Shown here piece by piece: positions 1 through 64,000 of a stretch of 64,000 nucleotides of DNA. The translations under genes were made by a program, and so were the position numbers. This DNA is from Blepharisma japonicum (taxonomy: Eukaryota; Ciliophora; Heterotrichea; Heterotrichida; Blepharismidae): positions 124,001 through 188,000 of the forward strand of contig CATKHK010000058.1 of the NCBI GenBank assembly GCA_949751835.1, written 5' to 3'. Each line of letters starts with the position of its first letter. The stretch's first letter is position 1. The notes beneath the pieces were generated by a model. It was not told the origin of the DNA and did no database searches. It saw only the letters and a list, made by a program, of their open reading frames with translations.

Positions 1-2224
1 TAATAAAAGCAATTTCGCTACCATTAAAAGGCATAACCCATGGCTCAAAGTCTTTCATTTTATTTATTTCTAATTTAGGAACTACAGATGATAAGTTTTG
101 ACATTTTAAATTTCTTGATTCAGTACCGATGTAGAAGGGGAAAAGTTCGGAATGTCCCATAATAAAACCGTCATCTGAAATTATTGCAATGTCACGATTT
201 TCTTTCCTCTGCTCAAAAGAAATCAAAAAATATGCACAGTTATGAAACGCTGTCAGTTTAATTAAAAATTTGCACTCAAATAAGTACCCTTTGATATTTT
301 GAAAAAATAAATATTTGTGTGATTGAAGCTCAATTGTATTACTATCTAACACAAAATCTTTAATATTTTTGATGTGGCAAACATCAAAAGGTTGAGGAAT
401 ATAATTCAGCAGTGAAGTACCAATTATATTTCCTATAGAAGATTTTAGTAGGAGTGAAGCTTTTTCGTTGATATACATAATATTATTATCAGAGCAAGAA
501 ACCAATAAAATTGGCATATCTTTTCCGTAGTTTTCTAAATTTTTTATATTATTTTGCTGATTATAATAATCAAGACCATTTTTTTTCCTATTCATTTTTT
601 CAGCTTCTTCATGACTACTCAATATATTCTCTAAAAATGTCCCATATAATTCATAACCTTCAACATTCTTATATTTATCACAGAGATTTTTGAAATCTTT
701 GGAAAGGTTTATTAAATAATTTGTTGTTCTTTTTGACAAATTCATAATTTTATCAATTCTCGGAGCTTTTAAACAAATCTCTGCCTGAAATTCTATAAGT
801 AAATAACAAAGTTCCTCATCTTGGGTTCTAATCCTACTGAACTCTTTCAAAAATTCTAAATAGCTTGTTTCAGGAAAAGCTTTGCATTTTCGCTTAACAA
901 GCCATGTAAAAAGCCTTCATTCTTGGATTTCTCCTTCAAACGAAGTTTTTGCATTCCCAATTTTCGACAATTTTACCCTTGCTAATCTTTCATCTTTTAT
1001 TATTAAAAGACAATAGTTAAATTCCCATATCACAAAAAGCTTATCTTTTTGAAATTTATTTGCTTTTCAAAAATTCTTGAATAAATCTAACATCCAAAAT
1101 TTATCTTCATATTGTTTATCTATTAATAAATGTCTGAATTTTCTTTCGAACTCAAACTGATCCTTTGGACACTCTTCACTGTCTTTTAGCATTTGATAAT
1201 TCCGTTTAACCACCCTATTTATCAGGAAAAATACTATTGGCTGCAGAAAAATTGAAAAAACTATTATAATTGAAGCACTATCCAAGAGCTCTCCAAAAAT
1301 AAAAAATAACAATGTAGTAGTAATTATGCTGAGTTTGTAAACTTCAATTATATTTTCAAGGACATTGAAATAATGTAAAACTGTTATCGATTCAAAAGTC
1401 AACAAAAGTGAAAACAATAATAAGACGGATTGATGAATAATTGCTCTCTTATCCACAAAAGTCACATATGAAATACAAACAAGAATGTAAAAAAGTCTTT
1501 TTTGCATGTCTATAAAAGAGCATGATCTTGATTTTAAATTTTTTTCTGGGTGGGCATGTTGAATATCACAAAAAAAATATTCACAATATAAATTAATTGA
1601 TATTAGAATTGCAAGTCCAATAACTGAAAGAAACACTCCCTGGAAGCCAAAATTAAGGATAGAGGAAGATAATCCATCGTATTCTTTTATCACTTGAGTG
1701 CTGATTATTGAGTATTTTGCTATCATTAATAGAATCATTGTACTTGGGATCAAACATACTGTTGTGAGCAATGTTGCAATTTTACGAGGTCAAAACGATA
1801 TATAAATTGGTAAATCTTTCTTTAAGTAAATAAAATATCCAAAAACTGTAAACGATGCTAAGCACAAACCTAAAAGAGAAAGCGTCCCATAAAAACAAAA
1901 ATTCATAATCCCAAAATTTGCACAAGCACTATCATAGCTTGCCCATCCTAATAGTTTTCATAAGATTATGTATGAGTTTCAATCACTTACCTTCATGCTT
2001 GGGTATCAAGCTAGTGATATTACCTGAAGAGTGAAAATCGTATTTATTAATATTTCGTAGCCGAGCTGGATATTTGGCTTTGTTTTCCTGTTATACTTTA
2101 CTTTAAAAAGCTGACAAAAAAAGCCATAAAAGTAGTTCTTAAATTTGCTTGAAAAAAGTGACTGAGAAAGAAAGCTGTGAAGGTCCTTGACCTCATTCTC
2201 GATTGATCTAAAAGTGCTCGCCAT
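1..2224 (-). CDS. Paralogue 1: multi-pass membrane PAS protein (C-terminus beyond window)
   Basis: The gene starts at ATG 2224 (MASTFRSIENEV) and is open to the left window edge, giving residues 1 to 741 when TGA is read as Trp; I checked the reading frame of the left 1.1 kb codon by codon and met no TAA or TAG. It holds the eight N-terminal helices, the helical middle region and the PAS-like domain from about residue 563. It is a close copy of paralogue 2. Both carry an unusual loop (CDIQHAHPEKNLKSRS in place of HSH and KARS), and both lack a few residues at the first PAS strand (SCSDNNIMYINEK against SCSDENFGTIVYINEK in paralogue 5). The two introns of the family lie beyond the edge. Function is inferred: membrane sensor. 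Confidence 0.9.
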
Positions 2225-3457
2225 AATATTAATGACAGAATTTGATATAATGGTTTAATCTAAATATACTTTATTAGTAAATTCATTTTTGACTCTAGAT
2301 GATACTTCAATTACAAAATAAACAAAAACTGCTTCATTGCGAAATATTTACCCTAAAAAATGATATTTAAATCGCACAGAAATGCTGATTTCATAAATTT
2401 AATGTTGCATTGAAATTTAAATCTTGCTCAATCAACTTGGCTTTGGCTTAACCTGAACTTTTTGTGTTTATACACACAAAAGATATCCTGGCCAGACCAA
2501 TACCTTTGGATTGGGCCAAAAACCTTGAATTCTTTAAGAAAAATATAAATTTTTTCCTTTTTTAATTGGAAATTTTTTTATTCCCTGTTAAAAAAGTGAA
2601 ATAAGCAGAATGCATTAATTTTATTTAATCTATTTGAAATATAGACTTTTTAAGCGCGAACTATTACGCTAATACATTTGAGATTAAGAGCACTTGGTCG
2701 AAAAAGAATATTTTAAATATTCAAAATTTTAGTATTATAAGACTCACAACTTAAAAACTCATGATGATCTCATAAAATTCAATGAATTGATCTTATAACT
2801 TATAAATGTAATGATTAAGTTAATGGATTAATTATTATTGTCTAGAGGAAAAGAACTCTTTATTTCTGCTTTAGCTGCATATATAGTTATTTTTTAAATC
2901 AATAAATAGAAATTTTATATTATAAAATTTGTGTATTTTTATTATTTGAAATGCTTTAGAATATATCATTTTCGTATTCCTACCATCTATTAGAGCTCAA
3001 AATTTATATAAAAATTTCTTTGAGCAAATTATTTTGATATCTCAAAATTTAACTCCAACTATGCATTAAATTCTAATATTTTTTTGAATTATAAAATCAA
3101 GAAAATTTAAGAACTTTTTGGCTTTTCTTGTAGAATTAGAATATAATTGGTGGTAAATTATACAATTATTAGAATTAAATGAAAATAATTTTAAGTATTT
3201 TACAGCTTATGATGTAAAAATAGATTTTTTTATGCCCATTTTTAGAATAATAAAAGATCTTGCTTCAAGCTCCTAGGTAATCCTTGATTAAGTCTATTAG
3301 CTTTAGCTTTGTTTTTAAATTTGGTATTTTATTATTGTAAAAAATTTTATTACCTGATTTAAGACAATTAGAATATTTAATGCCAGGCAAATAAAATGAT
3401 TTAAGCTTGGCTAATCCATAGGCGATCATTTTGACATATTATAATTGCCATAGTGCA
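2225..3457. other. Spacer between paralogues 2 and 1
   Basis: A 1.2 kb AT-rich stretch without a supportable gene. It should hold the promoter of paralogue 1 at its left end and the 3' end of paralogue 2 at its right. I see two short hairpins: a 7-bp stem (TTTGTGT/ACACAAA) at 2461-2480 and a CCAAT/ATTGG stem at 2497-2514. Neither resembles a tRNA. Confidence 0.7.
2365..2383 (-). repeat. 19-bp element shared upstream of paralogues 1 and 2 (copy 1)
   Basis: On the plus strand ATTTAAATCGCACAGAAAT, found again at 7707-7725. It lies 141 nt before the start of paralogue 1 but only 32 nt before that of paralogue 2. It may be duplication residue, a control site, or both. Confidence 0.6.
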
Positions 3458-6400
3458 TTATTCTGAATCCATTGGTAAAATCTCTGGCAAAATCGAGAGC
3501 ATGTTGAGCTGTTTGATTTGCCTATTAAAATATAGCAAATAATAGAAAATATATAACATAAACAGCGCTATTGAGTATGCCACTGTTGTATTTATGACCA
3601 TATCTAACTCATAATTTATAAGATTTTTTGAATCACGATCTGCTAGTAGAAACTCTTGGCTTATTTCGTTTTGAATAGCTTTTACTTCTGCAAGTATTGA
3701 AAGTATCTTTGATGTAGGAATAAATTCATAATATCCTTGATTTTCACTATCTTGAATTATGGCATTTATCGCAGCTTCTGTTCCATAATCAAGGATCCTT
3801 TTATCGGAATCTATTTTATTATATATTCTGACTCTCAATTCTTTTGACATTAAATTTTTTAATTCACTTTCTCTAAGTTCTTTATTTTTAGATCTCAAAA
3901 AACTTGATGCCTCATTCACGCTTGTTCAGGCATTTGCATATTGAAAATATTGTGGGACTTTTTTTTGAAAGTAATGGGAATAAGTCTCTCTGGAAAGCAT
4001 TGATAATCTTCTAAGAGTGGAACGCCTTATATTAAAATTGCTAAGGAGCTTTGGACGATTTATCATTAAATCTTCGCATTTTGGATACATGTAGAGGGAA
4101 ATTAAGAGATAGTAAGAAGCAGCAATTACGAAAAATATCATAAGTCTTCAGCTATATTGCAAATAAATAGAAGTTTTTACTTTTCTTTTTATTCGGTTTC
4201 CTGATATTTCCATATTTAAATCTGAACTATAATCAATTCCATGAATGAGAACCAGCCTATCTATGGCTGAACTCTTCAGTTTAACAAGTGCATATTGAGC
4301 ATTTTTCAAAATAAAATTCCAAAATTCGTCTTGCTTTCGTGATACCAAAATTATATATCCTATAATAACCAAAACCAGAGCTCCAAGTGCGAAGGACCCA
4401 AATATTAACAAACTATTTATATATGTGCCAGTTTTTTTTACTCTTTCTATCTCACAATCTACAATCCCATTCATTGTAGAATTTGCACTTTCGTAAAGAT
4501 GTCCCGCTCCATTAACTAATACAAATCTGATATATTTTAGGTAGGAATCATTGTTGGAGACGGCACTAATTATGCCTTTACACTAAATAAAAAATACACT
4601 TAAAATGATTTCTGATACTGCATCATATAAATTCGAATATTTTACTCTTGGCTCATAAACGTCGAAATAGATTAAAGGGATAGCAGGATTTGTAACAATT
4701 TTTGAGACTGAACAATAGCTTCACTGGTCAAAATCCTTAAAAATTGTTCCTTGGATAGATTCTAAGTCTGCTATTAAATTTTGCAAATCATTAGCCATAT
4801 CATTTTTTTGTTCATCAGATACATTTATCGACAGCTTTAAGCCAGTAAAAAGCCTTACATAATCTGCAGATAGTCCAAGATCATATAAAAGCTGTCCTAA
4901 ATGTTTGAAAGAGCTCAGAGACGTTGTATATGACACATCACTGATCATATACCCCAGAATGGCGCCAACTACTACTATAACTGAGGACATCTAATTTATT
5001 CTTACCACAATAAATAGCACAATCTGAAGAATTTTGATTTTTCTTTTGGATTCTGAAAGGAGATTTTGAGCTTGCTTTGAAAATTTTGAGCCAACTGAAG
5101 ATTTTGAATAATCTTCAGTGCCCGATTTTTTGTCATCATTTTTTGGAGAAGGGTCTTCGTTTCTCCTAGAACTTATTTCTTTAGTCTGAAAATCTTCATT
5201 AGTATAAACTTCTGATTCAAATGAAGGTTTTGGTAAAAGTCCCATATTGCTAACTGAGAGAAATTGAATTTGGGTGCTTTTTCTACCTTCTTCTTCTATT
5301 TGAGATTTGTCGAAATCAAAAGATATATCTAGCTCTGCAAAATGCGTTAATTGGTCTGGATCGATTCCTTCTTTTCAGTTTTGGATTTCTTGATCATCAT
5401 GAAGAATTATAAATTCACGGATAACGGTGGACTTTATTTGTTTTTTTGTTTTAATAAAAGCAATTTCGCTACCATTAAAAGGTACAAGCCATGGCTCGTA
5501 GTCTCTCATTTTATTTATTTCTAAAAATGGAACTACAGCTGATATTCTTTGTCCTTTTAAGAATCTTGATTCAGTACCGATGTAGAAGGGAAAAAGCTCT
5601 GAATGCCCCATAATAGACCCATCATCTGAAATTATTGCAATCTCACGTGCTGCTTTCCTTTGTTCAAAAGAAATCAAAAAATATGCACAATTGTGAAACG
5701 CTGTCAATTTAATTAAAAAATTGCACTCAAATAAGTATCTTTGGATATTTTGTAAAAATAAATATTTATGCGATGGAAGTTCAATTGTATTGCTATCTAA
5801 TACAAAATCTTGAATATTTGTGGTGTGGCAAACGTCAAAAGGCTGAGGAATAAAATTTAGCAATGAAGTGCCAATTATATTTCCTATTGAAGTTTTTAGT
5901 AGCTGTGAAGCTTTTTCATTGATATACATAATATTATTATCAGAGCAAGAAACCAATAAAATTGGTATGTTTTTCCCATAGTTTTCTAATTTTTTAATAC
6001 TATTTTGCTTATTATAATAATCGAGTCCATTTTTTTTCCTGTTCATTTTTTCAGCTTCTTCATGATTACTTGCGATATTTTCTAAAAAACTCCCATATAA
6101 CTCATAGCCTTCAGCATTCTTATATTTATCACACAGAATTTTAAAATCTTCGGAAAGATTTGCTAAATAGTTCGTTGTTCTTTTTGATAGATTTATAATT
6201 TTATCAATTCTTGGAGCTTTTAAACAAATCTCTGCCTGAAGTTCTATCAGTGCATAGCAAAGTTCCTCATCTTGGGTTCTAATTCTACTAAACTCTTTCA
6301 AAAATTCTAAATAGCTTGTTTCAGGAAAAGATTTGCATTTTCTCTTAATAAGCCATGCAAAAAGCCTTCATTCTTGGATTTCCCCTTCAAACGAGTTTTT

Positions 6401-7675
6401 TGCATTCCCAATTTTCGACAATTTTACCCTTGCTAATCTTTCGTCTTTAAATATAGAAAGGCAATAGTTAAATTCCCATATAACAAAAAGCTTATCTTTT
6501 TGGAACTTATTTGCTTTTCAAAAATTCTTGAATAAATCTAATACCCAAAATTTATCTTCATGATCGCTATCTATTAATAAATGTCTGAATTTTCTTTCGA
6601 ACTCAAATTGGTCCTTTGGACACTCTTTGCTGTCTTTTAGCTTCGTATAATTCCGTTTAACGAGCTTATTTATCAACAAAAATACTATTGGCTGCAGAAA
6701 AATTGTAAAAACTATAATAATTGAAGCGCTATCCAAGAGCTCACCAAAAATAAAAAATAAAGATGTAGTAGAGATAATGCTAAGTTTGCAAGCTTCAATT
6801 ATATTTTCAAGGACATTGAAATATTGCAAAAGTTTTATCGATTTATAACTCAAAAAAAGTGAAAACGAAAATAATACGGATTGGTGAATAATTTCTGTTT
6901 CATCCACGAAAGTTACATAAGAAATGCAAGCGAGGATGTAAAAAAGTCTTTTTTGCATGTCTAAAAATGAGCATGATCTTGATTTTAAATTTTTTTCTGG
7001 GTGGGCATGTTGAATATCACAAGAAAAAAAATCACAATATAAATTAATTGCTATCAAAATTGCAATCCCAATAATTGAAAGGAACAATCCTTGAAAGCCA
7101 AAATCAAGGATAGAGGAAGACAATCCATCATATTCTTTTATCACTTGAGCGCTGATTATTGAGTATTTTGCTGTCATTAATAGAATCATTGTACTAGGAA
7201 TTAAGCACACTGTTGTGAGTAGAGTAGCAATTTTACGAGGCCAAATCGATATATAAATTGGTAAATCTTTTTTTAAGTAAATAAAATATCCAAAAACTGT
7301 GAATGATGTTAAGCACATACCTAAAAGAGAAAGTGTCCCATAAAAACAAAAATTCATTACTCCTAAATTTGCACAAATGCTATCATAGCTAGCTCATCCT
7401 AATAGTTTTCATATGATTGCGTATGAGTTTCAATCACTCAACTTCATGTTTGGATACCAAGCTAGTGATATTATCTGAAGCGTGAAAACGACGTTAATTA
7501 ATATTTCGTAGCCTAGCTGGATATTTGGCTTTGTTTTTCTATTGTACTTTACCCTAAAAAGCTGACAAAAAAAGCCATAAAAGTAATTCTTAAATTGGCT
7601 TGAAAAAAGTGACTGAGAAAGAAAGCTGTGAAGGTCCTTGACCTCATTCTCGATTGATCTAAAAGTGTTTGCCAT
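3458..7675 (-). CDS. Paralogue 2: multi-pass membrane PAS protein, TmcB-like (1395 aa)
   Basis: Exons are 7675-5006, 4990-4598 and 4582-3458, with stop TAA. Read with UGA as Trp the frame is unbroken. Helices lie at about 57-74, 110-133, 148-172, 195-215, 243-258, 263-281, 296-313 and 317-336; the loop CDIQHAHPEKNLKSRS is at about 219-234. The motif FEFERKFRHLL is near 356-367, followed by a helix-rich cytosolic stretch, then a PAS-like domain at about 564-675 ending in AFHNCAYFLISF. A Ser/Lys-rich linker leads to helix 9 (about 881-905), an outside domain, helix 10 (1078-1103), helix 11 (1169-1188), a second outside domain and helix 12 (1348-1372). Eight plus four helices put PAS and both ends in the cytosol. 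The TmcB/TmcC relationship is my inference from the layout. Recent duplicate of paralogue 1. Confidence 0.93.
4583..4597 (-). other. Intron B of paralogue 2 (15 nt)
   Basis: GTATTTTTTATTTAG, phase 0, between SEIILS and CKGIIS in the first outside domain. Confidence 0.9.
4991..5005 (-). other. Intron A of paralogue 2 (15 nt)
   Basis: Coding-strand sequence GTAAGAATAAATTAG, phase 0, between VLFIVV and MSSVIVV inside predicted helix 9. Its in-frame last codon is TAG. Confidence 0.9.
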
Positions 7676-7706
7676 ATTATTAATTACAGAATATAATTAA
7701 AAACTT

Positions 7707-7725
7707 ATTTAAATCGCACAGAAAT
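7707..7725 (-). repeat. 19-bp element shared upstream of paralogues 1 and 2 (copy 2)
   Basis: Exact match to 2365-2383, here 32 nt before the ATG of paralogue 2. The different spacing implies an indel of about 110 bp in one of the two leaders since duplication. Confidence 0.6.
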
Positions 7726-8963
7726 TATGTTTTTTATTTATTATTAAATAGCTCATCAATATTTATTTAAGCATTTTCATTATTTTCAAAAATATAATTT
7801 TATTAATTTTATTTGGGATTATTATTGAATAAAGTTTAAATTTTTAATAGAACTCTTTTTTTTTAATCAAAGATAATGCTGATACTGTTTTAATGAGTTA
7901 TCATCTTGATTTTTTTAATTAAAATTCTTTAAAAATAAAGGATATTAATTATCTTGAAAAGGTTGTTAGAACACAGTTAGATTATTTCTTCAGTAGTCAT
8001 ATTAAAAATAATTTTTAAAAATTTCTGTGAAATATCAAACTGCTAAAAATTAAAACTTATCATCATTATGAAAATATTTTTAAAAAAAAACTGAAATTCT
8101 TACGGCTTTGAGCCACCTGGAAAAAATTTTTGGTTTTTAAAAAGTATTTTGATCAAAAATTTGAAAGATATAATAATTCATTGATAAGATTTGTCTATTC
8201 CTGAACTTTTATTATTTTATGTTGATTATAATGCATATCTAAATAAGATCTTTAATCAAGCTGCATACGTTTATGCAAGTCTTCTTATCTTGTTTAATTC
8301 ATTTGCTACAATTGATTTCTAAGTCTTTTTTATTCCTTAAATTATACCAATGAAATATTTTAAAACCTAATTTGATTATTTTGCCAATTCTCTTCAAAAT
8401 GAAATCGCAGTTAATATTTTCTAGAAAAGTTTATTTTATCCATAAAGATAGGTTAAATTTAAATTAATATTTCATATTCAGGGTAAAATTATTTTTAAAC
8501 TTTCCTTTCTTTCACACGACGCCTACACATTTTAGCCTTTTTAGCTTATTTTTATGTGATTTAAAAAAGACAATATTAAGGAGCAATGTCAATTGATATA
8601 AAGCATATGGCTCATTTAGTACTATGCCTAGCTTTATGTCTTATAATATTAAGGCTTTTACAGCAGATCTTTGACTCTCTATTTATTTTTGCTTATAAAA
8701 GAAAGCTCATAATATTTTACAAGCTCATACTTTTTTGATATATTTATTAAAAATTTTCTTATTAATATTTATTCTCCTTATTTAGGTTCGAAATCTTTTT
8801 TATCTTATTGAAATCCTTGCAATTAATATTATATATTACATTTATTTAAATTATGGATTAATATTCCACAATAAATACTTAAAATTCTTACTGATAAATG
8901 TTTTGAATTTCCGATGTCTCTTTAGCTGTAAAAATAACCAGATTTTAATCATATATTTGTAAC

Positions 8964-8977
8964 CATATAAAAATTCC
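8964..8977 (+). promoter_or_regulatory. TATA-like box and leader of paralogue 3
   Basis: CATATAAAAATTCC sits directly before the ATG. Paralogue 13 has a TATATAAAA box and the same ATTCC just before its chosen ATG. If this is a core promoter, the 5' leader would be only a few bases long, so an AT-rich leader is an equal reading. Confidence 0.3.
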
Positions 8978-11900
8978 ATGCTTCATACCACAAAAGAAGT
9001 AGTTGATTATGAAGAAGACAGCGGGTTTTTAGAGAAGTCTCTTTTCTCTAATAAATTGAAAAATACAGTTTTTGGATTTTTTGGGCAGCTTTTTGAGGTT
9101 AAATATAATCCAAAAATAAGAATCAAGCAGCAGCTGTTATATGAAATCTCCATAAACATAATCATAACCCTTCAGCTAACTTCTTTGACATGGTACCCCA
9201 ATTTAGAGGTAGCAGATTGAAAATCCTATACAACTTTCTGGCAAGGCATAGGAGTTATAAGCTACGATCAGGTGTGTGCTACATTTGGGGTGATGGATTT
9301 TTGCTTCTATGGGACGATTTCCCTAATTGGAGCATGCGTTTTATCTTTTGCTATCTTTGGTGCCTATGTTTATTTAGGCAAAAAAGCACCTGAATTAGTG
9401 ATCATAATACCCAGAAAAATAGCTTTAATGCTATCTACTGTTTGCCTAATTCCTAGTTCCATGATTTGTCTTATGATTACAAAATATTCTTTAATAAATG
9501 CAAGCTATATTGAAGAATATGACGGGAAAACTTCATCAAGTAGCCTAAATTATGGAATTTATGGCGCAGTTTTTGCTTTGCTTTGCATTATTATTTTATT
9601 TCCTATAATTTTGCTTTCAGAGGCTTTCACTTGCGATATTAAGCATTCACATGCAAATAAAAATATAAAAGCACGATCTTCAGCAGAATTAGATATACAG
9701 AGACGGTGTTTTTATATGTTTATGTGTGTTTTGTATGTTTCTTTTGGCTCAAAGCACACAATTATTCATCAAGTTATTGCTTTAGCATTTGCATTATATC
9801 TGCTTTATAAGTGCAATGTATATATGCAGTTTTATAATTATTTAGAAAATTCTATTCAAGCCTGCAAAATGGCCTCGATTTCGTCAACTTTGATAGTTTT
9901 TATTTTTGGGCAAATTATGAATAATGCACTTGTAATAGTGATTTTTAATTTATTTGTCCAGCCACTGATGATGATGTTTTGTATTCATATTGTAATAGTG
10001 AATTATAAGAAATTGCAGCATAATCAGAAAATTCCTGAAAATCAGTTTGAATTTGAGTGCAAAATTCGACATTTACTAACCGATAAAACAATTGAAGATA
10101 AATTATCTGTTCTCAAATTATTTAAAAAATACTCAAAGTGTAGTCATTTTCAAAAAAATAAACTTTTTGTGATTTGGGAATTTAATTTTTGTCTTTCAAT
10201 ATTAAAAAATGAAAGACTTGCGAGAATTAAATTATCGAAAATCAGCCAATTTGAGTCTTCATTTGAGGGGGACATACAAGAATGGAGGGTTTTTTGCTGA
10301 TTAGTCCAAAGAAAATGCCACTCTTTTCCAGATACTATTTATCTGGAATATTTAAAAGAATTTGCTATAATAAAAAGGCAAGACGAAAGGCTGTGCGATT
10401 TTTTAATAGAACTACAAGAAGAATTTTCTTTAAAAATACCCAAAATAAGAAAGCTTGAATTTTTAGTAGGAAAAGCATGCTCTTCTATAGAAAACGTTAA
10501 TAAAAGGTATAAAAACTTAATAGAAAAATATAAGAATATTGAAGCCTATGAAAATTATATCAGCTTCCTCCAAAATATCATGAGTAATCATGAAGATGCA
10601 GACAGAGTAAATAAAAAGAAAAATGGCCTTGAAGTGACGATCCAAAGAAACGAAAATCAAAATTTAGAAAGTTATGGGAAAAATTTAGCCATAATTTTAG
10701 TGACTTGCACTGATAAATCTTTTGGTAAAATTGTTTACATTAATGATAAAGCTATGAATATTTTGGGGATTACTTTAAATCATGCTTTGGATTCTCTAAT
10801 ATGAAATTTTATTCCTTCACCCTATGACAAACTTCACGAAAAATTGATGAGAAATTTTTTACACTCCTCGAACACTATAGAAGTTTATAATGATTGACTA
10901 TTTTTACAAGACTATAAAGGGTTTTTAATAGAGTGCAACATCATGATAAAAGCTACAGCATTTCATAATTCTGCATATTATTTAATTTCTTTTGAACAAG
11001 TAGCTGCTAAGAGAGAAATGGCTCTAATGACAGAGCTTGGGATAATTATTGGCCATACTGAGCATTTCTCTGAAACTGTTTTGCATTCTGAAACAAATTT
11101 AAAATGCAAATATATACAAAAAGTGCTCCCAGGCTTTGATATGCATAAGATAAATGAGCCTATAAACTTAAAAATAAAAGGCCAAGACAGACTTATAGTG
11201 TATATAGAAAAAATGCTAAAATCCACAACTTTCCATGCTATTTTTGTAATAAACGATGAGGTAGAAATAAAAAAAATTAAAGAAAATGACGATAAGCAAA
11301 AAATTATTTATTCAGAAACAGCTGAATTTGAAAATAAAAATTTTGAAATAATGAAGTTCCAATACCAATTTGATAGAATTTTTGATGGGAAAAAAACAAA
11401 TTATTTAAATGAAAGCTCTACGCTGGATTTAAGCCCAGCACTTAACGATAATTCATTTTATGGCGATGCTAGTAGCAGTACCTTTTCTATATTAAAAATA
11501 AGTATTTTTTAATTAGAACAATCACAAGATTTGGTAATGCAAACTAAGAAAAAATTGAGAATTCTGCAATTAATATTTTTACTATTGGTAAAAATAATTT
11601 AGATTATTTCAGCCATTAGTTCAATGGCTGCAATATTAGTTTATGTAACAAGTGACATTCCTTTAAGCACTTCCCCTACAATTTTTACACATTTAGGAGA
11701 ACTCCTGTATGATTTAGGGCTTTCAGCAGATTTTTCGAGTGCTTTAGATATAGAAATGCAAGCGAATTCTCAATCTTTGGATACAAAAAAGCTAGAAAAT
11801 ACAATTCTTTCATTAATTGATATTCAAAACAGCATCATGTCTGATTTTGATGACCGAAAATATTGTAAAGCTTATGATATAGCAACAGACCATAAAATTC

Positions 11901-13120
11901 CATTATGAAACTTTGAGGAAAAGAAGGCAAAAATAGTAAACGAAAATATTTATAACATGATAGGAGATTTTATTTATCATGTAAAAATTATTTAGGGACA
12001 AAATATGCTTAGTGATGTTAAATCAAATAAAATAAATTATAAAGAGCATGCAAATTTTTTGGTTATAAATGGCCTAGGACTTGCTTATAAGTATGCTGAA
12101 AATGCTATCAAGGACATAGAAGAATGTGAAATAGATAAAATAAAAATGATAGGACTGAATGTCGTGCTATTTTTAACAGCTGGAATTATTGCTACTTCTA
12201 TATGAGTTGGGATAATTTTTTGGTTTATTGTCCTATTGTCCAGAAATTATGATAAATTTTGAAATTTTTTGCTAAATAATGCGCAGTTTTCTTTGCTATT
12301 ATTGAAAAGTGCAGTTATTGATAGACTATTGACAATTCATGGTATTGAATATAAAAGTGACGATAATATTAGCAGAAATTTTTACAAAATCAAAAGAAGG
12401 GTTGCTACCAAAATTTATATAAAATATACAGTAAGGCTTCTGATTTTTTTTGCTATCACACTTTCTTATTATTTATTAGTCGAGCTATATTTATACCCTG
12501 AATGCGAAAGATCCTTAATAAATCGTCCTAAGCTGTTAAATAATTTCAACTTTAGACGATCCTTATTATCAAGAGTTTCAATTTTTGCTAGGGAAATCTC
12601 ATCTTCATACCTAAAAGAAACATTCCCAACCATATATGACTTCGCAGACCCTAAAATTATGTTAAATAATTCTGCAACCATCCTTTTTGACAAAAATGAA
12701 GAATTAAGAAAACAAGAATTTTCGAATTTAATGTCAAAAGAATTAAGAGATGAAATATATAAAGAAATAAAAGGAAATCCAGAGCTGAGTTTTGGATCAT
12801 TTACAAGTATAGAAGTCGCAAAATATGACCTTTATGATATTGCTAATAAAAATGTTTCAAAAGAGGAAATGGAAGAGCTTTTATATAATCTTACATGCAT
12901 TGAAAATCAAATAAATTTGGAGTATCAAATGGCTAACCATGACTCCAAAAACATCATTAATTCACAAGTAAAGGTGATTATTTATGCATCTGTTTTTTAT
13001 TCTGTAGCTCTACTTGTGCTGTTTTGTTTTTACTATTTCCCTTCAATAAATAAAGAAATCAAGCAGCTCAATTTATTATCAATCCTCCCAAGTATTTTGC
13101 AAGTCGGATCCGATCTCTAA
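8978..13120 (+). CDS. Paralogue 3: multi-pass membrane PAS protein with a third intron (1365 aa)
   Basis: Exons are 8978-11501, 11517-11587, 11603-11980 and 11996-13120, with stop TAA. It starts at ATG 8978 (MLHTTKEVVDYEED), 14 nt after a CATATAAAA box. The PAS-like domain begins near residue 563 (VTCTDKSFGKIVYINDKA). The family motif FERKFRHLL is changed to FECKIRHLL. It has the two usual phase-0 introns (after residues 865 and 991) plus a phase-1 intron after codon 841 in the linker, which no other complete member has. Removing it turns a premature TAA into the family's ILQ-preceding helix (SILKIKQSQDL). It lies back to back with paralogue 2 and tail to tail with paralogue 4. One of the more divergent members; role as for the family, inferred. 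Confidence 0.92.
11502..11516 (+). other. Extra intron of paralogue 3 (15 nt)
   Basis: GTATTTTTTAATTAG, phase 1. Removal joins SILKI to KQSQDLV and restores the approach to the RILQ helix. No other complete member has an intron here. Confidence 0.85.
11588..11602 (+). other. Intron A of paralogue 3 (15 nt)
   Basis: GTAAAAATAATTTAG, phase 0, in helix 9, at the site shared by all complete members. Confidence 0.9.
11981..11995 (+). other. Intron B of paralogue 3 (15 nt)
   Basis: GTAAAAATTATTTAG, phase 0, between DFIYH and GQNML. Confidence 0.9.
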
Positions 13121-13197
13121 ATAACTCGTATAATATTATTTATTTTTAACTAAAAATTTATATAAAATGATAATTAGAGACTTAGCCAATTAGTTAT
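13121..13197. other. 77-bp convergent gap of paralogues 3 and 4
   Basis: The stop codons of two convergent genes are 77 bp apart. Both 3' ends and polyadenylation sites must lie in this gap or overlap the opposite gene. No clear hairpin terminator is seen. Confidence 0.7.
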
Positions 13198-16100
13198 TTA
13201 TGTAAATTCAGCATTCATCTCTAATATTGTTGGGAGTATTGCAAATCTGCTTAGTTGCTTTATTTGACGATTAAAATATGGCAAATAATAAATGAAATAC
13301 AATAAACAAATAGCTAGTGAGTAAAATATTGTAGACTCAATAATAGCATCCAATTCTCTATTAATAATATTTTTTGAGTCCCGGTCGGCAAGAAAAAATT
13401 CTGTTAAAATTTCATCTTGGATATTCTTCAATTTTTCAGAATATTGGCTTAGCTCATCAGATTTAATTAAATTTTTATAGAAAAGGCTATATATTTCATC
13501 AATAATATCATCAATAGAAGCATCAGTTCCGTATCCTAATACCTCTGCAGTTGAATTATTGCTTTTATAGATTCTATTTAATAACTCCTGTGACATCAAA
13601 GTTGAAAAATTTTTTGTTTTTATTTCTTTTCTTTTTGCTTTTAAAATTTCAAAAGTATTATCAGCCATTGTCTGAGAATTTGGAAAATCATAAAAATCTT
13701 TAAATTCAGTTACAAAAATAGGATATCTCATATCTCTAGCAAAAATATCAAGCCTTGAAAGTAAAGTTCTAAAGAGACTAAAATTATTTATTAATAATGG
13801 ACGATTTATCATAAGAGTTTGGCAATTTGGATATAAATGAAAATAGACCAAAAAATAATATGAGCCCGCTATAGCAAAAAATATCAAAATTCTTGAAATA
13901 TAGGCTAAATATAAATTTGATTTTATTTTGTGTTGATGATGGCGATTTGAGGTAAAGCCTGAGTTTTCTTCTCTTGTATATTCAATTCTATGCACTATCG
14001 TTAGTCTGTCAATCGAGAATGCTTTTAGATTTGATAAAGATAATTGGACATTATTAAGCATGAAATTTCAAAATTGATCATATGATTTAGCTGCAAAGGT
14101 TATAAATCAGCATAGAGCTAATACTAATAGCCCAATTATTGAAAATCCTACCATAATAAAGGTGTTAATATACTTTCCAGCCAGCTTGATTCTATTTATC
14201 TCACAATCTACAATACCATTTATTGTCAAATCAATATACTCAAATACATATGAAAGTCCATTTACAATTAAAAATTTCATTTCAGAAGACAAATCATAAT
14301 CTTCATGCAAATCATCCAGCATTTTAAAACCCTAAATAAATAATACGCTATATATGAATTTCAAAACAGTATTGTAAAGGTTATAATATTCAATATATGG
14401 TTTCTCTTCATTAAAAATCCATAACGGAATCAATTTTTCATGAATTATTTTTGAGCTTTCACAGTATCTTCATTGATCAAAATCAGTTAAAAGACTATTT
14501 TCAATGTCTTGAAGCTGATTTAACAGGCTTTGCAAATTTTTATAATTCAAATCTTTTTGAACTTGAGAAAAATTGCTATTTCTGACTTCCCAATATAAAT
14601 CTCTGGTGCAATCTGAGACTGCCTCTAAATCGTATAGAAGCTGTCCTAGATCTCCAAGGGAACTCATTTTTGAAGTATTTGAAGCATCGGATATTATATA
14701 AGCTAAAATTGCAATCATCGTGATAACAACAGCTAATATCTAATTTTCTCTTACAATAATAAATAAAGCCGTTTGAAAAATTCTGATTTTTTTCTTTAAA
14801 TTTTGCAGTAGAAATTTGCTATAATTTGCATTTTTACTATTTCTCATCCTTAATGAAGAAAGCTTCGATTCAACACCTGATTGATTATCAGTTTTATTTT
14901 CCTGAATCAAATTATCTGGACTTGCTAATAAACTGATCTCTCTCATACGAGACCCTTCGTATTCAACAGAAAAAGGATGCCCATTAGAATCTCTTTGATT
15001 TAAAATTCTCCAATTAGGTATCTCATTATTTATCCCTAAATTTTCAAAATTTCCAAGCTGCTCTTCAGCTTCTCCTTGTTTTCACTTTTGAATTTCGTAT
15101 TTATCATGAATTATTAGTAAAACATGAAAAGGAGTTGATTTTATAATTTTTGTGATGCGAACAAGTAAAATTTCTTTGCCATTAACTTTGAAAACTAATG
15201 GAGTGTTATTTTGAATGTTATGAATATTCATATTAGACAATATTTCTTGAAGATGCATATTGTGAGCATATTTTATTGATTTTTTTAAAAATTGCATTAA
15301 ATTCTCTGAGTGGCTAAGAACGATATTTTCTTGGGAAATTAATGCAATTTGCCGAGTAGGGGGTCTTGGCTCGAAGGAGATTAAAAAGTATGCAGAATTA
15401 TGAAGCGCAGTAATTTTTATTACCATTTGGCACTCGACTAAAAATCCATCATTTGTTTGTAAAAATAATCTTTCATGATTAAAAATTTCAGTCGACTCGC
15501 ATTCTTTGTAAAAATTTTTCATTAAATTTTTATGATTTTCATTAAAAGGCTGAGGCATAAAATTACTTAAAGAACTCCCATATGCGTTTTCTGCGGAAAC
15601 TTTTAAAATTTGTTCAGCCTTTTGATTTATATATGCAATCATCCCGAAGTCTGATTCTTCGCATGAAATAAGCAAAATTCCTATATCTCTGCTATATTTT
15701 TCTAGGCCTTGATGTTCATTTAGCTCGCCATGCTGATTTATTCAATCTTTTTCACTTTTTACCAAATTAGCTTCTTCTGTATTATTCATAATCCCTTCGA
15801 GAAAACTCGCATAATACTCATAAGCTTCCACATTTTTATGCCTTTTAATAATTTTCTGGTATCCTTCTTTTATTTCGCCAATGCCAATAGCTGCTCTATT
15901 TACCAAATTAATTAATTTTTGTATTCTTGGCATTCTAGAGCTAAACTCACCTTGCAGCTCTATTAGCACATTACAGAGGTCTTCATCCTTGAATTTTATT
16001 CTACTAAATTCTTTTAAAAATAGCAAAAATTCATACTCTGGGAACCATTTAACTTTTCTGCTAAGCCAATTAAATATTCTTCATTCCTGAATTTCTCCTT

Positions 16101-17391
16101 CTAATGATATATTAGCCTTTTTAATTTTTGAAAATTTTATTCTTGCCAATCTTTCATCTTTTAAGATTGATCGGCAGAAATTAAATTCTCAAATAATAAA
16201 AATATTATCTTTTTGGAATAGGCTTGATTTTCAATATTTTTTAAATAAATTTAAAGTGCTGATTTTTTCTTCATTTCTGCAATTTATTAGTAAATTTCTA
16301 AATTTTTTTTCAAAATCAAACTGAGTTTTTAGAAACTTTTTGGAATTTGATAAATTTTTGTAATTAGAAAAAACAAGTTTAATAGAAATGAATAGCATTA
16401 TTGGCTGTAAAAAAATACTGAAAACCAATATTATCATGGAATTATCTAAAGCTCTCCCAAGGAGAAAAATGAGCAAATTCAAAGAAATCATTGCAAATGT
16501 GGAAGTTTTAATGCAGTTTTCAGTCACATTGAAATATGGCAGAGAAATTGTACATTTGGCTAATAAATATAATGAAATTATCAATGAAGATATTTGATGA
16601 CTAATAGCATTACTCTCTCCAAATGAAAAATAAAAAATGCATAAAATCACATAAAAAAATTTTGTTTGTAAATCCAGCTCAGACGAAGATCTTGCTTTAA
16701 TATTTTTTTTGTAATGGGAATGCTTCATGTCACAAGAAAAAACTTCAGATAAAAAATTGAGAGTAATTAATATCAAAATTGCAAACATTGGGATTATAAT
16801 CCCTATATAGCCATAATTTATGTCTCCAGTGACAATTTTTCTATTATACTCATCAATTTTATATGCGTTTATAAGGGAATACTTCAATATTGCAAGCATA
16901 ATGTTCATACTCGGAATCAAGCAAAATGTTGACAAAAGTTGAGCATTCTTTCTTGTTAAAAAGCTAAAAATAGTTGGTGGTCTTTTGCTGAGATACTTAA
17001 AATACCCAAAAATGATTATAAATATCATTTCTGCAGCAATGAGAAGCCCGGTTCCATAGAAGCAGAAATTCATGATATTTAAGTCAGCGCACACAGAGTC
17101 ATAGCTAATAAAGCCTAAAATTTTCCAAAAATCTTCGTAAGCAGCCCAATCAGTGATGCTCATCTTCGGGTATCATGCTAGTGATATAGCTTGTAAAGTA
17201 AAAATTGTATTGATTAAAATTTCGTAAAATAGTTGATGTTTTACATGAATCTTTTGGGAGTATTTTGGCTTGAAAATGCTGCTAAATAAACCATAAAAAT
17301 TAATTTTCAGCTTGTTTGGGATATTTGAGTGGGCAAAAAGACCATGGGAACTTGATGATTCTAGTTCCCAGCCAACTAGGCTGCTTATCAT
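13198..17391 (-). CDS. Paralogue 4: multi-pass membrane PAS protein (1387 aa)
   Basis: Exons are 17391-14755, 14739-14347 and 14331-13198, with stop TAA. ATG 17391 opens MISSLVGWELESSSSHG, the right distance (31 residues) before the conserved FYGLF. The loop is CDMKHSHYKKNIKARS. The PAS-like domain starts near residue 562 (ISCEESDFGMIAYINQKA). Introns follow residues 879 and 1010. The first outside domain reads SSLGDLGQLLYDLEAVSD, where most members have LYDLGxSAD; paralogue 11 shares this LEA form and the whole SSSxLxLQxKxFY stretch after the loop, so the two are sisters although 31 kb apart and in opposite directions. The 3' end faces paralogue 3 across 77 bp. Confidence 0.92.
14332..14346 (-). 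other. Intron B of paralogue 4 (15 nt)
   Basis: GTATTATTTATTTAG, phase 0, between KFIYS and GFKML. Confidence 0.9.
14740..14754 (-). other. Intron A of paralogue 4 (15 nt)
   Basis: GTAAGAGAAAATTAG, phase 0, before ILAVVITMIA in helix 9. Confidence 0.9.
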
Positions 17392-17877
17392 TAATTTATT
17401 TGATAATCTTGCTTAACAAACATGAAAAGATTTTATTGCTTTGATAAATCTGTTTTCAATCTGGACTAGACAAGAGGTGATTATTATTTTACCTTAAAGA
17501 CTTCTTATATCGATTATAAAATAGTAGTTGCTACTTAAAAATATATAGAATAATTACCAATTTACAACGCTAAAGTTTATAACGTACATAAAACTTTTCA
17601 TAAAGTCAAATATAAATTTTTCATTGCAAATTGCTTTGGCTATAAAAATTTTTTCTAAAATTAGAATTTATAAACAAAACTAAATGAAATTCTGGAAAAA
17701 GCTCTTAAAAACTGGTATTGCTTAATTTTATAAATATTCAACTGAGGTGAATAAATAATTAATAGAAATTAATTTACATTTATATTTTAATATTTATCAC
17801 TTATATTGAAAAACGTTAATTTAATTATCAATTAATAAATTTCATATTTTTCACAAATTTTAGTAATTATCAAATAT
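17392..17877. other. Spacer between paralogues 5 and 4
   Basis: 486 bp of AT-rich DNA between two genes of the same direction. It must contain the 3' end of paralogue 5 and the promoter of paralogue 4. I see no ORF or RNA gene in it. Confidence 0.6.
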
Positions 17878-20800
17878 TTAATAGTCAATTTGTGTAGGCA
17901 AAATGCTTGGCAATACCGCGAAGAGTTTAAGTTGATTCATTTGTAAGTTCAAATATGGGAAATAATAAAAGAAAAATAAAGCACTCAGAGCTACTGAATA
18001 TATAATTGTGGTGTTTATAATAGTGTTCAGCTGGCTGTCTATAATATTTTTTGAATCTCTATCAGCTAAATCAAACTCTTCTCCTATCTCATCTTGAATT
18101 ACCTTAACTTTACTTGAAAATTCTAAAATACTGTCTTCATAAGCATAGCTTGAATTTCCATAATTTTCAATATCTCGAATAATTACATCAATAGCAGCCT
18201 GAGTCCCTTCTTTTAATTCTTTAATTGTTGCGTTATTTTTCTCATATAATCTTCGTTTTAATTCAGAAGAAATTAAATTAAAAAATTTGTGATCATTTAT
18301 TTCAGTATTTTTTTCTTTTAATTTTTTTATGGTGAGGTCCTTGATTGCTTCTGAATTTGGCGAAGCATAGAGATCTGGAATTAAGAAATAATAGAAATCG
18401 TGATAATTTTTTTGGGAAAAAATTGATGATCTTGATAGCAGGGATCTTCGGATTATGAAATTGTTAAGCAGTTTTGGACGATTAATCATAGTTTGGTCTA
18501 GATTTGGGTATAAATAGTTGAAAATTAATAAGTAATAAGATGCAGCAATAACAAAAAATATCATAAGTCTTCTTATATACTCTTTATATAAGGTGCCTTT
18601 GATTTTTCTTATATAATTTGGCTTTATTTTATCATCTAAATTTACATCAAAAGTGTTTTCTACTCCATGGGTTGTTGCTAGCCTATCAATAGCAGCACAT
18701 CTTATCATAATCATTTGCAATTGTGTACGGTTTAAAATAAAATTCCAAAATTCATCATATTTTTTTGATACGAGTATTATATACCCCACAATTACTAAAA
18801 CTAAAATCCCTAAAGTGCCAAACCCGAATAGCAAAAGAATATTAATCATTTTTCCTGTGCTTTTTACTCTTTCGACTTCACAGTCAACTAATTCTTGCAA
18901 CGTCAGATTTGAATAATGAAACATGTTTCCTAAGCCATTTACAAATAAAAATTTTGCATATTTTTCATAATTTTTCTCTCGTCGAACAGAAGCAATTACA
19001 TTTTTTCCCTATATAATAAATACGTTTGTAATGAATCTTGTTATAGCGTCGTACAAGTTATTAAACAAAATTTCTGGAATTTTTTCATCAAAAATTCATA
19101 AAGGAATCACTGATCTGTCTGTAATTTCATAACTTTTGCAGTAGCTTCATTGCTCAAAATCTTTAAAAATTGATTCCTGCAAATATTCTAGATCTAAAAC
19201 TAAACCTTCTAAGCTGTCTGCAACTTTGTCAATTTTTTCATAAGAGCTATCAGTTTTTATCAATGTATCCAAAGTAAGTGATAAGTCTGCTGAAACGCCA
19301 AACTCGTAAATTAAATCCCCAAAATGTCTAAACGAACCTAATGCATTTGTATGTAATACGTCATTCTTCATATATGCCAAAATCCCAACAACTGTTATAA
19401 TGACAGACGACATCTAAATATTTTTTACCACAATGAACAACACAATTAGTAATATTTTTATTTTTCGTTTTGTGTTTGACAATAATTTTTCTGAATGGTT
19501 TAATAATTCTGCAGCTGGGTTTTTAATTGAAGATGCCTTTGATGAATTTGATCTTTTGTCGTTGGGCTGACTTTCTTCGTATCCTTGATCAATATAAGTT
19601 TCATCTGAGCGAGCAAAAATATCAGTTTCCGTTTTTTCTACTAGTTTTGTGGAGGTTGATTGAGAGTTCATTGAGTGGAATTTTACTTCAGAAATTTTTT
19701 GCTTTGGAAAAATTGGCACAATGCTATTAGTTGTTTCGCTATCTTCTGTAGGCATTTGGAATGAGCCTAAGTGCTTAATAATGTCTTCTGATTGGCCTTC
19801 TTTTCATTTTTTTATTTCATGCTCATCGTGTATTAGAATAAGGATGCTTAAGGAAATATTTTTTAACTGCTTTTTTGTTTTAACTAGAAGCAACTCATTC
19901 AATCCATACGGGAGAATTCATGGCTCAAAATCATGCAAATTTTCTATATTACAAAAAGGCAAAAACTCAGATAAATGCTTATTTTTTAAGTTCTTTTCTT
20001 GATGGCCAAGATAATATGAAAAGAGTTCGGTATGAGCCATAATAATACCTCCATCAGTAATTAAAGCTATTTCTCTTATATTTGGAATAGGTCTAAATGA
20101 AATTAAAAAATAAGCGCAATTATGAAAAGCTGTCAATTTTATTAAAAAATTGCACTCAACTATATACCCGCTGTGACTCTGGATAAAAAGCTTTTCATGA
20201 GTTGATAGTGATATTGAATCGCACTGAAGGATAAAATTCCTCATCAGATTTTCATGCAAAGAATCATAAGGTTGAGGAATATAATTCATAATAGAAGATC
20301 CCAATATATTTCCAACCGTTGATTTCAGTACCTGAGCAGCTTTTTCATTGATATATACAATAGTTCCAAAGTTTTCATCAGAGCAAGAAACAAGAATTGC
20401 AGCTAGATCTTTTCCATAATTTTCTAAGCTTCTTGTATCTCGATTTATATTAAAAAAATTAATTCCGTTTTTCTTCCTTATAACAACTTTTGCTTCTTCA
20501 TGATAACTAAGTATGTCATCAAGATAGCTAGCATATATTTCAAAAGCTTCTAATTTTTTGTATTTTTCTATCAAATTTTTGTACCCATCTGATACATAAA
20601 GAATATGCTGGGCCGACCTCCTCACTAAATTTACCAATTTTTGGATCCTTGGCTTTTTTAATGAAAACTCAGCTTGTAGCTCAGTCAGAATCATGCAAAG
20701 TTCTTCATCTTGGCTTCTAATCCTACTAAATTCTTTTAAGTATTCTAAATAGCTTGTATCAGGAAATGAAGAGTGTTTTTTCCTAACAAGCCAATTGAAT

Positions 20801-22119
20801 AATCTTCATTCCTGCACATCGCCTTCAAATGAAGACTTTGCATAAGCAATTTTTGAGAGCTTAATTCTTGCAAGTCTTTCATCTTTTAATATGTCAAGAC
20901 AAAAATTAAATTCTCATATAATAAACAATTTATCTTTAATAAATTGGCTTTCTTTTCAAAATTTCAAAAATAAATTCAAAATTTTAGATTTATTTGTGGC
21001 TTTTTCACCACTGAGGAGATGCCTAAATTTTCTTTCAAATTCATATTGATTTATAGGAATATTTGGATTTTTTCGTAAGTTTTGATACTTCTTATTTACC
21101 ATAATTGTAGTAAGATAGACTATAATAGGTAATATGCAGAAAGTAAATAGCATGATGACTAAAGCATTGTCCAAAATTTGTGCGAAAATAAAAAAGAGTA
21201 GCGTAGAAGAAATCACCGCTAGGTTACAAGCTTGAATAGCATTTTCAATTACGTTAAAATACTGTGCTGATTTAACACATATTGAAAAAAGATATAGTGA
21301 GCCCATAAGTAAAACTATTTGGTAGGCAAATGCATGATCAGAGTTCCCAAATGAAACATATAAAATACACATAATCATATAAAACCATCTTCTTTGCAAG
21401 TCAAAACTAGCACATGACCGAGCTTTTAAATTCCTCTGTGAATGGGAATGCTTCATATCACAGCTAAATGACTCGCTAAAAATATTTACAAAAATTAAAG
21501 CCCAGAGGCAAAAAAGACCTAGAAAAACCCCTCATACTCCATAGTTATATACACTGGATGACATTTCTCCTGCATATTCTTGGATTTTTTCATATTTTAC
21601 TATTGAGTACTTTATCATCATAACAAAAATCATCGTACTTGGAATAATGCAAACAGTAGTCAAAAGTACAGCTATTTTTCGAGGTAAAATGGAAAGTATC
21701 AATGGGATTTCTTTTCCAAAGTAAATATAAAATCCAAATATCAAAAATGACCCAATGCAGGACCCTATCAAAAAAATCGTTCCATACAAACAAAAGTTCA
21801 TAATTGAAAAATAAGCACAAACTTCATCATAGCTGACAAAGGCAATTCCTTGTCAAAACCCTCTATATGAGCTTCATCCTGATGCTTTCATACTTGGAGA
21901 TCACCATAAAGGAGAAAGCTGCAAAATAAAGGTAAAATTAATAAGAAGCTCGTATAGAAGCTGGACTCTGAACTTGACTTTATGGCTATATTTTGTTTTG
22001 AAAAGCTGCCCAAAGAACCCATATAGATATTCTTTAATTCTATTAGAAAATAAAGATTGGGATAAAAATACATGGAAATCACTGTTTTCTTTTGTTGCGA
22101 TATCTAGGTCTCTTGACAT
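17878..22119 (-). CDS. Paralogue 5: multi-pass membrane PAS protein (1403 aa)
   Basis: Exons are 22119-19429, 19413-19024 and 19008-17878, with stop TAA. ATG 22119 begins MSRDLDIATKENSDFHVF. The loop is CDMKHSHSQRNLKARS. The PAS-like domain starts near residue 565 (SCSDENFGTIVYINEKAAQ). Introns follow residues 897 and 1027. The first helix ends in LQLSPLW.SPSMKASGW, where most paralogues have SLTWYPNLD; paralogues 10 and 12 share this variant. The Trp of the WEFNYC motif is TGA here (20914-20916) and TGG in paralogue 2, direct evidence for the code. The linker before helix 9 is longer than usual and Ser/Thr/Lys-rich. Nearest relative: paralogue 10. Confidence 0.93.
19009..19023 (-). other. 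Intron B of paralogue 5 (15 nt)
   Basis: GTATTTATTATATAG, phase 0, between RFITN and GKNVI. Confidence 0.9.
19414..19428 (-). other. Intron A of paralogue 5 (15 nt)
   Basis: GTAAAAAATATTTAG, phase 0, between VLFIV and MSSVIITVV. Confidence 0.9.
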
Positions 22120-22483
22120 GAGACAATTATTTATTAATGAGTGATTAAATTCATTAATATCTGGTTGAATAATTAAGTTCCATTTCTAATAAAAAATTAA
22201 GGAAATTTACAAATATTTCGTAAAGAATATGGAGCTGTCAATATGATCAGTAATTTTTCTATTAAATTTCTTGTAATATGTTCTGGAAGCAAATTAAATT
22301 TTAATGAAATTTGGATTCTAAAAGTGTTATTGATTCTGTATTTATTAAAAGCAATTTCTTATAGAAGGCTTAAGAAAGAGAAACTATTAAATAAATTATT
22401 AAAAACTATTTAGGCTCTAACCATATTTTTGATTTTCTCAAAAATTGAATTTTTCTAATTTTTAAGAAAAAGTTCGCTGTGAG
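22120..22483. other. Spacer between paralogues 6 and 5
   Basis: 364 bp, the shortest head-to-tail spacer. The leader of paralogue 5 reads CTCATTAATAAATAATTG before its ATG. Nothing else is recognisable. Confidence 0.6.
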
Positions 22484-25400
22484 CTAATCTGATTCTATTG
22501 ATAAAATGGTTGAAAGTGTCCCAAACCTCTCTAATTGCTTAATTTGCTTGTTCAAATATGGGAGATAATACAAAAATAAAAGCAAAATTACAGCTATTGA
22601 ATAAATAACAGTTGTGTAAATAATTTGATTTAGTTGGCTATTTATAACATTTTTTGAGTCTCTGTCAGCTAAATCGAATTCTAAGCCAATTTCATCTTCA
22701 ATTTTTGCGACTCTATCCAAGAATGGAAGCATAACCGAAGGGGAAAAGTTTGTCCAATATAAAATGTTATAAATCTCATCTTTAATAGAAATCAATGCAG
22801 ATCTTAACCCAAAATGAAGGTCATCTAAGGTGCTATTTCCTTTTTCGAATATTCTTTCTTTAAGCTCTTGAGACATTAATTCTAAAAAACTAGTTGTTCT
22901 CATCTCTTTTCCCTTTATACTTAGTTCTTTTCAAGTTGAAAGCAATAAGTTAAAAGAATTTTCTAATGGATAAGATAAAGGCAAACGATATCTTCAATAA
23001 GGCAGTCATGTTTCACGTGCGAAAACAGACAGCCTTGATAAGAGAGATCTTCGACTATTAAAATTACTAAGCAATTTTGGCCGATTTATCATATTTTTTT
23101 CGCAATTTGGATACAAATACCAAAAAATCAATAAATAATAAGAAGTAACAATCGCAAAAAATATCATTACTCTCCATATATAGCGCTTATGCAAATTTGA
23201 TTTTATTTTCTTCCTTCTAAAGCCAGTTTGTGCTTCCCAATTTATTTCCGATTGATAATCAACCCCATGCACATTTAAAAGTCTTTCGATAGAAGATCCT
23301 TTCAGCTGAGCTACAGATGACTGTGCTTTTTCAATAAAAAAATTTCAAAATTCATCATGTTTTTTTGATACCAGAATTACAAAACCAATGATAGTCAGCA
23401 CTAAAACTCCAAGAGTCCCGAATCCAAACATTAATAAAGCATCTATTTTTTCTCCTGTTTTTTTTACTCTATTTATTTCACAATTTACAATTTCATTCAT
23501 GGTAATGTTTGCATAATCAAAAGAAAAGCTCATCCCATTTGCCACAATAAATTGAAGATGCCTTGAGTAGTTTTGATTGCTGCCTATATCATCAATATAG
23601 CTCGTTGACTAAATAAAAATTACAGCATATATGAAATCTGTTATAGTATCATAAAAATTTTTGGATATAATTTTTGGAAAAGCATCTTCAAAATTTCATT
23701 GCGGCATAATTGGCTCGTTAACTATTTTTGCATATGAGCAATAGTCTCATTGGCTAAAATCATCCAATACATGTGTTTGAAGATCTATTACCTCAACTGT
23801 AAGATTCCCCAATTTATAAACATTGTTATCTATCTGTTCTTTAGCTCCTTTTAAAATAATGGTTCTGTCTATCGCTCTTGATATATCTGTAAATAACCCA
23901 AAATCATATAGAAGGTGACCTAGGCGATTAAAAGAACTCATTTTAGTTGTATAAGTCACATCGCTTATTATATAAGCTAAAATACCTATAACTATTACTA
24001 TAGTTGAAGACATCTAAATAATTTTTACAATCGCAATAAGTACCCATTGAAGAATTCTAATTTTTTTCTTGGATTCTAAAAGCAGACTCTGGGAAAAGCT
24101 TGAATTAGAAAATGACGAAAACGTAGAAGTAGGTTTTGATGGCTCCTCACTTGTCAATTTTTCATTCGCTCTTTGATCTTCAAAGCCATTAACACTTGTA
24201 TTATTCATTGTGCTAGCATGTATTGTTTTCAATTTTACTGATCTTCTTGTCCTTGCAAAATCAGGAATTTTCAAAAAATTAATTTCAGCACTATTATGTG
24301 TCAAGTCTTGGGACACTGATGCATCATTTTCATCTATAGCTTGTTTATCATATGTCATTTCTGCTTGGTCTCTATTTCTTCTTCCTTTTGATTTTCATTT
24401 AGATAATTCTTCATGGTCATGAATTACCAAGAATAAATTGACTTCTCTATATTTTATATTTTTGGTGATACTTACAAGTCCTAATTCTTTACCATTATGA
24501 TTAACAACCCATGGTATGCCTTTTTTCATATTTTGATAATCTGGGATAATCTCGGAAATCAATCGATTTTTTAAAGATTGTTCATGGGAAAAATAGCAAG
24601 GGAAAGAAATTGAATGGGAAACTATAAATCCTTCATAAGAAATTAAAGCTATGTGTCTTGATGTCTTTTTTGGCTTAAATGATAATAAGAAGTAAGGGGA
24701 ATTATGAAATGCGGATGGCTTAATTAAAGTATCACATTCTAGTAAAAATCCATCAGAGCACTGGAAAATTAAATTTTGATGCGATGAAATATGGGTTGAT
24801 ACACTCTCAGAAATAAATTTTTTGATTAATTTTGCATGCATAAGATCATAAGGCGGAGGTATTAAAGTCATATAAGAAGTCCCATAAATATTTGATATTG
24901 AAGATTTTAATATAGACGCTGCTTTTTCATTGAGATAAATAATAGATCCAAATGAAGCTTTTGAACAGGAAATCAAGATAACTCCAACACCTTTTCCATA
25001 GTTTTCTAATATACCATCATCATTATTTTGACTATAAAAATTGTTTATACCATTTTTCTTTCTATTAATTATATTTGCTTCGTCGTGATCATTTGCAATT
25101 TTTTTTAAGAAGCTTGCATACAATTCATAGCTCTCAAAATTCTTGTGTTTTTCAGTTAATAGTTTATAATTTTCTGTGATATCATTAATACTGCTTGATG
25201 TTTTATTGGTCAATTTAATAAGCTTTTCGATTTTGGGTGATTTTGATGAAAATTCAGTACATAATTCTACCAAAATAAAACACAATTTTTCATCAATTTT
25301 TTTAGCTCAGCTAAACTCTTTTAAATAATGCAAATATTTTATATCAGGAAATAGCTTATTTTTTCTATTTGCTAGCCAGGTAAAAACCTTTCATACTTGT

Positions 25401-26680
25401 ATATCAGCTTCAAAAGAAGATTTTACTGTTGAAATCTTTGATAATCTGATCCTTGCTAATCTCTCATCTTTTAGATATAGGCAATAGTAAAATTCTCATA
25501 CCACAAATAGCTTGTCTTTTTGGAATAGACTTAAATTTCAATGTTTTTTGAACAAATTTAAAACATTTACCTTATTATCTTGATTTTTATTAACCAAAAT
25601 ATGTCTGAATTTTCTTTCAAAATCAAACTGATTTTTTAAATTTTCTGTAATATTTGGCAAATGGCAATAATTTTTTTTAATTATTAAAATAGTAAAGACA
25701 AATACTATAGGTTGAAGGAATATACTAAAGATAACAATTATCATGGCGTTATCCATTATCTGCCCAAATATAAATATTAAAATTGTAGTTGTGATTGAAG
25801 CAAACCCATATGCAAAAATAGAGTTTTCAATGGCATTAAAATATTGTAAAACAATGATACTTTTTATAAATAAATAAATAGATAATACAGCCGAAATAAT
25901 TTGATGAATTAATACATTTGAGTTTCCAAAGCCTACATATGTAAAGCACATAAACATATAAAATCACCTCCTTTGTAAGTCTAAGCTAGATGAAGATCTT
26001 GCTTTAAGGTTTTTTTTACTATGAGAGTGCTTAATATCACTCGAAAATAATTCAGAAAAGCTGCTTATTAGCATCAATAAAAATATGCAAATAATTGCAC
26101 AAATTTCTCCAGGAATTCCAAAATTCATTGTTTCATTTGAAGAATATTCCTGATTTGATGAAGGAGATATAGAATATTTAAGAACTGTAAGGGAAATCAT
26201 AGTGCTAGGGATGAGTAAAACTGTAGTCAGCAAAAAAGCAATATTTTGAAAAAAACTTGACAAAAACGCAGGTGGGTCTTTTTTTAAATAAATTCCAAAA
26301 CCTCAAAATGAACCTATAAAAATTAATAGTAAAGTTATGGTTCCATAAAAGCAAAATCCCATAATATTCCAAGAAGCACAAACTTCATCATAGCTTACAA
26401 TCCCTAATCGAATTCAAAAAATTTTATAAGTATCCCACTCTTCAATATCCAAATTTGGATATCATATTAAGCTTGTTAGTTGTAAAATCATAATTGTATT
26501 TATACATATTTCATTGATCATCTGCTTATTTCATTTTGTTTTTGTATGATACTTGACCTTAAAAAGCTTAGCAAAATTTGTAAAAAAATAGGTCTTAATT
26601 TGGCTTGAAAATAATGATTGCGATAAAAAATCGTGATTTTCGCTGCTTTCTTTATCATCAATAGAAAAATCGAATGACAT
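22484..26680 (-). CDS. Paralogue 6: multi-pass membrane PAS protein (1388 aa)
   Basis: Exons are 26680-24029, 24013-23624 and 23608-22484, with stop TAG. The N-terminal part up to 26263 is interrupted by TGA codons but reads through cleanly from ATG 26680 (MSFDFSIDDKESSENHDFL), which aligns with paralogues 7 to 9. The loop is SDIKHSHSKKNLKARS, the only member in which the Cys before Asp is Ser. Helix 3 is preceded by SSFFQNIAFLL in place of the usual PRKIA or PQKIA. The PAS-like domain starts near residue 558 (SCSKASFGSIIYLNEKAAS). Introns follow residues 884 and 1014. It belongs with 7, 8 and 9, all adjacent in the same direction. Confidence 0.91.
23609..23623 (-). other. Intron B of paralogue 6 (15 nt)
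   Basis: GTAATTTTTATTTAG, phase 0, at the shared second site. Confidence 0.9.
24014..24028 (-). other. Intron A of paralogue 6 (15 nt)
   Basis: GTAAAAATTATTTAG, phase 0, before MSSTIVIVIG in helix 9. Confidence 0.9.
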
Positions 26681-27089
26681 TATTATTTTTTATCTTAAAA
26701 TGGGTTCATGAGTCCACTTTATAAAGGAAAATAATAACAGAGGCATCCCAAAAATCTGTAATTGTTGAAGCTCAATTTATTACTTTTATTATGGTATGTA
26801 AAAATTAAGAAAACAAATTTTACAGACTTTAAATTTCCTAGTATAAAATGCTAAAAATTATTTTAATTTAATTTTATTAAGCTAATAAATATATCCTCTA
26901 AATCTTTTAAATTATCTTAAAAGAGTATTCTAAAAGTTTAGTTAATAGCTCATATGCTCAAAGCATTACATCCATATATAATTTTAAAATTTTAAAGTAT
27001 TTTATGTAACTGCTGTGTCTCAATTAAACTTAAGCTAAAATGATTTATTTATAAATATTTATATAAAATACAAAAATTCTTAAAATTCA
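26681..27089. other. Spacer between paralogues 7 and 6
   Basis: 409 bp of AT-rich DNA. On the coding strand CCCATTTTAA lies 14 nt before the ATG of paralogue 6 (26695-26704); similar words precede paralogues 7 and 9. No gene seen. Confidence 0.6.
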
Positions 27090-30000
27090 TTAGTCAGATT
27101 CCATACTTAAAATTGTGGGTAAAATTCCAAACCTCTCAAGCTTTTTGATTTGGATATTCAAATAAGGCAAATAATATAAAAAGTATAACAAAACAACAGC
27201 TAGTGAATAAAAAACTGTTGTAAAAATAATTACTTTTAATTGATCATTTATCACACTTTTCGAGTCTCTATCAGCTAATGTAAATTCTAAGCCTATTTCA
27301 TTTTGAACTTCTGCAACTTTTATTAAAAAAGGGTATAGCGTGTAAGTGGCTACAACTTTTCAGTATAAAATATTATAAATTTCATCTGCAATTGCGAATA
27401 CTGCAGATTGTGACCCAAAATGAAGATAACTAAATGTGTTGTTTCCTTTTTCAAATATTTTTGTTTTTAACTCATCTGACATCAAATCTAAAAATTTTTT
27501 TTGGGTTAATTCGTTTGATTTTTTATTCAATTCATATCAAGTTTCATTCAATGAATCGATAGCATTTTTCATGGGTTGTGAGTGAGGCAAAAGATTATTT
27601 CAGTAAGGCGACGTTATTTCTCTGGCAAAAACAGATAATCTTGATATTAAAGACTTTCTTATATTGAAATTACTAAGCAGCTTTGGCCGGTTTATCATAT
27701 TTTCTTTACATTTTGGATATAAATAACAAAAAATTAACAAATAGTATGAAGCTACAATTGCAAAAAATATCATTATTCTCCATATATAATGCTTATGCAA
27801 ATTTGATTTTATTTTCTTTCTAGAGCGTCCTGCCTCTAAGCCTGCATCAGACTGGTAATCAATTCCATGAACTATAAAAAGTCGATCAATTGAAGATCCT
27901 TTTAAATGAGCTAGCGAGAACTGTGCTCTGTCAACCACAAAATTCCAAAACTCATCATGTTTTTTTGATACAATCATAACATATCCCGCCATAATAAGAA
28001 CTGAAACTCCAAGTGTGCAAAATCCAAATATTAATAGAGCTTCTATATTATTTCCTGTGTGCTTTACTCTATTTACTTCACATTTTACAATTTCATTCAT
28101 TGTCATATTAGCATAAGTAAAAGTATAGCCCAGTCCGTTAGAGACAAGAAATTTAATGTGGTCAGAATAGGTCTTATTATTTTTGACGTCATTAAGCAGA
28201 TTTGTGGCCTAAATAAAAATTACAGCATATATAAAATCCGAAACAGTATCATAAAAATTTTTATATATAATTTGTGGATGGGCACTTTCAAAATTTCATT
28301 GGGGCATAATTGGCTCTTTAATAATTTTTGCATATGGACAATAATCTCACTGGTGAAAATCGTCAAGTAAGTACAATTGGATATCTTCCAATTCAGCTGT
28401 AGAATTTTCCAATCTATAGATATAAGTGTATAACTGCTCTTTTGCTCCGTTTAATATAATATTTTTATCAATAGCTCTTGCTGAGTCTGACATTCATCCT
28501 AAATCAAATAAAAGATGGCCATATCGATAAAAAGAGCTCATTGAGGTTGTATAAGTTACATCGCTTATCATGTAAGCTAAAATTCCTATCACAATTACAA
28601 TAGCCGAAGACATCTAAATAACATTTACAATAAAAAATAGCACCCATTGAAGAATTCGAATTTTTTGCTTGGATTCCATAAGAAGTTTTTTTGAAAAAGA
28701 TGAAAATGTTGAAGAATATTTTGAAGGGTCTTCACTGCTCATTTTTTCTTCAATTTTATTTTCCTCAATTGCAAGAGCAGTATTATCAACTGTTCCAGGT
28801 GAAATTGAATTTAATTTCACTTTTTTCCTGGAAATTAATGAATTAGGAAAATTCTTAAGCTTATCAGTATTTTTCATTCCCAATTCTTGAGAGATGTCAT
28901 TTTGATAACTGTTTTGTATATCAGTTATCAATTCCATGCTTTCTTGATCTCCTTTTGATTTTAATTTAGCTAATTCATTGTCATCATGCACAATTAATAA
29001 TAAATTCAATTTTTTTGATCTAATTGCCTTATTTTTGACTAATAATCCAACTTCTTTACCATTATGTGTAAAAATTCAAGGGACACCTTTCTTGATACTT
29101 TGATAATATGAGATAATATTAGAAATATGCCTATCTTTTAAAGAATTTTCATTAGAAAAATAATATGGAAATGAAATTGAGTGAGAAATAATAAATTCAT
29201 CATCTGATATTAAAGCGACATGCCTTGATGTCTTTTTTGGTTTAAATGATAAAAGAAAATAAGCTGAGTTATGAAATGCTGATAATTTAATTAGGGTGTC
29301 ACACTCTAATAAATATCCATCAGTGCATTGGAATAATAAATCTTGGTGAGAGCAAACCATAGTTGATGTGCACTCAAAAATGAATTTTTTCATTATTTTT
29401 TCGTGTATAAGATCATAAGGAGAAGGAATCAAATTCATAACAGACGTTCCGCTAATATTTGCTATCGAAGTTTTTAAAGTTGTAGCAGCTTTTTCATTGA
29501 GATAAACAATAGATCCAAAGGAATCTACTGCACAAGAAATTAAAATTACTCCAACATCTTTTCCATAGTTCTCTAGTCTGTTGTCATCATATTTTTGGTA
29601 TTGATTTAGACCATTTTTCTTTCTATTAACTAAATTCGCTTCCTCGTGGTTGCTTATAATGTTGTCTAGAAAGCCTGCATATAGGTCATAACTCTCAAAA
29701 TTTTTGTGTTTTTCTGTTATTAATTTGTAATTTTCTGTAGTCTCTTTTATACTATTTGACGTTTTATTGACTAATTTAATAAGTTTTTTTATTTTTGGAG
29801 CTCTTGAAGAAAATTCAGTACACAATTCTACCAAAATAAGGCATAATTTTTTATCAAATTTTTTTACTCTGCTAAGCTCTTTTAAGTAATGCAGATAATT
29901 TATGTCAAGAAATGGTTTATATTCTCTATTTATTAGCCAAGTAAAAATCCTTCATTCTTGAATATCAGCTTCAAATGACGATTTTACTGTTGAAATCTTT

Positions 30001-31259
30001 GATAATTTAATTCTTGCCAATCTCTCATCTTTTGAATGGAGGCAATAGTAAAATTCTCACATAACAAAAATCTTATCTTTGTGAAACAGACTCATATTCC
30101 AATATTCTTTAAATAAATTCAAAACTTCAATCTTATTTTCTCTATTTTCATCAATTAAAAAATGTCTAAATTTTCTTTCAAAATCGAACTGATTTTTTAT
30201 ATTTTCTACCATACTCGGCAAGCTGTAATAATTTTTCCTTATTAGTAATATAGTAAAAACTAATACCATAGGCTGAAGGAAGATACTTAAGATAACAGTT
30301 ATCATCGCGTTATCCATTATCTGCCCAAAGATAAGAATCAAAAGCGTTACCGAGACTGAAGCCAATCCGCAAGCAATAATTGAGTTTTCAAATACATTAT
30401 AATAATGCAAAGAAATAATGTTTTTTATCAATAAATATATAGATCATATCGCCGAAACAATTTGATGGATAATTACATTTGAGTCCCCAAAACCTATATA
30501 AGTAAAACACATAAAAATATAAAATCATCTTCTATGAAAATCTAAAGAAGGTGAAGATCTTGCTTTAAGATTTATTTTACTATGGGAATGCTTAATATCA
30601 CAAGTAAAAAGCTCAGATAAAACGCTTATAAGTACCATAAACGCTATACAAATTATGGAACAAATTGCACCAGTAATACCAAAATCCAGGGAAACTCCTG
30701 ATGAAATTCCATCATATTCATAAACATTATTCTTAGGCCAAATAGAATATTTAAATATCATAAGCGAAATCATGGTACTCGGAATAAGACAAGCTGAAGT
30801 TAAAAAAAATGCAATTTTTTGGGGAAAACTTGCCAAAAATATAGGAGGATCTTTTTTTAAATAAATATAAATTCCAAAAATTCAAAATGACCCTAAACAA
30901 ATACCTAAAAGACTTGCAGTCCCATAAAAACAAAATTCCATTATATTTCAGGAAGCACAGACTTCGTCATAGCTTACAATCCCTAGCCTGTTCCAAAAAA
31001 TTTTATAAGAATTTCAGGCTTCAATGTCTAAATTTGGATACCATGTCAAACTTGTTAACTGTAAAGTCATAATTGCATTTATTAAGACTTCATTTAGTAG
31101 CTGTATGCTAAATTTTGTTTTTATATTATATTTGACTCTGAAAAGATTTCCAAAAAAGCCATAAAAATACGTTTTAATATGGCTTGAATAAAGAGATTGC
31201 GATAAAAAATCATGATACTGAGTGCTTTCTTTGTCATCATTGCGAAAATCTAAGGACAT
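27090..31259 (-). CDS. Paralogue 7: multi-pass membrane PAS protein (1379 aa)
   Basis: Exons are 31259-28629, 28613-28224 and 28208-27090, with stop TAA. Two in-frame ATGs lie at 31265 and 31259; I chose 31259 because MSLDFRNDDKES then lines up with the starts of 6, 8 and 9. The last 500 bp are open only when TGA is Trp (for example ILYWKVVATYTLYPF), continue through LADRDSK and helix 12, and end ILPTILSMESD. The loop is CDIKHSHSKINLKARS. The PAS-like domain starts near residue 562 (SCAVDSFGSIVYLNEKAAT). Introns follow residues 877 and 1007. Linker rich in Ser, Lys and Glu. Confidence 0.91.
28209..28223 (-). other. Intron B of paralogue 7 (15 nt)
   Basis: GTAATTTTTATTTAG, phase 0, identical to intron B of paralogue 6. 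Confidence 0.9.
28614..28628 (-). other. Intron A of paralogue 7 (15 nt)
   Basis: GTAAATGTTATTTAG, phase 0, before MSSAIVIVIG in helix 9. Confidence 0.9.
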
Positions 31260-32008
31260 TGACAATAATTATTAAAATGGCAAAGCATTTCTGGCTAAAT
31301 TGGGAAATTCAATAATTATTATCAATAAAAAAAAACAACTTTACTATATGCTGCTTCAATTGATTTACCCATCAAAAAAGGTTTAAATTTTTAAATTAAT
31401 TTAAGAATTTTATGAAAATCATATTATAAAGAATTTGAGCTCATAACTAAAAACGAATCTTAAACTTCAATTTGAGCTATAGGTACAACTGCTTCTGTTT
31501 ACGAGCAAAGAGAAATAATGATTATTTTATATATTAGATAGAATAAATTTTTATTTTGCTTTATTTTTAAGCTTAAATTATTGAACACTGGATTGTTTGT
31601 GAAAATATTGAGGTAGCTCAAAACATTAAGACGAAAAAATGAATTAATATTTTTTTGACACAAAGAGCTTCATTAATCTGGAAGAAAAGGTCAAAGACGT
31701 CTGAAATTTTATATTTAATATAATATATTTAATTAGAAACAATTTCTGTAGTTAACTAAGAATTTGCGGATCCTTATATTTTTGAGAGTAAAAAATGCAT
31801 AAGGCTTAAGAATACTTGAGATATATTTTCCTGTCTGAAAATGAGAGACTAATGATAAAAATTATTTTATAACTCTAGAACGATTACGATCATCATTAAT
31901 AATAATTTAGCTTAACCTATTATTTATAAGATTTTATATTAAAATTAAAATCTTAATTATAAAATAATTTTTACAAAACTGTATTAAATGGCTATTTCTC
32001 TATAAAAA
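31260..32008. other. Spacer between paralogues 8 and 7
   Basis: 749 bp of AT-rich DNA. GCCATTTTAA (coding strand, 31272-31281) precedes the ATG of paralogue 7. No ORF or RNA gene can be supported. Confidence 0.6.
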
Positions 32009-35000
32009 TTAAGGAGATTCCATTGTTAAAATTGTTGGTAAAATTTCAAACATCTCCAATTGCTTTATTTGTCGCCTTAAATATGGCAAATAATAAAAGA
32101 AATACAGTAAAACCACTGCGAATGTATAAATAGATGTAGTTCAGACAATTGCATTTAGCTGCTCATTTATAATATTTTTTGAGTCTCTATCAGCTAAGTG
32201 AAATTCTTCCCCAATCTCTTTCTGAATTTCAGCAGCTATACTTAAAAGAGGAACAATGTGTTGTAAGTAAAATCAAGGATTTCAATATATGATATTATAA
32301 ATTTCATCCCTAATCGAAGTCACTGCAGATTGAGTCCCAGAATAAAGTTCATTAGATGCTGTTAAATTTCCTTTTTCAAAAACTTTTACTCTTAATTCTT
32401 CAGACATTAGGGCTATGAAATCTGATTTTGCGATTTCATTGGATTTTATTGTTAATTCTTCTAAGGTCAATATCAATAAATTTGAAGGATTGGTGAAAAG
32501 AAAAGGATAAGGTAAAAGATTAATTAGGTAAGGAGTGTCTATCTCTCTTGCCCATACTGAAAGCCTTGATAATAAAGATCGTCTAATATTGAAATTGCTT
32601 AGAAGTTTTGGCCGATTTATCATATTTTTTTCACAATTTGGGTATAAATAGCTATAAATCAATAAATAATAAGAAGCAACAATAGTAAAAAATATTGAAA
32701 CTCTTCATATGTAACTTTTGTACAAATTTGAACGAATTTTTCTTGGAGAATTTCTGAGTTGAGAATTTGTTTCAGATTGAAAATCGAGCCCATGCACCAT
32801 TAGAAGCCGATCTATGGAAGATGCTTTAAGTTGAACTAATGAAGACTGAGCTTTGTCAAGCACAAAATTTCAAAATTCATCATGTTTCTTGGATACTAAA
32901 AAAATGAACCCAGTGACTATTGATACTAAAATTCCAACAGTGAAGAATCCAAAAATTAATAATGCTCCTATTTTTTCTCCAGTTTCTTTGACTCTATTTA
33001 CTTCGCAATTTACAATTTCATTCATTGTCTTATTAAAATAATTAAAAGTAAATCCCAGCCCATTTGCCATAATAAATTTTACGTGATTTGAATAACTTCG
33101 GTTATTATTTAAATCATCGATTAAATTATTTGACTAAATAAAAAATACAGCATATATGAAATCTGATACAGTATCATAAACATTTCCATATAAAATTTTA
33201 GGATTTACTCCATCAAAATTTCATTGAGGTATAATTGGCTCATTAATTACCCTTGCATATTCACAATAATCCCATTGTCGAAAATCGTCAAACAAGTACC
33301 CTTGAAGATTTTCTAATTCAAGAGAAAGATTACCTAAAATATAACTATAATAGTTCTGTAGAGATTTTGTAGCGCCTAGCAATTTTCCTTTATCAAGTGT
33401 TCTAGCTAAATCTGCAGAAAACCCTAAATCGTATAGGAGATTTCCTTGGCGGCTAAAAGAGCTCATTGCTGTTGTATGAGATATGTCGCTTACCATATAA
33501 GCTAAAATCCCAATAACACAAGCTATGGTTGAGGACATCTAAATATTTTTTACTGCAATAAATAAAACTCATTGTAAAACTTTTATTCTCTGCTTAGATT
33601 CGACGAGCAATAATTTTGAAAATTTTGTGTGTGATTGATTTGCAATTATCGAAGAGCGCCTTGAGGGCTCATCGCTTGTTGCTTTTTCAAAATTTTTGTT
33701 GTCTTCTATCCCAATAACATTAGTGCTGCCAAGTTTTTGAGGCCAATTTGTTTTCAATCTTACCATTTTTCTTGAATAAAAAGGGTCAGGAAAATCCTGA
33801 AGTTTTTTTTCATTGCTTTCCTTTATTTCTCTGGATATCGAAGTATAATTTTCATCAAGATTTTGTCTCTCATCATTTGTTTCTGAGGCTACTTCTTCGT
33901 TTCCATTTAATTTTCATTCGGCTAGCTCTTCAGGATCGTGCATGATTACTAAGAAATTCATTATTTTTGATTTAATATCTTTTTGTAAATTTATTAGCCC
34001 AATTTCTTTTCCATAATGATTTAAAATTCAAGGAACGTCTTTCTTCAAATTTTGGAAATTTGGAAAAATTTTATAAATCGATCAGTTTTTTAAAGATTTT
34101 TCATTAGAAAAATAGTATGGAAACGAAATTGAATGAGAAATTATAAATCCCTCATCTGATATCAATGCAATGTGTCTTGATGTTTTTTTAGGCTTAAATG
34201 ATAGCAAATAATAAGCTGAGTTATGAAATGCTGTTAATTTGATTAATGAATCACATTCTAACAAAAATCCATCAGTGCATTGGAACACCAAATCTTGATG
34301 AGTACATATATGGGTTGATGAGCAGTCAAAAATAAACTTTTTCATTATTTTTTCATGCGAAATATCATAAGGAGGAGGAATAAAATTCATGATAGAGGCG
34401 CCATGGATACTTGCTATTGAAGTTTTTAAATTTGTAGCAGCTTTTTCATTGAGGTAAACAATAGATCCAAAATTATTATTTGCACAAGAAATTAAGATTA
34501 CCCCGACACCTTTCCCATATTTTTCTAGTCTTTCATCATTTTTTTGACTTATGCTACTTTTCTTCCTATTGTTTAAATTTGCTTCTTCGTGATTTCCTAC
34601 TATATTCTCTAAAAAGCTTGCATATAATTCGTAGCTTTCAAAATTTTTGTGTTTTTGTGTTAATGACTTATAGCTTTCTGCAATTTGTTTGACAGCTATT
34701 GATGTTCGAGTTACCAATTTAATAAGTTTCTCTATTCTTGGTAATCTTGATAAAAATTCATTATGCAATTCTATTAAGATAAGGCATAGCTCTTCATCAA
34801 TTTTTTTCACACTGCTTAGCTCTTTTAAATATTGTAAATAATTTATGTCAGGAAATGGTTTGCGCTTTTTATTTTCTAGTCATGTAAAAATCCTTCATTT
34901 TTGAATATCTCCTTCAATGGATGATTTTACTGCTGAAATTTTCGATAACTTTATTCTTGCTAATCTCTCATCTTTTAGATATAGACAATAATTAAACTCC

Positions 35001-36202
35001 CACAGAACAAATAGTTTTTCTTTATAAAAGAAGCTCGAATTCCAATATTCCTTAAATAAATTTAAAACTTTATCTTTATTTTCTCTATTTTCATCAATTA
35101 AAAAATGCCGAAATTTTCTTTCAAAATCAAATTGATTATTTATTCTGCTTGTTCGATTAGGCAAATTGCTGTAATATTTCTTTACAAATAAAATAGTAAA
35201 AACAAATATTATAGGTTGTAAGAAGATACTAAGAATAACAATAATTACCGCGTTATCCATTATCTCTCCAAAAATAAAAATTATAAGTGTAATAGAAATA
35301 GAAGCTTGTTCACATGCTTGAACTGAGTTTTCAAATACATTATAATACTGCAAAATTATAATGCTTTTTATCAATAAATATATAGATCATACAGCAGAAA
35401 TAATTTGATGGATTATTACATTTGTGTCGCCAAAACCCATATAAGCAGAACACATAAAAATATAAAATCACCTCCTATGAAAGTCTAAGACAGCTGAAGA
35501 TCTTGCTTTAAGATTTTTTTTGCTGTGAGAATGCCTAATGTCACAAGTAAATAGTTCTGAAAAAACACTTATAAACACTAGGAAACCTATACTCATAATC
35601 GAAAAAACAACTCCAGGCACTCCGAAGTTTATGGTCTCTCCAGATGAAATTCCATCATATTCTTTGACTGTGTCTTTAGGCCAAAGCGAATATTTAAAGA
35701 CCATAAGTGAAATCATTGTGCTTGGGATAAGGCAAACTGAAGTCAGAAAAAATGCAATTTTTTGGGGAAAACTTGCCAAAAACGCTGGAGGTTCTTTTTT
35801 CAAATAAATATAAGTCCCAAATACTAAAAATGAGCCTAAACAGATTGCCAATAAGGCTACAGTTCCATAAAAGCAAAATCCCATAATATTCCAAGCAGCA
35901 CAAACTTCATCATAGCTCATAATTCCCAGTCGATTTCAAAAAATTTTACAAGAATCCCACATTTCAACATCTAAATTAGGATATCACGTTAAGCTTGTTA
36001 ATTGTAATGTCATAATAGCATTTATTAAGACTTCATTAAGCATTTGCACTTTCAACTTGGTTTTTATATGATATTTGATTTTAAACAGATTTCCAAAAAA
36101 ACCATAAAAATAAGTTTTTACTTGGCTTGAGAAGAACGAATGTGATAAAAAATCACGGTAATAAAGGCTTTCTTTGTCATCAATTCGAAAATCTGAAGAC
36201 AT
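32009..36202 (-). CDS. Paralogue 8: multi-pass membrane PAS protein (1387 aa)
   Basis: Exons are 36202-33554, 33538-33149 and 33133-32009, with stop TAA. ATG 36202 begins MSSDFRIDDKESLYYRDFL. The C-terminal 270 bp read through TGA codons (IIYWNPWFYLQ) to LADRDSKNIIN, helix 12 and ILPTILTMESP. The loop is CDIRHSHSKKNLKARS. The PAS-like domain starts near residue 559 (SCANNNFGSIVYLNEKAAT), with AFHNSAYYLLSF at its end. Introns follow residues 883 and 1013. Paralogues 7 and 9 are its neighbours and its nearest relatives. Role inferred as for the family. Confidence 0.92.
33134..33148 (-). other. Intron B of paralogue 8 (15 nt)
   Basis: GTATTTTTTATTTAG, phase 0, at the shared second site. Confidence 0.9.
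33539..33553 (-). other. Intron A of paralogue 8 (15 nt)
   Basis: GTAAAAAATATTTAG, phase 0, before MSSTIACVIG in helix 9. Confidence 0.9.
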
Positions 36203-37423
36203 TATTATTTTTTAACCAAATTCTGTAACTACATAAATATTAGACGGGAAGTAAATTGTATATATTTTAATAAAGTATAATTAATTGTTCATAGTTAAGC
36301 ATATGAAAAAGATCATTATATCTTTAATGTCCTATACGAAATTATTAATATACGGTATAAAAATGCATGCTCAAGAGGACATAAAGAATTTTGAATACCA
36401 AATAATATATATAGGGAAAGCATAGAGACACATTAGCCTGATTTATCCTCGTGCTCAAGCAATTTGAGCGCACCTTTGAGGGTTTAGAACCCTCTACTTT
36501 TCAGCTCTTAATATTTCACAGGTTAAGGGGAGAAGATCTAATAATTATTTCAGCTCTATTAAAGACTTTGCTTACAAGTAAAGAAATACTGCACATTTAT
36601 TTTATTCTAGTAAAATTCTAAATTTTTCTGAATTTTTGAAAAAAAAATCTCTGATAATTTTCTATTTATAAACTCCTTATGTCATGCTGCACCTGAAAAC
36701 ATTTGCTTTGTTTAAAGTAAGTTAATAATAAATAAATATTTCAATTTTGAAGTTAAAATCACCAATTAATATAAAGATAAAAATTACTAAAATATTTTAA
36801 TAAATATATCTTATTCAAGCTTCCGCCTTCCTTTTCAAGTAATTTTTTTGCTCGTTTATGGAGGGATTTATTGCTTTTGTCAAATTTGGGGAAAATCCTA
36901 AGCTAAAACGCAATAAAACGCATGCATCTTTAAATTTTCACCTTTTTCGTCGTTGTAAGATTTTCATTCAAAAATTAAAAATATAATTAAAATTTGTTTT
37001 AACATGCATGCAAACTATTTAAAATTTAAGATATTTAATTATAATAATTATTTATATAAAATTTTTGTTCTTGCTCACAGTTTAACGCTTCTGCTAACTT
37101 ACAGAGAGGAAGTAGATTTTAAAATTTTATCAGAATTTATTGATTCTAGATGCGATTACCATTGAATTCAAGTTAAATTTGTATCTTTTATATTTTTAAT
37201 TCAGCTGAAAACAAACACACCTCTTTTCCCTCTTTACTGTTGTGAATTATATAGAAATCTTCAAATTTATTCTTCATATCAATTTTTGAAATACAATGTT
37301 CATAATACAGCAATTTTGATGAAAATTATCTTATTCAAATATGATTATTTATATTGAAAAATCTATTTATTAAGTATGAAGCGTAATCTATCAAGTCATT
37401 AATAAATGCCTTTTTCATTCAAA
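36203..37423. other. Spacer between paralogues 9 and 8
   Basis: 1.2 kb without a supportable gene. It holds a locally GC-richer patch with two adjacent hairpins at 36453-36494, listed separately. The rest is AT-rich. Confidence 0.6.
36453..36494. other. Two adjacent hairpins in a spacer, possible structured RNA
   Basis: GCTCAA/TTGAGC forms a 6-bp stem with a 5-nt loop (36453-36469), and GAGGGTT/AACCCTC a 7-bp stem with a 3-nt loop (36478-36494). The patch is richer in G and C than its surroundings. It does not fold as a standard tRNA, and I do not recognise a known RNA family. Confidence 0.3.
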
Positions 37424-40400
37424 CTACCCAGGTCCCATTGTTAAAATGGTTGGCAAAATCTCAAACATCTCCATCTGCTTTATTTGATTACCCGAGTAAG
37501 GAAGATAATAAGCAAAATACATAAAAATCACAGCTAATGAGTAAACAACCGTGGTATAGATAATTACCTTTAATTGCTCATTTATTACCGCCTTGGAGTC
37601 TTTGTCAGCTACTAAAAACTCTTCACCAATCTCACTTTCAACTATTGCAACTTTAGCCAAAAATGGGACAAGCTGGCCCGACTGTTTAGATCCTCAATAT
37701 TTCATATAGTAAATTTCATCTTTCATAGAAGTAACTGAAGCATCTGTTCCATAAAAAAGCTCAGTTAATGTGCCATTTCCTTTTTCAAACATTTTTTCCT
37801 TTAAATCATCAGACATTAAAATTAAAAAATCATCATTTTTTATTTCTTCAGTTTTTAGATTTAATTCTCTTAAGGTAGAATCTAGTAAATTTGCAGGGCT
37901 TTCAAAAGGATAAGGGCTGCTCAAAAGATTGGTTAAGTAAGGAAAAGAAATTTCTCTTCCCCATACAGTAAGTCTTGATAGTAAAGACCTTCTGATATTG
38001 AAATTATTAAGCAGCTGTGGTCGATTTATCATATTTTTTTCACAGCTTGGGTACAAATAGCAATAAATCAATAAATAATAAGACGAGACTATAATAAAAA
38101 ATAAAGCAACCCTTCATATGTATTTTTTATACAAATTTGAAGAAATTTTTTTTTGATAGCTTTTTTTTTGTTGTGATGCAGTTTCTGATTGAAAATCAAT
38201 CCCATGCACAATGAAAAGCCTATCAATGGACGATACTTTTAATTGAACCAAAGAAAACTGAGCATTTTCAAGCACAAAATTTCAGAAATGATCATGTTGT
38301 CTTGACACCATTATAATATATCCGCTTATAATTAACATTAGAATTCCAAGCGTGCAGAACCCAAAAATTAATAATGCACTTATTTTTACTCCTGTGCTTT
38401 TTACTCTATTTACTTCGCAATTTACAATTTCATTCATTGTCCTATTTACATAATCAAAAGTAAAGCCAAGCCCGTTCGCTGCAATAAATTTAATATGATT
38501 TGTATACGTTCTGTTTTTTTGCATATCATCAATTAAGTTTGTCGCCTATATGAAAAATACAGCATAAATAAAATCTGAAATTGTGTCATAAAAATTTTTA
38601 TATACAATTTCTGGAGGAGATTTATCAAAGTTCCATTGAGGCATAATTGGTTCACTAATTATTTGTGCATATGGACAATAATTTCACTGTTTAAAATCAT
38701 TCAATAAGTAATTTTGAAGATTTTCTATTGCTGCTGTAAGATTTCCAACATAACCATAATAAAGATTCATTGTAGGTGCTCCTGCATTCAGCAATTTTCC
38801 TCTGTCAAGTGTTCTGCCCAGATCTGATAAATATCCTAAATCAAATAATATGTTTCCTTGGCGGCTAAAAGCACTCATAGCTGTTGTATGAGCTATGTCA
38901 CTCGCCATATAAGCTAAAATCCCTATAACGCAAGCAAGCGTAGAAGCCATCTAAATATTATTTACACCAACAAATAAAACCCATTGCAAAACTCTAATTT
39001 TTTTTTTGGATTCTAAAAGCAATCTTTTTGAAGATCTAGAAAAGGCACTTGAAACCGTTGAAGAATGCTTTGAGGATCCATTACTCATCACTTTTCCTTC
39101 TTCTTTATTTTCCTCATTATCTATAGCATTAGAGCTATTAAGCTTATGTGATAAAATTGAACTATATTTTACCATTCTCCTTGAAAGTTCAATTTCAGGA
39201 AATTTTTGAAACTTTAGCTCCTTGGATACAGACAAGTCCATTTCGTCAGGGATTTTATTAGCGTGCTCAATTTCTTCAATTTCTTGATCTCCTGTTAATT
39301 TTCACTTAACTAATTCATCGGAGTCATGAATTACTAATAATAAATTTAATGTTTTTGACTGAATTTCTTTTTTTATGTTCACTAGACCAATTTCTTTTCC
39401 ATTACGGCTAAACCCCCAAGGAGTATCCTGCTTTAAATTTAGAAAATTTGGGATGATTTCTAAAATTAACCGATTTCTTAAGCTTTTTTCATTAGAAAAA
39501 TAGTATGGAAACCCAATTGAATGTGAAATTATAAATCCTTGCTCAGATACCAATGCAATGTGCCTTGATGTCTTTTTGGGCTTAAATGATATCAAAAAAT
39601 AAGCTGAATTATGAAAAGCTGATAATTTGATTAATGCATCACATTCTAATAAAAATCCATCAGTGCATTGAAACACCAAATCTTGATGAGATGAGACCTG
39701 AGTTGATGTACAGTCAAAAATAAAGTTTTTCATCAATTTTTCATGAGAAATATCATACGGAGGAGGGATAAAATTCATAATGGAAGACCCATGGATCGTT
39801 GATATTGAAGTTTTCAAAGTGGTTGCAGCTTTTTCGTTAAGATATACAATAGAACCAAAAGAATCTACTGCACAAGAGACAAGGATAACTCCAACCCCTT
39901 TTCCATACTTTTCTAGTCGATCATCATAGAATTTTTGAGAGGGACTTATATTATTTTTTTTACTTTTGATTAAATTCGCTTCTTCATTATTTCCTGTAAT
40001 ATTCTCTAAAAAGCTGGCATATAAATCATAACTTTCAGAATTTTTATGCTTTTCTATTAATGATTTGTAAAGTTCTGATGTTTTTTTGATACTAATTGAA
40101 GTTCTAATGACTAAATTAATCAGCTTCTCTATTCTTGGGGATCTTGATGAAAATTCTGATTGCAATTCAATTAGAACATGGCACAATTCCTCATCAAACT
40201 TTTTAACACTGCCTAACTCTTTTAAATATTGTAAATAATTTATGTCAGGAAATGACTTATATTTATTTTTTGCTAGCCACGTAAAAATCCTTCACGCTTG
40301 TATGTCTCCTTCAATCGTAGAATTTACCGAAGAAATTTTTGATAATTTAATTCTTGCTAACCTTTCGTCTTTAAGATAAAGGCAATAATAGAATTCTCAT

Positions 40401-41602
40401 ATAATAAATATTTTGTCTTTATGGACTAAGCTTAAATTTCAAAATTCTTTGAATAAATTTAAAACTTTTTCTTTACTGACTTGATCGTCATCAATTAATA
40501 AATATCTGAATTTTCTTTCAAAATCAAACTGATTTCTTATGCTTGTTATTTCAGCTTTAGGCAAATTTTGGTAATTCTTTTTTGTGATTATAAATGTAAA
40601 ATATAATACAATTGGCTGAAGGAAAAGTGTGAAAACAACTGTTATCATAGCGTTATCCATTATCTTCCCAAAAATAAAAATCAAAAGAGTCACTGAAATT
40701 GAAGCCTGCTCACATGCTTGAATTGAATTTTCAAAAATATTATAATATTGCAAAAAAAACATGCTTTTTATGAATAAGTAAATGGAATATAGTGCTGAAA
40801 TAATTTGGTGGATTATGATATTTGAATCACTAAAAATTGTGTAGGCAAAGCACATAAAAACATAAAACCATCTTCTTTGGAAATCTAAAGCAGCTGAAGA
40901 TCTTGCTTTAAGATTTGTGCGATTATGAGAATGCTTAATATCACAAGTAAATAGCTCAGAAAAAACACTGATAATCACTAGTGACCCTATACAAACAATT
41001 GAAAAAATTGCTCCAGGAATTCCATAATTTATAGTTTGCCCTGAGGAAAATCCATCATATTCCTCAACTCCTTGCTTTGGTGAAAAAGAATATTTAAATA
41101 CCATAAGAGAAATCATTGTGCTTGGTATAAGGCATACTGATGTTAAAAAGAATGCAATTTTTTGTGGAAAACCTGCTAAAAATACTGGTGGTTCTTTTTT
41201 AAAATAAATATAAGTCCCAAAAATCCAAAATGAACCGATGCAAATCGTTAATAAAATTAAAGTTCCATAAAAGCAAAATCCCATGATGTTTCAAGAAGCG
41301 CATACTTGATCATAGCTTACAATTCCAAATCATTTTCAAAAGATTCTATATGACTTCCATCCTTCAATAGCCAAGCCTGGGTATCATACTAAGCTTGTTA
41401 GTTGCAAAGTCATAACAGAATTTATAATGACTTCATAAAGCATTTGCACTCTTAGTTTGGTTTTTATATGATATTTGATTTTGAAAAGACTTCCAAAAAA
41501 CCCATAAAAATAAGTTTTGATTTGGCTTGAAAATAATGATTGCGTCAAGAAATCGCTATATTGGACACTTTCTTTCTGGTCAATATGAAATTCGAAAGAC
41601 AT
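37424..41602 (-). CDS. Paralogue 9: multi-pass membrane PAS protein (1382 aa)
   Basis: Exons are 41602-38966, 38950-38561 and 38545-37424, with stop TAG. The frame is open 12 codons further upstream, but ATG 41602 (MSFEFHIDQKESVQYSDFL) matches the starts of 6 to 8, so I chose it. The loop is CDIKHSHNRTNLKARS. The PAS-like domain starts near residue 563 (SCAVDSFGSIVYLNEKAAT). Introns follow residues 879 and 1009; the second ends in CATATAG instead of the common TATTTAG. The protein ends ILPTILTMGPG. It is the 5'-most member of the 6-9 block on the minus strand. Confidence 0.92.
38546..38560 (-). other. Intron B of paralogue 9 (15 nt)
   Basis: GTATTTTTCATATAG, phase 0, before ATNLIDDMQ. Confidence 0.9.
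38951..38965 (-). other. Intron A of paralogue 9 (15 nt)
   Basis: GTAAATAATATTTAG, phase 0, before MASTLACVIG in helix 9. Confidence 0.9.
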
Positions 41603-42959
41603 GATTAATTTTATATAAAAATGGGTTGGCTGCTGCATCTAGGATAAAATTTTCTATCTTAAATAGAGTCTCTAATATTCAGGATATATATTAAAATATG
41701 CTGTTTAATTAATTTTGAATACCTCAATATTCGTGTGTTAAATGAAAAACTGCTTTCTGATTTCTTATTTTACAAGTTATATTAGCAATTATTAATTTTT
41801 GACTGAATTCAGGAGTTTTATTAAGTAAGGAGGAATTTGAAGTAAAATTACACATAGGCCTATATTACAAGAAACTTTATATAACATTTTTGAATCAGCT
41901 TTATAACTAATTATATCTTTGAATATTCTAGGCACCAAGAAAATTGCATAAAATGAGTTTTTATATCAAATACCTAATAAAATCTATGAGTAGCTAAGAT
42001 TGAGCCTGCCTTAAATTTAATACAGCTAAAATTTTTAAAACTGCGAGGATTTATTAGGAAAAAGATTTCGATATTAGTTTATTATTCTTATAAAATCCTA
42101 TATGAGCAAAAGAAAAATATTTTTATCTTTAGAATTGCTCAAGATTTCTATGAATTAATATCAGTATGGTTATAGTCAATAATTGAATTACTATCAAAAA
42201 ATTCAATAAAATATGATAATTAAAGACTTAAAGCAATTTCTGTCAGCTGAATTCTTATTAAGACTAAAATAAATTAAGATAATTTCTTGGAGATTAAATA
42301 TGGAAAGTCATAGAAGAAACTTATTTTACAAAGCGATCGGTAAACATTTGATCCTTAAAATCTGTAAGTTTGATAGATATAGATAAATTTCAATATATTT
42401 CATAATTTATTTTATTTAAATCAAAATTGAGAAATCTTTTAATTCGTCTAATGCAGCCTGCTTAAATAGCTTAGTAAATTAAATTCAATTAAAGGAAAAA
42501 TTACATATAATTCATTTAAATACTTACTATTTTAGATAATCAATTTTTGAAATAAAATTGGTGAAAAAGTAATAGTTATCATACAAATGATTATTTTACA
42601 CCCTTTTTACTTGACTCCAAAATTAGTTAATAAAATGAATAATGCTATAACGCCTATAATAAGCTCGCTATCTCCTTACAGAGTTGTGCGTTTATAAAGA
42701 TGAGCTTTTAATATTAATTGCTTTATTAAAAAATATTTTTATTAATTGTTTTATAGTTAAATCTGTTATAAGAAATAGATTATCAAAAATTAGCAGGATT
42801 ATCTAAGAATAATTATAAAATATATAATATGCAAATTATAATTCAATAACATTATGCTCATTTTCAAGAGAGATAATGTTATATTTTCTTAATTTAATTG
42901 TATTTGCTTCAATATATAATTAATAAAAGAAAAAATGATTTGAAACATGCATTAAAATT
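41603..42959. other. Spacer between paralogues 10 and 9
   Basis: 1.36 kb of AT-rich DNA with no supportable gene. CCCATTTTTATATAAAA on the coding strand (41609-41625) precedes the ATG of paralogue 9. Confidence 0.6.
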
Positions 42960-45900
42960 TTAATCAATCTCTGAGGGTAAAATTCTTGGTAGAACTGAAA
43001 ACAGCTGCAATTGCTTGATTTGGAGATTTAAATACGGAAAATAATAAAAGAAAAACAGCGCACACACAGCAATAGAATAAATAATTGTTGTATTTATAAT
43101 AGTAGTGAGCTGACTATTTATGATATCTTTTGAGTCTCTGTCTGCTAAATAAAACTCATCCCCAATCTCATCTTGAATTGCTTTAACTTTTCTCGAAAAT
43201 TCAAAAATATCATTACTGTCTAAAACCCCTAAATTTTCATAGTTTTTAATATCTGCAATTATAACACCAATTGCAGCTTGGGTCCCTTCATTTAAAATTT
43301 CAAGTGTCGAGTTATTTTTTTCATACAATTTTTGCTTTAATTCTGAAGAAATTAAATCAAAATATTTTTTCTCCTTCATTTCATCATTTTTTTCTTCTAA
43401 TAGATTTATAGTTCAATTTTCAATAGTTCTTGAGTTTGGGAAACCATATAGGTCTGGAGAAAGGTAATAGGCATAGTCATAGTAAATTTCTTTAGAAAAA
43501 ACAGCTGACCTTGATAGCAGTGCCTTTCTTACTATGAAGTTGTTAAGTAATTCTGGGCGGTTTATCATAGCAGTGTCGAGATTGGGGTATAAGTAATTAA
43601 AAATTAATAAATAATAAGAAGCTGCAATAGCAAAAAACAGCATCACTTTTCATGTGTATTGTAAATAAATTGTGCTTTTAATTTTTCGAGTAAGACCTAC
43701 GTTCCTTTTCTCATCTAAAGTTGCCTCCAAAGTATTTTCTACCCCATGCGTGGTAGCTAATCTATCTATAGCTACACATTTTAGCTTAAACATTTGTCAC
43801 TGGGCATGATTTAAAATAAAATTCCAAAATTCGTCATATTTTCTTGACACAAGGATAATATAGCCTATAATCACCAAAACCAGCATCCCTAAGGTCACAA
43901 ACCCACATATTAAAAGAATATTAATATTATCTCCAGAATTCCTGACTCTTTCAGTTTCGCAATCCACCAATCCTTTCATAATAAAATTGGCATGTCAAAA
44001 CATATTTCCCAATCCATTAATAAATAAAAATTTTGCACTATCCTGATAGTTTTCATTTTCATAAACAGAAGAAATTAGGCTTTTTCCCTAAATATAAAAT
44101 ACGTTAGAAATAAATCCTGTAATAGCATCATATAAATTTTGATATGCAATTAAAGGCTGCTTTTGATCAAAATTTCAAATGGGGATTATTGATGTATCAG
44201 AAATTTTATAAACTCTGCAGTAGTCCCATTGCTTAAAATCGTCAAAAAGAGAATTTTGAAGGGTTTCTAAGTCTTGGACAAGATTTTTTAAATTATTTAC
44301 TCCAGTTTTGATATTTTCATCAGAGCTTTTATTTTTAATTAATATATCCAACGTTAACGATAAATCAGCAGAATATCCAAAATCATATACAAGCTGCCCA
44401 AAATTCTTAAAAGCAGTCAATGCATTTGTATGCGACACGTCGTTTTCCATATAGACAAGAATTGCGGCAACAGTGATTATGACGGATGACATCTAAATAT
44501 TTATTACCACTATAAACAAAACCATCTGCAATATTCTTATTTTTCGCTTTGTGTTAAATATGAGCTGATTTGCATGGTTTAATAAATCGTTACCTGTGCT
44601 TTTTGATGAGGAATATTTTGATGAATTTGATTTTTTCTCAAAGACTTCACTTTCTTGGAAGGTTTTTTCGTGAAAATCTCCATGAGAGGGGGAAAAAATG
44701 TCTGTATCAGACTTGTCCATGACTTTTGTGGTAATAGAAAAGTTAGTTATTGTTTGGAATTTTACTTCACGTAAAGCCTTTGGGCTTAATGGATTTAATG
44801 GGCTTAATGCTGATTTATTTGCTTCTTCATCATCTTCAAGCATTTGAAATGAGCCTAAATGCTTAAGAATATCTTGAGATTCTCCTTCTTTCCATTTTTT
44901 AATTTCATTTTCATCATGGATCAGGATAATGATGTTAAGAGATGAATTTTTTATAGGTTTTTTGATTTTAACTAAAATTAATTCTCTGTCTTGATATGGT
45001 AACAGTCATGGCTCGAAATCCTTCATTTTTTCTATATCTCCAGGCAAAATCTCTGATACATTTTTATTTTTTAAAATTTTTACTTCATTTGTTAGGTAAA
45101 ATGAAAACATTTCACTATGGGCCATTATGTAGCCTTCATTAGATACCAAGGCTATTTCCCTTACGTTATTTCTAGGTTTGAAAGATATTAAAAAATAAGA
45201 ACAGTTGTGAAAAGCTGTCAATTTGATTAAAAAGCTGCTTTCTACTATAAATCCAGCATGACTCTGGAAAAATAATTTACTATGAGAGGGCAGTTCTATT
45301 GAGCTGCATTCAAGTATAAACTTTCTCATGAAATTCTCATGTAGTTTGTCATATGGCTGAGGAATATAGTTCATAATAGAAGATCCCATAATATTTCCTA
45401 TTGATCCTTTAAGTAGCTGGGAAGCCTTTTCATTTATATATACAATACTCCCGAAAGACTCATCTGAGCAAGATACAAGGATTGTTGCTAAATCTTTCCC
45501 ATAGCTTTCTAAGCCACTATTTTCACTATGAATGTTAATAAAATTAATCCCATTTTTCTTTCTGATAATAAATTTTGCTTCTTCTTGGTCATTCAAAATA
45601 TTGCTAAGATAACTCGCATATATTTCATAAGATTCCAATTTTTTGTATTTTTCTATCAAATTTTTGTATCCGTTTGACACGTATAAAATATGCTGGGCCG
45701 ATCTTCTTACCAAATTCACCAATTTCTGAATCCTTGGGACTTTTAATGAAAATTCTGACTGTAGCTCAGACAAAATCAGGCAGAGCTCTTCATCTTGGCT
45801 TCTTATCCTACTGAATTCTTTTAAATATTCCAAATAACTTGTATCAGGAAATGATGTGTGCTTTTTTCTCACAAGCCAATTAAATAGCCTTCATTCTTGT

Positions 45901-47204
45901 ATGTCTCCTTCAAATGAAGATTTAGCATTGGCGATTTTTGAGAGTTTTATTCTGGCTAGTCTTTCATCATTCATAGTGTCAAGGCAAAAATTGAATTCCC
46001 ATATCACAAATAGCTTGTCTTTCAGAAATCGACTTTCTCTTCAAAATTTCAAAAATAAATGTAAAACTTCGGATTTATCACTAAGATTCTTATCAACTAA
46101 CAAGTGGCGATATTTTCTTTCAAATTCATATTGATTTCTTGGAATATTTTTATTACTTGACATATTTTGATATTTTTTGTGTATTATTCGGGTAGTCAAA
46201 TATATAACAATTGGCTCTATAAATAAGGTAAAATACATTATTATCAGAGCACTATCCATGATTTGTGCAAAAATGAAAAATAACAGAGTTGAGGCAATTA
46301 TCACAAGCTTACAAGCCTGGATAGAATTTTCTATCATATTAAAATACTGTACTGACTGGACACATATATAAAATAAGTATAATGAACCTAAAAATAGCAC
46401 GATTTGGTAAGCCAATGAGTGATCAGAATTCCCAAAAATAATGTATAAGATGCTCATTGACATGTAAAACCATCTTCTCCATAAATCAAAACTTGCACAA
46501 GACCGAGCTTTTATGTTCTTTTTTGAGTGGGAATGCTTCATATCGCAACTAAAAGATTCACTAAAAAGTGTAACAAAAATTAAACAGGAAAGAAAAAAAA
46601 GGCCAATAAAAACACCTAAATATCCATATTCATAAACGCTGGTACTCATATCTCCAGCATATTCTTGGATTTTACTATATTCTGCTACTGAATATTTTAT
46701 TAGCATAGAAAAAATCATGGTGCTTGGAATAATTAAAACATTAGTAATCAGCATTGCTATTTTTCTGGGCAAAATGGAAAGAATTATAGGGATTTCTTTT
46801 CCTCAGTAAATATAAAATCCAAATATTGCAAATGATCCGATGCAAGATCCTATCAATATCATAGTTCCATAAAGGCAAAAATCCATAATAGAATAGTAAG
46901 CGCAAACTTCGTCATAGCTTACATATGCAATGTCCTGCCAGAAATCTATATATGAGCTTCACCCAGAAGCTTTCATAGATGGAGACCACCATAAAGGGGA
47001 CAACTGCAGAATAATGATAAAATTTATAAGAATTTCATAAAAAAGTTGAGTTCGGAACTTTACTTTGTGACTATATTTTGCTTTGAAGAGCTGCCCAAAG
47101 AAGCCATAAAGGTATTCTTTTGCTCTGTTTGAAAATAAGGCTTGGGATAAAAATACATGGAAATCTGAACTATCTTTCTCAGTCACATCAATGTCTCCAT
47201 TCAT
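42960..47204 (-). CDS. Paralogue 10: multi-pass membrane PAS protein (1404 aa)
   Basis: Exons are 47204-44508, 44492-44103 and 44087-42960, with stop TAA. ATG 47204 begins MNGDIDVTEKDSSDFHVFL. The loop is CDMKHSHSKKNIKARS. The PAS-like domain starts near residue 565 (SCSDESFGSIVYINEKASQ). Introns follow residues 899 and 1029. It is the sister of paralogue 5: both share FHVFLSQ, KEYLYGFFGQLFK, YSHKVKFR and SPSMKASG near the N-terminus and RRSAQHILYVS in the middle region. Members 6-9 lie between the two. It is the longest complete member and stands back to back with paralogue 11. Confidence 0.93.
44088..44102 (-). other. Intron B of paralogue 10 (15 nt)
   Basis: GTATTTTATATTTAG, phase 0, before GKSLISS. 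Confidence 0.9.
44493..44507 (-). other. Intron A of paralogue 10 (15 nt)
   Basis: GTAATAAATATTTAG, phase 0, before MSSVIITVAA in helix 9. Confidence 0.9.
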
Positions 47205-48169
47205 GATTTTTTATTATTAGGTTCAGTAATACATTTAAAATTGGTTAATTTCAGTTTTTGCCTCATGGGCATTAAGATATAGTATAATTAGAAAATTAAC
47301 CAGAATAGAATTCATTTTAAAATTCTTGCTAACTGATTATATTTATTCAAGATTGGCTATAAATAATTAGTTTTAAAAAAGAATATTGCTAACTATAATA
47401 GATAAAATAATGCTTCTATCCTGATATTTTATTAAGGCTAAAATTGAATTCTTTTAATAAATTTCAAGCTATTTTGGTTGCGGCGTCATGCTAATTTTTA
47501 TATTCTTGCTCTATAAAGGGCTTAGATTGATGTATATTGCTATTTTAAGATTTTCTTGTGCCTAGAAAATTTTATAGTAGAAAGACATGACATTATGCGA
47601 CATGGACTTAGAACACCTAAGGATTCTTGGTTCCTGATTTTTCCTAAGATGCAAATTTAAGATAGTCATTAGAACTCATTAATATTTCTTAAGTTCTTAT
47701 CAATATAGTAAAGGTATTAAAATTTTAGCATGCAGCTTAGTTTATTAATCGGTCTAGTATTTTCATCTCCTTGCTTGGTTTTTTATTTAGCATTAAAGAA
47801 TTCAAATTATTAATTTATCTAATTTATAAATGGATAAATAGTTTAAATTACTAATAAAATAATGTCGCATTAATTTACAAATTTATTTCATCACATTTAG
47901 CATTCACAGAAAAGGCTTTAAAGATATTATAACTTAGGATTTCAATACTCCAGCTCAAATCTACCCAATCAAAAGTCTTAATTTTTGATACAATCTGCAA
48001 ACTTTTAGAAAAAAATATTTTAAATATTTATTTTAAAATTTTTTCAAACCAAAAAATAAGCTTTTTCTTTTTTGTTCACTTATGCCTTTAAATTTTGAAA
48101 GTTAGATAAAAATTTAGGATTTTTCTTAATTTGAGTGGATAATGTGTCATTAAAAAGAAAATATAAAGC
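47205..48169. promoter_or_regulatory. Divergent spacer between paralogues 10 and 11
   Basis: 965 bp between two starts that face apart, so it carries both promoters. The leader of paralogue 11 ends GTCATTAAAAAGAAAATATA followed by AAGC and the ATG. No ORF or RNA gene is seen. Confidence 0.5.
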
Positions 48170-51100
48170 ATGTCAAAACATTGTTTAACTTGTGATAAGG
48201 ATGGTAATGAATTTCATACAATTTTTTCAAAGCAAAGATTTTCTGGAAAAATAGAAAGCGCGATTTATAAATTTTTGAGTCATTTTTTCAAGTCTGAGTA
48301 CAATATTAAAACTAGTCAAAGCAGCCAAATTGTTTATGAAATAATAATCAATGCTATTGTAACCTTACAAGTGATCTCATTAGCTTGGTATCCAAATTTA
48401 GATATTTCTGGGTGGGATAGCTGAGAAAAATTCTGGAAGCTTACAGGCTACTTAAATTATGGTTCTTTATGTGAAGAAGTAAGTATAACAGAATTTTGTT
48501 TTTATGGAACTGCGTCTATAATGATCAGTGAATTATTAATTTTATTTATATTAGGAGCCTTTTGTTTTGATAAGAAACTTCCTAAAATATTTTATTTTTT
48601 GCCTAGATACACTATTCGAGCATTATCAACAATTTGTTTTATACCAAATTTACTGATTTATTTGATTGTTTTTAAATATTCCATAATTAAAGAAAACTAC
48701 ATAGAGGAATATGGAACAAAAATTGATACTCAAAATTTGCAGTATGGCACTAGAGATGCAGTATTTTCAGTAATTTGTATTTTTGCTATAATTTTTATCA
48801 ATTTTTTATTTGAAATTTTTTCATGTGACATGAAGCATTCCCATCACTCAAGAAATGTGAAAGCAAGGTCTTCTTCTGGCTTGAATCTGCAAATAAAAAT
48901 ATTTTATATTATTTCGTGCATTTTTTATGTTAGTTTTGGCAAGGAAAACATTATTTATTATCAGATTTTGACTTTTGTACTCTCATTATTTTTAGTTATT
49001 AAATGTATTGTGGTTTTGCAGTATTTTAATATAATTGAGAATTGCATTCAGTCATGCAAAATGATGGTAATTTCAGCCACATTTTTGATATTCATATTCG
49101 GAGAAATTATGGATAATTCTATAATAATCAATGTTTTCAATGTAATTTTACAGCCAATTTTAGCGTACTCAATTGTAAAAATTGTACATTACAATTACAC
49201 AAAATTAAATAAAAATCAGCATTTGCCGACAAATCAGTTTGATTTTGAAAGGAAATTTAGATATCTTCTTATAGATGATAAAATAGAAGATGGCATAAGT
49301 ATTTTGAATTTGTTTCAAAAATATAAAAAAATAGAGCGTTTTAGCAAAAGCAAGATATTTACTATATGAGAATTCAATTATTGCTTCTCAGTGATAAAAG
49401 ATGAGAGATTAGCCAGAGTTTTGCTATCTAAAATTTCTAAAGAAAAACCATCTTTTGAAGGGAATTTTCAGGAATGAAAATTGTTTAAAGTACTTTGCAG
49501 CAAGAAGTGCAAGAAATTTCCTGATATTAATTATATAGAATATTTAAAAGAATTCAATGAAATAGAATCTAAAGACCAAGAGATTTGTTTTATCATTACA
49601 CAATTTCAAAGTGAATTTACATCTAAAAAAACAAAATTAGAAAAAATTATAAATTTAGCTGAAAAAACTGCAGAGAATATTGAAGAAATAATCAAAGGAT
49701 ACAATAAATTAATAGAAACACACAAAAACGGTGAAATTTATGACCACTATGCAGGATTTCTAGCAACAATTGCGAACATCCCAGAGGAAGCTAAAACTGT
49801 CCGTCTAAAAAAAAATACTATATCATTTAATTATCAGCATAGTGAATACCAAAACTTAGAAAATTACCGAAAATCCATAGGAATTTTGCTTGTTTCTTGC
49901 TCAGAAGAGAATTTTGGATCAATTATCTTCACAAATGAAAAAGCTGCACATCATTTGAAAATCTTAGTTGAAAATGCTTATGGTCTTCCTTTGGTAAATT
50001 TTATCCCATATCCTTTTAATGATTCTCATAAAAATTTAATCAAAGACTTTTATGAAAATTGCAAGACAACTGAGCTTGTTTCCCATAAATCTTTATGCTT
50101 GCAGGCAAATGATGGATTTTTGCTGGAATGCTATATTATGATAAAGCTTACTGCATTATATAATCAATCGTATTATTTAATTTCATTTAAACCAAGGTCA
50201 AAAAATCGAGAAATCTCATTAATTTCAGAGAAAAATATAATAATAAATCACTCAGGTTTATTTATACACCATTTAGGCGCAAAATTTGAAAATATTAAAA
50301 ATGAGCCCCTTCATGAAATAGTTCCTAACCTTGAAATAAATAAAATGCAGGCATATAAGCCATATTATTTGAATATTTCTGGTAAAGAAATTGCCTTTAT
50401 TCGCGCAACAAAAACCATAAATTCATCTTTTTTTCATTTTTTATTGTTAACAAGCAATCAAAAAGAAATTCAGCGGTGAAAATTAGGAGATGATGAATTG
50501 GAGATTATAGAAAGCCAAATGAGTATTACTGGTGAGCAATTTGGTAATAATAAAAATGGCGATACTACTTTCAACAGCATTAATGACCTTTACTTAAAAA
50601 GTTTAGAAAAAGAGACAGATTTTTTGAACAAGAATGGCAGCTTATCTCCTACAGAGCACAACACAAAACTTGATAATAAATCATTTTTCTTCTCATCAAA
50701 ATCTAAAATTGGAAGCATAAGCCACTCACAAAAATTGCTGTTAAGATCCAAGCAGAAAATAAGAGTCCTTCAATGAGTTCTCTTTATAGTGGTAAGAAAA
50801 ATTTAGATGTGTTCAGCTATTGTAATCATGATTGGTATTTTAGTTTATATTATCACTGATGTTTCTCATACCTCAAAAATGACTTCTCTAGGACAGCTTG
50901 GGAAATTACTCTATAGCTTAGAAGCCATCCCTGACTGAGCAGAGACACTAGATAAGCAGTCGAAAAATAATGAAATGGGGCAAGCTCAAAAAGATGCAAA
51001 TATTGAATATTTTCTTCAGCTTATGAATGAATTAGATGATATCAGAAATAGTCTTATGGATGATTTCGAAGAATGAAGCTATTGCAAGAGCTCTGAAATC

Positions 51101-52339
51101 ATAAAAAAGCCTCATGTCCCATTCTGAAATTTTGATGGGGATATTCCTGTAATTGAATATGACAACCTCTGAAATGTAATAACTAAAGTATCAAATACTG
51201 TATTTTTTATTTAGGGAAGACATATGCTGAATGATATTATGCTAAACCAAGGGTTTTCAGAGCATACGAAATTTTTATATATGAATTGCCTAACATATAT
51301 TTTTGAATATACAAACAAGACTGATAATGACATTGTAAATTGTGAAATTGATAGGGTCAGAGAAACAGGAGAAAATATTAATTTATTGATAATCCTGGGT
51401 AGCTTGATTTTTTGGCTTTTATTTTTTGTGATTATTTGATTTATTATCTTAGCTTCAAAATCACATGATAAATTTTGAAATTTTGTGCTGAATAATGCTC
51501 AGTCATCAATGTTCAGACTTAAATCTTTAGCAATTGAGCGATTGCAAATAGTACATAGAACCAACTATCCGCTTGAAGAAAATTTCACATTATCAATAAG
51601 GAAAAGTTATAAAGTAAAATCAAGTTTATACATAAATTTTATATGAAGAACAGTAATATTTTTGCTTGTAGCAACTTCCTATTATTATATGCTGTATTTT
51701 CATATGCTGCCAAACTGCAAATATTTGATAGTAAAACGTCCAATGTTTTTAGATAATTTTAATATCAGGCGAGCTTTAATATCAAGGCTTAATATGTTTA
51801 CTAAAGAAATCATGAATCCTTATATGATAACTATTTTTAAAGATTCTTATAATTTCCCTAACCCTCATATATCTGCAAATCATACTGCGGAACTATTGGA
51901 GCTAAAAATAGAAGAGCTAGAAAATGAAAATTTTTCAGTATTGATGTCAAAAGAATTATTGCAAAAAATTTATGAAAATAATAAAGAAATTCAAAACAAT
52001 ATTTTAGATTATGGCAGCTACGCTGCCAATAACGACATTATAAACGGAATACAAGATTTAGCCTTATCAAATGCATATAATACGGCTGAGTTATATCAAT
52101 ATACAGCAAAAGTTAAAGCAGTTCAAAATGAGCTTTGAGAAGAGTTTTTACTTGCAGATCATGACTCTAAAAACATTATAAATAGCTACTTAGGGACAAT
52201 AATCATTATAACAGTTCTTTATTCATTAGCTATTGGCTTGCTGTTTTTCTTTTACTATATTCCATATTTTAATTGCTATGTAAAGAAACTTAACAGATTT
52301 TCTGTAATTACAAAAATATTGGGTGTAGATACTCAATAG
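48170..52339 (+). CDS. Paralogue 11: multi-pass membrane PAS protein (1379 aa)
   Basis: Exons are 48170-50791, 50807-51199 and 51215-52339, with stop TAG. ATG 48170 begins MSKHCLTCDKDGNEF. The last 200 bp read through one TGA (NELWEEFLLADHDSKNIIN) to helix 12 and end at 52339. The loop is CDMKHSHHSRNVKARS. The PAS-like domain starts near residue 563 (SCSEENFGSIIFTNEKAAH); its closing motif is ALYNQSYYLISF, so the His of the family's AFHN is absent. Introns follow residues 874 and 1005. The outside domain has LYSLEAIPD, as in paralogue 4, its sister. Confidence 0.92.
50792..50806 (+). other. Intron A of paralogue 11 (15 nt)
   Basis: GTAAGAAAAATTTAG, phase 0, between VLFIV and MCSAIVIMIG. Confidence 0.9.
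51200..51214 (+). other. Intron B of paralogue 11 (15 nt)
   Basis: GTATTTTTTATTTAG, phase 0, before GRHMLNDIM. Confidence 0.9.
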
Positions 52340-52964
52340 TGCTTATAAAAGTTGAATAGAAAACAACTATAAGCAAACTAAATATTAAATTTAGAATATA
52401 TAATATAAAAATTAAATCAAATTAAAACAGTAAATTTATATTTAAAATTTATATTAAAAATTTTATAATTATAAAATTCATCCATTTCATTCTCTAACTT
52501 AAAGGTAACTTCTTTTTTTTTAAACTCTTAATTAATAATTTTCATCTTGAGGATTGGGAATTTAATGATTATGAGGGGGAGGTATTATCAATTTTACTTC
52601 AATAATAAGAGTTATGAGAATTTCGATTATGATTACTTTTTTCAAAAAAAGAATATATCCTAGAAGCTTTTTCAATATTTTTTGGCATTTTATCTTCATA
52701 TGTGTTGGGATCAAATATTCTTTCAATACTTTTATTTAATAGGTTAATATAAAAGTTTTTATTGGTTTGATGACACCAAAACAATAGAACATGCAATTTA
52801 AGTTCCAATTCCGAAATCATATTAACAAACTCATGAGTCGAAAACAAACCTCTTGTTATTTAACTTTTTAAACTTTTCTGATATTAAAATTATTTATTAA
52901 ATAGAGATTTCCTAATCTAATTTTTCTTAAGCATTTTCATTTGTAAAAAATTACTAAAAAACTT
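52340..52964. other. Spacer between paralogues 11 and 12
   Basis: 625 bp holding the 3' end of paralogue 11 and the promoter of paralogue 12. It contains one small minus-strand open frame (52569-52820), listed separately. Confidence 0.55.
52569..52820 (-). CDS. Possible small ORF in spacer (83 aa), unrecognised
   Basis: ATG 52820 opens MISELELKLHVLLFWCHQTN and reads through one TGA (Trp) to TAA at 52569, ending KIDNTSPS. The first half could be a helix and the second is rich in Asn, Ser and Lys. It matches no part of the neighbouring family that I can see. With only two stop codons in this code and AT-rich DNA, an 83-codon frame may arise by chance. It also overlaps the likely upstream region of paralogue 12. 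I do not assign a function. Confidence 0.2.
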
Positions 52965-55900
52965 ATGTCTGGCAACCTAAATATCATAGAAAAAGAAAAC
53001 GCTGATATTCAAGGATTTTTATCACAATCATTATTCTCAAACAAAGTAAAAGAGTACCTTTATGGGTTTTTCGGGCAACTTTTTAAAACTAAATATAATC
53101 CCAAAACAAAACTTCGAATGCAAATTTTTTATGAAGTAGTAATCAATATTATTATTGTCCTCCAATTATCACCTTTATGGTGATCTCCAACCATGAAAGC
53201 TGCTGGATGAAGCTCCTATATAGATTTCTGGCAGGATATTGCATATGCGAGCTATGACGAAATATGCGCTTATTTTGATATTATGGATTTTTGTCTATTT
53301 GGGACTATTATTTTGATAGGCTCATGCATATGCTCATTTTCGGTCTTTTGGCTTTATATATACATGCGAAAAGACGTCCCACTAATTATCTCCATTTTAC
53401 CAAGAAAAATTGCAATGCTTTTAACTACAGTTTGTATAATCCCCAGCTCAATGATGTTTGTAATGGTTATAAAATATTCTACCACAAAGATTGATATTAT
53501 TCAAGAATATGCAGGAGGAATTTCTTCCAATGTATATCAATATGGGCCTTTAGGCGTTTTTCTTGGCCTTTTCCATATCTTTGCATTGCTTTTTGTTAAT
53601 TGTTTTGCTGAAACTTTTACATGTGATATACGGCATTCTCATTCAAAAAAAAACTTAAAGGCAAGGTCTTGCGCTTGGTTTGACTTAGAAAGAAGAATAT
53701 ATTATATATTGATGACTATTTTATACGTTATTTTTGGGAATTCAGACTATTCTTTTGCTTTCCAAATTTCTGTCTTTTTTTTATCGTTTATCTTATATTT
53801 GCGCATTATTTATTCTATGCAATATTTCAACATAATAGAAAATTCCATTCAAGCTTGCAAAATGATTTCAGTTTCTTCATCAATTTTATTTTTTATTTTT
53901 GCCATAATTGTTGACAATGCAGAAATTTTGATGTTTTTGACAGTAATGCTAACTCCAATTTTGTTTTATTTTACGATAAGAATAATCAGAAGAAGATATA
54001 ATAACTTACCAAATTTATATAAAATACCAAGAAATCAATACCAATTCGAAAGAACTTTTAGGAATTTGTTAGTAGAAGGGAAACCTGACGATAAATTAGA
54101 AGTTTTAAGTCTATTTTTGGGATACTGAAGGGAAAGCCAATTTATTAAAGACAAACTTTTTGTGATATGGGAATTTAATTTTTGCCTTTATACATTAAAA
54201 GATGAAAGATTAGCAAGAATAAAACTCTCAAAAATTGCTAATGCAAAATCTTCGTTTGAAGGAGATGTGCAAGAATGAAGATTATTTAATTGGCTTGTGA
54301 GAAAAAAGCACACTTTATTTCCTGATACGAATTATCTGGAATATTTGAGACAGTTCAGCAGAATAAAAACTCAGGATGAAGAGCTTTGCTTTATTTTGGC
54401 TGAACTGCAGGCCGAATTTTCATTGAAAAGGCCAAGACTGGAGAAATTAGTAAACTTAACGAAAAGGGCAGCGCAGCACATATTTTATATATCTGATGGA
54501 TACAAAAATTTGGTAGAAAAGCACAAAAATCCTGAAGCTTATGAAATTTACTCAAGTTACCTTGACAATATACTAAATGATCAGGAGGAAGCAAATTTTA
54601 TTTTAAGAAAAAAAAACGGCATAAATTTTTCTAACCTCCGTAATGAAGCAAATAATTTAAAAAATTATGGTAAAGATCTAGCAGCAATTCTTGTGTCGTG
54701 CTCAGTTGAGTTTTTTGGGAGAATTGTATATATAAATGAAAAAGCTTCCCAATATTTAAAAACATCAATTGGGAATATCCTTGGCTCCTCAATTATTAAT
54801 TTTATTCCTCAACCTTTTGATGGAAAGCACGAAAGTAATATGAAAAGATTTATTGCGGAATGTCAGTCAATAGATATTCCTTGTCATGAAAAATTTTTCT
54901 TGCAGAATCATGGAGGATTTTTATTTGAGTGTAATATGCTAATTACATTAACTGCGTTCCATAACTGCTCTTATTTTTTAGTTTCATTTAAGCCTAGGCC
55001 AATTATAAGAGAATTAGCAATAATTACTGATGAAGGTACTATAATAGCCCATACTGAAATGTTTTCATTTTATTTAGAATATCAAGATACGCACTTAAAA
55101 AATAAAAATATTTCTGATGTTATTCCTTTGTTTTCAATAGAAAAAATGCATGATTTTGAGCCTTGACTCATTTCATTCAGAAACACTGAGCTTATTCTTG
55201 TAAAAATTAAAAAGCAAATGCTGTCTACTACTCTTAATATAATTATGATAATTCATGACGAAAAAGAAATCTTTAAATGAAAAAATGGGCAACACCATGA
55301 AGCAATTGCACAAATCGGGACGTTTCAGATGTTCGAAGATGAAGAATCTTGCTTTTTGACTGCAGATAATTTGAAAAAACCATCAGGAGTAAAATTTCAT
55401 ACAATAAGCACTATTTCTGCAATTACAAAATCTTTAGAGAAAAATGAAACTGAATCATTTGCAATGCTTCATGAAAAAATTGAAGAAGAGGGTGCAAGCT
55501 ATGAGAAAAAATCAGATAATTCTGATAATTTTTCAAAGGTATCTGTAACAAAAAAAAATAAAAATATCTTGTCAAGCCATGCGCAACAACTAATTTCAGA
55601 CTCAATTAAAAAAATTAGGATTTTGCAATGGATATTATTTTTCATCGTAAGTAATATTTAGATATCATCGGTGATTGTCATTGTTGCTGCAATTTTAGTT
55701 TATATGGAGAATGATGTGTCACATACAAATGCATTAAGCTCTTTTAAGAAATTTGGGCAGCTAATATATGATTTTGGGTATTCAGCTGATTTAGCACTTA
55801 CAATAAATAGATTAATTGCAAAAAATAGCAATGATCTTATCAGTGATGCTTTAGAAAACTTAAAAAACTTAAATCAAGATTTTGAAATTATTCAAAATAA

Positions 55901-57194
55901 CATATTAGATGATTTTAGTCAATGATCTGAATGCGATAATCAACAAATTGTTTACAAATCAATAATTCCAATATGAATTTTTGACCATAAGGAACCAATT
56001 GACCTGTATTATAATCTGTATGATGCTATAGGAAAATTTATATATAATGTATTTTCTATTTAGGGAGAAAATTTATTATCCGATATTGAAGGAGGAAAAA
56101 ATTATTATCAAGATCATGCAAAGTTTTTGTTTATGAATGGACTTGGAAGTTTGTTTTATTATTCAAATATCACAATAGATGGACTAGTTACATGTGAAAT
56201 TGACAGAGTAAAAAGCACTGGGAGCACTATAAACATTCTTTTACTATGTGGATTCTGTGCTCTTGGGATTTTGATATTAGTGATTATGGGCTATATCATA
56301 CTTTTATCAAGAAAATATGATGAATTTTGAAATTATGCACTAAATAATGCACAGTGGCCAATTTTTAAGCTAAAATGTGCGGCTATAGACAGATTAGCTA
56401 CCATACATGGAATTGAAAAAACTATCGAGACAGTATTAGAAGAAAAAAGAAAAAGCAGTCATAAAAGAGAAGTCAAAGGTATTTTATATTTACAGTACTT
56501 TTTTAGATTAATGCTGTTTTTTACTATAGCAGCATCTTATTATTTATTAATGTTCAGCTATTTATACCCAAATCTTGACACAATGATGAGGAATCGTCCT
56601 CTTATTCTCGATAATTTTATAATTCGCAGATCCTTATTATCAAGAGCAACTGTGTTTTCTAGGGAAATTTTATTAAATTATACGTATAAATATCTGCCAG
56701 AACTTTATGCTTTCCCAAATTCAGAATTAATTTTAGACAAAACATTATGCCAGCTCAGAGAAAGAAATAACGAGATTCGAGAAAAAAAATATTTAGATAT
56801 ATTATCACATGAATTAACAGAAAAAATGTTTGTAAAAAATAACTCAACTTATTTATGGCTCAATAAAGGGACTCAGCCAGCTTTTGACATGATGATTGAT
56901 GATACAGAAAATTTTGAAAACTTGGGAGAAGTTACAGATGATGAGTGGCTTTTGTTTTCAAAAATGGGAAAAACAATACAAGATGAAATTGGGGAAGAAT
57001 TTGACTTAGCTGATAGGGACTCAAAGGATGCTATTCAACAGCAGCTGAAAATTATTATAGACACAACAGTTATTTATTCAGTAGCTCTTTGTGCATTATA
57101 TTTCTTTTATTATTTGCCTTACTTTAATTTTCAAATTAAAGAGCTCAAGCTTTTTTCAGTGTTACCTAAGATTTTGCCAATAGAGCATAATTAA
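52965..57194 (+). CDS. Paralogue 12: multi-pass membrane PAS protein (1399 aa)
   Basis: Exons are 52965-55646, 55662-56048 and 56064-57194, with stop TAA. ATG 52965 begins MSGNLNIIEKENADIQGFL. The loop is CDIRHSHSKKNLKARS. The PAS-like domain starts near residue 565 (SCSVEFFGRIVYINEKASQ). Introns follow residues 894 and 1023. The SPLW variant after helix 1 and the ALSSFKKFGQLIYDFGYSAD form of the outside domain place it with 5 and 10, although it is on the other strand. It runs in the same direction as 11 and converges on 13 across 179 bp. Confidence 0.93.
55647..55661 (+). other. Intron A of paralogue 12 (15 nt)
   Basis: GTAAGTAATATTTAG, phase 0, between LFFI and ISSVIVIVAA. Confidence 0.9.
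56049..56063 (+). other. Intron B of paralogue 12 (15 nt)
   Basis: GTATTTTCTATTTAG, phase 0, between KFIYN and GENLLSD. Confidence 0.9.
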
Positions 57195-57373
57195 ATTATA
57201 TAGATGTTTATAATAAAATTTTTATACCATTAATATATTGAATATTTTAATAGATAGCAGCAATATTAAATTTGCAAAAGTTGCTAGTTTAGATGATAAT
57301 AATAATTTAAATTTGTATAAAAACCCTTAAATTTTAATTTATGACTAAACAAATTCTACTTTGAAATACTGGA
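57195..57373. other. 179-bp convergent gap of paralogues 12 and 13
   Basis: The tails of paralogues 12 and 13 face each other here. The gap is AT-rich with no gene and no obvious hairpin; it must serve both 3' ends. Confidence 0.65.
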
Positions 57374-60300
57374 TTATTCGGTTCCTAACCTTAGGATTGT
57401 CGGCAACATATTAAACCGATTTAGATATCTTGATTGATAAGTAAAAAATGGCAAATAATATAATAAAAATAGGCTGCACAATGCAACTGAATAAATAACA
57501 GTAACAATTATTATCACATTCAATTGATGATTGATAATGCCATAAGAATCGTCATCTGCCATTTGAAATTCAACCCCTACTTCATTTTCTATTTCCCCAA
57601 GAATTCCTAAGTATATAATCATAGCTTGGTCTGGGATTTTTGTTTGGTATGTTATATAAATTCCATCATAAATAGTCAATTTTATTGCTGTTTCTGAGCC
57701 AAAATACAGCTCTGACCCAAAAATGCCACAGCTCTCAAATAATCTTCGCTTGAGCTCACTCGAAATCATTCTCATAAACTCTTTTTCTCTTATTTCTTTC
57801 GTCTTGTCTAAAAGAATTTGTGAAGTAATATTAAACATTTCTTTTGAATTTGGAAAATCATAGGATTTTGGGAATAATTTTATAAATGAAGGATTATAAA
57901 CATCTCTTGCAAAAATAGAAAGTCTTGACACTAATGATCGTTTTATATTGAAATTGTTTAGCAATTTCGGCCTATTTCCCATATAATTAGCGCATTCTGG
58001 ATATAAATGAAAATAAACCAAATAATAATATGACGCAGAAATCATAAAAAATACCAAAATTCGTCAGGCGTATTTTATTTCAATTTTTGTCCTGACTTTT
58101 TTTCTGTCATGCAATTTCCTTACGTTGAAATTTTCTTCTGGGCTTGTTTCTTCATTATGAACAAGAATGAGTCTGTCCGTTGCTTCACTTCTTAATTTTA
58201 CTAAAGGAATTTGTGCATGCTCCAGCATAAAATTTCAAAATTCGTCTTCTTTTTTGGCGGCAAGCAAAATAAATCAAAGGATTATCATAACTAAGCCTGT
58301 AAAAATAGAGAAGCCAGAAATTAGTAGAGTGTTTATTTCATAGCGGAGGGTGCCAATGTGATCAACTTCGCACTTTTCTAAGTTTGAGATGGTGTGATTT
58401 AAAAAATCATAGGTTTTGCCAATGCCATTGGCTATTATAAATTTTGCATGCTGCATGCTCGTTTGGTTGCTTTTGGCTGAGGAAATAACAAGTTTTAGCT
58501 GAATAAGAATTACATGATAATTGAATAAAGAAATCATGTTATAAATATTTTGATAAATAAGCTGAGGATTTTCATTATCAAAAGATCATAATGGAATCAC
58601 AGGCTTCTCAGATACTTCTGCTGCTGTGCAAAATCGTCAATAATTGAAATCAGAACGAATATTAAGCTGTATAATTTCTAACTCATCTATGATTGAAGAT
58701 AATGCTTGGATGCGCGGAGAAATATCAACTGGAATCGTTATTTCTTTATTTAGCTTCCTCACAGTATCAGCAGAAACCCCAAAATAATATAAAATTTCTC
58801 CAAGATTGTAAAATATTTTCATAGAAGACGTAAGGTCCACATTATTTACTACGTTTACTATAATCGCAATCACCACAACAATGACTGTCAAAATCTAATT
58901 TTTCATTACTACAAGAAATAAAACCCATTGGAGGACTCTGATCTTTTTCTTTGCATTATAAATTAATTTTTTTGCTTGTCCTATATACGTTTTACTTGAT
59001 TTTAGTGTAAAAGCATTTGGACGATCTCCTGCATTTGACTGATTTTCTATTAAATTTTTGCTTTCGTCTTCATCAGATTTGAATGTCAATTCTTTATCTG
59101 GATTTTCAATTTCTTTTTCAACAATTATTGTTGAAACTGTGTTGCTATTAATTGAATGTTGCTTCTTAAAAACTTTTTGCATATATGGCATTATTTTAAG
59201 GCTTTCTAAACGTGATAATTGCTCTTGGTCTTTTCCTTCTTTTCATCTTTCTATATCATTTTTATCATGAATTAAATACAAGTAATGAAGCATACTTGAA
59301 TTAATTTCTTTATTTATATATGCCAGCGCAATTTCTTTATCGCTAAATTTTATAACCCAAGGTTCATATGCTTTCATTTTCTCTATCTCCAGAGATGGTA
59401 TTATTTCAGAAACATATAAGTTTCTTATATATTTTGTATTTATTCCTAAATATTGTGAAAAATGTTCAGAATGACTTAAAACTATTCCTTCTTTAGAAAT
59501 TAAAGCAATTTCATTTTTTGTTGCTTTTGGCAAAAAAGATATCAAGCAATAAATATCATTATGAAAAGCGGCAAATTTTATCATCAGATTGCACTCGATT
59601 AAAAAGCCATTCTGTGTTTGTAAAAATAAATTGCTATGGCTTTGAACTTCTGTTTTATTAGAATTTTCTAAAAAATTCTCAGCCAGGCTTTTATGAGAAT
59701 CATTATAAGGAAAAGGTAAAAAATTAAAAATAGATGAGCCAATAATATCTAAGGCAGGAGTTCGCAGAGTTTCAGCTGCTTTTTCATTAATATAGATGAT
59801 AGAACCAAAAATATTCATTTCACAAGATACAAGAATGAGCCCAAGGTGGCCTCCATAACGATCTAAGTTTTGATTTTCATTTCTCGAACCTGAATAATCA
59901 AAGCCATTTTTCTTTTTATTAATTATATCAGCTTCTTCTAAATCACAGGAAATATCTCTTAAAAAACTTGCATATGCTTCATATGAATCAACAGCTTTAT
60001 ATTTATCTGTAATTTTTTTATATTTTGTGCGTACTTTATCTAAACAAACAGAAGTCTTACTTGCCAAATTGATTAAAATCTTCATTCTAGGATTTCTAGA
60101 AGAGAATTCTAGCTGTAATTGTATGATTAAGTTGCATAGTTTTTTATCTTGTGCCTTAACTTTTCCAAATTCTAATAAATATTCCAAATAAAAAATTTCT
60201 GGGAAAAATTCTTTTCTCTTAGTTTTTAGCCAACTCTGGATCCTTCACTCATGAATATCATTTTCAAATGAAGATTTGCATAGTTTTGCTTTTCTTAGAA

Positions 60301-61540
60301 TCATTCTTGCTAATCTTTCATCTTGAATTATGCAATAACAAAAATTAAATTCCCACAGCACAAAAAGCTTGTCTTTTTTAAAACCATCGATTTTTCAATA
60401 TTTATTGAATAAATTCAAAACTTTTGTTTTATCAGCTAGATTTGGATCTGTCAATAAATGTCTAAAATTTCTTTCAAATTCATATTGGCTAGAAAAATGA
60501 TTTATTTGTTTTTTCAGGTTTTTGTAACTTTTGAATGTGAGATGAAAAATAAAAAATAGAATAGGAGGGTGTAAAATTAAAGCAAAAATTAAGATAGCTT
60601 GAGAATTATCCATAATATAACCGAGAATAAAGCTTAAAAGGGTTAAAGATAATGATCCTACTTTGCAAGCTTGAAGAGCATTTTCAATAGGATTAAAATA
60701 TGGTAAAAATGAGATAATTTTTATCCATAAATAAATTGTTACGGCAAACCATATAATTTGATTATAAATAGCATCTTTTTCTCCGAAAAAAACATAAGAA
60801 ATGCACATAAAAATACTAAGAATCCTCATTTCCAAATCAAAATATGTGCAAGATCTTGCTTTTAAATTTATTTTAGATTTAGAGTGTCTTATATCACAAG
60901 AAAAAACCTCTGATAATACAAAAATCGGAATTAAAACAATTAAGCAAAATATTGACAAAAATATCCCAAGGGTGCCATAATTCAAATCTTTACCACTTGT
61001 GTACCAGAATTCATGGGCAAAATTAGAAATTATGATAGAATTCTTCAAAATGACAAGCAGAATAACATTTGCAGGAACTAAACAAATTGTTATAATTATT
61101 CCTGCAAATTTTCTTGAGAAAAGTAATATCGAGCTTGGTGGCTTTTTTTTAAGATAAAAATAAATCCCAAATATAGCAAAAGAGCTTAGGCATACTCCTA
61201 TTGAAGAAACTGTCCAATAGAAACAAATATCCATAATTTCGTAGCATCCACAAAAATCGCTATAATTTACGAATCCAATCAGTTTCCAAAAAACTGAATA
61301 TGAACTTCAGTCCCTTATATCTAAATTCGGGTACCAAATCAAAGAAATCAGCTGCAACACAAAAATTAAGCTTGAGAAAATTTCATAAAGTAGCTGCTGT
61401 TTCAGCTTTATTTTTCCGCTGTATTTCATATCAAACAATTCACCACAAAATGCAAAAATGCACGTTTTAGCTTTCTTCATAGCTTGAGAAACTATTCTTT
61501 CCTCTGCATGACTTGTGCTACTATAGTTATGAAAGAACAT
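57374..61540 (-). CDS. Paralogue 13: multi-pass membrane PAS protein (1378 aa)
   Basis: Exons are 61540-58910, 58894-58514 and 58498-57374, with stop TAA. An earlier in-frame ATG exists at 61600. I chose 61540 (MFFHNYSSTSHAEERIV) because the distance to the conserved first block (IFAFCGELF) is then 28 residues against 30-31 in other members, and a TATATAAAA box and an A-rich leader lie just before it. The loop is CDIRHSKSKINLKARS; the second His of HSH is Lys. The PAS-like domain starts near residue 559 (SCEMNIFGSIIYINEKAAE). Introns follow residues 877 and 1004; the second ends CAG and has no stop codon, so the frame is open with or without splicing. A divergent member. Confidence 0.9.
58499..58513 (-). 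other. Intron B of paralogue 13 (15 nt, no stop codon)
   Basis: GTAATTCTTATTCAG, phase 0, between LFNYH and LKLVISS. It ends CAG and encodes VILIQ if kept. I place it by alignment with the second intron of all other complete members (compare IYH before GQN in paralogue 3), since an ORF search alone would not reveal it. Confidence 0.75.
58895..58909 (-). other. Intron A of paralogue 13 (15 nt)
   Basis: GTAATGAAAAATTAG, phase 0, before ILTVIVVVIA in helix 9. Confidence 0.88.
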
Positions 61541-63260
61541 GGAATTTTTTATTATTGTTTTTATATAAGTCAGCTCTACCAGCCTACCGTTTAAATCCAT
61601 TCTTACGCTTATAAAAAATAAAAATTTTTTAGATAATATAAAATCTTTGTTAGAAAACTATCATATTCCGCAAATAAGAAAATAAAATGTTGAGATGTTT
61701 CAAGATGCAAATTATTGATTAACATTTTGAAGTTAAATATCTATAGCATTATAATTCTTCTATAATTCATTTAATAGGAAATGATTTAGGAAATTTGAAT
61801 TATGAATGTATTTATATATACTTAGTCACGCTAATACTTTGCCAATTATTTGACTATAAAAAAGAGATAATTATTGTATTAAGAGGTTAGAGAAATTAAT
61901 AATTATAACTCAAATATTAGCTTAGAGAGTAGGCAATTTTTAGAAAATTTTGTGTTGCCTTTACTTTATTGTCTTTGAAAAGTTTTCTTTCTTTTGTTTG
62001 TTTCTCCTTCTTCAAGAAGTATTTTCTTCTACCTTTATGTGTGATTGAAAATGATATAAATGCTCCGTAGTTAATGCTTATAACAGATAATTGCTTTTGA
62101 TAAATTTTCATGTTCAAATTAATTGAGCTTCTCAGTATTGAAAACTATTACCTCTGGATGTGTTATAAATATCATTTTGTTAAAAATAATGACAGTCTTT
62201 TAATGCTTTCGTAAGATTTGTGGCAACCTTTGCTTTAGACAAAAATAGAAGGATTAAGTAGGGTCATAGCGATTATATGAAAAATTTTTTATTAGAATTA
62301 ATTTGCTACTGAGCTTCTTATTTTATTCCAAGTAGTGCCAAACTATTTCTTTTTCTTTTTTGAACACACACTTTCACTCATCTTCGCTGATTTCTTTAGA
62401 CTTAATATAAATAAGAAAGATCAGGTACGATATTCTAGAACAAAAATAAGATCTCTGATGGCTCCCGACTTCATTTCAAGTAGGATTTCTATTATATACA
62501 TAAATTGCTTAATATAATTTAATTTTTGTACGCTCTGCGTTTAATTAACAGCTAAAAAATAAGCTCATCTTTTTGAAATTTGTAATAAATTTCATTTTTA
62601 AAAACATTTTGTCAGCAATAACTTCACTGCTCAAAACTGAATTGCTGAATAAAAAATTTATGTTAGAAAATAGCAATATAGGTGAAGCTCTATTTTTAGG
62701 TATTATGAATGCTAGGGTTTTTTTTAAATAATTGATGCATAAAAGGAGACTCTTCTTATAAATATTGAGTTGATTTTTTTATGATTTATTGTTTTTAAAA
62801 TGCCTATTATTTCGTAAAATTTGAATGGCGGCTTATTTTCAGCCGATATAGAATTAGATAAATAACTGTTTTACACCCAAATAATCTAAATTTTTGTTCT
62901 AATTTTTTACATTATTTATCATATGTAAGCTATAATCTATAATAGACATGAGCTTCCAGAAATATTTTTAAAATTATTAATCCCACATATCCTCAATACA
63001 AATCTTTAATTAAAAGATATGATTGAAAATAAATCAGGAAACCTATTTTTTTAAATATGAATTATATCTGATTGTATATGAAATATGCAAAAGATTATAA
63101 GACATAATGAAAATCTTAGGAAAATCCAGTAATTCTTAGCATCTTATATAAAATTTCATCAATAATTTCATCGAAAACATTAGAAAAATCAGTTTCCGTC
63201 CATTTTCGGCTATTACTGGCACAGCTCTAAAATAAATGCATAAAATAAATTAGTTAATTC
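61541..63260. promoter_or_regulatory. Divergent spacer between paralogues 13 and 14
   Basis: The largest spacer, 1.7 kb, between two starts that face apart. It holds a 64-codon minus-strand frame from ATG 62111 to 61917 (MKIYQKQLSVISINYG) that I regard as chance, and a CGGCT/AGCCG hairpin near 62827-62843. No RNA gene is seen. Both promoters should lie at its ends. Confidence 0.5.
61559..61568 (-). promoter_or_regulatory. TATA-like box before paralogue 13
   Basis: TTATATAAAA on the coding strand, 18 nt before the ATG at 61540 and followed by an A-rich leader ending ATTCC. It favours 61540 over the earlier in-frame ATG at 61600, because a promoter or leader would otherwise fall inside the coding region. 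Confidence 0.35.
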
Positions 63261-64000
63261 ATGCTTACAGAATTTGCAGTCGGAGAAAAAGAAAACAATG
63301 ATTTTCACGAATTTTTATCTCATTCAGTTTTTACTAGTAAGTGAAAAGAGTATGTTTATGGCTTTTTAGGGCAAATTTTCAAGGAAAAATACAATCACAA
63401 AACGAAGTGGCAAGCTCAGCTATTTTTTGAAATTTTGGTCAACTTAATATTGATGCTTCAGCTTTCAGCGTTAACATGATATCCAAATATGAACCCGGCC
63501 GGCTGAGACTCATTTGTAGGGTTTTGACAAGGAATTGCATTTGCCAGCTATGATGAATTTTGCGTTGACTATGAAGCCATGGATTTTTGTTTTTTTGGGA
63601 CAGTTTCTCTGATCGGCGCTTGTTTAGCATCTTTTGCTGTCTTTGGACTTTATATTTATTTGGGTAAAGATATTCCAGTAATTGTTGCAATTTTACCTAG
63701 AAAGATAGCAATGCTACTAACATCAATATGCATAATTCCAAGCACGCTAATACTCACTCTTGTAATAAAATATTCTTCGGTAAATAAAAGTATTATTGAA
63801 GAATATTCAGGAGCAGTTTCCTCTGAAATTTGCAATTATGGGCCTGCTGGGATTGCTGCTGCAGTCTTTTGCCTTCTAATTTTGATTTTTATAAATTATT
63901 TCAGTGAATCTTTCTGCTGTGATATGAAGCACTCCCATTCAAAAACCAACATAAAAGCCAGATCATGTGCAGAAAATGACTTAAATAGAAGATGATATTA
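63261..64000 (+). CDS. Paralogue 14: multi-pass membrane PAS protein (N-terminal part only)
   Basis: ATG 63261 begins MLTEFAVGEKENNDFHEFL and the frame is open to the window edge (about 246 codons) when TGA is Trp, for example at TSKWKEYVYGF, GWDSF and GFWQG. It holds helices 1 to 4 and the loop CDMKHSHSKTNIKARS. The region FCFFGTVSLIGACLASF, PRKIAMLLTSICIIPS and NYGPAG is nearest to paralogues 5, 10 and 12. The PAS part lies outside the window. Confidence 0.88.

Follow-up and report, generated by a model that had tools for sequence, protein, structure and literature searches.

What is encoded by a stretch of ciliate DNA in which every gene is a copy of the same large protein? The question is raised by a window of 64,000 nt from Blepharisma japonicum (assembly GCA_949751835.1, contig CATKHK010000058.1, hereafter C58, positions 124,001–188,000 of the forward strand). 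To our knowledge, the genes behind chemical, mate, and gas sensing in large ciliates are little known. The window belongs to a genuine and very large expansion within a known membrane-protein family, which is unstudied as far as open-licence PMC text shows: no title on the family is found among the matches listed, nor one on TmcB in ciliates, and the main text of the Blepharisma genome paper (PMC9942806) contains none of the strings ‘gene famil’, ‘tandem’, or ‘receptor’. Our preferred reading, to which we assign a probability of roughly 0.6, is that TmcB-type membrane sensors are encoded in tandem here, the window being the middle of their array, with the signalling route and the origin of the repertoire proposed below.

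A tandem array of one gene family

All 14 genes overlapping the window are paralogues of one family, as the original prediction held: in BLASTP among the 14 proteins, every ordered pair matches (182/182, each with at least 182 bits), and shuffled copies gave 0 matches in 196. Pairwise identity in the window ranges from 36 to 86%, and family sequence makes up 83.5% of it. Twelve genes are complete and encode 1365–1404 aa, in keeping with the predicted ~1380 aa. On the reverse strand lie G2 (3458–7675, 1395 aa; exons 5006–7675, 4598–4990, and 3458–4582), G4 (13198–17391, 1387 aa), G5 (17878–22119, 1403 aa), G6 (22484–26680, 1388 aa), G7 (27090–31259, 1379 aa), G8 (32009–36202, 1387 aa), G9 (37424–41638, 1394 aa, with a start possibly 12 codons further in), G10 (42960–47204, 1404 aa), and G13 (57374–61600, 1398 aa); on the forward strand lie G3 (8978–13120, 1365 aa), G11 (48170–52339, 1379 aa), and G12 (52965–57194, 1399 aa). 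The window edges cut two further genes: G1 (2–2224, reverse strand) is a 5′ part of 741 aa that runs left to C58:122021, and G14 (63261–64000, forward strand) comprises the first 246 aa of a gene that runs right to C58:191487. The G1 model is a few residues shorter than its relatives, and beyond the window edge its exon 3 contains an in-frame TAA. No other convincing gene was found in the window, where the ORFs of at least 80 aa clear of family genes number two (83 and 96 aa), and searches for Rfam families and tRNA genes gave 0 matches each.

The long proteins of the window appear only when UGA is read as tryptophan and introns of 15 nt are removed. For Blepharisma stoltei, passages of PMC9942806 describe UGA as tryptophan, introns mostly of 15 and 16 bp, and CCCTAACA telomeres. 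In the genome searched here (45.2 Mb, 224 contigs), three units of the CCCTAACA repeat matched 77 times in the forward and 91 times in the reverse orientation, with 0 matches for the reversed control, and the places listed lie near a contig start or, for contigs of known length, near the end. Introns 1 and 2 occupy identical alignment columns in all 12 complete genes; in G2 (reverse strand) they fall at 4991–5005 and 4583–4597, each 15 nt long and in phase 0. Intron 2 of G13 (15 nt, ending in CAG), located by its position, has no in-frame stop, so that relying on open frames would lead to its translation. A third intron, in phase 1, occurs in G3 at 11502–11516.

The cluster is larger than the 64 kb first proposed: the window covers the middle of a 144-kb array (C58:99612–243925) with 30 loci and 85% family sequence. 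The flanks are dense in ORFs without a family match; a 4006-aa open frame (C58:87403–99420) adjoins the array on the left, and two further exon-3 matches occur at C58:276–282 kb. An open spliced model of more than 1300 aa was obtained for 26 of the 30 loci, the 12 complete window genes being included via curated models. Among the others, T4 (C58:114053–115518, left of the window) is an eroded C-terminal family fragment amid longer family genes, and the frame shifts within T3, T22, and T27; for the first two of these, a 16-nt intron would be compatible with the shift.

Genome-wide, the TmcB profile PF25474 gave at least 146 matches at E ≤ 0.001, with 140 above the cut-off (150 of 174 candidates scored), supplying for one Blepharisma genome the count of family members that had been proposed as a check. 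The figure is a lower bound, since for the 30 loci of the C58 array the same search lists 24 matches. At 15-kb spacing, the matches fall into seven arrays of at least five (93 matches), nine groups of two to four, and 30 singletons, spread over 38 contigs. A search with exon 3 gave at least 110 matches (110 of 184 candidates scored). PF25474 had no match in any of 14 bacterial and archaeal control genomes, and no prokaryotic or viral relative was confirmed, with the proviso that the pattern scans used, of genome contigs (64 pattern matches) and viral contigs (51), can miss distant ones.

Protein architecture and proposed signalling

The proteins are built in one order: some eight membrane helices at the N terminus are followed by a TPR block of the TmcB type, a pair of PAS-like folds, a variable linker, and two units in which a helical bundle stands between transmembrane helices (TM–helical bundle–TM). 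G2, with all its parts on the reverse strand, serves as the example. Its eight-helix membrane domain (residues 49–345, 6641–7531) is drawn from hydropathy and a low-confidence structure model, as are the ~eight hydrophobic helices that precede the TPR block in the family at large; we take a multi-helix membrane domain in this place to be a TmcB family trait. Hydropathy gives 10–12 peaks per complete protein; in five of the 12 proteins, one peak belongs to the PAS core rather than to a membrane helix, which leaves 9–12 likely membrane helices. This fits the 12 helices originally predicted, as about eight N-terminal and four C-terminal ones, and the PAS-like domain and two outside domains named with them were also recovered, the former with a second PAS-like fold behind it.

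The helical block with the TmcB-type TPR (G2 residues 346–560, 5996–6640) matches PF25474 at residues 454–551 with 24.7 bits, under the curated cut-off of 27 bits; Pfam’s TmcB model spans the TPR block alone. In the genome search, 10 of the 13 window genes with the block scored above the cut-off, and G2, G5, and G13 are not among the matches listed. By hmmscan of exon 1, G4, G6, G9, G10, G11, and G12 lie above it (28.0–44.3) and G3 (26.7), G1 (25.8), G2, G5 (24.0), and G13 (22.5) below; the latter still count as family because they are homologous to copies above the cut-off.

PAS1 (G2 residues 561–673, 5657–5995) is defined by profile matches, a structure model, and PDB comparison, and its fold agrees with solved PAS domains. 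The profile search proposed with the original prediction gave, at E ≤ 1, TPR_TmcB in 11/11 window proteins scanned and PAS_9 in 9/11 (best E 2.6e-5; G3, scanned apart, has both); the PAS_9 scores seen for window members all stay below the cut-off (at best 25.9 versus 27, in G13; none at E ≤ 0.1 in G11). In one family singleton (L030), a PAS profile does exceed it (32.0 versus 27). The second fold, PAS2 (G2 residues 674–768, 5372–5656), is drawn from secondary-structure prediction and a single sub-cut-off match to TIGR00229 in G13, since its PDB comparison returned non-PAS rows alone (E 0.058 or worse). A histidine of PAS2 (G2 residue 691, window 5603–5605) is invariant in 26/26 array proteins.

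Beyond the linker (G2 residues 769–872, 5060–5371; 18% mean identity, pLDDT mostly <50), the outside domains are two loops among the last four helices. Outside domain 1 (G2 residues 909–1077, 4415–4936, spanning intron 2) and outside domain 2 (residues 1185–1345, 3611–4093) are predicted helical bundles, similar to bacterial chemoreceptors and nitrate sensors in fold alone and with weak statistics. The outside part gave 0 matches at E ≤ 0.001 in a viral fold library, and one whole protein compared with the PDB by sequence gave a best E of 0.57. Pfam matches of 11 proteins include no enzyme domain (kinase, cyclase) and no G-protein module. The genome has 87 guanylate/adenylate cyclase places, often paired ~1.5 kb apart and locally grouped (for example on C29, C40, C70, C86, and C106). 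A cyclase as the output was considered and set aside: compared by eye, every listed cyclase place is more than 25 kb away from any TmcB place listed.

A protein of this build could instead be a channel or transporter whose pore is the eight-helix part, while the PAS and TPR blocks and the helical outside domains serve only its regulation or assembly. The ~eight N-terminal hydrophobic helices and the chain free of enzyme domains would suit such a protein, and PAS domains regulate some channels. Two weak negatives point the other way, namely that the sole transporter-like Pfam row among 11 proteins is a stray, sub-cut-off CcmB match (E 0.047) and that an exon-1 profile found 0 PDB matches at E ≤ 0.1; on balance, we regard a channel or transporter as unlikely.

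We favor a membrane sensor: the family looks like a cell-surface sensor and is probably sensory, while mating, light, or chemical signals as its input are a guess. The protein would sit in the membrane with the TPR and PAS parts inside, and each TM–helical bundle–TM unit would receive an outside signal that binds or acts on its helical bundle. Movement would then pass along the membrane helices that adjoin the bundle and border a short inner loop, reaching the PAS pair and TPR block in the cytosol, by analogy with signal passage down helices in bacterial chemoreceptors and NarQ. The PAS pair and TPR block may add an inside input (redox, gas, or a small molecule), and, as no enzyme is attached to the chain, the result would be handed to partner proteins on the TPR block, which would carry the signal onward.

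The PAS1 histidine and the heme question

A PDB search with a profile of 12 PAS1 domains found CLOCK (E 0.0061) and Sinorhizobium meliloti FixL (1d06, E 0.008). In the FixL alignment, an invariant histidine of the family (His617 in G2, codon 5825–5827, reverse strand) stands opposite the second histidine of MPEPYRHEHD, i.e., His194 in chain numbering, identified as a heme ligand in a passage of PMC10765370. This alignment of the PAS1 histidine with the FixL heme ligand is new here. The position is histidine in 12/12 window genes and in 29/29 C58 array loci with PAS1, and among 26 distinct members taken from other contigs, 20 have histidine there; the count leaves out L002, L005, and L006 (other PAS proteins) and T4 (a fragment without PAS1), and L030 and L031, which duplicate L007 and L008, are counted once. 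Another residue takes its place in both members sampled on C38, in both on C57, and in one each on C18 and C45, although in L034 (C57) a histidine occurs three places further on, making the loss there less sure. This distribution suggests that the C38 and C57 arrays (L032–L035) are separate subfamilies by array.

FixL Arg200, near the heme propionate, is not kept, the aligned place varying in the family; according to the same passage of PMC10765370, Arg200 variants of FixL keep their heme spectra, so that its absence does not exclude heme. Judged by this alignment, the members with the histidine are a possible, candidate heme-PAS subfamily. PAS domains without heme may share the histidine motif, and the PAS1 histidine is therefore a lead rather than a finding of heme binding. 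Members with and without it form a natural, built-in control for a heme test, and the build of the family suggests further ways to test it.

A LOV-type light sensor was also considered. LOV photoreceptors have a flavin-binding cysteine within a motif, and all 12 PAS1 domains lack a cysteine in the segment aligned with the consensus GSSIMNFIP; with none at the LOV place, such a sensor is unlikely. The boldest extension of the sensor reading, a doubtful one, is that this eukaryotic receptor class of more than 146 genes might be a main environmental sense of Blepharisma, with two chemoreceptor-like outside bundles and a heme-bearing inside PAS by which one protein would read outside signals together with oxygen or redox state, the C38 and C57 members having given up heme.

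Origin of the repertoire and comparison with known systems

In a tree of 26 array genes, some sisters are neighbors (T6/T7, T11/T12, T13/T14, T20/T21, T25/T26, and T28/T29) and others are not (T9/T16 and T8/T30), which indicates a mixture of old and recent duplications. Two distant singletons, on C54 (a 1727-aa ORF; E 8e-20 with G10 exon 1) and C6 (E 1e-6 with G2 exon 3), have the same order of parts and weak but clear similarity to window proteins, from which we infer that this build predates the arrays. The closest pairs are under purifying selection: by a simple count method, dN/dS is 0.14 to 0.24 in the 14 closest of 325 pairs, with dS at least 0.97 in 12 of these 14. Mean identity is 51% for the TPR block and PAS1, the most conserved soluble parts, 38% for PAS2, and 37 and 40% for the outside domains. 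Positive selection on the outside domains was not seen in the dN/dS counts; in G1/G2, one region exceeds 1, owing only to a synonymous rate close to zero across 52 codons. Between these two genes (C58:122021–123142 and window 3458–4582), about 76 codons covering the inner loop and TM11 are nearly without synonymous differences, the overall dS being 0.33 and the longest exact stretch in common 77 nt; the tract is possibly a product of gene conversion.

Many divergent surface-type copies in arrays could also serve cell–cell or mating recognition, as surface identity markers rather than environmental sensors, and Blepharisma conjugation relies on gamones (passages of PMC9942806). Against this, the 14 closest pairs are under purifying selection, the outside domains are not hypervariable, and the copies have no common upstream motif hinting at special expression (no strongly enriched k-mer of 7–9), so that we consider recognition quite improbable. 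A mostly neutral expansion, in which duplicates of one housekeeping membrane protein are kept by dosage or drift, accords with the tandem birth-and-death pattern, its one clear fragment, and its three frame-change loci, but is very unlikely given dN/dS well below 1, invariant residues across deep paralogues, and long open models at 26 of 30 loci. Under the sensor reading, neighbor duplication followed by change mainly in the linker, outside domains, and PAS2 would have produced a sensor repertoire, the change taking place under overall purifying selection.

Among known systems, the TmcB family (PF25474), presumably named after a Dictyostelium gene, is alike in its TPR_TmcB block, to which the window proteins add, relative to the Pfam model, two PAS-like folds and two helical outside domains. 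The TM–helical bundle–TM layout and predicted fold resemble those of Tar, NarQ, Vc1313, Adeh_2942, and the NIT region of NasR; unlike these, the family has two such units per chain. The outside domains have no sequence match to bacterial chemoreceptors or sensors, and the Pfam matches of 11 proteins include no kinase, HAMP, or MCP signalling tip and no GPCR family. PAS1 is akin to the heme-PAS oxygen sensors FixL and DosP in its fold and in the histidine at the FixL proximal-ligand place, but differs in having neither Arg200 nor a histidine kinase, its heme binding being putative. Finally, the family recalls the ciliate GPCRs as a large heterotrich membrane-receptor repertoire, from which its ~12 helices, PAS, and TPR set it apart; the largest GPCR set counted in ciliates by PMC9960496 is the 123 of Stentor coeruleus, a number exceeded by the at least 146 matches in this one Blepharisma genome.
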